Source: a virus
Length of the DNA: 36,205 nt
Virus record (IMG/VR): IMGVR_UViG_3300005581_000047
Span: 1 to 36,205 of that record
Reading direction: 5' to 3' (one strand)
The notes beneath the pieces are model-generated. The model was given only the letters and a program-made list of their open reading frames with translations. It had not been told where the DNA came from and ran no database searches. This document shows, one piece after another, positions 1-36,205 of this stretch (position 1 is the first letter of the stretch; the number at the start of each line of letters is the position of its first letter). The translations under genes and the position numbers were made by a program.

Positions 1-1365
1 ATCCTCAGGTTTTATTTCTTTTTGTGCCAAATCATTAAGTTCATTTACAAACACACTTAACTTTGGTTTCATGCCTCCTAATACCCAACATGCTATCATA
101 CGTGTAAAATCGAGGGGTACTTTTTTTGTAGTAGTACTTATCATATCATTTATAGTTGCGGAGATGACTTGTAGTGGTATATCAGCACCAATTTTTATGG
201 TACCTTTATCTGTTAAATAACTTCTATAACCAGCCAAATTTGATAACTTTTCATTCCAATCACAGTTATAACCATCAGTGTATTGAGGATGCCTAAAATA
301 TTCCTTTAATCTATCAGAGTCAATACCCTTACTCTTTAATTCTTTTTTTGTTTCTTCAGGAATTTTTTCACTTAAAGACAAATTTTTAATTTTTTGTCCT
401 TCTCCTTCTGAACCGTAATAATCATATGATGAAGGAAATGCTTGTTCTATACTTATTGTTGAATTAAGTTTTTGAACTTGGTCCCACAATATATGTTGTA
501 TTTCATGTACAAATGTATCTTCAGATTTAGCCTCAACTTTTTTAATATTGTAATCTTTAAACACACTAAAATAATAGTTTATATTAACACATACAGTATA
601 TTTTGGACAATCTCCGTTAATATACATTGTAATCCCCTCAGAGTTTTTAACTACCCAACCCTTTTTCTCAATGTTATTTAATGCGTTAAAATATTTATCC
701 ATTAAATTACTTAGAGTAAAATTTGATAGAAAGTCAAAAAATGACATATTATCCCATATTTTTTGTTGAACTTTAGGGTTTTTTAGATATTTCCTCCAAT
801 AACTTATCGCATATTTAAAACTACCATTCAATGCATTAGGTATTAATACTTGTTTTACCCCCACATCTTCTTTGGGCGACGATTTATAATCCATATCAAA
901 ACGTGTCTGTGAATCAACTTTACATGTCTTAGATATTTCCTCACAAGTTTTTAAAATCATAGTGGCGACCGCTTCTTTCATTTTTGATCCATATCCAGTA
1001 GTTTCACCCACATTATAACCATCTTTTTTTAACTGTATCCATAACTTATTAACTGTATCTATACCAGAATTTTTACCATATTTCCAAAACGCCAACGCTT
1101 TTGCGGTTTCATTACCAAAATCCCAATCTTTAGTAATATCCCAACCTAATACAATTAAAAAGTCTTGTACTCCTCCCGCACCTTCAAACGGGTTAGGCAC
1201 CCTTTTATCATTGTAATAGTTTTGGGCTGCGATTTGTTTATAATACCAACATCTGTTAGTCGTTGCACTAACCTCTTCAACAAGTAATTGACTTTCATTA
1301 ATAACCCTCTTTACTATTCTAAGTAAATCAGATTCAGTTAATTTAATTATTTTTTTCCCATTCAT
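1..1365 (-). CDS. Tagged HExxH metallopeptidase-like protein, partial (C-terminus beyond window)
   Basis: The reading frame runs open off the left edge, giving 455 visible residues. The N-terminus (MNGKKIIKLTESDLLRIVKR, then VINES) is a basic amphipathic tag ending in I-N-E, a possible prohead-protease site after about residue 24. Residues 287-291 read HEIQH, the HExxH zinc-peptidase signature, preceded by a predicted beta-rich stretch; the third metal ligand is not identifiable. The region around residues 60-130 is Trp/Lys-rich and of no family I recognise. It is the last gene of a minus-strand run, 19 bases below its neighbour. The tag suggests packaging in the virion; a zinc peptidase could act on the host envelope or on host proteins after entry, which is inference. 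Confidence 0.8.
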   Translation of the reverse strand, partial: MNGKKIIKLTESDLLRIVKRVINESQLLVEEVSATTNRCWYYKQIAAQNYYNDKRVPNPFEGAGGVQDFLIVLGWDITKDWDFGNETAKALAFWKYGKNSGIDTVNKLWIQLKKDGYNVGETTGYGSKMKEAVATMILKTCEEISKTCKVDSQTRFDMDYKSSPKEDVGVKQVLIPNALNGSFKYAISYWRKYLKNPKVQQKIWDNMSFFDFLSNFTLSNLMDKYFNALNNIEKKGWVVKNSEGITMYINGDCPKYTVCVNINYYFSVFKDYNIKKVEAKSEDTFVHEIQHILWDQVQKLNSTISIEQAFPSSYDYYGSEGEGQKIKNLSLSEKIPEETKKELKSKGIDSDRLKEYFRHPQYTDGYNCDWNEKLSNLAGYRSYLTDKGTIKIGADIPLQVISATINDMISTTTKKVPLDFTRMIACWVLGGMKPKLSVFVNELNDLAQKEIKPED

Positions 1366-1384
1366 AATCTTACATTACTTTAAT

Positions 1385-1768
1385 CTATGTGGAATATTTG
1401 GTTGGTTTTAATTTTTGATCATAATAATCATCACCATCGAAACCGTATTTTCTAATTATCATACCTTGTTTGTTTCTTTCCACAATTTCCCAACCGCTAC
1501 CATCAAACATTTCGTAATAAATCCATGGTCCACCGGGTTTGTTATGGTGAACAAACACATCGCCACCATTGTCAATTCCAAAGATTTTTAACTCCATACC
1601 AAATATAACTTCGAGTACTTTTTTAATCTCACTATTAGTTAAACCCATTTTATACATATCTGTGACGTATGGTGGTTTTACTATGGTAGCAATCTTTTTA
1701 TAAAGATTATTCTCTACATCTTCTTTAAGTATTTTTTTAACTATATTTTTTATTAGTATTCTATTCAT
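1385..1768 (-). CDS. Tagged single-copy PPY-domain protein
   Basis: A protein of 127 residues. I chose the ATG at 1768 over one 39 bases upstream because it places the tag MNRILIKNIVKKILKE at the very N-terminus, with L-K-E as the likely cut site. The remainder is one copy of a domain with Lys-Pro-Pro-Tyr near its start, a Met-Gly a few residues on and Val/Ile-Phe-Gly after a helix. The same domain occurs twice at the C-terminus of the 794-residue protein at 13490-15874. Function unknown. The shared domain and tag suggest both products travel in the phage head. Confidence 0.8.
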   Translation of the reverse strand: MNRILIKNIVKKILKEDVENNLYKKIATIVKPPYVTDMYKMGLTNSEIKKVLEVIFGMELKIFGIDNGGDVFVHHNKPGGPWIYYEMFDGSGWEIVERNKQGMIIRKYGFDGDDYYDQKLKPTKYST

Positions 1769-1846
1769 ATTATTTACATTGTCCCTAAAATAAACTTCTA
1801 ACTCCAACTCCCTTTGTTCTGGCGATGTTTATATTAAATGCACATA

Positions 1847-1855
1847 ATAAATATT
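1847..1855 (-). promoter_or_regulatory. ATATTTAT element (putative phage promoter)
   Basis: AATATTTAT on the minus strand, 78 bases before the chosen start of the PPY-domain gene and 39 before an upstream in-frame ATG. Confidence 0.35.
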
Positions 1856-1925
1856 TAAGTAACCATATATCCAACTCACGAATGAGGTGGGGATTCATAT
1901 ATTAATTCCTCAATAATTATTATTT

Positions 1926-2645
1926 TCAATTACACGAAATTATCATTTTACCCCAACTCATTTTTCCACATGAGGCTCTACCGCGATATGGAAGAACTAT
2001 ATTAAATTTACAAAATATCATTTTAAGTAAGTATAAACCAATTAATGTTACTAAACCAATAGTAAATATTGATAATACCAATGCCGGCATAGCAAATCCT
2101 CCAAAAAGAGTGATAACTGTCATGCTAGTACCAAAAAATTCATTAATCATTCCTTCACTAACTACTTCAGATGAGGTACCATTTGACAACATTAGTTCAT
2201 CTGCCTCAGATTTTTTAGATTTTATATTTTTAAATAATTGTTTTAGTTCCTCAATAGTTAATGTACTCAAAAACACCATAAATTTATCTATATACTCTTT
2301 AATTAAGTTAATAACCTCACCAACCTTTCCGGAAAATTTGTTTTTAATTGATGATCCAATTTTATTTTCAATATATCCATTAATATCACAAACTTCCAAC
2401 ATATTTTTACCAGATAATTCTTTTGTTAAATTCTCAGTACTACTCAAACTATCATTTGATATTCCAATTTCAGCCATAATATTATCACCACCATCAGATT
2501 TAAGTTCGTCAATCAATGTGTCAAATTTGTCATCGTAAATATCAAATTCTCTAAGTAATGTTTTCTGTTCACTTTTAGTTACACCCATTTCATATTCGAA
2601 AAGGTATTTAATTTTATCAATTTGTTGTTCTATATTACGTTTCAT
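1926..2645 (-). CDS. Tagged protein with C-terminal membrane segments
   Basis: A 239-residue protein. The ATG at 2645 is preferred over one 75 bases upstream because the upstream extension lies in an AT-rich leader holding an ATATTTAT element and the terminator of the previous gene. The N-terminus (MKRNIEQQIDKIKYLFE) resembles the MENLNEE tags of the genes at 4412 and 5778 and has an L-F-E site. The middle is charged and helical. The last 60 residues contain one long or two close hydrophobic segments beginning near a Gly-Thr-Ser-Met motif, followed by a Cys/Lys-rich tail. A capsid-packaged membrane-active protein, for example one aiding DNA entry, is possible but unproven. Confidence 0.75.
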   Translation of the reverse strand: MKRNIEQQIDKIKYLFEYEMGVTKSEQKTLLREFDIYDDKFDTLIDELKSDGGDNIMAEIGISNDSLSSTENLTKELSGKNMLEVCDINGYIENKIGSSIKNKFSGKVGEVINLIKEYIDKFMVFLSTLTIEELKQLFKNIKSKKSEADELMLSNGTSSEVVSEGMINEFFGTSMTVITLFGGFAMPALVLSIFTIGLVTLIGLYLLKMIFCKFNIVLPYRGRASCGKMSWGKMIISCN

Positions 2646-2658
2646 ATTTATTTTATAT

Positions 2659-2666
2659 ATAAATAT
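2659..2666 (-). promoter_or_regulatory. ATATTTAT element (putative phage promoter)
   Basis: ATATTTAT on the minus strand, between the terminator of the upstream gene and the start of the tagged membrane protein gene, 13 bases from the ATG. Confidence 0.4.
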
Positions 2667-2681
2667 GCCATTAAACATAAA

Positions 2682-2706
2682 AATCCGTATGTTTCTCATA
2701 CGGATT
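2682..2706 (-). terminator. Rho-independent terminator
   Basis: Ten-base-pair perfect stem AATCCGTATG / CATACGGATT with a 5-base loop, followed by five T residues on the minus strand. It ends the transcript of the 51-residue gene. Confidence 0.88.
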
Positions 2707-2729
2707 GTTTGTTTCAACATACTAATAAA

Positions 2730-2885
2730 CTAATATTTCGAATTTACATAAGGATTAATAATAATATGTTTGTCCTTTACAACCAATTTAGGGTTGTCCC
2801 TTTTTTTTTCAATCAACTTTTTAGTATATTTTGTAATCTCATTCATAATGTGAGTTGTCACTTTCATTTCTTTATGTTTAACCAT
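2730..2885 (-). CDS. Small basic protein of unknown function
   Basis: A 51-residue frame starting MVKHKEMKVTTHIMNEI and ending VNSKY. It is Lys-rich with no membrane segment and no recognisable motif. It is supported by its position: it fills the gap between the membrane protein upstream and a clear terminator hairpin that starts 24 bases after its stop codon. No homologue recognised. Confidence 0.6.
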   Translation of the reverse strand: MVKHKEMKVTTHIMNEITKYTKKLIEKKRDNPKLVVKDKHIIINPYVNSKY

Positions 2886-2905
2886 TTTTTTTTGTTTAAA
2901 TAAAT

Positions 2906-3196
2906 TTAATCTTCTTTCAAATAATCCGATAAGAGTAGAATGAGAAACCCAGGAATTGCTACAATTGCCGCAGGAATTAATAGTACAAATGATATTATAT
3001 GTAAAACAGAGAATGAAGATTTCTCTTTGATAAAACCGTTTCGACTTATTGTCTTCATTGTTTCTACTAGTGTGGGTTCAGTAGAATCTACTAATGGTTC
3101 TATTATAGGTTTTTTTTTGATTTTAACTTTTGGTGTTTTTGTAGGTCTAAGAACATCTTTTTTATTTGGTAATGTTCCACTTAAGATTTCTTTCAT
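2906..3196 (-). CDS. Small membrane protein with Pro/Lys-rich N-terminal half
   Basis: A 96-residue protein. Residues 1-50 are hydrophilic and rich in Lys, Pro and Thr. Residues 62-92 form one strongly hydrophobic stretch (ISFVLLIPAAIVAIPGFLIL), which would span the membrane once or as a re-entrant hairpin. It ends YLKED. It lies in a minus-strand run with another membrane protein upstream. Function unknown; lysis or superinfection exclusion are possible roles for such proteins, but nothing in the sequence decides. Confidence 0.65.
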   Translation of the reverse strand: MKEILSGTLPNKKDVLRPTKTPKVKIKKKPIIEPLVDSTEPTLVETMKTISRNGFIKEKSSFSVLHIISFVLLIPAAIVAIPGFLILLLSDYLKED

Positions 3197-3216
3197 TTTT
3201 TTAGTTTTTTGTTATT

Positions 3217-3492
3217 TTATTTATTATCTTCATTAAACACTAATAGATATATTATTTTATACCCCATATTAAGGACACACGCTAATCCAATCCCCATTAT
3301 AAATGAATTCATGCTGGTAACTTCCTCTCTTAATCCATATCCCCAACCTAAAGCAATAATCAAATTACCAAATAACATAAAGAATAAAATTGCTTGACTT
3401 GCTAGTGGTGACATCTTTGGTACCATCTTTAATGCAAATCTATTAAAAGGGATTAATAGAATTAATAGGGCTAATCCGAGTAAAAAATTCAT
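3217..3492 (-). CDS. Small integral membrane protein with three predicted segments
   Basis: A 91-residue hydrophobic protein with segments at about residues 3-20, 30-52 and 63-85, separated by short Lys/Arg or Glu loops. It ends with a charged FNEDNK tail. Size and topology would fit a class I holin, but there is no diagnostic motif and at least two other holin candidates lie in this window. It is followed 20 bases downstream by another membrane protein gene. Confidence 0.65.
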   Translation of the reverse strand: MNFLLGLALLILLIPFNRFALKMVPKMSPLASQAILFFMLFGNLIIALGWGYGLREEVTSMNSFIMGIGLACVLNMGYKIIYLLVFNEDNK

Positions 3493-3571
3493 AATTTATT
3501 TAATTTGGTATATTTAAAACTTTTTATAATAAACTCTGATGAACCAAAATCACCCCACTTTATTGTATTTC

Positions 3572-4126
3572 TCATTTATATGGTTTTGAGGTATCCCAAG
3601 AATATGTGGTAACGTAATTGTTATTATTACCTGTACCAGTTTTTTTAGGGTCAGGAACCATTCTGTCATCCATAACACACCCACATATACCACTACCACC
3701 ATTTAATGGGTTACACGAACAAATAGTCCCATATGACACTTCGTTAGGTAACATACTCAAATGATCCTCAATAGGTTTCGTACCACACGGTATTGATGAT
3801 ATATCACCAAAAGGATACTCTGGTGTTTCTGACTCAATTACCTTTTCATATGTTTGGATAAACACATCTTCTTTACAAGGGTAATACTCACCTTTCACAC
3901 CTTTTATAATGTAATCCCCAATAGTGGCAACGTGTTCACCTTCCATTGTTTTAATGACTAACCCACCATTAACTCTACTATGATCAATATAAAAAGGTTT
4001 ACCATCTAAAAATGACATAGTTTCATTAACAAACTTATCAGATGTTAGGAAATCAATCATTTCTTCAGGATTCTCACCAGTCCATTGGACTGCGTCAATT
4101 ACTACAGGTTTTTTTTTATATTTCAT
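3572..4126 (-). CDS. PGDYG-family phage protein
   Basis: A 184-residue protein. The first 95 residues match a family common in phages and prophages: an MKYKKKPVVIDAVQWTG opening and a GDYIIKGVKGEYYPCKEDVF core, with the tail IQTYEKV. I recognise this as the PGDYG-type domain, whose function is not established. The remaining 90 residues are Cys- and Gly-rich, with a Cys-Ser-Cys and a Cys-Gly-Cys pair near residues 140-150, and look like an added metal-binding or disordered tail. It overlaps the upstream gene by 11 bases, so the two are probably translated together. Confidence 0.8.
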   Translation of the reverse strand: MKYKKKPVVIDAVQWTGENPEEMIDFLTSDKFVNETMSFLDGKPFYIDHSRVNGGLVIKTMEGEHVATIGDYIIKGVKGEYYPCKEDVFIQTYEKVIESETPEYPFGDISSIPCGTKPIEDHLSMLPNEVSYGTICSCNPLNGGSGICGCVMDDRMVPDPKKTGTGNNNNYVTTYSWDTSKPYK

Positions 4127-4343
4127 TTATCTTATCATTTAATTCGTTTATTTTACCATCCACATAATTTTGGATCCCATCTATTGATGTTAAGAATTTA
4201 TTCCTAAGTTCATGAAACTTTTCGTCTTTAATCTCTTCAAAATTAGAGTAATGTTTAAAACAGTAATCGATACCTTCATTTTTCATTCTGTATCTAACAT
4301 TCTCAAAATTTTCTAATTCTTCGTATACCTCATTGTTTTCCAT
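4116..4343 (-). CDS. Small acidic helical protein
   Basis: A 75-residue, Glu- and Asn-rich, predominantly helical protein. It starts MENNEVYEELENFENVRY and ends in a likely coiled-coil (VDGKINELNDKINEI). No domain recognised. Its stop overlaps the start of the PGDYG-family gene by 11 bases, which implies translational coupling. It follows a rho-independent terminator, so it begins a new transcription unit. Confidence 0.65.
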   Translation of the reverse strand: MENNEVYEELENFENVRYRMKNEGIDYCFKHYSNFEEIKDEKFHELRNKFLTSIDGIQNYVDGKINELNDKINEI

Positions 4344-4380
4344 ATGTCAAATATATTGATTATATTTAACAATGTCAAAT

Positions 4381-4404
4381 AAAAAAACCCAACTAAGTGG
4401 GTTT
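4381..4404 (-). terminator. Rho-independent terminator
   Basis: Inverted repeat AAACCCA / TGGGTTT with a 6-base loop, followed on the minus strand by seven T residues. It sits just after the stop codon of the flavodoxin-fold gene and ends the 6257-4412 operon. Confidence 0.85.
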
Positions 4405-4411
4405 GTTGTAA

Positions 4412-5230
4412 TTATTTTTTCTTTGGGCTTTCATTCTCTTCGACAAATTCTTCAGGTATCTTAGTGTCCTTTAAAAATTTGTTATGTGATGCCTTATAAG
4501 ATTTTTGTGTTTCATCATCAGCATCTTGTGTATATTGCCAGTTCCAATATAAGTCTTCATTCACTTTAAAACCATAATAATGGTGAACACCCTTTTGTGT
4601 TTCAATTACATTTGCACCATTCCAATTCTGTCCAACACATATATATCCAGACTCAATGTCTTTAATAAGATTTGATTCACCTAAGGTAGTATGTCTATTT
4701 TGAATCCAAGTTAATCTTTCGATTAGGTTTTGGTAATACATATTTGTTTGTCCCCATCTAACAGATGAAAAGAATACAACTGCGTCAGACTCAAACAATT
4801 CCTTACTGATTTTCCAAAGTTCATCAGACGGTTCGTTAATATTAACCCAACATCTGTGATTTCCTGATGGGTTTTTTGTTTTATCTTTAAGTAATGCCTT
4901 TAATAGTCCACAAGAGTTACCTTCTGATCTGGAAACATTACCTTCACAAGGTAAAATTTTTAATTCCGTAATATCAATAAAAGTTGCCTTATCCCCTAAT
5001 TCTTCTTGTATGTACATTGCCAACAATTTAGATTTAGGTATATCTAAATTTTTAGAATCAAACTGATATCTATTAGAACAAGATAATATTAATACTTTAT
5101 TCTTTTCTTTTAAAACCTTAACGGTCTTTTTTAACTTCTTAAATGTGTCACTCATACCAAATTTTTCCGATTCAGTAATCACACCCATAATAGATTTAAT
5201 ACGACTTATTTCTTCATTTAAGTTTTCCAT
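4412..5230 (-). CDS. Tagged flavodoxin-fold NAD(P)H/FMN reductase-like protein
   Basis: A 272-residue protein. Residues 1-21 form a tag (MENLNEEISRIKSIMGVITE) with an I-T-E cut site, sharing its opening with the gene at 5778. From about residue 43 the sequence follows the flavodoxin-like reductase fold. There is a first strand VLILSCSNR where FMN phosphate would bind, then FIDITELKILPCEGN, a Cys-Gly a few residues later, and a strand AVVFFSSVRWGQTNMYYQNL before a helix with RLTW. That order is typical of NADPH-dependent FMN reductases. The C-terminus is Lys/Glu-rich. The enzyme core appears intact, so this may be a redox enzyme packaged in the phage head. Its substrate is unknown. Confidence 0.8.
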   Translation of the reverse strand: MENLNEEISRIKSIMGVITESEKFGMSDTFKKLKKTVKVLKEKNKVLILSCSNRYQFDSKNLDIPKSKLLAMYIQEELGDKATFIDITELKILPCEGNVSRSEGNSCGLLKALLKDKTKNPSGNHRCWVNINEPSDELWKISKELFESDAVVFFSSVRWGQTNMYYQNLIERLTWIQNRHTTLGESNLIKDIESGYICVGQNWNGANVIETQKGVHHYYGFKVNEDLYWNWQYTQDADDETQKSYKASHNKFLKDTKIPEEFVEENESPKKK

Positions 5231-5231
5231 A

Positions 5232-5762
5232 TTAACTATTTATTATATCACTTAATTTAGACTTAGGTGCGTAAAGTATTTCACCTTGCCCATTTGGTCT
5301 CAGTTGACTCATTTGTTTGGCGGTTGAACTTGAATATCTATTTTCATTCTCAAACCATTGCCCATCCTTAAATACAAATATAGGGTACCAATTATATGAA
5401 TATACTACATATGTGTTACCAACGTATTCCGCATGTGTATTACTACCTTTAAACGGTATTTTACTAGAAACTAAATCTTTAGCACTATTATTAGCGGATT
5501 TAATTTTTTTACTATAATTGACAGTTCTATTTAAATCACCATATTCAATATCACTTTTGAAATTGTTAAGGTATAATTGAAACATCTCAAATGCATCCAT
5601 ACCACTTAAGGCAAAATTATTTTTTAAAAATTGTACAACTTTAATGTAGTCTGTTGATGGGTTAAAACCTTCCTTTTTAAGGGTGTTGATAATATATCTA
5701 TCAAATTTATCTTTTTTAGGGTCAACCTCTTCTTTTAATATTTTTTTTATTATATCTTTCAT
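5232..5762 (-). CDS. Tagged member of the helical-domain paralogue family
   Basis: A 176-residue protein. It opens with the tag MKDIIKKILKEEVD, with an L-K-E site at residues 9-11. It then has the helical module shared by several proteins here: a FDRYIINTLKKEG helix, a VVQFLKNNFALSG segment and a FEMFQLYLNNF helix. The second half is rich in Tyr, Trp and Asn (NWYPIFVFKDGQWFENENRY) and looks like a small beta domain. It ends 1 base before the next gene starts, within a three-gene operon of tagged proteins. Function unknown. Confidence 0.75.
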   Translation of the reverse strand: MKDIIKKILKEEVDPKKDKFDRYIINTLKKEGFNPSTDYIKVVQFLKNNFALSGMDAFEMFQLYLNNFKSDIEYGDLNRTVNYSKKIKSANNSAKDLVSSKIPFKGSNTHAEYVGNTYVVYSYNWYPIFVFKDGQWFENENRYSSSTAKQMSQLRPNGQGEILYAPKSKLSDIINS

Positions 5763-5777
5763 AAATGTTGTAATATG

Positions 5778-6257
5778 TTATTTAGCCCACTCTTTTTTAC
5801 AGAAGTTTGTTAATTCCTTTGATCTACCTATATGAATTTCCGCACCATTCTGTTTTTTAACAAAAACCTCATTATCTTTCCATTTTTTTATTAAAATTTC
5901 TTTCTCAGACTTACTTAATTCAATTTCATCGTATAAATCAATTGCATTCTGTGGCATTGCAACAACATTACCTTTCAACCTTTGGATTAATTTTTTTATG
6001 CCTTGTGCAAAAGTACCACCCAACCAACCAGCATCAACTTTAACACAACCAATTCTGTTTTTATTATCCTTTAACCAACCACCAGAAACTTTTATAGTAG
6101 TATCATCATGAATTATAAAATTTTTATCACCTGGATCAGAATCGTTAGTAACGTCTTCAGTTTCCTCAGTATCTGTTTCAGTATCATCTTTAACTTCAGA
6201 AGACTCAAATAACATTAATTTTTTGATTCTTTTCAGTTCTTCATTTAAATTTTCCAT
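5778..6257 (-). CDS. Tagged protein of unknown function
   Basis: A 159-residue protein. The N-terminus MENLNEELKRIKKLMLFE is almost the same as that of the flavodoxin-fold protein two genes downstream, with L-F-E as the cut site. A 30-residue acidic Asp/Glu/Thr linker follows. The C-terminal 110 residues form a compact basic domain with Gly-Gly-Trp and Ala-Gly-Trp-Leu-Gly-Gly motifs, which I do not recognise. It is the first gene of the operon, with an ATATTTAT-like element (GGTATTTAT) about 20 bases upstream. Confidence 0.75.
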   Translation of the reverse strand: MENLNEELKRIKKLMLFESSEVKDDTETDTEETEDVTNDSDPGDKNFIIHDDTTIKVSGGWLKDNKNRIGCVKVDAGWLGGTFAQGIKKLIQRLKGNVVAMPQNAIDLYDEIELSKSEKEILIKKWKDNEVFVKKQNGAEIHIGRSKELTNFCKKEWAK

Positions 6258-6276
6258 TTATAATAAGTTAATACAT

Positions 6277-6285
6277 ATAAATACC
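6277..6285 (-). promoter_or_regulatory. ATATTTAT-like element
   Basis: GGTATTTAT, one mismatch from the common form, on the minus strand 19 bases before the first gene of the 6257-4412 tagged operon. Confidence 0.35.
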
Positions 6286-6298
6286 ACATAAAAATAAA

Positions 6299-6322
6299 AA
6301 ATCCACACTTTCATATGGATTT
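6299..6322 (-). terminator. Rho-independent terminator
   Basis: Stem AAATCCA / TGGATTT with a 10-base loop, followed on the minus strand by a T-rich run. It lies 23 bases past the stop of the small holin-like gene. Confidence 0.75.
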
Positions 6323-6344
6323 AAAAAATATGACTTTTTTATTC

Positions 6345-6515
6345 TTAAGACGCTTTATGCTTGTCTATAACTGACCATACGAAACCAATCGCAGTCATCA
6401 ATCCACCTGTTACCTCAGTAACCAATGTCTCATCAAAATAACCTAACATTAATATCGCACCACCAACAGAAGTTAAGATGTGTCTAATAAGTCCCAAAAT
6501 TTGTTCTTTACTCAT
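6345..6515 (-). CDS. Small holin-like membrane protein
   Basis: A 56-residue protein starting MSKEQILGLIRHIL and ending DKHKAS. Two hydrophobic stretches (about residues 14-27 and 32-50) are joined by a short acidic turn containing FDET. The sequence closely follows a family of very small phage membrane proteins with an EQI.G.IRH opening and a VWS.I end that are usually annotated as putative holins. It stands alone between an ATATTTAT element 32 bases upstream and a terminator just downstream, which fits a late lysis gene. Confidence 0.7.
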   Translation of the reverse strand: MSKEQILGLIRHILTSVGGAILMLGYFDETLVTEVTGGLMTAIGFVWSVIDKHKAS

Positions 6516-6547
6516 AATAGTTTTTTTTAGTTGTATATTATTATCCT

Positions 6548-6556
6548 ATAAATATC
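6548..6556 (-). promoter_or_regulatory. ATATTTAT element (putative phage promoter)
   Basis: GATATTTAT on the minus strand, 32 bases before the small holin-like gene, the only gene in its unit. Confidence 0.45.
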
Positions 6557-6634
6557 TTAAAATCGTAAAATAATTATTTAATACTAAAAAATTTACAACT
6601 ATTAACCCAAACTGAATCAAAGTCTAACGTTTAT

Positions 6635-6874
6635 TTAAAGATCATCTACACACCATATTGGTGTTTTATCACCAACGTAACTACCTCTTACATTGAAGTC
6701 GAAGAATTCTACTGCCTCCTCTTCGTTCATATCTCTACATAGTATTTGTATACACTTACTGACTGAGTAAATTAACCTCATTTCATTAGTTTCAATACCT
6801 ATGATTGCCTCATCGAAACCATCTGCCTTAAGAATATCTTCTTCAGGAAACCATTCTAAAATTTTATCTACCAT
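6635..6874 (-). CDS. Conserved small phage protein of unknown function
   Basis: A 79-residue acidic protein. The core AIIGIETNEMRLIYSVSKCI, followed by an EEEAVEFFDFNV segment and GDKTPIWC, matches a hypothetical protein I recognise as widespread in large phages, with no established function. It probably forms one alpha/beta domain. It lies just downstream of the sigma factor and lipoprotein genes and may share their transcript. Confidence 0.75.
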   Translation of the reverse strand: MVDKILEWFPEEDILKADGFDEAIIGIETNEMRLIYSVSKCIQILCRDMNEEEAVEFFDFNVRGSYVGDKTPIWCVDDL

Positions 6875-6878
6875 ATTT

Positions 6879-7004
6879 TTATTTTGACTTATTAGATTCT
6901 ATTTTTGTTTCAGTACTTTTACCGTATGCTTCACATTCGGTTTTTTTTGTAGATGCGCAAGAACTTAATAAAAGTATCCCTACGATAATTAACATTTTAT
7001 TCAT
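6879..7004 (-). CDS. Small lipoprotein
   Basis: A 41-residue protein. Residues 1-14 form a lipoprotein signal peptide (MNKMLIIVGILLLSS) followed by Cys15-Ala-Ser; LSSC is a good lipobox. The mature part is only 27 residues, hydrophilic and Lys/Glu/Thr-rich. Its start overlaps the stop of the sigma factor gene by 8 bases. A tiny phage lipoprotein in a Gram-negative host could be a spanin partner or a receptor-blocking (exclusion) protein. Neither role can be assigned from sequence. Confidence 0.75.
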   Translation of the reverse strand: MNKMLIIVGILLLSSCASTKKTECEAYGKSTETKIESNKSK

Positions 7005-7506
7005 ATATTTTATCTTTTAATTTTTTTTGTATTTTTTTAGTAGCCCTATGTAAATTAGATTTAGAAGTACCTTCACATATACCTAATTTTTCTGATATAT
7101 CTTTATGTGACATATTTTCTATATGATAACATTTAAAAACTAAATGGTACGTAGGACTAAGTTTATACATCTCAATCTCAATATCAGATAACATCTCTTC
7201 TTTATATTCAACACCTTCAATAATATCACCAGTTATACTATCAACATATTCGACATTATATTTTTTATTTCTGATAAAATCTATTGAACGATTCTTAAAC
7301 ATTACATAAAGATAACCTCTTAAATTTTTTCTATTATTTATGTGTTCAGGTTTGGTGAATATTTTCATAAATCCAGATTGTACTACATCGTCAATGTCAA
7401 AGTCATCCTTAAGATATTTCTTAACAGTCTGATAAGCCAAATCTTTATGTTCGTCATAAAATTTTAACTGAGAACGACTACTAAAATTAATTTCCTCTAC
7501 ATCCAT
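6997..7506 (-). CDS. ECF-type RNA polymerase sigma factor
   Basis: A 169-residue protein with the two domains of a sigma-70-family ECF factor. Region 2 covers residues 17-85: a DIDDVVQSGFMKIF helix, then NLRGYLYVMFKNRSIDFIRN. Region 4 covers about residues 115-165: LSPTYHLVFKCY, then MSHKDISEKLGICEGTSKSN, a helix-turn-helix that would contact the -35 element. The length is normal for the family. A strong host-like promoter precedes it, so it is probably expressed early. It is a natural candidate to direct host RNA polymerase to the phage-specific ATATTTAT elements in this window, which is inference. Confidence 0.88.
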   Translation of the reverse strand: MDVEEINFSSRSQLKFYDEHKDLAYQTVKKYLKDDFDIDDVVQSGFMKIFTKPEHINNRKNLRGYLYVMFKNRSIDFIRNKKYNVEYVDSITGDIIEGVEYKEEMLSDIEIEMYKLSPTYHLVFKCYHIENMSHKDISEKLGICEGTSKSNLHRATKKIQKKLKDKIYE

Positions 7507-7528
7507 TTTTATTTTTTTATTATTTAGA

Positions 7529-7560
7529 CAAATATAGTATATTTTTTTATGAAAAACAAA
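7529..7560 (-). promoter_or_regulatory. Host-like promoter for the sigma factor gene
   Basis: On the minus strand TTTG, a 20-base spacer, then TATATTTG, which matches the Bacteroidota -33/-7 consensus TTTG / TAnnTTTG. It lies 23 bases before the start codon. Confidence 0.8.
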
Positions 7561-7569
7561 TAATATAAA

Positions 7570-7983
7570 TTACTTTTCAGATGTTTCTGTATCAAACATA
7601 TTTTTTATACGTTTTTTAGCCTTTTCACCTAAAGGTATTGGGTTAGCACCCTCGTCTATTTGAACAAAAGTGATGTTAGTTTTAAGTACTAAATCTTGTT
7701 TACCTGTATAAACATTATGTGCCCTAGCCTCCATATAAATAGTCACCGATGTAGTACCAACTTTAGTCGGTTTAGCATATATCTTAAGTAATTGACTTTC
7801 TTTGACTGGTTTCTCAAAATTACATTGATCAATACTGACGGTAACCATTCTGGGTGTATCACATAGTTGCATCGCATAACCTGCAGCAGAGGCATCTATC
7901 CAAGCCAACAATTTCCCACCAAATAAATTTCCGTGAAACCCTAAGTCGGATTTTTTAATTGGGTGAGTGTTAAGAATCTCCAT
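7570..7983 (-). CDS. Hotdog-fold acyl-CoA thioesterase
   Basis: A 137-residue protein of the YciA/BACH type, which hydrolyses acyl-CoA thioesters. Key features are the N-terminal GFHGNLFGGKLLAWID, where the Asp is the catalytic carboxylate, followed by the usual Ala-Ala-Gly-Tyr-Ala helix, and the QCNFEKPVKESQLL strand. The length is that of a single hotdog domain, which would work as a dimer or hexamer. It is divergent from the plus-strand gene next door. Why a phage carries it is unclear; remodelling host lipid or acyl-CoA pools is one possibility. Confidence 0.85.
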   Translation of the reverse strand: MEILNTHPIKKSDLGFHGNLFGGKLLAWIDASAAGYAMQLCDTPRMVTVSIDQCNFEKPVKESQLLKIYAKPTKVGTTSVTIYMEARAHNVYTGKQDLVLKTNITFVQIDEGANPIPLGEKAKKRIKNMFDTETSEK

Positions 7984-8011
7984 ATTTATACACCATTTTA
8001 TTACAATTATA

Positions 8012-8020
8012 GATATTTAT
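8012..8020 (+). promoter_or_regulatory. ATATTTAT element (putative phage promoter)
   Basis: GATATTTAT lies 29 bases before the start of the ADP-ribosyltransferase-like gene, in the orientation found upstream of many other genes here. Confidence 0.45.
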
Positions 8021-8048
8021 TTTAATATATAAAGTATTTTTAAACGAA

Positions 8049-8840
8049 ATGAACGAAAAAAACTATCCAAAATACTACAAAAAACTAAGTAAATTTATAG
8101 TAAATAAATATACCTATTTAGATGAGGATAATCTCATTAACATATGTAATACTAAAAGTAAATGTGTTAGGACTCCCTTAAAGGTTGATTATAATTTTTT
8201 AGAAAACGTATTAAAGTTTAAACACCTCAATTTTGGGCAGATTGGAAGTGTTTTCTCTATATTAATTGGTATAGCATATGACGATTTTAAAGTTACTGAA
8301 AATTCTGATTCACCATTAGAATTTGTTTTATATTTTTTGATGCCTGAAATCTATAAAAAATATTACGAACCATTACTTCCAAATGATACTATAAATGAAA
8401 ATGTAGATAATAGTAAAAAATATAAACTAAGTAAAACAGAGATTAATGATTTACTTTCAGATTATGAAAATATGGGTTATGATGAAGAAAGTGCAAAGGA
8501 TGATTTAATTGACTTAGTTTCGTATTTAAATAGTTTACCAAAAACTCTAAGATTATATAGAATAGTATGTAGTGATGATATAGTCAACATAGATAAGGAA
8601 TATGTTGGTTCACACTATTCACTTAACAAAAATAATTTAGTTAAAAATCACTACGGTAGAGGATCCATACAAGGTAGTTGTATGGGTGATAAAGTATTTT
8701 TAGTGACTGTAGATGTCGACAAAACTAATATGGATGTTTTAGAAACGTTATCTAATAACATTCTATTCCCACACGAAGAAGAAATTACGTTAAAGAATAA
8801 GGGTTTGGGTTCTAAAATTATTAATTTAGAAGAACTATAA
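8049..8840 (+). CDS. ADP-ribosyltransferase-like protein
   Basis: A 263-residue protein. Residues 160-263 look like an ADP-ribosyltransferase of the Arg-Ser-Glu type. R171 lies in the strand TLRLYRIV, there is a Ser/Tyr/Ser strand at VGSHYSL (186-192), and E243-x-E245 lies in PHEEEITL near the end. This is the arrangement of T4 Alt/ModA-type enzymes, which attach ADP-ribose from NAD to host proteins such as RNA polymerase. The N-terminal 150 residues are helical, charged and unrecognised. An I-N-E site occurs near residue 117, between the two halves. It is alone on the plus strand with an ATATTTAT element upstream. Catalytic assignment by motif only. Confidence 0.65.
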   Translation: MNEKNYPKYYKKLSKFIVNKYTYLDEDNLINICNTKSKCVRTPLKVDYNFLENVLKFKHLNFGQIGSVFSILIGIAYDDFKVTENSDSPLEFVLYFLMPEIYKKYYEPLLPNDTINENVDNSKKYKLSKTEINDLLSDYENMGYDEESAKDDLIDLVSYLNSLPKTLRLYRIVCSDDIVNIDKEYVGSHYSLNKNNLVKNHYGRGSIQGSCMGDKVFLVTVDVDKTNMDVLETLSNNILFPHEEEITLKNKGLGSKIINLEEL

Positions 8841-8859
8841 CTTCCTTAAGTCCCATTTT

Positions 8860-9930
8860 TCAAAGCAAGTGTGGTTTAGACTCTACCATACCAGATGGTG
8901 TAATCTCAACTATCTCAGATTTTAATTGGAAAGTTTTGATAGTGTTTGATCCACTATAAGAAAGTGCTGACTTAACACCATCTGTTAATTTCTCTATAAC
9001 AATATCAACACTACCTTTATAAGGTATTAATGTAGACTCACCCTCTACGTGTTTTGTTGATTGACCGTGAGATGATTTAGTTTCTAAACTAGCGGAACCT
9101 CTATATTTTTTACATAGAATTCCATCACCATTCGTAATAATTTTACCTGGTGATTCTTTGGTGCCAGCCAATAGTGAACCTAACATTACACAATCTGCAC
9201 CAATTGATAATGCCTTTGCAATGTCACCACTACTTCTGATACCACCATCCGCCATAACAGGTACTTTAGATCCCTTAACACAATCAATTATAGATGTTAT
9301 ATTGGGTACACCGTGACCTGTTTGAATTCTGGTGGTACACAAACTACCACCGCCAATACCAACTCTTAATCCATCGACACCCCACTCACATAAATCAATT
9401 GCCGATTCTTCAGTAGAAATGTTACCCGCAATGATATCAACTTTAGAAGGTAGTGATTCCCTTAAAGACTTTATCATCTTTTTAACATTTATATGATGTC
9501 CGTGAGCCACATCAATCAGAATGATATTAACCCCACAACTTACCAATCGTTTAGCACGTTCAATGTCAGACTCACTAATACCTACCGCAGCCATAACTGG
9601 GATATTGGGAATTTCTGAGTGCCAATCATCGTACATAACTCCCCATTCTTCGTACATATGGTTATTAGTTATATATTCCAAAACTTTAGATACTTGTTCA
9701 CATTGTTTGTCAACAGTCATAAATCTATGTATACAACCAACACCACCTAATTCAACCATTTTAATTGCCATCTCATACCCACATACTGTATCCATACAAG
9801 ATGCGACATATGGTTGTAGGATTCCATATCTTCTACTAACCAATGTGGTTAAATTAATACTACCTCTGGTTTCTATTTCTGAGTACTTAGGTACTAATAG
9901 AATATCATCGTAAGTTAAGGCTCTCTTCAT
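8860..9930 (-). CDS. IMP dehydrogenase / GMP reductase family enzyme
   Basis: A 356-residue TIM-barrel enzyme. C198 in VGIGGGSLCTTR is the catalytic cysteine, and ADGGIRSSGDIAKAL with GSLLAGTKESPG forms the phosphate-binding site. The flap follows, with YRGSASLE and IPYKGSV. There are no CBS domains, so it is shorter than typical GuaB. The Arg-Tyr pair of the IMP dehydrogenase flap is not evident, so a GMP reductase-type reaction (GMP to IMP using NADPH) is somewhat more likely than IMP oxidation. Its start overlaps the upstream small gene by 26 bases. It probably adjusts the purine nucleotide pool during phage replication. Confidence 0.9.
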   Translation of the reverse strand: MKRALTYDDILLVPKYSEIETRGSINLTTLVSRRYGILQPYVASCMDTVCGYEMAIKMVELGGVGCIHRFMTVDKQCEQVSKVLEYITNNHMYEEWGVMYDDWHSEIPNIPVMAAVGISESDIERAKRLVSCGVNIILIDVAHGHHINVKKMIKSLRESLPSKVDIIAGNISTEESAIDLCEWGVDGLRVGIGGGSLCTTRIQTGHGVPNITSIIDCVKGSKVPVMADGGIRSSGDIAKALSIGADCVMLGSLLAGTKESPGKIITNGDGILCKKYRGSASLETKSSHGQSTKHVEGESTLIPYKGSVDIVIEKLTDGVKSALSYSGSNTIKTFQLKSEIVEITPSGMVESKPHLL

Positions 9931-10096
9931 TTTTATTTATTTTTCTTATTAACATATTATAACCCAAAAAGTCTTCATACTTTTTATTGTAAAGTTCTGC
10001 ATATTTTTTGGCAACCTTAAGTTGTTCTAATGTAATACAACTTTCAATAACTCTAACACATTTATTTTTTGCCTTCAATAATTCTATTATTCCCAT
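9905..10096 (-). CDS. Small helical protein of unknown function
   Basis: A 63-residue basic protein with two predicted helices (IELLKAKNKCVRVIESC and LEQLKVAKKYAELYNKKY). No family recognised. It overlaps the upstream gene by 35 bases and the downstream nucleotide-metabolism gene by 26. Such long overlaps on both sides are typical of tight phage operons. Confidence 0.6.
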   Translation of the reverse strand: MGIIELLKAKNKCVRVIESCITLEQLKVAKKYAELYNKKYEDFLGYNMLIRKINKNEESLNLR

Positions 10097-10385
10097 TTTT
10101 TATTTTTTTTAAAAGTTTTTTAATGTCCGCACACTTCTCATACTCCTCAACAGATTCAAAATACTCTAAACTTTTACTAAGACTAGATTCCCAATCATCC
10201 TTCTTTAATTCTGAAACCATAATAAAGTTACTGATTGGGTTGATAATCCTAAATAAAACTATTTCATCTAACCTTTCTTTGATTGACTGTTTCACTCCTT
10301 CAATAATCAAACTATGTATTAACCATTTTTGATTTTTTAAAAAATTTTTTTCATCTTCTTCATCTGAAAAATAAAAATCTTTCAT
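10062..10385 (-). CDS. Small acidic protein with UVR-like helical hairpin
   Basis: A 107-residue protein. The C-terminal part, SLEYFESVEEYEKCADIKKL followed by LKKI, resembles the UVR motif (A..xxYExAAxxRDxI) of UvrB/UvrC, a short helical hairpin for protein-protein contacts. The N-terminal half is helical with no known domain. It overlaps the upstream gene by 4 bases (ATGA-type). In phages similar small UVR-like proteins are uncharacterised; a link to repair or protease control would be speculation. Confidence 0.65.
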   Translation of the reverse strand: MKDFYFSDEEDEKNFLKNQKWLIHSLIIEGVKQSIKERLDEIVLFRIINPISNFIMVSELKKDDWESSLSKSLEYFESVEEYEKCADIKKLLKKIKNGNNRIIEGKK

Positions 10386-10657
10386 AACGATAATATTATT
10401 TTTTTATAAATTTCATATTTTTCGTCACAATAGAACTCCGCAATGGTATTGGATTGTTCCTTATCATAACCAAAATTTTTTATTAGTTCTACAATTATAA
10501 TTCTTTTCAAATAAGATCTATCGATAGAACAAGTCAATGTATGATCTCTATCATTTACTGTAATTAAAGAAGGTAATCCTAATTTATCTGTTTTGGATGG
10601 ATAAAACTTCTCTAAAAACTTTTTCACTCTTTCACTTTTCAAAGGATTATTTTCCAT
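10382..10657 (-). CDS. Small basic protein of unknown function
   Basis: A 91-residue protein. A Lys-rich N-terminus (NPLKSERVKKFLEKFYPSKT) is followed by a DRDHTLTCSIDRSYLKRIII stretch and a helical C-terminus. No domain recognised. A strong host-like promoter ends 17 bases upstream, so this gene leads an operon that runs through the next two small genes into the GMP reductase-like gene. Confidence 0.65.
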   Translation of the reverse strand: MENNPLKSERVKKFLEKFYPSKTDKLGLPSLITVNDRDHTLTCSIDRSYLKRIIIVELIKNFGYDKEQSNTIAEFYCDEKYEIYKKIILSL

Positions 10658-10674
10658 AATTGTGTTATTTGAAA

Positions 10675-10706
10675 CAAATATAGAAATAATATTTTACTTA
10701 TCCAAA
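10675..10706 (-). promoter_or_regulatory. Host-like promoter
   Basis: TTTG-N20-TATATTTG on the minus strand, ending 18 bases before the start codon of the 91-residue gene. It drives the 10657-8860 operon. Confidence 0.8.
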
Positions 10707-11113
10707 CTTATCTCATTAATTATTTTGTACAATTTATAATCATTCAACCCCAAATTATCTTTAATGTCTTTAATATCTGAATATTCATTCTCATACTTTT
10801 GTAGATACTGTTCATTTAATACTACTAACTCATCAAATAATGTGATGAAATCATAAAATACTGATCTATCTCTAGTGTTCTCTAAAATTTTTAAACTGGT
10901 TTCAATATCACCTCTATGTATCTTATCAATTAATAAGTGTGTACTACTTTTTATGATATTAATTTTTAGTCTATCCAACGCACTATCAATCTTTTCCCTT
11001 AAATCCCTTAACACAGATATTTTATCTTTCATATCGGATAAGTATTGTGGAGTTAGTTCACCATTTTTATTAATGAATCTAATCACTGAGTTTGTTACTC
11101 CTTCATTTTCCAT
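10694..11113 (-). CDS. Helical coiled-coil protein of unknown function
   Basis: A 139-residue, almost wholly helical protein. Heptad-like leucine spacing is visible in MKDKISVLRDLREKIDSALD and in the segment from LFDELVVLNEQYLQKYENEY. No family recognised. The downstream promoter lies partly inside its 3-prime end. It diverges from the plus-strand pair at 11211, and the 97-base gap holds back-to-back promoters. Confidence 0.65.
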   Translation of the reverse strand: MENEGVTNSVIRFINKNGELTPQYLSDMKDKISVLRDLREKIDSALDRLKINIIKSSTHLLIDKIHRGDIETSLKILENTRDRSVFYDFITLFDELVVLNEQYLQKYENEYSDIKDIKDNLGLNDYKLYKIINEISLDK

Positions 11114-11117
11114 ATTA

Positions 11118-11148
11118 CAATTATATGGATTTTTATTAAAAAAATCAA
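11118..11148 (-). promoter_or_regulatory. Host-like promoter variant
   Basis: On the minus strand TTG-N20-TATAATTG, one mismatch from TAnnTTTG. It ends 4 bases before the 139-residue gene, so that gene would have a leaderless or nearly leaderless transcript. Confidence 0.5.
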
Positions 11149-11154
11149 TAATCG

Positions 11155-11185
11155 TTTGTATTTTTAAAAATTAATAGTATATTTG
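11155..11185 (+). promoter_or_regulatory. Host-like promoter
   Basis: TTTG-N19-TATATTTG on the plus strand, 25 bases before the 69-residue gene. It lies back to back with the minus-strand promoter at 11118-11148 and just before an ATATTTAT element. Confidence 0.8.
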
Positions 11186-11187
11186 TT

Positions 11188-11196
11188 GATATTTAT
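11188..11196 (+). promoter_or_regulatory. ATATTTAT element (putative phage promoter)
   Basis: GATATTTAT lies 14 bases before the start codon and 3 bases after a host-like -7 box. It is the only gene here with both element types, so it could be expressed throughout infection, or the site could be fortuitous. Confidence 0.35.
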
Positions 11197-11210
11197 AAAA
11201 TAAATGTTTT

Positions 11211-11420
11211 ATGGAAAAGACTGTAAGTGAGTTAATATTAGAATTAAAGACTGTTTTAGAAAAAACACACGGTGATCAATTTACAAAATTTTACCTATGC
11301 AAATTTCCTGATGGAAAATGGGAAGGATTAATTGGTATTAAAGAAGGTGAAGTTAGGAAAACTGGAAGTTACTACAGAATCAACGATGGTGTAGTGGAAG
11401 AAGAAATTGTAAATTTGTAA
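11211..11420 (+). CDS. Small protein of unknown function
   Basis: A 69-residue protein. A helical N-terminus (VSELILELKTVLEKTHGDQF) is followed by what looks like a three- or four-strand beta sheet (KFYLCKFPDGKWEGLIGIKE, then YYRINDGVVEEEIV). No family recognised. Its stop lies 2 bases before the glycosylase-like gene, with which it is surely co-transcribed. Confidence 0.7.
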   Translation: MEKTVSELILELKTVLEKTHGDQFTKFYLCKFPDGKWEGLIGIKEGEVRKTGSYYRINDGVVEEEIVNL

Positions 11421-11422
11421 CT

Positions 11423-11938
11423 ATGAATATTTTTGTTTTGGATTACGACCCTAAGTCGTGTGCGCAGATGCACTGTGATAAACACGTAGTAAAAATGATT
11501 TTAGAGACGGCACAACTTTTATGTGGTGTACACCATATGACTGATAGTCAACGTATGATCTCATATAAACTATCACATAAAAATCACCCTTGTTCCATTT
11601 GGGCTAGAGAGTGTGTTGAAAACTATGTTTGGTTGTGTGATTTAGGTTTAGAGTTGTGTGAGGAATATACTTACCGTTATGGTAAGAAACATAAGTCACA
11701 AGAGATAATCGAATGGTGTCTTCTAAACATACCTAATATCAAAGAGAATGGTAGTGTTACAGATTTTAAATTGGCGATGCCAGATGAATGTAAAATAGAT
11801 AATAACCCTATTCTTTCATATAGGAAGTATTACATTGATTTTAAAAAGGATTTTGCTAAGTGGAAAAATAGAGATGTTCCTAACTGGTTTACGATTTCAG
11901 ATGATTCATCAACACACCTCCAATTGATGTTGCTTTAA
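11423..11938 (+). CDS. Pyrimidine dimer DNA glycosylase-like phage protein
   Basis: A 171-residue protein. The opening MNIFVLDYDPKSCAQMHCDK then HVVKMILETAQLLCG matches a conserved phage family often annotated as pyrimidine dimer DNA glycosylase (Pyr_excise type). Further conserved elements are HPCSIWARE with VWLCDLGLELCEEY, and ILSYRKYY near the C-terminus. If the annotation holds, it would nick DNA at UV dimers; the activity of these phage versions is not well shown. Its last 50 bases overlap, tail to tail, the end of the minus-strand GAF gene, so both C-termini are coded in one segment on opposite strands. Confidence 0.75.
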   Translation: MNIFVLDYDPKSCAQMHCDKHVVKMILETAQLLCGVHHMTDSQRMISYKLSHKNHPCSIWARECVENYVWLCDLGLELCEEYTYRYGKKHKSQEIIEWCLLNIPNIKENGSVTDFKLAMPDECKIDNNPILSYRKYYIDFKKDFAKWKNRDVPNWFTISDDSSTHLQLMLL

Positions 11939-12488
11939 CCGATAACCTATTGATGATGTCATCACTAAGTGTCCTTCTCTCTCCCGTATAGTCTACACCT
12001 AATATACCAATAAACTTGTCATCGATAGTTTTTATTGAGAATAAATATCCCGATTTACATCCATATTCTTCTCCAATGTGCTTTAACCCAAATGTCAATA
12101 CTGTTTCGTCTTTAAAATCGGTTATCTCTATTATGTCATTCTTTAATAGTTCATTTATCGATTTTGAGAATAAACTAACAGGTATATTTTGAAAATTATT
12201 TTGTATAGAATTTACTTTGATATTAACTGTTTCATATATCATTGAGAATTTTGCCATCGATTTACCTGTTGGGTAAAAATGTCCTCCATTGTGGAACTGT
12301 ATCAACCAAACTCTATCTGCACCTATTTCTTCTCTAATTTCTTCTATTTTATGTGTCACAACCTCACCTAATTCTAGTGTATCCGCCACCATATCAGGTT
12401 TCTTTTTCTTATCTAACCAATTTTTAAATAACAGTATAGTGATTGGGCTGATAACACCTGTTATGAAAGCAATAATTAACTCTATCAT
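11889..12488 (-). CDS. Membrane-anchored GAF-domain-like protein
   Basis: A 199-residue protein. Residues 1-21 are one membrane segment (MIELIIAFITGVISPITILL), followed by KNWLDKKKK, which would face the cytoplasm. Residues 50-195 have the pattern of a GAF sensor domain: GADRVWLIQFHNGGHFYPTG, a middle helix, then YLFSIKTIDDKFIGILGVDY and a final helix. GAF domains bind small molecules such as cyclic nucleotides. There is no output domain, so the signal may pass by protein contact. An ATATTTAT element lies 20 bases upstream. Ligand and role unknown. Confidence 0.75.
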   Translation of the reverse strand: MIELIIAFITGVISPITILLFKNWLDKKKKPDMVADTLELGEVVTHKIEEIREEIGADRVWLIQFHNGGHFYPTGKSMAKFSMIYETVNIKVNSIQNNFQNIPVSLFSKSINELLKNDIIEITDFKDETVLTFGLKHIGEEYGCKSGYLFSIKTIDDKFIGILGVDYTGERRTLSDDIINRLSVKATSIGGVLMNHLKS

Positions 12489-12507
12489 AATTCCAAACTT
12501 TTTTATT

Positions 12508-12515
12508 ATAAATAT
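12508..12515 (-). promoter_or_regulatory. ATATTTAT element (putative phage promoter)
   Basis: ATATTTAT on the minus strand, 19 bases before the GAF-like gene. Confidence 0.4.
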
Positions 12516-12545
12516 ATGTTTCTTTGTAAAAGTCAGTATTATATT

Positions 12546-12572
12546 AAAAAAAAATGGGGGATAAGTCCCCCA
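12546..12572 (-). terminator. Rho-independent terminator
   Basis: Strong hairpin TGGGGGA / TCCCCCA with a 4-base loop, followed by nine T residues on the minus strand. It ends the DUF932 transcript and insulates it from the GAF-like gene. Confidence 0.9.
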
Positions 12573-12597
12573 CCTTTAACAAAAAAACAACTACCTA

Positions 12598-13392
12598 TTA
12601 CAAAACTAACTCTGACATTCCCCATAACATTTTATTAACCTCAATGTTCTGATCGATTGATCGAATTGCTCTACTTCGTGATCTACGAAGATTACCATTA
12701 TCTTTCGGTGTGATTGTAATAATACCACCTTGTAAGACATTCTCCTGTACTCTATTGAATACACTCCACAAATCGGATCCAGAGTCCTCAATTCTACGAA
12801 CCTTAAGCATCTGATTCACATCAATCATTTTATCTTCACCCCAATAGTTGTCAGCAACCATCTTAGCGAAGTCGTACTGTTGTGTCATAGACATTTCTTT
12901 AGACATCATATCTTGAACTCTACCTACTACCATAGGAATTTTTTCTGTTGTCATATTAACAACTTTAAGGATGTCTTCTTTTTGAAACCCTTTGTGCATT
13001 ACACGAAACTCATCAAAAGTCTTATCGGCAATAACCAATCCATTAGAACACACCAAACGGAATAAACCAACGTGAAACTTAAACGATGATGAACCATCGT
13101 GTGAATTCGTCAAAAGGATTTCTGGGTGTGTGTCCCCAATCTCTCTGGCGATGTTAATGTTATTTTCATTTCTGAAACGTAACATATGTTTTTTAAATGG
13201 CATCTTTGACTCATATCCCTTACGAGAACGAGTTTGCATTGCCTGTGTGGGTAACCAACCCTGCTCACCTAACAAATCGATCACTTCCGTAGTAGGAATG
13301 AAACGATAAATGTTCGACAAATGGTTTGACGGTTCTTGTGTCAAAGCCGAAGGACAACGTTGTCCAATCTCATTAAAATTTAAGTAACTCAT
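12598..13392 (-). CDS. DUF932 protein
   Basis: A 264-residue protein of the DUF932 family, common on phages and plasmids. Diagnostic features are FIPTTEVIDLLGEQGWLPTQ near residue 32, then HMLRFRN, the Ser-Phe-Lys-Phe-His-Val strand and RLVCSNGLV at about residue 112. The family is often found near replication or repair genes, but its biochemical role is not established. It is a single-gene unit with its own host-like promoter and a strong terminator, so it is probably highly expressed early. Confidence 0.88.
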   Translation of the reverse strand: MSYLNFNEIGQRCPSALTQEPSNHLSNIYRFIPTTEVIDLLGEQGWLPTQAMQTRSRKGYESKMPFKKHMLRFRNENNINIAREIGDTHPEILLTNSHDGSSSFKFHVGLFRLVCSNGLVIADKTFDEFRVMHKGFQKEDILKVVNMTTEKIPMVVGRVQDMMSKEMSMTQQYDFAKMVADNYWGEDKMIDVNQMLKVRRIEDSGSDLWSVFNRVQENVLQGGIITITPKDNGNLRRSRSRAIRSIDQNIEVNKMLWGMSELVL

Positions 13393-13412
13393 ATCTTTTA
13401 GTTTTATTTCTA

Positions 13413-13444
13413 CAAATATAAGGACCTTTTTTCAATCTACCAAA
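13413..13444 (-). promoter_or_regulatory. Host-like promoter for the DUF932 gene
   Basis: TTTG-N20-TATATTTG on the minus strand, 20 bases before the start codon. Exact match to the Bacteroidota consensus. Confidence 0.8.
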
Positions 13445-13463
13445 CATTTTATACTTTTTTTTT

Positions 13464-13472
13464 AATATTTAT
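13464..13472 (+). promoter_or_regulatory. ATATTTAT element (putative phage promoter)
   Basis: AATATTTAT lies 17 bases before the 794-residue gene. Confidence 0.4.
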
Positions 13473-13489
13473 TTCATATATTTATTAAT

Positions 13490-15874
13490 ATGGACAAACT
13501 TACAAAATTTGAGGTAAAAATACTTTCCTATTTGGATAAAAAAATTGACGATACCTCCAATAAGGATCAAGTGTTTAAAATACTTAAAGATGAATTTGGG
13601 TTGGATAAATCTGAGGTATTAGATTTATATAGACTTTGGTACTATAATAAAGGTATTGGCGATTACGATACTATGGAAGTAGATAGAGAAGGTCCTCTTC
13701 TCAATTTTTTGAATAATATATCTTTATTAAATAGTCAAGAATTAAATAATTATATTGATACATTATATGATGAAAATCGTAATAAATTAGATTCACTAAT
13801 CGGAGGGTGGTTTAAATTATGTTCGAATTCTGGTGATGTCCCATGTTTAGATTTTGAGGATGGAAAAATCTCAATAAGTTTAGAAAGGGATGACTGGGAA
13901 AATTATTTCTCAGGGTTAGGTGATGATGACTTATGGAAGTATTACGATGCGTTTAGTTCTTACAGTGATTCATATGAAGATATAGAAACATCCGAGTTCG
14001 ATTATGTCAGTACTAATGATGAAACAGTAGAACACTTAGAAACTTTGGCAATAATGTCAGGGTTGTCTGAATGGCCAGGTAAAGACGGTAAAAGTATTGT
14101 AGAAACAGAGGTTAGCGATTTTTTAGAGAAAGTATTACCTAAAGAATATTACGAAAGGGTGGTTGATGATTACATAGGTGAGATGAGTATTGTAGTAACT
14201 AGGGCTAGACAAGATAGTGTAAGAAAAACCTATAGTGAAGAAATTAAATACGACACCAATAAAAGTAGTTGTAGGTACGGTAATTATTGTATTAACATAC
14301 CATACGATGAATTAATAGAAATAGTAAAAGAAAAGAATCTACTTAATCTTTCTGAATTAAAAGATGCGGAAATACAACCTGAGGTTGGTTTGGAGGATGC
14401 CTACTATGGTGAATGGATGGATAGTGATGGTGTAAATGATGTAATTACGGAACTAAACAGATCATTAAAATCCACAATAGAAAAAATTACTGAATCAGAA
14501 GATATAGACTTAGAGGAGTTAATAATAAATAGAAAGTATGTTTTAGATTTACTTAATAAGTTAGGTTTTAAAAAAATATCTGATACTACTTCACAAGGTG
14601 AATATTATATGGCTAGAAATGGTATAATATCATTATACAGTAACGATATCGACTTTAAAAACAATAAAGTTAAATTCACATACGATGATCAAACACATAT
14701 TGTCCCTATTGATGAATTATCTAATTGGGTTTCGGGTAGTGTATTAGACTTAAACGAAAGTGTAAGATACAATAAGAAAATAAAACTTTTAAAAGAAAAT
14801 TACAACCTAATTAATAAGATTTCAATATTCGATTTTGACGGTACATTAATGAAGACACCACACCCCGAAGAAGGTAAGAAACAATGGGAGGAATTTACTG
14901 GTAAAGAATACCCACATATAGGATGGTGGAGTAAACCTGAATCTTTGGACGATGCGGTATTCGATATACAACCTATAGAAACTACTGTTACAGATTACCT
15001 AAGAGAGAAATCTAATCCAGATACTTTAGTAATAATGTTAACGGGTAGAATACCACATCAGGCAGAACAAATAGAGGAATTATTATTATTACATAATATA
15101 TCGTTTGACGAATACCACTATAAGGGTAATGGTGATACTTTGTCTAGTAAAATTAATACTATTAAAAGTCTACTGAATAGATTCCCTAATGTTAATCAGA
15201 TCGAAATGTGGGAAGATAGAGAACCACACGCCATTGAATTTAAACAGTGGGGAGAAGAAAATGGTGTCAATTTAAAAGTTAATTTGGTAGGTGGTGATAA
15301 TGAGTTAGTTAACGAGTCTATCGATAAAAAAAAAACATTTTACCAAAAAATTTCAAATATAATTAACCCACCATATTTTTCTGACTTAAAATCTTTAGGT
15401 ATATCTGTATCTGAATGGGTACCAATACTCAATATTGTTTTCGGTAAAGATTTAATGGTAGATGGTGAAACACAAACTTGTACTGCACTTATAAATAAAA
15501 ACAATAGTGAATTAGTTTATAGAGAATGGACTAATGGTGATTGGGCAGATTTCGATAAAGGTGTTGAGAATCTACAGATTCATACGATGGGTGATATAAA
15601 CGAATCAGTTACTGAAGACTTAATTGATAAAGTATCATCTAAATTAAAACCACCATATATATACAATTTATTTTCTATGGGGTTTGATTATTCAGATTCT
15701 GAATTAATATTATCTAAACTATTTGGTTTCCACGTATACATTTATGATGATAGTCATCATTATAGTCTCGATAATTCTGTTAGTAGTGCAACGGAATGGA
15801 GGGTTCAAACTAACAATGATGATGTTATTTATGTAGAGTTTGCCGATGGGTACTTTCAGGATTGGAGAGATTAA
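13490..15874 (+). CDS. Putative polyprotein: helical module, HAD (SAK-like) domain, two PPY domains
   Basis: A 794-residue protein. Residues 1-60 carry the helical module of the paralogue family (FEVKILSYLDKKI, then DKSEVLDLYRLWYY). Residues 60-420 are acidic and unrecognised. Residues 445-600 form a HAD domain: D448-F-D450-G-T (nucleophile and acid/base), GWW at 478-480, TGR at 518-520 and WEDRE at 574-578. The GWW resembles the Swiss-Army-Knife RNA repair HAD family. Residues 613-695 and 710-794 are two PPY domains, as in the gene at 1385. The later domains are each preceded by a cleavage-like site: LNES (421), VNES (607), INES (703). No tag is evident at the N-terminus. It may be cut by the head protease into four pieces. 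Confidence 0.8.
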   Translation: MDKLTKFEVKILSYLDKKIDDTSNKDQVFKILKDEFGLDKSEVLDLYRLWYYNKGIGDYDTMEVDREGPLLNFLNNISLLNSQELNNYIDTLYDENRNKLDSLIGGWFKLCSNSGDVPCLDFEDGKISISLERDDWENYFSGLGDDDLWKYYDAFSSYSDSYEDIETSEFDYVSTNDETVEHLETLAIMSGLSEWPGKDGKSIVETEVSDFLEKVLPKEYYERVVDDYIGEMSIVVTRARQDSVRKTYSEEIKYDTNKSSCRYGNYCINIPYDELIEIVKEKNLLNLSELKDAEIQPEVGLEDAYYGEWMDSDGVNDVITELNRSLKSTIEKITESEDIDLEELIINRKYVLDLLNKLGFKKISDTTSQGEYYMARNGIISLYSNDIDFKNNKVKFTYDDQTHIVPIDELSNWVSGSVLDLNESVRYNKKIKLLKENYNLINKISIFDFDGTLMKTPHPEEGKKQWEEFTGKEYPHIGWWSKPESLDDAVFDIQPIETTVTDYLREKSNPDTLVIMLTGRIPHQAEQIEELLLLHNISFDEYHYKGNGDTLSSKINTIKSLLNRFPNVNQIEMWEDREPHAIEFKQWGEENGVNLKVNLVGGDNELVNESIDKKKTFYQKISNIINPPYFSDLKSLGISVSEWVPILNIVFGKDLMVDGETQTCTALINKNNSELVYREWTNGDWADFDKGVENLQIHTMGDINESVTEDLIDKVSSKLKPPYIYNLFSMGFDYSDSELILSKLFGFHVYIYDDSHHYSLDNSVSSATEWRVQTNNDDVIYVEFADGYFQDWRD

Positions 15875-16197
15875 TCTACCTTTGGTGAAGGTAAAGTTCT
15901 CAAATCTGAATAGTTCTCGTAAAGGTATTCTATAATCATATCTTCATTGGAGTAGTACATATTCCATTTGTTGTGATTAAAGAAGTCTGGTATGTTCTCA
16001 TCTTCATCATCATAATAACCATAGTCTACTAAGTTTTCACCTTCGGTAATATAATGTTCGTTACACCAATTGTAATATTCACTGTCAATCAATTCTCTAT
16101 AAGAATCTTCAATGTCTCCCTCAACCTTAAAGGTTACTGTAAGTAGTTTGTCAGTGTCACAAAAAATTTCGTAAATTTCATCTATAATATAATCCAT
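15871..16197 (-). CDS. Acidic Tyr-rich protein of unknown function
   Basis: A 108-residue, strongly acidic protein with many Tyr and Asp residues (for example DYGYYDDEDENIPDFF). Acidic, DNA-like proteins of this size occur in phages as inhibitors of host nucleases, but there is no sequence signature to support that here. It overlaps the end of the polyprotein gene, tail to tail, by 4 bases. An ATATTTAT element lies 15 bases upstream. Confidence 0.65.
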   Translation of the reverse strand: MDYIIDEIYEIFCDTDKLLTVTFKVEGDIEDSYRELIDSEYYNWCNEHYITEGENLVDYGYYDDEDENIPDFFNHNKWNMYYSNEDMIIEYLYENYSDLRTLPSPKVD

Positions 16198-16212
16198 AAC
16201 ATATTTTTGAAA

Positions 16213-16220
16213 ATAAATAT
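16213..16220 (-). promoter_or_regulatory. ATATTTAT element (putative phage promoter)
   Basis: ATATTTAT on the minus strand, 15 bases before the acidic Tyr-rich gene; it sits just past the stop of the SLOG gene. Confidence 0.4.
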
Positions 16221-16221
16221 G

Positions 16222-16569
16222 TTAAAACATCACAATGCGCAGTTTTAAATTATATTTTTTTGAAATATCTATCATATGTTTGGATCCTTTACTCTTACCG
16301 TCCCAAAATATTATGGAGGCATCTGCGATTTTAGCCATCTCTTCGTTTCTCATATACCCAGCCTTCTTACCGAATAAATCCCACATCGCAGGATACTGTT
16401 CTAACTTAAGGTGATTTTCATTTGCATACCATTCACCCATCTTATCTGCACCATTTGCGGTACCAGATATTATAGTTACTTCTTTTTGATTTTTGAGAAT
16501 TGCATTTAATTTTTTCTTTAGTATTTCGTAGTCATTAAAATTTCTACTACCTGCAATTATTACTCTCAT
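16222..16569 (-). CDS. SLOG-domain (YspA/DUF2493-type) protein
   Basis: A 115-residue Rossmann-like protein. The opening MRVIIAGSRNFNDYEILKKK, then VTIISGTANGADKMGEWYA and AGYMRNEEMAKIADASIIFW give the YspA-type SLOG fold, which binds nucleotides or ADP-ribose-type ligands. The GSR near the N-terminus and SGTANGAD are the ligand-binding loops. Such proteins are frequent in phages. A role in sensing or cleaving nucleotide derivatives is proposed for the superfamily, not shown for this protein. It overlaps the upstream DUF3310 gene by 23 bases. Confidence 0.88.
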   Translation of the reverse strand: MRVIIAGSRNFNDYEILKKKLNAILKNQKEVTIISGTANGADKMGEWYANENHLKLEQYPAMWDLFGKKAGYMRNEEMAKIADASIIFWDGKSKGSKHMIDISKKYNLKLRIVMF

Positions 16570-16774
16570 TTAATTCGATAAGTTTATCTAAATATTGTTT
16601 TGCCTTCTTTAAATCCTCAATCCCATTTTTTTGTTTCCATCTAGTAACATATTTAACAATATTACCCTCAAAAAAATCTAAATTATGTGAATGTGCATAA
16701 TCCCACATTTCAATACCTTTGTTGTAGTGGGTTGGGTGGACTACCCTTTCATTTGGGTTAATTGGTTTCTCCAT
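16547..16774 (-). CDS. DUF3310 protein
   Basis: A 75-residue protein of the DUF3310 family, found in many phages near nucleotide metabolism genes. Diagnostic residues are HPTHYNKGIEMWDYA, then FEGNIVKYVTRWKQKNGIED and LKKAKQYLDKLI. The fold is a helical bundle; the function is not established. It is the first gene of a pair with the SLOG gene and has a host-like promoter just upstream. Confidence 0.9.
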   Translation of the reverse strand: MEKPINPNERVVHPTHYNKGIEMWDYAHSHNLDFFEGNIVKYVTRWKQKNGIEDLKKAKQYLDKLIELNESNNCR

Positions 16775-16785
16775 ATCTTTTTTTA

Positions 16786-16816
16786 CAAAAATAAGGATTT
16801 TTTCTTAAAATGTCAA
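16786..16816 (-). promoter_or_regulatory. Host-like promoter
   Basis: TTG-N20-TATTTTTG on the minus strand. The -7 box fits TAnnTTTG; the -33 box has only TTG. It lies 12 bases before the DUF3310 gene. Confidence 0.6.
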
Positions 16817-16818
16817 TA

Positions 16819-18042
16819 TTACCAAAGAATGTAATATTCCTCACCGTTATAAATAAAAACATCTTTTGTTAAGTCACCAATGAAATATTCAGGACCATCT
16901 CTTTTTATTGCCTCATCTATTAGGTAATCTACATCACCTATCTTTAAAACGTTGTCGGCTATTGCCTCACCCATAGTTAAACTTAGTTCATCAACATAAT
17001 TTTCAATATCATAACTATAATTTTCTTTTAACTTTTCTTTCCTAATAGTCATATATAACTTTTCGAAATTCACACCCTCATATTTGGTTAATTTTTCGGT
17101 TACAACTTCTAATTCGTCTACTAATGAATCATAATCCTTATAATATTGATTATATTCATACTCCGCCTCTTCTAATCTGTTTTCAATTTTATTTAATTTA
17201 TTTTCTAAATCTTCTAATTCATCATCAAACTCTGTTGAGTAACTATCTTCATCATCACCATAATCTGTAATATCACCTAACCTTTCTATTTCTATCTCAA
17301 TAATTTTTTTTTCTTTCTCTAGTTTATTGATGTTATTATCTAACCCTAAAAAAGTTTTATCTATTTCTTTTTTAGTTTCAGTCAATTCATCAAATGTATA
17401 CTTCAAATCTTCGTATTCATCATATTTATCAATATTTTTTAAAAGATTTTCCTTTAATTCCACATCAATTTTAGATTTAAATTTACTTATTCCATATTCA
17501 TATTCGTTTTTAGCAATTTCAGTTACATTATAATCTAAATATTCTTGATTAATTTCAACATAATCTATTAAAAAACTATTACTAAAAAAATCCCATCCCT
17601 CCTCATCTATTTTTTCACGAATTTTCATATCCGCCTCTTTATGTACCGCATCAATGTCTCCAACATAATAAACATACCTAATACTATAACCAATAGAGGG
17701 TATCAATACTTTAAAAGAAGTAAGATTAGAAAGATATGTTTCAAATGGTTTAACAAAAACAGGATGTACGTCAATAAATTCTGCAAACGCCAATCTTTTA
17801 GTATCATACGATGAATAATCAAAATTTGGTATGGATATATTGTTAACGTCTTTAAAATCTATATTTTTATTTTCTTTATCACTATAAATTAAGATGATTT
17901 TTTGTATATCTTCAGGATCACTATTAAAATTGTTAACTAAATAGTCATAAAGTGGTTCCCACTCATCTGTTATAGAATTCTTTCTTAAATGGTTTAAAAT
18001 TCTTAAATCTAAAGGTGTTATATCATTAAAATCTATTTCCAT
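16819..18042 (-). CDS. Acidic coiled-coil member of the helical-domain paralogue family
   Basis: A 407-residue protein. Residues 8-55 hold the helical module (LDLRILNHLRKNSI, later DIQKIILIYSD). A Tyr-Val-Gly-Asp motif near residue 127 corresponds to IGD motifs in the next two paralogues. Residues 205-335 are a long acidic coiled coil, and the C-terminus ends with FIYNGEEYYILW. The paralogues at 20824 and 21907 have the same order. Unlike them it has no clear tag with a cut site at its N-terminus. It is the last gene of a seven-gene operon. Function unknown. Confidence 0.75.
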   Translation of the reverse strand: MEIDFNDITPLDLRILNHLRKNSITDEWEPLYDYLVNNFNSDPEDIQKIILIYSDKENKNIDFKDVNNISIPNFDYSSYDTKRLAFAEFIDVHPVFVKPFETYLSNLTSFKVLIPSIGYSIRYVYYVGDIDAVHKEADMKIREKIDEEGWDFFSNSFLIDYVEINQEYLDYNVTEIAKNEYEYGISKFKSKIDVELKENLLKNIDKYDEYEDLKYTFDELTETKKEIDKTFLGLDNNINKLEKEKKIIEIEIERLGDITDYGDDEDSYSTEFDDELEDLENKLNKIENRLEEAEYEYNQYYKDYDSLVDELEVVTEKLTKYEGVNFEKLYMTIRKEKLKENYSYDIENYVDELSLTMGEAIADNVLKIGDVDYLIDEAIKRDGPEYFIGDLTKDVFIYNGEEYYILW

Positions 18043-18043
18043 A

Positions 18044-18850
18044 TCAAAGCATAATATATCTTATTCCGAATTTATTTGGTTCATCAACATCATAATCCGT
18101 AATCTCTAAGTCGTCAGGTAAATTTGACTCATCTCTGGCAACTTCTTCATCACCTTTGATTGCCGTAATTACATACACTTTATCAGCGTATTTTTCAATA
18201 AAATCAAAACCATCTTCAACTTGTGGGAAGTCAGGATTCTCTGTCATAACCATAAACCATTTATGTATTATCTTAGTTACACTATGAATTTCCTCTTCGT
18301 ATTCACCATCACCACCACAATAATCACACTCTTCCTCTTTCTCACCACTACCATCACATTCATAACACGATTCTGTTTCACCATCAGAATCCTCAATTTT
18401 GCCTTTCCCATCACAATCTGAACATGTTACAGGTTCAGATCCCCTTCCGTTACATTCGTCACACGTAAGATTTTCAGTTTCACTGTAATAATCATAACCC
18501 TCCTGAGCCATTTCCATTGTCACAAAATATAACCCATTAGCAACATTTAATTCCTCAGTTAAAAAATCTTTAACGTCTAAATTTAAAATAAAAAGAAAAA
18601 TTAAATCACATTTATCGTCAACATCTAAATTGAAAAAACCCGTACCAAAAAAATTAAACATTTTGTTATAGGGTTTGCTTTCATTAAATTGTTGCCCCAA
18701 CTCTATCTTAGGGTAAATATACTGCCTTACCTCATTTTGAAGTTCAGGATATTTTTTATTAAGAACGTTTAAGTATTTTCTATAAACCTTATTATCTAAA
18801 TAAGATAAATTACCCTCAGATTCATTTAATATTTGAGTTAACTTAATCAT
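18044..18850 (-). CDS. Tagged protein with DnaJ-type zinc-finger repeats
   Basis: A 268-residue protein. It opens MIKLTQILNESEG, with L-N-E as the cut site. Residues 130-182 contain four CxxCxGxG repeats, the pattern of the DnaJ/Hsp40 zinc-binding domain, which holds two zinc ions and binds unfolded chains. There is no J domain and no DnaJ C-terminal domain. The N-terminal 120 residues are helical and unrecognised; the C-terminal 80 are acidic. A zinc-finger chaperone-like or binding protein carried in the virion is a reasonable guess. It is 1 base from the next gene downstream. Confidence 0.82.
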   Translation of the reverse strand: MIKLTQILNESEGNLSYLDNKVYRKYLNVLNKKYPELQNEVRQYIYPKIELGQQFNESKPYNKMFNFFGTGFFNLDVDDKCDLIFLFILNLDVKDFLTEELNVANGLYFVTMEMAQEGYDYYSETENLTCDECNGRGSEPVTCSDCDGKGKIEDSDGETESCYECDGSGEKEEECDYCGGDGEYEEEIHSVTKIIHKWFMVMTENPDFPQVEDGFDFIEKYADKVYVITAIKGDEEVARDESNLPDDLEITDYDVDEPNKFGIRYIML

Positions 18851-19109
18851 TTAATTTTTTTATTTTAACTGTTAATTCACCAGTACCTTTAATTACTCTG
18901 TGATATACTTCTTTTGGGATAAGTACTGTTTCTGTTAATGGGATAGGTAGTTGGTTATCTAATTGTACCATCCAATCTGTATGTCCAACACTCTCAACAA
19001 TCCTATCTTCTTTATCTCTATGCCAAACCAATTCACTATTCTCTACATTATCAGAAAATTTACGAACATAAAAACCATTTATTTTATTTTCTTCAAACGG
19101 GAAATCCAT
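18843..19109 (-). CDS. Small cupin-like phage protein
   Basis: An 88-residue protein. VENSELVWHRDKEDRIVESV and LIPKEVYHRVIKGTGELTVK form the two halves of a small cupin-like beta barrel. A similar short protein is frequent in T4-like marine phages. The His in VWHRD and in YHRV, with nearby Glu/Asp, could bind a metal. It has no tag. It overlaps the zinc-finger gene by 8 bases. Enzymatic activity is not known. Confidence 0.78.
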   Translation of the reverse strand: MDFPFEENKINGFYVRKFSDNVENSELVWHRDKEDRIVESVGHTDWMVQLDNQLPIPLTETVLIPKEVYHRVIKGTGELTVKIKKLND

Positions 19110-19110
19110 A

Positions 19111-19542
19111 CTATCTTTTCTTACGACCTTGACAATGTGCTCTCTGAGAGAATCCTTTTGGATTATTACAATCTATGGAATTTTTATATTCTTTACTCCA
19201 CTTTTCATTCATCATATCATTATCATCTATATTCATAGATAACTCCATACCATACTTTTTAGTTTCATTCATTAAGAAATCAAATACTTGATCAATATTG
19301 TTTTTTGCCTCTGCAATGTGATCTTGTGCCCAATCGTGTCCATTTTCTAAAACACCCTCAACCATTTCTGGATCCATATCTAATAATATATCACATTGTC
19401 TTCTCATTTGTTGTAGGTTTGAGAAAAACATATATCTATTTCCTCTATCGTGATGTTCATCACCTTGTACATTAATTTGATTCATAGTTTTTTTAACCAT
19501 GTTTTTAATGTCTTCTTCTGTTAATTTAACTATTCTATTCAT
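19111..19542 (-). CDS. Tagged small protein with conserved NNPKGFSQRAHC tail
   Basis: A 143-residue protein. The N-terminus MNRIVKLTEEDIKNMVKK is of the same type as the HExxH protein at the left edge, though its L-T-E comes early and an N-Q replaces the expected N-E. The middle is helical and acidic. The last 20 residues contain DCNNPKGFSQRAHCQGRKKR, a Cys-containing basic tail I recognise from proteins of other large phages. It may bind nucleic acid or metal. Function unknown. Confidence 0.75.
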   Translation of the reverse strand: MNRIVKLTEEDIKNMVKKTMNQINVQGDEHHDRGNRYMFFSNLQQMRRQCDILLDMDPEMVEGVLENGHDWAQDHIAEAKNNIDQVFDFLMNETKKYGMELSMNIDDNDMMNEKWSKEYKNSIDCNNPKGFSQRAHCQGRKKR

Positions 19543-19565
19543 AATATTAATTTTTTATTTTTTAT

Positions 19566-20813
19566 TTACCACCAAGTACCTCCACCTGATAATCCTAATT
19601 GTTTTGCATATCTAGGTAATCTACAACTCCAATAACCCGCACTACATTTATCATTTTTCTGCGGACAATTGTGTCTATCAGAAAACGCCTTTTTAGCCTT
19701 AGGGTCTCTAAGTTTTACAGACAAATTTGCCCCACCAGATTTTGCGCCAAAGGAAACTTTTTTAACCTTACCATTACACATCACATAAACATAAAACTTT
19801 TTACTTCCACCTCTTTTAGGTTTACTCAACTCAACAGTCTTACCTTTATATTCTGCCTCATTTATTTCCATATACTCATTTGGTATGTCCAACCAAACCT
19901 TTCTACCCTCATAGATACCTTGTTTACCAATGTCGGTTCTTATAATCTCTTCGTCACTAAATGATAAGTCGACTTTACCTTTGGTGTACAATTCTCTAAC
20001 TTCATTTATTAAGTTAAAGAAAGATTCACTACCATATCTATAAACTGATTCAGTTAATGGTATTTCATTATCTATATGATATCTTAAACCTTCACTAATA
20101 ATAGTTCTGTTTTCAGTAATTAACATTCTATCGTAGTTTAAGGATTCATTCTTTTTAGATTTATAGTTTTTAACTTTAATAGGACTTGGAGATTGTCCTT
20201 TCCCTGATTTACCATCATTTTTTTCTTTTTCTCTCTTACGTCTACACGCAGAATCTTTAGACTCCTGACTCATATTCGCTGCAACACTTTTTGCCCTACA
20301 AACTGGATAACCACCTTTATCGGAATCACCTCTACCACATTCAGGATGTCCGCCACCTTCTTTTTTTCTACAGATGTTAACCCAAGGCCCATTAGGTTGT
20401 TTACTACCTTTTGGTTTTTTCTTTGTTCCAAACCAAACTGCCAAATCTTCATCTAATCTTTCCGCAACTTCTATATCATCAAAATTATATGTTTCATTTC
20501 TTTTACCTCTACAGTAACTCCCACTACATCTTTTTTCTCCATCCAATCCTTTAACCTTACCTTTACATACTTGAACTGCATAACCGTTAGCGTACGCAGA
20601 AGGATAAACATCATATGTAGATTTTGCCGCACTTATACCTCTAGCACATAGTGTATTCTTTTTCTTTTTTTTACCTTCGATGATTTCTTCTGTACTATCT
20701 TCATCACCCAATTCCTTTTTAGGTTCTTCATCAGCAAATAAACCAGTGGATTTACCATCATGTCTCATTTCTAGTAACCTTTTATATTGACTTACGTTTA
20801 ATTTTATTTTCAT
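19566..20813 (-). CDS. Tagged multi-module Cys/Lys-rich protein
   Basis: A 415-residue basic protein. It opens MKIKLNVSQYKRLLE, related to the tags at 27424-29031, with an L-L-E site. Residues 55-110 contain YPSAYANGYAVQVCKG, of the DUF5872 type. Residues 125-200 contain WVNICRKKEGGGHPECGRG and YPVCRAKS, a second Cys-rich module. The last 85 residues (KFYVYVMCNGKVKKVSFGAK, then KLRDPKAKKAFSDRHNC, GYWSCRLPRYAKQLGL and GGGTWW) form a third module that I recognise at the C-termini of other phage head-associated proteins. The functions of these modules are not established. High Lys/Arg content suggests DNA binding in the head. Confidence 0.8.
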   Translation of the reverse strand: MKIKLNVSQYKRLLEMRHDGKSTGLFADEEPKKELGDEDSTEEIIEGKKKKKNTLCARGISAAKSTYDVYPSAYANGYAVQVCKGKVKGLDGEKRCSGSYCRGKRNETYNFDDIEVAERLDEDLAVWFGTKKKPKGSKQPNGPWVNICRKKEGGGHPECGRGDSDKGGYPVCRAKSVAANMSQESKDSACRRKREKEKNDGKSGKGQSPSPIKVKNYKSKKNESLNYDRMLITENRTIISEGLRYHIDNEIPLTESVYRYGSESFFNLINEVRELYTKGKVDLSFSDEEIIRTDIGKQGIYEGRKVWLDIPNEYMEINEAEYKGKTVELSKPKRGGSKKFYVYVMCNGKVKKVSFGAKSGGANLSVKLRDPKAKKAFSDRHNCPQKNDKCSAGYWSCRLPRYAKQLGLSGGGTWW

Positions 20814-20823
20814 TTTTATATAT

Positions 20824-21906
20824 TTAATCTGTTCTATAAATATAATAAGTTATCCCATTATACTCTATTTCATTTTCATTACCATCATAACCAGATAGTG
20901 TATTACCTCTGTCTTCATTTTCTGCAAGATATTTCTCTAAACCTGACTCATCAAATGTACAGTAATAATCTACTGCCTCAGAAAAACTTATCCCTAAATT
21001 ATTTATAAAATAATCCACTCCATCATTGTCAATCTCACTAATTATGTCTGATACAATTGTATCATATAACTCTTGTCTCGCAGTGTCAAATAGTTCTCTT
21101 AACTCATCACCCAATCCTTCGTAAATAGTTTGTTTGTCCGAAAGTTCTATTTCCAAGTCATTAATCTCTTCTTTTAATTCTTCGTATTCTTCAGTACCAA
21201 AAAAATCTTCATCATCATCTACCCTCTCATCTAATTCACCTTCTTTTTCTTCTAAAAGGTTATTTAACTCATCAATTCTTTCCTCTAATGTTGACAACTT
21301 ATCTTCATATTCTTCTCTACTATCGTACCCTGCATCTGATATTACATCTTCTTCACTCATGTCATCTATTCTATTGTCCGCACTTTCTTCTGCGTATTGT
21401 TGTACACCATAATCATCTAACTCTATAAAATCATCAATTGTATATCTATCCATATTTTCTATCCCACCAACTTCATCAACGTACCCATCAAAATAGTTTT
21501 CCATTGCATTACTAACCTCATCATCATCACCTATCGCATATATCTCATCTGAAGTTAAATCCTTATATGAATTTAAACCATGATGACTATATTCACTTTC
21601 TATTAATATCGGTGGTATGGCTAAAAATAGTGACAATGCAATTTGTTCATCATTATATGAAGAAGTGTCACTTACACCTTCTAAATCTACATCAGTTAAA
21701 TTATCGTAATTACCTAATTCATCATAATGATTTGTATATAGATGAAGTATTTCTATTTTAGAATCTGTATCATCTATAGATAATTCTTTGGTTAATAAAT
21801 CCCAAACTACGCTAGCATCTTCACCTTCACCCAACTTTTTGTTAAGTAACTTTAAAACCCTTTTATAAAAGGGAGTTATTTCGTTTTCTAATATTAATCT
21901 TCTCAT
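20824..21906 (-). CDS. Tagged acidic member of the helical-domain paralogue family
   Basis: A 360-residue protein. It opens MRRLILENEITPFYKRV; the I-L-E is the possible cut site. The helical module follows (FYKRVLKLLNKKL, then SKIEILHLYTNHYDELG). An IGDDDEV motif near residue 123, an extremely acidic coiled coil at about 195-265, and an end with IEYNGITYYIYRTD match the order in its neighbours at 16819 and 21907. Net charge is very negative. It lies 1 base from the next gene. Function unknown. Confidence 0.75.
   Translation of the reverse strand: MRRLILENEITPFYKRVLKLLNKKLGEGEDASVVWDLLTKELSIDDTDSKIEILHLYTNHYDELGNYDNLTDVDLEGVSDTSSYNDEQIALSLFLAIPPILIESEYSHHGLNSYKDLTSDEIYAIGDDDEVSNAMENYFDGYVDEVGGIENMDRYTIDDFIELDDYGVQQYAEESADNRIDDMSEEDVISDAGYDSREEYEDKLSTLEERIDELNNLLEEKEGELDERVDDDEDFFGTEEYEELKEEINDLEIELSDKQTIYEGLGDELRELFDTARQELYDTIVSDIISEIDNDGVDYFINNLGISFSEAVDYYCTFDESGLEKYLAENEDRGNTLSGYDGNENEIEYNGITYYIYRTD
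20836..20843 (-). promoter_or_regulatory. ATATTTAT element (putative internal phage promoter)
   Basis: ATATTTAT on the minus strand, 22 bases before the multi-module Cys-rich gene and inside the end of the upstream gene. Confidence 0.35.
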
Positions 21907-22908
21907 TTAATAATCTATTTTAATCATATAATATGGATTATCTCCACCGTATCTATACACCTGCCCATAAACACTCAATTGTTCAAAATGTACGTTACCT
22001 GACTCATCATCTATAAAACTATTCCAATCAAACCTAATATAGTATGGTATATGATTTATTTCAATTTTACCATCATTAGTTGTGTTAATGAATCCTCTTT
22101 CTAATAAATATTCAAAAACATCATCTAATTCATCATAATATTGATTAGATAAAAACTCAATACTATATTTTCTCAATTCTTCTATTATTTTACCTTTTTC
22201 ATCTTCCGAAGAATTTTCATAACTATTAACTAAATCGACTATATGTGGTTTACTAAACCTTTTTAAGTATCCCAATATTTGATCATCAGACATTTCAGAT
22301 TCTCTCTCTGTCGCCATCTCATCCGACAATCTATCTTTGTCGTAGTCTTCTATAAACAAATAATTTATATACTCTTCTGTACCTATACTAGCAATAATTT
22401 CTGTATTATCTGAAAAACGATCACGAAGATATTCTTTGGTAGCATTAACCATATTCCGATAGTCACCAATACAATAAAAATTTTCTTCTTCATAAACATA
22501 ATATATAGGCAAACCATAATATAATGAAGATTCTTTACTAATTAAAAATGGAGATGTTCTAAAATATTTAGATAAGATAATAACTTCATCGGAAAACATA
22601 GACTCCATTTCACTTTCACTTATTTTTACTAATGAATCAACATTTTCATAGTTACCTTCAGTATTGTACTCTACTATGAAAGTGTAAAATATATTCATCA
22701 TATCAGAATATTCTGTCGTTATGAATTCTTTGATAAAATCAAATAATGGTATATATACAGAATCTACCTTTACCATAGATCCATCAAACGGGTACAATGA
22801 ATTAGGTTTTTTTTCTAATTTATCTATAAAACGTCTCTGAATTGTATTGAGTACTCTCCTAATTCCGTTTCTATCTAACTCCTCACTTAATATTTCACTA
22901 AATTTCAT
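21907..22908 (-). CDS. Tagged member of the helical-domain paralogue family
   Basis: A 333-residue protein, first gene of the 22908-16819 operon. It opens MKFSEILSEELD, with L-S-E as the cut site; this is close in form to the T4 internal-protein tag. The helical module is recognisable though looser (LFDFIKEFITTEY, then MMNIFYTFIVEYN). It has FYCIGDYRNM near residue 155 and, near the end, IEINHIPYYIRFD, matching the paralogues, followed by a further 40 residues. An ATATTTAT element lies 22 bases upstream. Confidence 0.75.
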   Translation of the reverse strand: MKFSEILSEELDRNGIRRVLNTIQRRFIDKLEKKPNSLYPFDGSMVKVDSVYIPLFDFIKEFITTEYSDMMNIFYTFIVEYNTEGNYENVDSLVKISESEMESMFSDEVIILSKYFRTSPFLISKESSLYYGLPIYYVYEEENFYCIGDYRNMVNATKEYLRDRFSDNTEIIASIGTEEYINYLFIEDYDKDRLSDEMATERESEMSDDQILGYLKRFSKPHIVDLVNSYENSSEDEKGKIIEELRKYSIEFLSNQYYDELDDVFEYLLERGFINTTNDGKIEINHIPYYIRFDWNSFIDDESGNVHFEQLSVYGQVYRYGGDNPYYMIKIDY

Positions 22909-22930
22909 TATTAACCTTTACATTTTACTA

Positions 22931-22939
22931 ATAAATATT
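22931..22939 (-). promoter_or_regulatory. ATATTTAT element (putative phage promoter)
   Basis: AATATTTAT on the minus strand, 22 bases before the first gene of the seven-gene tagged-protein operon. Confidence 0.45.
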
Positions 22940-22982
22940 AATTTTTGAGTAAATAACCATATTTAATAATAAAAATAAATAA

Positions 22983-23171
22983 ATGTTAATAGTACAAATT
23001 AAAAACGGTAACATCGAAAGAGGTTTAAAGGAGTTGAAAGGTAAATTCGTAAAAACCAAAATTGTGAAAGAATGTAAAGACAGAGAGGAATATTTAAAAG
23101 AATCTGTCAGAAAAAGAGAAGAGAAAATTAAGGCAATATATAATCAGAAAAAAAAAGAACAAAACAATTAA
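22983..23171 (+). CDS. rpsU: Ribosomal protein bS21 homologue
   Basis: A 62-residue basic protein matching bS21 along its length: MLIVQIKNGNIERGLKELKG, a Lys/Phe segment, and the C-terminal SVRKREEKIKAIYNQKKK helix. The family length is 60-70. bS21 sits on the small ribosomal subunit near the anti-Shine-Dalgarno end of 16S rRNA and affects start-site selection. Phage-encoded bS21 is known from several large phages and is thought to exchange onto host ribosomes to favour phage messages. It diverges from the usual host pattern in the middle (KTKIVKECKDREEYLKE). It is followed after 1 base by the ferritin gene. Confidence 0.9.
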   Translation: MLIVQIKNGNIERGLKELKGKFVKTKIVKECKDREEYLKESVRKREEKIKAIYNQKKKEQNN

Positions 23172-23172
23172 C

Positions 23173-23670
23173 ATGAATGAAGAAGTTTTATCGTTATTAA
23201 ACGAACAAATATGGTTAGAGAATACGGCATCGTATTTTTACCTAAACCTATCTAAAAAATTTAGTGAAAATCATTATTACGGTATATCTAAATTTTTTCT
23301 CAATCAATCAAATGAAGAAAGAGAACATATGGTTAAATTGTTTGAGTATGTTTTAGAACAAGAGGGAAATCCAATAGTACCAAATTATAATTTTATGGAT
23401 GAAGGGGAATTAGAGTTTAACATACTCCAACTTTTTCAGATGTCATTATCCAACGAAAGAAAGGTTACTAATTCTATTAATAAGATTATTAGTAAGTGTA
23501 AAGAAGTTGGGGATTATACGACAGAAAATTTCTTACAGTGGTTCGTTATTGAACAAAGAGAAGAAGAAAATAAATTTAAAGAAATTATTGACAACTTAAA
23601 GATTGTTGGTGACGATAAAGTTGGGTTGTACGAGATAAACAAATCATTAAACGTCACTAAAACAGTTTAA
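23173..23670 (+). CDS. Bacterial non-haem ferritin
   Basis: A 165-residue protein, full length for an FtnA-type ferritin. The ferroxidase-centre residues are present: E16 in IWLENTAS, E49 and H52 in NEEREHM, E95 in SNERKV, and E127-Q128 in FLQWFVIEQREEE. The subunit would be a four-helix bundle forming a 24-mer cage that oxidises and stores iron. It is the second gene of a unit with bS21. Uses could be storing iron for phage enzymes, protecting against Fenton damage, or supplying iron for virion assembly; none is shown. Ferritin genes are rare in phages. Confidence 0.92.
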   Translation: MNEEVLSLLNEQIWLENTASYFYLNLSKKFSENHYYGISKFFLNQSNEEREHMVKLFEYVLEQEGNPIVPNYNFMDEGELEFNILQLFQMSLSNERKVTNSINKIISKCKEVGDYTTENFLQWFVIEQREEENKFKEIIDNLKIVGDDKVGLYEINKSLNVTKTV

Positions 23671-23855
23671 GATATTTTAACGTAAATGTATATAGTTTCA
23701 AGGGATTCTACGAATTTAATTTCACCTAAGAATCCCTTTTTTAATGCCAAAAATTTGTGGTTGTCATAAATTCGATCGAAATTTAACATAAGTTCTTCCT
23801 CTTTGGTTTTACCAAGATAGAATAGAACACACCCCTTTTTTTCGTTAGTTCCCAT
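23667..23855 (-). CDS. Small protein of unknown function
   Basis: A 62-residue protein (MGTNEKKGCVLFYLGKTKEE, then a mixed helix/strand region ending VKIS). No family recognised. It overlaps the ferritin gene tail to tail by 4 bases and has an ATATTTAT element 17 bases upstream, which supports it as a real gene. Confidence 0.55.
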   Translation of the reverse strand: MGTNEKKGCVLFYLGKTKEEELMLNFDRIYDNHKFLALKKGFLGEIKFVESLETIYIYVKIS

Positions 23856-23872
23856 CTCCCCATATTTTAATA

Positions 23873-23881
23873 ATAAATATC
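23873..23881 (-). promoter_or_regulatory. ATATTTAT element (putative phage promoter)
   Basis: GATATTTAT on the minus strand, 17 bases before the 62-residue gene. Confidence 0.4.
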
Positions 23882-23921
23882 GGAGAGTATGGGATTATTG
23901 ATACATTTTATATATAAATTT

Positions 23922-25997
23922 CTAAGCCCTGTGATCCGGATAATCGTAATCATACCCATCTACCTCATTATCACTTACTTCATTATCTGTATCTAAAGTT
24001 TGTCCAATACGATTTATTTCCGCTGTTAAATGATCCTGTATTTCCCCTAATATAACTGTATTATTTTGATTACGTATCCTTCTACGAAATCCATTTTGAT
24101 GATCACGTACCATAACAGGTGTTACATTATATACTGGTTCCTGTTCCATTACAGGTTGATCCATTGGTACTGGTTCTCCAAACCCATCAAATTCATCCAC
24201 CAAACCAAACAACTTACTATTTTTTGAGGTGTCTTCATCTTTTACATTAACGAGAATACCTCTATTCATCATATCAATAGTCACAAAATTATTAATCTTA
24301 CTTTCATAAGTTTTTTTCAAATGTAACATATTGAGGTAATTTGTAAAAATAGTAGAAATTATTTTATGATATTCACTACTCACTCTATTACAATATGACA
24401 ATAATTGTGTTTCTTTAAAAACTGAGTCTTCGACTAACCTTAGTTCTAAACCTGACATATTGTTTGGTGTTATAATTACAAAGAGTTTAGTATTACCACC
24501 CTCTATTGAACCTTTATAATTTTGTCCGGGATTGTTCATACAATTTTTTAGTTTTTTACTCGCCCATTGTAAATCTAACTCAGTAATCAACTCTTTTATT
24601 TTTACACCTTTAGGTAAAGGTAAATCGCTAAAATCTAATGGTTCAAAAAGGTTGTGACTGAATTTTTCTTTATCTTTCCTAATGCCCTCAACAATACTTT
24701 CATATGTAACTTTATAGAACTTATTAACGGTATTTAGGTAGTTCGAAACTAATTCTGAAACCCACTCACCTTCGTTGTTGTAAACCCGTTTAATCTCTCT
24801 ACTTAAAATTAATGATTCTTGTAGGTTTAATCTATTCTTTGCAATATATGGTACTACCCACCTATCCTTATCCATAAAAGATTCCAATTCTTTAACGTGT
24901 GAAGAATCAAAATCACAGTTATAGAAATTATTATCTACCAAAGAAATAACCTTACATAGGTAGTAATCACCCATAACCACTTTCTCTGCCTTAGCCTTTA
25001 ACTTTTTATTAGTTTTACCTTTAACTATATTATAGGCGTTCATAAATGTTAATGGGTTAAAACTAACACCGAATAAAACTTTTCTGATTTCTAAATCTAA
25101 ATCAACATATTTTTTGGGTGTGAGTGTCCACATTATATCGTTGTTCTTAGCCCACATACTTAATACCTCTGTAGGTATATTTACATTTGGGTTCAACCAA
25201 TTAGCCACATGATTAGAGTTCTCAATCTGACTAACACCGTTTCTTAAATTCCACATACTTTTCTTATGTTCAAAGAATTTAGTTAATTTAAAATATTCTT
25301 TTATTTTACTATAGTATGTGAAATACATTTCTTTATACTTTGTACTAAAATATAAACCAAAATGTCTAGGACTTAGATTGATTAGGTTTTCCATCAATAA
25401 CGGTTGGGATAACAAATTCATAGACTCCTCAACATTACAAAAACATTTAAGTTCATCTAATTTTTTAAACAATCTAATGGCAGTGTGTGCAGGAGTATAA
25501 ATTGCAGTAACCTCTAATTGTTTGTTATTAAGAAAATTCTCAAAAGAGTCCGTATAACATATAGTGTTATTTTCTAAATCAATCCCAACTTGACAACAAT
25601 TAAAATCGAATCCGTTAAGGATAAAAGCATATCCAACTTTTTGTTGAACTGAACTTATAAAAATTGTATTCAAAAAACCTTCTCTTTCCACAGATACTAT
25701 TTGATAGTTACTTCCGTGATCATAAGATAATTTAGTAACCATATAACCATCACCCTCAATGATTAAATTATTTGATCTTAATGGTGTAGTTACGTTACGG
25801 AATACCATATTATCAGTATCGTCAATAAAAATATCTAAATCATTGATAGGGTATTCTCCGTCCCATACATAACCCATTAGTGTATTAGCAACTGCACCAC
25901 CAGATAAAAATCCTTTATTAGGAATTTCACCGTACTTAGATAAATCATTAAGGATTCTATCTACAATGTTTTTTTCTTTTAAGATGTCACTATTCAT
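23922..25997 (-). CDS. Nucleotidyltransferase-like / PcfJ-like fusion protein
   Basis: A 691-residue protein. Residues 28-60 (GFLSGGAVANTLMGYV, then INDLDIFIDD) fit the nucleotidyltransferase superfamily signature: a Gly-Gly helix start followed by D-x-D metal ligands. Residues 475-560 (DLQWASKKLKNCMNN, GGNTKLFVII, LELRLVED, TQLLSYCNRV) resemble the PcfJ domain, found in mobile elements and phages and of unknown activity. The middle 350 residues are helical and unrecognised. The C-terminal 100 are acidic and probably disordered. It has no tag. Targets of the transferase (tRNA, protein or toxin-like) are unknown. Confidence 0.7.
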   Translation of the reverse strand: MNSDILKEKNIVDRILNDLSKYGEIPNKGFLSGGAVANTLMGYVWDGEYPINDLDIFIDDTDNMVFRNVTTPLRSNNLIIEGDGYMVTKLSYDHGSNYQIVSVEREGFLNTIFISSVQQKVGYAFILNGFDFNCCQVGIDLENNTICYTDSFENFLNNKQLEVTAIYTPAHTAIRLFKKLDELKCFCNVEESMNLLSQPLLMENLINLSPRHFGLYFSTKYKEMYFTYYSKIKEYFKLTKFFEHKKSMWNLRNGVSQIENSNHVANWLNPNVNIPTEVLSMWAKNNDIMWTLTPKKYVDLDLEIRKVLFGVSFNPLTFMNAYNIVKGKTNKKLKAKAEKVVMGDYYLCKVISLVDNNFYNCDFDSSHVKELESFMDKDRWVVPYIAKNRLNLQESLILSREIKRVYNNEGEWVSELVSNYLNTVNKFYKVTYESIVEGIRKDKEKFSHNLFEPLDFSDLPLPKGVKIKELITELDLQWASKKLKNCMNNPGQNYKGSIEGGNTKLFVIITPNNMSGLELRLVEDSVFKETQLLSYCNRVSSEYHKIISTIFTNYLNMLHLKKTYESKINNFVTIDMMNRGILVNVKDEDTSKNSKLFGLVDEFDGFGEPVPMDQPVMEQEPVYNVTPVMVRDHQNGFRRRIRNQNNTVILGEIQDHLTAEINRIGQTLDTDNEVSDNEVDGYDYDYPDHRA

Positions 25998-25998
25998 A

Positions 25999-26184
25999 TT
26001 ATTTATTTTTATAGTTTTTATAAAGGAAATAAGATGGTATTACTATACCTAAGAATACAATTATATAAAAAATTATTGGGAAAATCAAAAGTATTGCAAC
26101 AATAATAAAAAAAACTAAAACTGCAATTAATGCAAATGTTCTAATTTGGTTTCTATCTAATTCATCAAAATCAAAATTAAACAT
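25999..26184 (-). CDS. Small two-segment membrane protein
   Basis: A 61-residue protein. After a short charged N-terminus (MFNFDFDELDRNQIR), residues 14-57 are almost entirely Ile/Leu/Val/Phe/Ala with a Pro break, so two transmembrane helices are likely. It ends LYKNYKNK. It lies 1 base before the transferase gene and 4 bases after the peptidase gene, inside one operon. Function unknown; lysis or membrane remodelling cannot be told apart. Confidence 0.65.
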   Translation of the reverse strand: MFNFDFDELDRNQIRTFALIAVLVFFIIVAILLIFPIIFYIIVFLGIVIPSYFLYKNYKNK

Positions 26185-26188
26185 AATA

Positions 26189-27184
26189 TTAATAATTAGT
26201 GTAATAGTCTCTTAGATATTTTGAAACTTCTTCACAAATATCTTTCTCACCAATACCACCAATGAACATAGTTATAACCATTTCAGTAACCTCAGCACCT
26301 ATCTCATCAAACTCATCTACAAATGGATCTTCATCAAACTCATCAAACTGTGAAGACAATCCGTTTTTATATGTCTCATTCACAATTGGTTTCACCACAG
26401 TTTTTTTGTGAACATACTTAGTAACACCTAATTTGTTAATTAGTTCCACACCTGCCTTTAAAGAATCCCCAACCTCACTCATAACCACATATTCGGAATC
26501 ACTGTGTTGTCTGTAATAACCACAACCTAAATTCAAACAGTTAAAGTCATATTTTTTAGCCAACTGATTAACATCCGTAAATGGATCGATACTAAATTTA
26601 TTGTAACCTGATTCATTCAACACACCTTTAATCTCAGTTTTGAAATCTTCATCGAACAATTTTACCCCACTACAAACTTCTGTAATCCAATTGGATGAGG
26701 GTGCGTCGAATTGAATTGCGTATCCCACATTCTCAAAGAATCTATCATCCGATTCTTTAGAACCTAACATACCTATTTCTTCCTCAACAAAAAAGGCACC
26801 CTTTAATTTATCAAAGTTATTGAATAACTCTAAACAAACATAGACACCACATTTATCATCACCACCAATACCAGTTTGTTTATCCGTTTCTGGATGGTGA
26901 GCAGTTAACCAACCTAAATTATCTTCTTTGATGGTTAACCTAACTTTATTTTCAATTAGGTTTCTATGTGATCTGTGTACGGTGTCCATATGGGAAACAA
27001 CACAAGGGAAATATTCGTCCGTAGAATCTAACATACCCTTAGTGAGATAGAGATTACCTTTTTTATCGGTGTAATACTCTATACCGTTAGTTTTTGCATA
27101 TTCTATAATGTAATCTCTAACCATACTTTCATCACCTGATATCGATGGTAAGGACAAAACTTCTTTCAAAAAATCTAAATTCAT
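26189..27184 (-). CDS. M20-type zinc metallopeptidase
   Basis: A 331-residue protein. The metal-binding motifs of the co-catalytic zinc exopeptidases (M20/M28 clan, closest in feel to PepT-like enzymes) are visible. They are SHMDTVH (H65, D67), GIGGDDKCG (the bridging Asp at 109), VEEEIGMLGS (the catalytic Glu and ligand Glu at 134-136), a later FDAPS, and QHSDSEYV near the C-terminus. It probably cleaves small peptides or deacylates amino acids. The last 60 residues are acidic and unrelated. It leads the 27184-23922 operon from a clear host-like promoter. An exopeptidase in a phage may recycle amino acids. Confidence 0.85.
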   Translation of the reverse strand: MNLDFLKEVLSLPSISGDESMVRDYIIEYAKTNGIEYYTDKKGNLYLTKGMLDSTDEYFPCVVSHMDTVHRSHRNLIENKVRLTIKEDNLGWLTAHHPETDKQTGIGGDDKCGVYVCLELFNNFDKLKGAFFVEEEIGMLGSKESDDRFFENVGYAIQFDAPSSNWITEVCSGVKLFDEDFKTEIKGVLNESGYNKFSIDPFTDVNQLAKKYDFNCLNLGCGYYRQHSDSEYVVMSEVGDSLKAGVELINKLGVTKYVHKKTVVKPIVNETYKNGLSSQFDEFDEDPFVDEFDEIGAEVTEMVITMFIGGIGEKDICEEVSKYLRDYYTNY

Positions 27185-27199
27185 ATGTTATATTTTCTA

Positions 27200-27231
27200 C
27201 AAATATAGGTAATGTTTCTCAAACTACCAAA
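27200..27231 (-). promoter_or_regulatory. Host-like promoter for the M20 peptidase operon
   Basis: TTTG-N20-TATATTTG on the minus strand, 15 bases before the peptidase start. Exact consensus match. Confidence 0.82.
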
Positions 27232-27269
27232 TTTTTATTGAAAAATGTTTACAATTAAAAAAAATAGAG

Positions 27270-27278
27270 GATATTTAT
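27270..27278 (+). promoter_or_regulatory. ATATTTAT element (putative phage promoter)
   Basis: GATATTTAT lies 33 bases before the tiny Cys-containing gene. Confidence 0.4.
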
Positions 27279-27311
27279 AATATAATAACACTACAAAAAA
27301 CATTAGAAATT

Positions 27312-27416
27312 ATGGGATGCGGATGTAAAAGCAAAAAACCAGTTGCGAAACCAGTGACTCAAAGTAGTACTCAAACCACTACACAACCGAACACACAAAA
27401 TAATAACGGTAAATAA
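27312..27416 (+). CDS. Very small Cys-containing protein
   Basis: A 34-residue frame: MGCGCKSKKPVAKPVTQSS followed by a Thr/Gln/Asn-rich tail ending NNNGK. Tiny proteins opening MGCGCK are seen in other marine phages, and the low-complexity tail is typical of them. The Cys-Gly-Cys could bind metal or be modified; without a hydrophobic signal it is not a classical lipoprotein. It is the only plus-strand gene in this region, with its own ATATTTAT element and a sensible ATG. Function unknown. Confidence 0.6.
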   Translation: MGCGCKSKKPVAKPVTQSSTQTTTQPNTQNNNGK

Positions 27417-27423
27417 CGTTTAA

Positions 27424-27846
27424 TTACGTTAATTGATTTGCGGGCCCTCTAGTCGGACTTACACCCCACGGTGTGTTATCTATAGGGTTCGCAGGTCCTC
27501 TACCAACATCGGCAAGAGGCCAAACAGTAGAAGAACCACCAGCAGGTGCATCTCCTCCAGCCGCATCTACCTCATCTAATATTTCTTCAGTATAGTCATC
27601 TAAACCTATACCATATTCTGTAACAACAAAACCGTAGTTACCTTCTTTATCGTAATAACCTAAGTATATACCTTTATCATCGTAGGCAATAGTTTCATAT
27701 TCCTTACTATCAAAACTAAGTCTCTTAGGATTATTATCTACCCACTTAAGTATCATCTTATACCATCTCTTAGGGTCATCAACGGTTTCACCAAATTCTC
27801 TTAGTAAAACTTTTTTATATTGACTTTCAGTTATTATTATTTTCAT
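27424..27846 (-). CDS. Tagged protein with C-terminal RGPAN repeats
   Basis: A 140-residue protein. The tag MKIIITESQYKKVLLRE ends in L-R-E. A compact domain of about 75 residues follows (RWYKMILKWVDNNPKRL, then a Tyr/Gly-rich beta region). The C-terminal 45 residues are low in charge, with Ala/Gly/Pro linkers and RGPAN occurring twice (GRGPANPI and TRGPANQL), separated by a DNTPWGVSP spacer. The repeats look like short docking peptides. It overlaps the upstream tagged gene by 4 bases. Confidence 0.75.
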   Translation of the reverse strand: MKIIITESQYKKVLLREFGETVDDPKRWYKMILKWVDNNPKRLSFDSKEYETIAYDDKGIYLGYYDKEGNYGFVVTEYGIGLDDYTEEILDEVDAAGGDAPAGGSSTVWPLADVGRGPANPIDNTPWGVSPTRGPANQLT

Positions 27847-28415
27847 ATTTTTAAATTTACTCTCGACTCAACCTCATCTTCATCACTCCAATCTACATCT
27901 CTAAAATTATCTAATGTCATCTCCTCCATTATTTCTGCGTCTGAAGGTAAATCATAATCTAAATCAGGATTCATAAAATCAAGAGAATTCGAATCTAAAT
28001 ACATTCTTTCATAAATACCATTTTCTACCTTATTTATTGCTTCTTCTTTTGAATTGGCAGTAACTTCAACAAACCCAGCAATATATGTTCTACAAGATAC
28101 TACTGTTGGCATATCAACTGCAATTTTATATGTACCAACAAAATCTATTGGTTCTCCTATTAAACTATCATACTCTGAAATAGGTATAGGTAAGAATTTA
28201 TTTTTATAGTTATATAAAAGTATTTTAGTTTCATGATCAGACAAACCTAAATCCTCTATAATTGTTTTTTTTATTTCCTCATCAGATGAGTTTTTCTTAC
28301 CTAACAATTTAAATACCCTAACCATATATTGTTGGAAGGTATCACCTAACCTACCGTAGTTTTTATCTTCAGTAAGTAATCTATTGTATTGAGTTTCTGT
28401 CAATTTTATTTTCAT
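27843..28415 (-). CDS. Tagged member of the helical-domain paralogue family
   Basis: A 190-residue protein. The tag MKIKLTETQYNRLLTE ends in L-T-E. The helical module follows (QYMVRVFKLLGKK, then LGLSDHETKILLYNYKN). A second region with LIGEPIDFVGTYKIAVDMPT corresponds to LVGLPLEYYGKMNLPTSVNW in the next gene upstream, so the two are clear tandem duplicates. The C-terminus is very acidic. Function unknown. Confidence 0.78.
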   Translation of the reverse strand: MKIKLTETQYNRLLTEDKNYGRLGDTFQQYMVRVFKLLGKKNSSDEEIKKTIIEDLGLSDHETKILLYNYKNKFLPIPISEYDSLIGEPIDFVGTYKIAVDMPTVVSCRTYIAGFVEVTANSKEEAINKVENGIYERMYLDSNSLDFMNPDLDYDLPSDAEIMEEMTLDNFRDVDWSDEDEVESRVNLKI

Positions 28416-28416
28416 A

Positions 28417-29031
28417 TTATCCGTTAAAAGAAATATTATTTAAATCGATTTCTATATCACTTAAATTATCGTAGTCAGCGTCGTAATTTCTTTCCCATTG
28501 TATATCACCACTGTCATATTCTATTTCACTATTATCATAATCTATCACAACTTCACCGTCCTCAATCTTTCTTTGGAAATCATCGTAATTAGTGGCATAA
28601 GCCGATACTGTACCATCACCCCAACCACTTAAGTATCCAGTCCAGTTTACTGAAGTAGGTAGATTCATCTTACCATAGTATTCTAAAGGTAACCCTACCA
28701 AAGACTTCCAATCTTCCGAATTTTTAATAACTTCCGTTAAAATAGTACTATAGTTGTGCGTTAACAACATAACTTCATCATTTTCGTACCCCGTTAAGGT
28801 TCTTATTTCTTCAGCAATTTTTACAAAGTATGGAGATTCTAAAGGTATTTTTAGTTTGAGGTATTCACTACTAGGTTCAAAGTGTTTATTTTTCAAAACC
28901 ATAAATATTTTTGCAATGACAGGTGTAACTTTGTTATCTATGTTAGTAAAATCCACATCGCCATCTAAAAATGACTTATCATCTTCATTTAGTAATCTTT
29001 TATATTGACTTTCTGTTAACCTAATCTTCAT
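28417..29031 (-). CDS. Tagged member of the helical-domain paralogue family (tandem duplicate)
   Basis: A 204-residue protein. The tag MKIRLTESQYKRLLNE ends in L-N-E. The helical module is KVTPVIAKIFMVLKNKH and NDEVMLLTHNYSTIL. Then LVGLPLEYYGKMNLP aligns with the downstream neighbour. An acidic, Tyr/Asp-rich C-terminus follows. It sits 1 base from both neighbours. The pair probably arose by duplication and diverged quickly, as expected for exported or injected proteins under selection. Confidence 0.78.
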   Translation of the reverse strand: MKIRLTESQYKRLLNEDDKSFLDGDVDFTNIDNKVTPVIAKIFMVLKNKHFEPSSEYLKLKIPLESPYFVKIAEEIRTLTGYENDEVMLLTHNYSTILTEVIKNSEDWKSLVGLPLEYYGKMNLPTSVNWTGYLSGWGDGTVSAYATNYDDFQRKIEDGEVVIDYDNSEIEYDSGDIQWERNYDADYDNLSDIEIDLNNISFNG

Positions 29032-29032
29032 T

Positions 29033-29323
29033 TTAGTTACTTTCTACTTCTTCTTTTTTATCGTCTTTTCTATGTGTACCTATAGTTTTAATAACCCCTA
29101 AGAATTTACCACCAAAGGTGTAACCTGCAAAAAGAACCATTGCATATTCAAGTGCATCAATAATAATTTTAAATTTTACAATGTCTAACTGAGTAGTCTT
29201 ATTCATACCAGCAACCATTAATACACCTAATGTAACATAGTATGCAATAATAGCCCATAATAAATAAATTCTACTTTGAGAGAACATTCCATTTTCTGTT
29301 AGAATGTCTTTAAAAATTTTCAT
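29033..29323 (-). CDS. Tagged membrane protein, possible holin
   Basis: A 96-residue protein. I chose the ATG at 29323 over a GTG 24 bases upstream because the product then opens MKIFKDILTENG, very like a capsid-targeting tag with L-T-E. Two hydrophobic segments lie at about residues 20-39 and 58-78, with a Lys/Glu tail. It could be a holin; alternatively, as the tag suggests, it could be a membrane protein delivered with the DNA. It leads the tagged-protein operon 29323-27424. Confidence 0.7.
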   Translation of the reverse strand: MKIFKDILTENGMFSQSRIYLLWAIIAYYVTLGVLMVAGMNKTTQLDIVKFKIIIDALEYAMVLFAGYTFGGKFLGVIKTIGTHRKDDKKEEVESN

Positions 29324-29377
29324 AATTTTTTGTATTAATTTTCTCACACAAAAAAACTTTATTATTGTTATATATCT

Positions 29378-29386
29378 ATAAATATT
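29378..29386 (-). promoter_or_regulatory. ATATTTAT element (putative phage promoter)
   Basis: AATATTTAT on the minus strand, 54 bases before the chosen start of the membrane protein gene (30 before the upstream GTG). Confidence 0.4.
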
Positions 29387-29393
29387 CTATAAA

Positions 29394-29420
29394 ATAAAAA
29401 AACCCACTGATGTGGGTTTT
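29394..29420 (-). terminator. Rho-independent terminator
   Basis: Stem AACCCAC / GTGGGTT with a 4-base loop, followed by seven T residues on the minus strand. It lies 6 bases past the stop of the thioredoxin gene. Confidence 0.9.
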
Positions 29421-29423
29421 ATT

Positions 29424-29714
29424 TTAAAGTACTTCTTTTATCTTATCACTTATTTTTTGTTCGGTAAGTACACCACTATTTCTCCATACTGGTACACCTT
29501 CTTTAAATAGTACTAATGTAGGGATACTTCTTATTTGGTATTTAACCGCCAAATCTCTTTCTTCATCCACATTAACTTTAACAACTTCTAAGTTTTCATT
29601 ATTACTCTTAACTTGTTCAATCACAGGGTTCATCATTTTACAAGGACCACACCAAGCCGCCCAAAAATCCACCAAAACTGGTTTGTCAGATTTCAAAATT
29701 TCTTCTAAATTCAT
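29424..29714 (-). CDS. trxA: Thioredoxin
   Basis: A 96-residue single-domain thioredoxin with the classical active site W21-C-G-P-C25 in DFWAAWCGPCKMM and the cis-proline at P65 in IRSIPTLVLF. It would reduce disulfides using host thioredoxin reductase, for example to support ribonucleotide reductase. It is slightly shorter than E. coli TrxA (108). It is a single-gene unit with an ATATTTAT element upstream and a strong terminator downstream, so late expression is possible. Confidence 0.93.
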   Translation of the reverse strand: MNLEEILKSDKPVLVDFWAAWCGPCKMMNPVIEQVKSNNENLEVVKVNVDEERDLAVKYQIRSIPTLVLFKEGVPVWRNSGVLTEQKISDKIKEVL

Positions 29715-29743
29715 TTTTTTATTTTTTATCTTTTTATTATTAT

Positions 29744-29751
29744 ATAAATAT
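29744..29751 (-). promoter_or_regulatory. ATATTTAT element (putative phage promoter)
   Basis: ATATTTAT on the minus strand, 29 bases before the thioredoxin gene; it partly overlaps the end of the preceding terminator. Confidence 0.4.
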
Positions 29752-29782
29752 AAAGGGGGAATACAATTTGTACCCCCCCTTT
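29752..29782 (-). terminator. Rho-independent terminator
   Basis: Long hairpin AAAGGGGG / CCCCCTTT with an inner TACAA / TTGTA stem, followed by an AT-rich run on the minus strand. It ends the 66-residue gene. Confidence 0.75.
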
Positions 29783-29801
29783 AAATAAAAATTTTAGAGA
29801 A

Positions 29802-30002
29802 TTAGGCTTTCTCTCCGACCCACTTAACTACAGAATTAAGTCCATAAATTTCAGTGATTTTCTGAACAAATCTTTTAGGATTTTTTCTGATGTAACTTAA
29901 TGATTCTGTAGGGACATTTGTTTTAGAGGGCCCGAATAGAGAAAGTAATTCCTCTTCTCTGTTTTTAACTGCCTTTACAGACACTTTTTTAACGTTTTTC
30001 AT
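29802..30002 (-). CDS. Small basic protein of unknown function
   Basis: A 66-residue basic protein (KKVSVKAVKNREEELLSLFG, then a Lys/Arg-rich region ending VKWVGEKA). Predominantly helical, with an FGPSK turn in the middle. It could be nucleic-acid binding, but there is no motif. It is followed by a strong terminator. Confidence 0.65.
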   Translation of the reverse strand: MKNVKKVSVKAVKNREEELLSLFGPSKTNVPTESLSYIRKNPKRFVQKITEIYGLNSVVKWVGEKA

Positions 30003-30068
30003 AATGTATATATTTATTTTTTATAATATTAATGAAAAAAATCTACAATGTCAATACCCTAAAAAAAA

Positions 30069-30494
30069 TTAATCTACGTTAAGAATCTCAATATCAAATA
30101 TTAATTTTTTACCTGCCATAGGATGGTTAGCATCAATAGTGACACTATCATCCGTAATTTCAGTAACAGTTACCACCATAGTACCTCTTTCACTTTCAGA
30201 TTGTAAAACGTCACCGACGCTGACACCCATAGGGAATCTACCTTTCTCTAAAGTGGTTACTAAACCATCTAAGTATTCCCCATACGCATCAGATGGTTCG
30301 ATCTCTACAGTGACTTTATCACCAACACTCTTATCTAAAATACCTTTTTCAAAACCAGGAATTAAATTACCTTGTCCTAAAATAGTTCTTAATGGTTCTC
30401 TTCCTTCATCTAGTGAAGAATCGAATACTGTTCCGTCCTCTAATCTTCCTGTGTAATGGACTGTTACATTCTTATTTAGTTCAACTTTACTCAT
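30069..30494 (-). CDS. FKBP-type peptidyl-prolyl isomerase (SlyD-like)
   Basis: A 141-residue protein. The FKBP parts are KNVTVHYTGRLEDGTVFDSS, then LIPGFEKGILDKSVGDKVTV; between about residues 70 and 125 lies the insert-in-flap domain of SlyD (VSVGDVLQSE, then DDSVTIDANHPMAGK). The closing strand is LIFDIEILNV. It catalyses cis/trans proline isomerisation and can act as a chaperone. The His-rich metal-binding tail of SlyD is missing. Its use in the phage may be folding of virion proteins. Confidence 0.9.
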   Translation of the reverse strand: MSKVELNKNVTVHYTGRLEDGTVFDSSLDEGREPLRTILGQGNLIPGFEKGILDKSVGDKVTVEIEPSDAYGEYLDGLVTTLEKGRFPMGVSVGDVLQSESERGTMVVTVTEITDDSVTIDANHPMAGKKLIFDIEILNVD

Positions 30495-30543
30495 AATATT
30501 TTTTTATTTAATTATATAACACTCCACCACATAGTAAAGTATT

Positions 30544-30966
30544 TTATAGACTTATTTCAAATCTATCTTTCATTATCTGAATTTTGTCTTCAGGTACACC
30601 GTGTTCATTTATACCTTTGTGTCTATTCTCTACGATTATTGAGAACACTTTATACCCATATTGTTTTGCCAATTCATAATAACGATCCATTTCCCATTCC
30701 TGTGTGAATGTATTTGAGACTGCAATCTCTCTGTAGAAGTTATCATTAACCAATGAATCCTTCATATAAGTTTCAACTGTATCTTGACAGAATTTATGTG
30801 CATCTTTGATTTTAGTAAAATCAAAATTATATTCTCCAGTCTCTTTATCGACAAAATATTTGTCTGCCTCACAAACTAAGAAATCGTCTCCCACTAATCT
30901 TTTAGCGAATGTAGATTTACCTGAACCAGGTACTCCTCTTACAATGTATAGAACTTTTTCACTCAT
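30544..30966 (-). CDS. P-loop polynucleotide kinase-like protein
   Basis: A 140-residue protein, starting at the internal MSEKVLYIVRG. An upstream in-frame ATG would add 30 residues coded inside the neighbouring membrane protein gene. The chosen start overlaps that gene by ATGA. The Walker A is GVPGSGKSTFAKRL, later VCEADKYF and VSNTFTQEWEMDRYYE, then GVPEDKIQIMKDRF. This order fits the N4BP2/AAA_33 group of P-loop kinases, which includes 5-prime polynucleotide kinases. Its neighbours are a phosphoesterase and an RNA ligase, so a role in phosphorylating broken RNA ends is likely. It lacks a fused phosphatase domain. Confidence 0.8.
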   Translation of the reverse strand: MSEKVLYIVRGVPGSGKSTFAKRLVGDDFLVCEADKYFVDKETGEYNFDFTKIKDAHKFCQDTVETYMKDSLVNDNFYREIAVSNTFTQEWEMDRYYELAKQYGYKVFSIIVENRHKGINEHGVPEDKIQIMKDRFEISL

Positions 30967-31145
30967 CGTTTTAAAACTATATACCCTATCACTAAAAATA
31001 AAATTAGAAGTGAAACTGGTATCCATAGAGGACTTGTGATCCACCACCAACTCCAATCGATATGGTTTGTCAATTTTAAAACCATAAAAATAAGGAAAAG
31101 AATCGTCCCGATTCCAATTCCTCTATGACTATTTTCTCCACTCAT
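30963..31145 (-). CDS. Small two-segment membrane protein
   Basis: A 60-residue protein with hydrophobic segments at about residues 8-25 and 38-57 and a Trp cluster (HIDWSWWWITSPLW) between them. It ends IVLKR. It overlaps the kinase gene by 4 bases (ATGA). Function unknown; its place among RNA repair genes may be incidental. Confidence 0.65.
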   Translation of the reverse strand: MSGENSHRGIGIGTILFLIFMVLKLTNHIDWSWWWITSPLWIPVSLLILFLVIGYIVLKR

Positions 31146-31160
31146 ATATATTAATTTAAA

Positions 31161-31817
31161 TTAAATTCTTTTTTCGTGATGATCCTTTGGTAGGGATAAT
31201 TTTCTAATCGGTTGATTTTTTACAATCGATAATACCTCATCTAAAGTCATAGGGTGTAAGTTATTACCATCAACACCTACATCTAATGATTTACCCTCTC
31301 CCAATCGTAAATTAGGTGGTAAATGAACGTGACCGTGTAAATGTATCGTACCATCATTCATACTGTCCCAAGATGCAATAGGATAATGCATACATACAAA
31401 AGAGTATTTATCCATAACACCTTTACCAACAATAGATGGGCGACGAATATCTAAAAATAAATAATCTTGTGTGGTAGAGAATATCTCCTGTATGTCTTCC
31501 TTATTATTACGAATATGGTGATCGTGATTACCATAGGTTAAATGAATGTTCTTACAAATAATACGATTACGGAATTCAGAAATTTTTTCAAACCCACCAA
31601 AACTCCAATCCCCTAAATGTATTAAGACATCATTTTCACCAACCACCTCATTAATACTGTTAACCAATGTATCATTCATATGGTTAAGTGTATTAAACTT
31701 ACGGGTTAGGTTTTCCGCGCCAACCCAAGTTGTAGTTGCAGTACAAATATTTGCGTGATTATAATGTGTATCACTCGTAAAGTATAGTCGTTGATCTTTT
31801 TCTAAAACTAATTTCAT
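31161..31817 (-). CDS. Calcineurin-like metallophosphoesterase
   Basis: A 218-residue enzyme with the full set of metallophosphoesterase motifs: FTSDTHYNHANI (D-x-H), IHLGDWSFGG (G-D), TYGNHDHH (G-N-H-D), VCMHYP, and LHGHVH near residue 170 (G-H-x-H). Two metal ions would be bound. The subgroup occurs in phages. Given the neighbouring kinase and ligase, a phosphatase or 2,3-cyclic phosphodiesterase acting on broken RNA ends is plausible, though other phosphoesters cannot be excluded. It has its own host-like promoter inside the end of the upstream gene. Confidence 0.88.
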   Translation of the reverse strand: MKLVLEKDQRLYFTSDTHYNHANICTATTTWVGAENLTRKFNTLNHMNDTLVNSINEVVGENDVLIHLGDWSFGGFEKISEFRNRIICKNIHLTYGNHDHHIRNNKEDIQEIFSTTQDYLFLDIRRPSIVGKGVMDKYSFVCMHYPIASWDSMNDGTIHLHGHVHLPPNLRLGEGKSLDVGVDGNNLHPMTLDEVLSIVKNQPIRKLSLPKDHHEKRI

Positions 31818-31821
31818 TTTA

Positions 31822-31853
31822 CAAATATATTAAAAATTTATTAATTAGACAAA
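31822..31853 (-). promoter_or_regulatory. Host-like promoter for the phosphoesterase gene
   Basis: TTTG-N20-TATATTTG on the minus strand, 4 bases before the start codon. It overlaps the last codons of the upstream 216-residue gene. Confidence 0.75.
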
Positions 31854-32491
31854 CTTTCAGGTAAAAAAAGTAATGTAGGGTTCTTTTTTTGTACGTCTAC
31901 GTCAGGATACTTATCTTTAAACTTATTTACATCGAATTTTTTTGTGATTAAATGGTGTCCATTCTTTGTAGGAATTATTGTCTCAATCTTTGGTCCAACT
32001 TCATAACCAATCGGAAATCCAGCCTCGTCAAATTTAACTTTAGTAATTGGTGTACATTCATATTCAATATATGCCATCATTATGGGACTGGCTTGCATCA
32101 TATCATCCACATCGATGATCCATCTTTTCTCCATTGTTTTTATTTGTCCAACAACAGAGTCAAACAAACCTTTCTGATTAGACACACCGTCTCTAATACG
32201 TTCCGCAAGTATTGTCAACATATTTAAAGAAACATCTTTATGGTTTTGTTTCTGAACATGAATGTATGCCCTAGCCTTAAACATCTCACATAATTGTTTT
32301 ACCTCATCATATCTTCTTTCTAAATGTTCTATCGAATCAATACAATAAGTTTTAATAGTTCTAACTGATTGGTGGTTATCTCTCTCACCTTCTGGTTGAT
32401 CTTTTTTTCTTTTAAACACATATAACATATAAAAGTCACCCTTTTCTGTGAAATTTAATAATGGTTTAATTAATTCTATATTATCTATCAT
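31841..32491 (-). CDS. Conserved protein of unknown function in the RNA repair operon
   Basis: A 216-residue protein. Features are FYMLYVFKRKKDQPEGERDN, a helical ARAYIHVQKQNHKD stretch, then RWIIDVDDMMQ and ETIIPTKNGHHLITKKFD. The Asp-rich strand and the Asn-Gly-His-His motif recall the active-site pattern of archaeo-eukaryotic-type primases, and similar phage proteins exist, but the match is too weak to assign. It overlaps the RNA ligase gene by 4 bases, so translation is coupled. A function on RNA or nucleotides is inferred from context only. Confidence 0.7.
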   Translation of the reverse strand: MIDNIELIKPLLNFTEKGDFYMLYVFKRKKDQPEGERDNHQSVRTIKTYCIDSIEHLERRYDEVKQLCEMFKARAYIHVQKQNHKDVSLNMLTILAERIRDGVSNQKGLFDSVVGQIKTMEKRWIIDVDDMMQASPIMMAYIEYECTPITKVKFDEAGFPIGYEVGPKIETIIPTKNGHHLITKKFDVNKFKDKYPDVDVQKKNPTLLFLPESLSN

Positions 32492-33558
32492 AACTTTTTA
32501 AATTCTGGTTTGAGTGCTTTCCAAATAATTTTATCATAGTCTTTTCCATCCCACATCGCAAACATAATTGCCTTCGCAACTGGATGATTATCTTTAATGA
32601 ATTCCGCAAACTCTTTCTTAGTCGGTTCCACTTCTATGACACCATATTTACCAAACCTAAAGTAATCATATGTTTTACCTAATTGATTCCAGTATTGGTA
32701 ATACCCATAGTTTAAAGAACTAACATATAATTTAATTTTATCGTAGAATTCATCTGGAACATCTTTTAATAACTCCAACACATCTTTACCCTCACTCACC
32801 ATTTCCCATATCGCAGTGGTAGATACGTTAGTCATTATCTTATGTAGACGAAGGTACTCCTCACCCTTAACTTTCATCCTATCACCGTTAGAGAACTGAA
32901 CAACGAAACCTTCTTCATCATCCCCTATCATTCCCTTCAATAATGAATAGTCTTTTATGCCATCATATTGTTTTACTACCTTAAAACCAATATTAGTTAT
33001 TAAATTTTTTAATCTGATATCGTTTTCTACACCACATAAATCAACTTCATAACCAGTTTTGGTTTCAATAACCCCAAGTAATACTAAATCTTCGAATGAG
33101 TATTTTACCACAATACGATTCTCATCATATATTATCTCAAACAGATATGTATAATCTTTATGTAGTTTCTCATAGTCATAGTTCTTCAACATCTCAAATC
33201 CTTTAACCGCCTGATCAGAAGTGAAGGAACCTCTAGTTGCCATAACCCAAACGTCATTGTAGAAAAATAATATACCCAAAGAACCATCCATTTTTTCGTA
33301 GACATTAAACTGTTCTGTAGGTGTATGTCTACCCTCTTCGATGTTAAAGAATTTACGGAATGGTCTTGCCACAATATCACCATTAGAGTTTGTGACTAAT
33401 CCACGACACATTAATGTGATGTCATCCCATAGTCCTTCGTATTGAACCTTTTCAGAATAATTCCAAATCTCTAAATCCAATGTCTGATAGAATTGTCTGA
33501 ACAACAATCCATCCTCTTCATATTTTTTAAGTATCTCTTTCATATAATTATTTTTCAA
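32488..33558 (-). CDS. RNA ligase (T4 Rnl1-like)
   Basis: A 356-residue nucleotidyltransferase-superfamily ligase. Motif I is EKMDGSLG with the AMP-accepting K89. Motif III is LFEIIY at about 139-144. Motif IV is EGFVVQFSNG at 216-225, and motif V is KVKGEEY at 229-235. Such enzymes join 5-phosphate and 3-hydroxyl RNA ends using ATP; the T4 enzyme repairs tRNA cut by the host anticodon nuclease. It overlaps the CCA-adding-type gene by 11 bases and the next by 4, so ligation, end healing and tRNA 3-prime maintenance are encoded together. Confidence 0.88.
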   Translation of the reverse strand: MKNNYMKEILKKYEEDGLLFRQFYQTLDLEIWNYSEKVQYEGLWDDITLMCRGLVTNSNGDIVARPFRKFFNIEEGRHTPTEQFNVYEKMDGSLGILFFYNDVWVMATRGSFTSDQAVKGFEMLKNYDYEKLHKDYTYLFEIIYDENRIVVKYSFEDLVLLGVIETKTGYEVDLCGVENDIRLKNLITNIGFKVVKQYDGIKDYSLLKGMIGDDEEGFVVQFSNGDRMKVKGEEYLRLHKIMTNVSTTAIWEMVSEGKDVLELLKDVPDEFYDKIKLYVSSLNYGYYQYWNQLGKTYDYFRFGKYGVIEVEPTKKEFAEFIKDNHPVAKAIMFAMWDGKDYDKIIWKALKPEFKKL

Positions 33559-34282
33559 ATGTTGGTTTTAACCACATATCCCCACCAAACATAATATCCA
33601 AAATTTTAGGGTTAAGTATTTTTATTCTTGAAAACAATTCCAAAGACTTTAACGTATCGTGTTTTAACATCTTTAAAAGTTCTTCTCTGATTCTTTCCTT
33701 TGATACTACCAACTCTAATTTATCTACAACACTATCCATTAAACAAGTCTCCCAAATCGTAGGTGATATCTCAAAACCTTTAGTGATAGAAAATCTAAAT
33801 GCCCTAATCAGCCTTAATGGATCATCTAACATAGTTACCTTTGCGTCCAATGGAGTTAACAATAGTTTATTTTCCAATGCCCAAATACCATCGAACAAAT
33901 CTATAATAGAACCGTTTTCATCTTTCGCCAATGCGTTCAACGTAAAGTCTCTACGAACCAAATCATCTTCCAACTTACCCAATTCCAAAATAGGTTTTCT
34001 TGTTCCTTCAACATACCCCACCTCTTTTCTTGCGAGAACAAAATCTGCAACCAAACCAGAATGAATGTGATCTTTAGGAAACTTTGCCCTAATAGTAAAA
34101 CAATCAGGTGTACTTAAGAAAATAGTAAATTCCTTATGTAATAACCAATCAGTCATTATTTGGAATCCTTCTTCTACGGTTCTATCCAAATTGTCTAAGA
34201 CAAATGTGAAATCAATATCATTTGTTTCCACACCCATCAATTCATCTCTGACACAACCACCTACTTCAAATATCTTTGGCAT
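33548..34282 (-). CDS. cca: tRNA nucleotidyltransferase (CCA-adding-type)
   Basis: A 244-residue protein. It opens MPKIFEVGGCVRDELMG then NDIDF, the class II nucleotidyltransferase signature with D22-x-D24. RRDFTLNALA (110-119) and DPLRLIRAFRF (154-164) are the neck motifs that choose between CTP and ATP. Its C-terminus is much shorter than bacterial enzymes (400 or more residues), so the tRNA-binding tail is reduced. It starts the operon from a host-like promoter. The two tRNA-like genes nearby do not encode CCA, so the enzyme would be needed to finish them. A poly(A) polymerase activity cannot be excluded. Confidence 0.88.
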   Translation of the reverse strand: MPKIFEVGGCVRDELMGVETNDIDFTFVLDNLDRTVEEGFQIMTDWLLHKEFTIFLSTPDCFTIRAKFPKDHIHSGLVADFVLARKEVGYVEGTRKPILELGKLEDDLVRRDFTLNALAKDENGSIIDLFDGIWALENKLLLTPLDAKVTMLDDPLRLIRAFRFSITKGFEISPTIWETCLMDSVVDKLELVVSKERIREELLKMLKHDTLKSLELFSRIKILNPKILDIMFGGDMWLKPTFEK

Positions 34283-34298
34283 ATGAATTTATTTAAGA

Positions 34299-34329
34299 CA
34301 AATATAGGTAAAATATTTCATATAACAAA
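34299..34329 (-). promoter_or_regulatory. Host-like promoter for the RNA repair operon
   Basis: TTTG-N19-TATATTTG on the minus strand, 16 bases before the CCA-adding-type gene; the -33 box lies just beyond the terminator of the upstream gene. Confidence 0.8.
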
Positions 34330-34354
34330 AAAAAAGGTGATAAAAAATCACCTT
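34325..34354 (-). terminator. Rho-independent terminator
   Basis: Stem AAGGTGAT / ATCACCTT with a 5-base A loop, followed by nine T residues on the minus strand. It lies 11 bases past the stop of the 50-residue gene. Confidence 0.88.
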
Positions 34355-34364
34355 ATGTTTAAAA

Positions 34365-34517
34365 TTATTTACTTTCTTCTTTCTTTTTAGTTTTCCTAAC
34401 TTTTTTTTCTTTAACTTCCACTACCACATCATTAGGTATTTCTATTAATGTATATTCAGGAAAAAACTGATTCATTCCGATACCTACACAAACTTCTACA
34501 AATTTTTTATCACTCAT
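34365..34517 (-). CDS. Small Lys-rich protein of unknown function
   Basis: A 50-residue protein starting MSDKKFVEVCVGIGMNQFFP and ending in a Lys/Glu-rich tail. I prefer this internal ATG because the longer frame would begin inside the structured RNA at 34551-34623. The first 35 residues could form a small beta sheet. No family recognised. It follows the tRNA-like genes and may be on their transcript. Confidence 0.6.
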   Translation of the reverse strand: MSDKKFVEVCVGIGMNQFFPEYTLIEIPNDVVVEVKEKKVRKTKKKEESK

Positions 34518-34550
34518 ATTTTTATTTTTATTTATTTTTATAAACACACT

Positions 34551-34623
34551 CTTCGGCATTCTACTCCCCGCAGTACGGAATTGTATATTACTTAGCCCAT
34601 CGTCAGCGGTACGGGTACCGAAG
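34551..34623 (-). ncRNA. Structured RNA candidate of tRNA length
   Basis: A GC-richer segment than its surroundings. On the minus strand its ends form a 7-bp stem (CTTCGGT / GCCGAAG) enclosing exactly 73 nucleotides, the length of a tRNA without CCA. Inside are a CCGC / GCGG pair and a near-perfect hairpin GGTACCCGTACC next to the 5-prime end. It has no T-loop consensus (GTTCRANNC) and no clear D-arm, so it is not a normal tRNA. It lies 13 bases after the long tRNA-like gene, probably on the same transcript. Confidence 0.35.
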
Positions 34624-34635
34624 TTTATGTGTTTG

Positions 34636-34789
34636 TAGTCAGGACAGGAATCGAACCTGTATGAACACTTTGAATTTTACCTACGCACCGTGAGGTAGTG
34701 TTCTTCATCATTCGCATTGCCTTTTCAAAATGCACTTATTCAAGGCTGCCGTGCGTGTCACTATGTGTCTACCATTCCACCACCTGACT
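34636..34789 (-). tRNA. tRNA-like gene with about 70 extra nucleotides in the middle
   Basis: The ends are those of a good tRNA: a 7-bp acceptor stem AGTCAGG / CCTGACT, a D-arm GTG-GAATGGTAGA-CAC like that of leucine tRNAs, and a perfect T-arm ACAGG-TTCGATT-CCTGT. CCA is not encoded. The total is 154 nucleotides, about twice the normal length. The central region can form a GAACACT / AGTGTTC stem and an ACGCAC / GTGCGT long-range pairing; TAGTG / CACTA could be the anticodon stem. No group I intron core is evident, and the anticodon cannot be read with confidence. Confidence 0.55.
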
Positions 34790-34847
34790 ATGTTGAACTT
34801 GTAAAACCCACTTTGCAGCAAGGAAACTCAGTTCAATGTTTTTTGCG

Positions 34848-34921
34848 TAGTCAGCACAGGAATCGAACCCATTATCTCCCTTATGATCGGGTGCGTATGC
34901 CAACACGCCATCTAACTAACT
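34848..34921 (-). tRNA. tRNA gene, probable CAU anticodon
   Basis: A 74-nucleotide cloverleaf: acceptor AGTTAGT / GCTGACT (two G-T pairs), T-arm ATGGG-TTCGATT-CCTGT, discriminator A, no encoded CCA. The anticodon arm is irregular. CCC / GGG closes an 8-nucleotide loop GATCATAA, in which ATCATAA resembles the methionine-type loop with anticodon CAU. It could be tRNA-Met or tRNA-Ile (CAU). Its last 25 bases are nearly identical to those of the long tRNA-like gene, suggesting a shared origin. Confidence 0.6.
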
Positions 34922-34927
34922 AAATTT

Positions 34928-35557
34928 TTATTTTCTAATAAAGAACTTATCATTATCCCATCTCACTTTCTTTAGTGTTGATAAATAATCATTCTCTGTA
35001 TCTCTATATCCTAATGGAAGAACTACTACCGATTTTAATCCTAATTCTTGTAGACCTAAAACAGTATCCACTGATTCAGGAACAAATCCTTCCATTGGTG
35101 TTGAGTCTACTTCTTCTATTGCTGCTGCCGTTAATGCGAACCCTAATCCGATGTATGCTTGTCTCTGAGCCCAAGAAATCTTTTGTTCATGTGACATGTT
35201 GGTTAATGATCCATTCATCATGTCTTGTAAACCATTTAATGACTCTACAGGGATTTCTCTTTGTTTTGCAATCTCATTAATGTAGTTCTCTACAGAATGT
35301 TCTGTAACCTCATCCCACGTTGCAAATACAAGTACTGCGGATGACTCACTTAATTGTGTTTGTCCGTAACATGCCCCTTGTAACTCTTCTTTTAATTTTT
35401 GATCCTCTACCACAATAACATTATATGGTGTAAGTCCGTATGAACTTGGTGCCAATCTTGTTGCGTCTAAGATTCTTTCTAATTTATCCTGTGGGATTTT
35501 CTCCCCATTCATTTTTTTGGTGGCGTATCTCCACTCTAACGATTTTAATAATTCCAT
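34928..35557 (-). CDS. Nitroreductase-family FMN oxidoreductase
   Basis: A 209-residue protein of the NfsB-type nitroreductase family. The FMN-binding parts are EWRYATKKMNGEKIPQDKLE near the N-terminus, DATRLAPSSYGLTPYNVIVV, and VVLPLGYRD near the C-terminus. These enzymes use NAD(P)H to reduce quinones or nitro compounds. Full length for the family. The stop lies 7 bases before the tRNA gene, so the message probably also carries the tRNAs. It is unusual in phages and may come from the host. It has a TTGACA-N17-TATAAT-type promoter. Confidence 0.9.
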   Translation of the reverse strand: MELLKSLEWRYATKKMNGEKIPQDKLERILDATRLAPSSYGLTPYNVIVVEDQKLKEELQGACYGQTQLSESSAVLVFATWDEVTEHSVENYINEIAKQREIPVESLNGLQDMMNGSLTNMSHEQKISWAQRQAYIGLGFALTAAAIEEVDSTPMEGFVPESVDTVLGLQELGLKSVVVLPLGYRDTENDYLSTLKKVRWDNDKFFIRK

Positions 35558-35573
35558 AAGTTTATTTTTTATT

Positions 35574-35604
35574 CAATTATAACTAAATTTATTTTAATTG
35601 TCAA
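35574..35604 (-). promoter_or_regulatory. Promoter with perfect TTGACA-N17-TATAAT
   Basis: On the minus strand TTGACA, 17 bases, TATAAT, immediately followed by TG. The same bases also read as the Bacteroidota arrangement TTG-N20-TATAATTG, one mismatch from consensus. It lies 16 bases before the nitroreductase gene. Confidence 0.65.
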
Positions 35605-35624
35605 CAAAAAAATATTTTTTTGTT
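35603..35624 (-). terminator. AT-rich inverted repeat, possible terminator
   Basis: Perfect palindrome AACAAAAAAATATTTTTTTGTT. It lies 41 bases past the stop of the secreted-protein gene and touches the -35 box of the next gene. It could end transcription or bind a regulator; without GC pairs a terminator role is weak. Confidence 0.35.
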
Positions 35625-35664
35625 GTCAAGGTAGGATTAGTTATTATTTTATTTGTGTAATGTA

Positions 35665-36162
35665 TTATTCTTTAATATATTTTCTACCGTTCTTAATATA
35701 AAAAGAATTAATTGGGTATTTTGATATATCTTTAATTTCTCTTCCAAATAAATCATAGTATTTGTTATCCATTAATGACAAAATTTGTTGTTCTTCAACT
35801 CCTACAATACTATCACATAACAGAATTGTAATTGATCCTTGTGTAATTGGTAATTGTTGAATACAAACCGTTGGGCAATTACATAGTGTATCTGGTTCAA
35901 CACAAATTGATAAGATACTCGTAGTACTGGTTGACTCCACTTGACAATACCATATATCTTGAAAGGTTGAAGATGTGTCTCCAGCAGCAAAGGACAAAGA
36001 CCCTTGTTGTGGTTGTCCTACCGTATCAATCCAATTTCCTGTAATGGAGTACTGGCAATCGGTTGCACCAAGAATGTAAAGGGTAAAGTAAGTATTTTGT
36101 GAGAATGTTTTAGTTGTGATCAATAGTAGTAGAACCACTAGTAGTAATTTTAATTTTTTCAT
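35665..36162 (-). CDS. Secreted protein with T9SS-type C-terminal tail
   Basis: A 165-residue protein, starting at MKKLKLLLVVLLLLITTKTF, a signal peptide ending near FSQ; an upstream ATG adds 10 residues before the signal and is less likely. The mature part holds an Ala/Ser/Thr-rich beta domain with a CNCPTVC cluster. The last 30 residues (YYDLFGREIKDIS, then SFYIKNGRKYIKE) match the Por secretion-system (type A) sorting domain of Bacteroidota, which directs export through T9SS to the cell surface. In a phage it may be host-derived, perhaps changing the cell surface. Confidence 0.82.
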   Translation of the reverse strand: MKKLKLLLVVLLLLITTKTFSQNTYFTLYILGATDCQYSITGNWIDTVGQPQQGSLSFAAGDTSSTFQDIWYCQVESTSTTSILSICVEPDTLCNCPTVCIQQLPITQGSITILLCDSIVGVEEQQILSLMDNKYYDLFGREIKDISKYPINSFYIKNGRKYIKE

Positions 36163-36205
36163 AGTTTTTGTTTTTTTTATAAGTATACACATTATAATAA
36201 TGTTT

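Follow-up and report, generated by a model that had tools for sequence, protein, structure and literature searches.

Fifteen genes in a 36,205-nucleotide stretch of viral DNA (IMG/VR record IMGVR_UViG_3300005581_000047; here, the window) were noted, in a preliminary description made from the sequence alone, to encode proteins that mostly share nothing but a short N-terminal segment ending in L/I-x-E. That description took the segments for capsid-targeting tags like those of bacteriophage T4 and the proteins for virion components injected with the DNA. In T4, the internal proteins IPI, IPII, IPIII and Alt, the four such proteins in the available passages of the sources, carry a capsid targeting sequence that is processed by gp21 (S77) (PMC9026906, PMC9958956). 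The question raised by this locus is whether leaders of the same kind could account for so many dissimilar proteins, and where these proteins would go. Here, we describe a computational analysis of the window and of related phage records. We assign a probability of about 0.8 to the reading that the segments are capsid-targeting leaders of a T4-like phage, cut by its S77 prohead protease; judged from sequence, dozens of mostly unrelated proteins are very probably loaded into the phage head by such short tags.

The tagged proteins

All fifteen reading frames were recovered with the ends given in Table 1 (proteins are named below by these ends), and their tags are as described: 14 of the 15 close with [LI]xE, the Glu lying at residues 7-24. 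The remaining protein, 19542, had been singled out as a poorer fit and is one: it reads MNQ, without Glu, and its orthologs, including those at loci L003-L006, also have Q. The statement that only the N-terminal segment is shared stands for most of the proteins and fails for 28415 and 29031, which are 28% identical along their full length. Tag-class HMMs recovered ten of the fifteen (1365, 1768, 5230, 5762, 6257, 19542, 20813, 27846, 28415 and 29031); shorter or looser tags characterize the five that were missed (2645, 18850, 21906, 22908 and 29323). Orthologs were available for four of these five and keep [LI]xE in every case, two of the tags being altered (LNE to LKE, LSE to IKE). Because the ortholog loci cover the window only partly, missing orthologs for the 2645 protein and the five proteins to its left are uninformative.

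Table 1. Tagged proteins of the window and one candidate polyprotein (arrow, predicted cut)
Feature	Coordinates	Strand	Tag	Support
Tagged protein	1..1365	-	class B, MNGKKIIKLTESDLLRIVKRVINE↓S	HMM 7e-15
Tagged protein	1385..1768	-	class C, MNRILIKNIVKKILKE↓D	HMM 1.1e-10
Protein with loose D-like tag	1926..2645	-	MKRNIEQQIDKIKYLFE↓Y	missed by strict HMMs
Tagged protein	4412..5230	-	class D, MENLNEEISRIKSIMGVITE↓S	HMM 3.7e-7
Tagged protein	5232..5762	-	class C, MKDIIKKILKE↓E	HMM 7.7e-12
Tagged protein	5778..6257	-	class D, MENLNEELKRIKKLMLFE↓S	HMM 4.4e-13
Candidate untagged polyprotein	13490..15874	+		HAD_SAK_1 domain, two 'PPY' stretches
DnaJ-type zinc-finger-like body	18044..18850	-	short, MIKLTQILNE↓S	orthologs LNE/LKE
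Tagged protein	19111..19542	-	class B without Glu, MNRIVKLTEEDIKNMVKKTMNQ	orthologs, strict HMM
Multi-module protein	19566..20813	-	class A, MKIKLNVSQYKRLLE	orthologs read RLLSE
Tagged protein	20824..21906	-	short, MRRLILE↓N	ILE kept in orthologs
Tagged protein	21907..22908	-	short, MKFSEILSE↓E	ortholog MKFSQIIKE↓E
Tagged protein	27424..27846	-	class A, MKIIITESQYKKVLLRE↓F	HMM 1.5e-13, orthologs
Tagged protein	27843..28415	-	class A, MKIKLTETQYNRLLTE↓D	HMM 1.9e-12, orthologs
Paralog of 28415 protein	28417..29031	-	class A, MKIRLTESQYKRLLNE↓D	HMM 1.3e-13; orthologs RLLKE
Small hydrophobic protein	29033..29323	-	short, MKIFKDILTE↓N	orthologs

The 1365 protein runs off the window, is 470 aa long in the containing record, and matches PG_binding_1 only below cut-off; matches of the 5230 protein to FMN_red (E 0.02) and of the 18850 protein to DnaJ_CXXCXGXG (1.3e-5, curated cut-off) are likewise below cut-off. 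For the 29323 protein, an alternative GTG start is possible 8 codons upstream. Elsewhere, a Pterin_4a domain begins immediately after the Glu of a tag; structure models of this protein (mean pLDDT 72, residues 1-5 under 50) and of the 29031 protein (mean pLDDT 48) are weak. A blastn search with positions 4412-6257 of the window against named phages gave no match, and tblastn with a 28-aa tag gave one, irrelevant match.

Head genes of the phage

The window is contained, at 99.997% identity, in an IMG/VR record of 166 kb (G001). A gp21-like prohead protease, which the preliminary description proposed to seek in the rest of the genome, was not found inside the 36-kb window and is encoded at positions 159214-159903 of G001, where it matches the S77 profile (E 6.8e-26) and T4 gp21 (PDB 5jbl; E 8.8e-19, aligned residues 49-216). 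The head genes lie in the order terminase-like, portal-like (both names given by eye), two ORFs, S77 protease, acidic scaffold-like protein and gp23-type major capsid protein (MCP). The MCP has an N-terminal LNE↓S site; among five aligned MCPs the arm ends in LLNE↓S or LINE↓A in four and in VSE↓A in that of Flavobacterium phage vB_FspM_immuto (Immutovirus). In 5 of 6 sequences the N-terminus of the protease itself retains GIL[VI]E. Of the 19 tag-bearing records that reach 100 kb, 16 have S77 and three are without it; the size-matched comparison (30-100 kb) gave 6/24 against 1/23 (p 0.10), co-occurrence being confounded by common ancestry and by near-copies among the records.

Position and conservation of the tag motif

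Strict models, whose seeds include tags of G001 itself, identify 38 of the 212 G001 genes as tagged, with [LI]xE at residues 9-34 in 36 of them; about 60 are tagged when short tags are included. The original observation is confirmed and extends beyond the window. Tagged genes constitute 11-18% of the total by strict models in three records, and up to 29% by loose ones in G001. The matches of the tag HMMs are N-terminal in 124 of 132 cases, and shuffled N-termini gave the strict HMMs 1 match. Among the 182 G001 genes of at least 80 aa, [LI]xE places its Glu within residues 8-30 at 138 sites, where internal rates predict 64; sites at residues 7-24 of G001 proteins number 129, against 50 expected and 56 at residues 31-48.

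A class B search of IMG/VR in which the terminal Glu was not required (the I itself is fixed by the pattern) returned 115 distinct tags, of which 114 have the Glu; the residue after it is free, and Met stands 6 residues ahead of LTESDL in 106. The other classes hold the terminal motif less strictly: it lies within ten residues in 20/22 class A, 17/21 class C, 5/8 class D and 4/6 class E tags, counts that include some false pattern matches. The tag was absent from 25 of 25 random records (the model gave matches in 20 of 20 elsewhere), and the class B pattern had no match in GTDB genome contigs. On the N-terminal excess of [LI]xE, the near-invariant Glu, the N-terminal HMM matches and the shuffle control, a chance origin of the tags was rejected.

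Beyond residue 40, [LI]xE is modestly depleted from tagged proteins. In 1541 clusters drawn from many records (241 tagged representatives and 1300 untagged), the LxE/ExL ratio is 0.79 in tagged and 0.99 in untagged proteins (Fisher p 0.002; bootstrap ratio 0.79, 0.70-0.90), and LxD and VxE are unchanged in the bodies of tagged proteins. Against a shuffle of G001 alone, no depletion was seen (z +1.4).

Exchange of tags and modular proteins

Homologous bodies bear different tags in different phages. We rely on named examples alone, the totals of tag-swap pairs being redundant and derived from loose patterns. The RYMFFSNL protein (19542) has its B tag in the window and C tags with Glu in records G006 and G009, and the AEYQGR module is found behind A, B and C tags.

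The modules of the 20813 protein have RLDE↓DLAVWFG as a border at about residue 121 and INE↓AEYKGK at about residue 318. A 20813 module directly follows [LI]xE in 9 of 12 S77-positive and 4 of 20 S77-negative records (p 0.0035), the S77-negative group having several near borders besides its four. At some borders V or M replaces L/I, although VxE is not depleted. Since the border tracks the presence of S77, and predicted protease-type sites lie between modules that also exist separately elsewhere, cargo polyproteins may also be cut by the prohead protease. An SVYRYGS stretch was rejected as a border; it lies inside one contiguous domain.

Comparable copies are too few for the product of 13490..15874 to be called an untagged polyprotein with more than low confidence; the sites around its domains are ITE↓S (335), LNE↓S (423), LKE↓N (436), VNE↓S (609) and INE↓S (705). 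Its two 'PPY' stretches resemble one in the 1768 protein; they too have too few copies and were set aside as evidence of modules.

Discussion

Capsid targeting plus gp21-type cleavage of the tagged proteins is well supported by sequence comparison: the near-invariance of the Glu in class B, the N-terminal position, the swapping of tags, the depletion in protein bodies and the MCP site are as capsid targeting predicts. The leader would bind the scaffold core or inner prohead during assembly, and through this binding the cargo would be enclosed when the shell closes. The S77 protease would then cut after (L/I)-x-E at the leader end, freeing the cargo, and might cut between the modules of some cargo polyproteins as well. 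The freed proteins would remain in the head; we infer that tagged proteins are present in virions, and, by analogy with T4, the freed cargo probably enters the host with the DNA.

The principle is already known from T4, with which this phage shares short leaders at the N-terminus that close with (L/I)-x-E, a gp21-type protease, a gp23-type MCP whose N-terminal arm has such a site too, and diverse cargo; the scale here is far larger. Against four such proteins in T4, G001 has 38 by strict models or about 60 by loose ones; the leaders, 7-24 residues long, belong to several sequence classes, and in some of the cargo predicted sites also separate modules.

The tags might instead send proteins to the virion chiefly to become parts of the tail or baseplate, or head components that are retained, rather than injected cargo. 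Some tagged proteins have wall-hydrolase or wall-binding domains or match the tail tape measure, tail protein and endolysin families of PHROG, and these could be tail or lysis proteins; no computed result shows ejection. This alternative is nevertheless unlikely, as the T4 protease acts in the prohead core (according to the available text of PMC9958956) and the arm of the capsid protein itself has the type of motif with which the tags close. A different localisation, docking or stability signal, with S77 present in the same phages merely by descent, is decidedly improbable. The tag-bearing records do come from related phages, a short helical segment could have many binding partners, and the size-matched co-occurrence alone is not significant, but the near-invariant Glu followed by a free residue, the depletion confined to [LI]xE and the S77-linked module border look like cleavage rather than docking.

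We give next to no weight to the view that the N-termini are remnants of duplicated genes or of a shared 5' DNA cassette and have no function at the protein level. Identical-residue codons of eight class B tags do agree more often (259/389) than codon usage predicts (195), so that some tags are recent copies. Against this, the residues following the Glu are free, the tags recur across many records, and 60 tagged proteins are only 9-26% identical to the first; 6- and 7-mers upstream of the 38 tagged and 174 other G001 genes give no clearly shared motif (lowest uncorrected p 0.033), on which ground an origin by duplication or promoter cassette was rejected.

In phiKZ, 201phi2-1 and SPN3US, a divergent relative of gp21 cleaves head proteins behind Glu; processing affects 19 of the 89 virion proteins of 201phi2-1, and the phiKZ cleavage motif is S/A-x-E (passages of PMC9026906). 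The tag ends and MCP site described here instead have L or I three residues back, a comparison that excludes class B as a test because its I is fixed by the search. Propeptides of phiKZ-type ejection proteins are long and, to our knowledge, are not one reusable short tag. A TerL-portal-protease-MCP cluster is found in large phages with predicted Bacteroidetes hosts, the bS21 phages (PMC9723584) and moraphages (PMC12619734), which have the head-gene types of G001; tags are not mentioned in the available excerpts of these reports. The nearest cultured phage encountered is immuto, whose host is Flavobacterium sp. LMO8; like G001 it has an S77 protease, a gp23-type MCP, leader-like N-termini, many of them near head genes, as well as a protein homologous to the end of the 20813 protein. 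Its tag dialect differs (ENFDLKKFLVENKLT...LLKE), and 5 of its 208 genes are tagged according to a model seeded with 3 immuto tags. N-terminal excess of [LI]xE is small in immuto (58 sites at residues 7-24, 46 at 31-48) and in RM378 (22 and 20), and open PMC text yielded no virion data for immuto.

We lean slightly towards a broader picture, that of a widespread T4-like phage group with general cargo loading, in which interchangeable leaders of several dialects direct between a tenth and almost a third of gene products, including protease-cut polyproteins, into the capsid for early delivery to the host. If the capsid-targeting reading is true, the first 20 residues alone would reveal, for dozens of unannotated proteins in a given phage and over the 100-300 kb phages of IMG/VR, the location, a maturation step and the likely time of action, and capsid contents would become more predictable from sequence. 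The reading would also indicate a reservoir of anti-defence or takeover proteins that act early, with T4 IPI and IPIII as precedents (passages of PMC9391042), and add to the tags with which foreign proteins might be packed into phage heads. Finally, core-protein localisation, called mysterious in the available part of a T4 review (PMC9958956), would become testable, with many tag dialects found beside many scaffolds.

Results

The window, a 36,205-base, low-G+C IMG/VR virus record in which neither tRNA genes nor a match to S77, the gp21-type prohead protease family, were found, lies entire, reversed and at 99.997% identity, in IMGVR_UViG_3300027659_000009 (G001; 166,352 bases), which therefore stands for the rest of the same genome. 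Its 212 genes were called by a simple gene caller that overlooked upstream starts in at least three genes, and are not a curated annotation. The host, guessed from a part of the closest named relatives, would be of Bacteroidetes type; non-Bacteroidetes phages also figure among those relatives.

The preliminary description had read about fifteen proteins of the window as bearing capsid-targeting N-terminal tags, nearly all ending in [LI]xE, and both further tags and the expected protease are present in G001. Strict models (A, MKIIITESQYKRLLxE; B, KIIRLTESDLxRIVxRVIxE; C, IIKKILKE; D, NLNEEISRIKxMMGxxxE; F, ENFDLKKFLVEN of Flavobacterium phage vB_FspM_immuto, here immuto) matched 38 of 212 genes in G001, 41 of 321 and 39 of 344 in the large records G006 (291,867 bases) and G009 (296,330 bases), and 5 of 208 in immuto, counts that are partly by construction, as tags of G001 itself and three of the five immuto tags were among the seeds. 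Shuffled N-termini gave one match. The motif [LI]xE, with Glu at about residues 9-34, occurs in 36/38, 38/41, 35/39 and 5/5 of these genes, respectively. The position of the tags is less by construction: when the models were run against full-length proteins of the four genomes, 124 of 132 matches were N-terminal (A 43/44, B 47/47, C 12/15, D 17/20, F 5/6). A looser list, from patterns and inspection by eye, holds 61 tagged G001 genes, including short tags whose pattern already contains Glu; in a joint alignment, 60 of the 61 proteins share 9-26% identity with the first.

A DNA pattern for LTESDLxRIVxRVI, stopping short of the Glu, matched at least 120 stretches in IMG/VR and none among GTDB genome contigs. 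Among the matches listed, Glu lies two residues past RVI in 114 of 115 distinct class B proteins, the sole exception running straight into a stop codon; the position behind this Glu is unconstrained (Q 46, N 19, S 16, E 12, others). Counting back from LTESDL, one first meets a Met six residues away in 106 of the 115. With a relaxed class B pattern the tag-end Glu was found in 156 of 158. The terminal motif is looser in the other classes, where [LI]xE follows within ten residues in 20/22 (A), 17/21 (C), 5/8 (D) and 4/6 (E), counts that contain some false pattern matches.

The S77 match in G001 (PF03420) is above the cut-off (E 6.8e-26; 9.1e-25 at the protein level), and T4 gp21 (PDB 5jbl) aligns to the protein by phmmer with E 8.8e-19. 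In this alignment ALGEADHPE has His where the solved chain has Ala, and GVSSRG stands opposite GVASRG; we take these motifs to locate the catalytic His and Ser, and the solved chain to be an inactive mutant. The protease lies within a head-gene order of terminase-like, portal-like, two open reading frames, S77 protease, acidic scaffold-like and capsid protein. The names of the first two come from inspection by eye and agree with the annotation of their immuto homologs; the immuto portal and scaffold match their G001 counterparts. By tblastn the capsid protein matches 2500 phage records, many labelled gp23-type. Its arm ends in YENQASALLNE before Ser, and the same alignment column reads LINE before Ala in G006, G009 and a further locus (L138), and IVSE before Ala, i.e. 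V-S-E, in immuto. GIL[VI]E is conserved at the N-terminus of the protease itself in five of six aligned sequences. In T4, 65 residues are removed from gp23 (PMC9958956), and gp21 has an LIE at residue 9 (PMC9026906). Another record, G016 (268,739 bases), has two separate S77 matches, reflecting either two proteases or a mis-joined contig.

Coordinates of features in the window and in related records
Record	Position	Feature	Remarks
G001	159346-159813	S77 (PF03420) match
G001	95.5-138.6 kb	Tag-rich stretch	26 of 62 genes strict-tagged
Immuto	103-126 kb	Leader dialect ENFDLKKFLVEN...LLKE	4 of 5 cases; stretch also carries head genes
G016	31291-31773	S77 match
G016	233494-233940	S77 match
G009 (L303)	97421-98713 (about 17421-18713)	G009_145	430-aa tandem polyprotein
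L318 (Roseobacter phage CRP-6)	889-1578	20813 C-terminal module, N-terminal to S78_2 (XkdF-type) head protease	No S77 match
Window	8860-9930	Phage-encoded IMP dehydrogenase/GMP reductase-like protein	Shares about 40% identity with proteins of Microcystis phage Mel-JY01 and of an uncultured phage of 484 kb
Window	13490-15874	794-aa protein, HAD_SAK_1 domain, repeated PPY stretch	Strand opposite most neighbours; five (L/I/V)xE sites around HAD_SAK_1 and PPY
Window	23173-23670	Candidate ferritin-type protein	Judged by eye

Tags are swapped on homologous bodies among these phages. The body of the protein whose frame ends at 19542 (RYMFFSNLQQMRRQC) carries a B tag in the window and close relatives, and C tags in G006 (IKQVLRE before Asp) and G009 (IIKKVLKE before Glu); an AEYQGR module is found behind A, B and C tags. 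Nine of the fifteen window proteins have orthologs, in loci covering part of the window. Eight of these keep [LI]xE, with the middle residue altered in some orthologs; the ninth is the 19542 protein, whose orthologs keep Q. The Pterin_4a protein of G001 begins MNLRENIRRVLMVISE followed by SKDW, where the Ser directly behind the tag Glu is the first residue of the Pfam match; its G006 homolog has MNE at that place. Beyond residue 40, the LxE/ExL ratio is 0.79 in 241 tagged and 0.99 in 1300 untagged cluster representatives from the same pool (Fisher p 0.002; p 0.009 against untagged proteins without an early site; bootstrap tagged/untagged ratio 0.79, 0.70-0.90), and no difference is seen for LxD/DxL (p 0.37) or VxE/ExV (p 0.94) in the same set. 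The [LI]xE depletion of tagged bodies is modest. Swapping, depletion, ortholog conservation and the addition of a tag to a known domain are less well explained by ancestry.

Protease-type sites also occur between modules. The 20813 protein is built of modules that occur separately elsewhere: DLAVWFG is preceded by RLDE in G001 and ILTE in G006 and in G009 lies directly behind the C tag IKKILRE, and AEYxGK is preceded by INE in G001. Among 81 distinct AEYxGK copies with a recognisable start, drawn from 80 of at least 591 loci and from other loci, 79 are fused to upstream sequence. Glu immediately precedes the module in 58 of these 79 (Glu is 7.7% of those proteins); the border is a direct [LI]xE in 45, [LI]xE one residue further up in 9, V/M/F for L/I in 13, another residue before xE in 1 and nothing in 11. 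Presence or absence of S77 is established for 32 records that have the module. A direct [LI]xE border is present in 9 of 12 positive records (G001, G006, G009, L338, L352, L389, C48C1, HTVC008M, immuto) versus 4 of 20 negative ones (L362, L373, L379, L404, all fragments <100 kb; p 0.0035). The other positives have V or M (L384, Melnitz-3) or no site (pT24, a weak S77 match). Four negatives have [LI]xE a few residues off the border (L358, L371, L383, CRP-6) and twelve lack it (L348, L350, L356, L357, L363, L376, L397, CRP-2, CRP-3, CRP-901, Kolga, HTVC112P); Kolga, HTVC112P and CRP-901 encode the module as a separate protein that begins Met-Ala-K/T-Y. G009_145 carries a second complete tag mid-chain, its layout being MNLQEHIRKVLKE, protein, ELTE before KCWKGYTQKG, the internal tag NLQESIRRIIRE and more protein. 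The CRP-6 fusion hints that the 20813-end module is itself a head protein.

Among records from 80 listed loci of at least 120 class B matches, S77 was found in 16 of 19 distinct tag-bearing records of at least 100 kb (all such among the matches listed) and in 6 of 24 of 30-100 kb (among those listed). Control records of at least 30 kb, chosen by an arbitrary 14-mer and with only two above 100 kb, gave S77 in 1 of 25 and the class B tag in 0 of 25 with a class B model that matched 20 of 20 records elsewhere; size-matched, the comparison is 6/24 versus 1/23 (p 0.10). This co-occurrence is a weak leg because the records are related and some are apparent near-copies, G008, G014 and G015 having parallel match positions. 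From match offsets, G008, a large tag-bearing record without S77, seems to miss the portion where G015 carries it.

Discussion

The tags, their motif, the protease gene, the capsid-protein site, the swaps and the modest depletion point to capsid targeting plus cleavage of the tags, to which we assign a probability of 0.82. In T4, ten residues at the N-terminus are enough for packaging, gp21 cleaves after L/I-x-E and the internal proteins are injected (PMC9026906, PMC9958956, PMC9391042). By the same principle, the leader tags would bind the scaffold and be cut off, and the cargo would remain in the head and be injected; that most of it is injected seems fairly likely.

The tagged proteins could instead be tail or lysis parts. 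Among the first 25 of the 32 PHROG families that they match are families of endolysins, transglycosylases, tail tape measures and tail proteins, which count for this alternative. Domains recognised among 60 tagged G001 proteins, each in one protein, are Pterin_4a, Phage_lysozyme2, DUF192, PG_binding_1, LysM, DUF6576, DnaJ zinc finger, SH3_3, YusW and DUF5417, and the 61st protein has a glucosaminidase domain (first 304 residues tested).

The open PMC literature on capsid targeting yielded papers on T4, P1, P22, phiKZ-type and phages in general, and in open PMC text no paper turned up for any of four tag strings. The principle is that of T4; the tagged phages differ from it in scale, in a variety of tag dialects that are interchangeable, and in the protease-type sites that lie between modules of their cargo. 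Immuto, a cultured phage with its own leader dialect, offers a practical experimental system.
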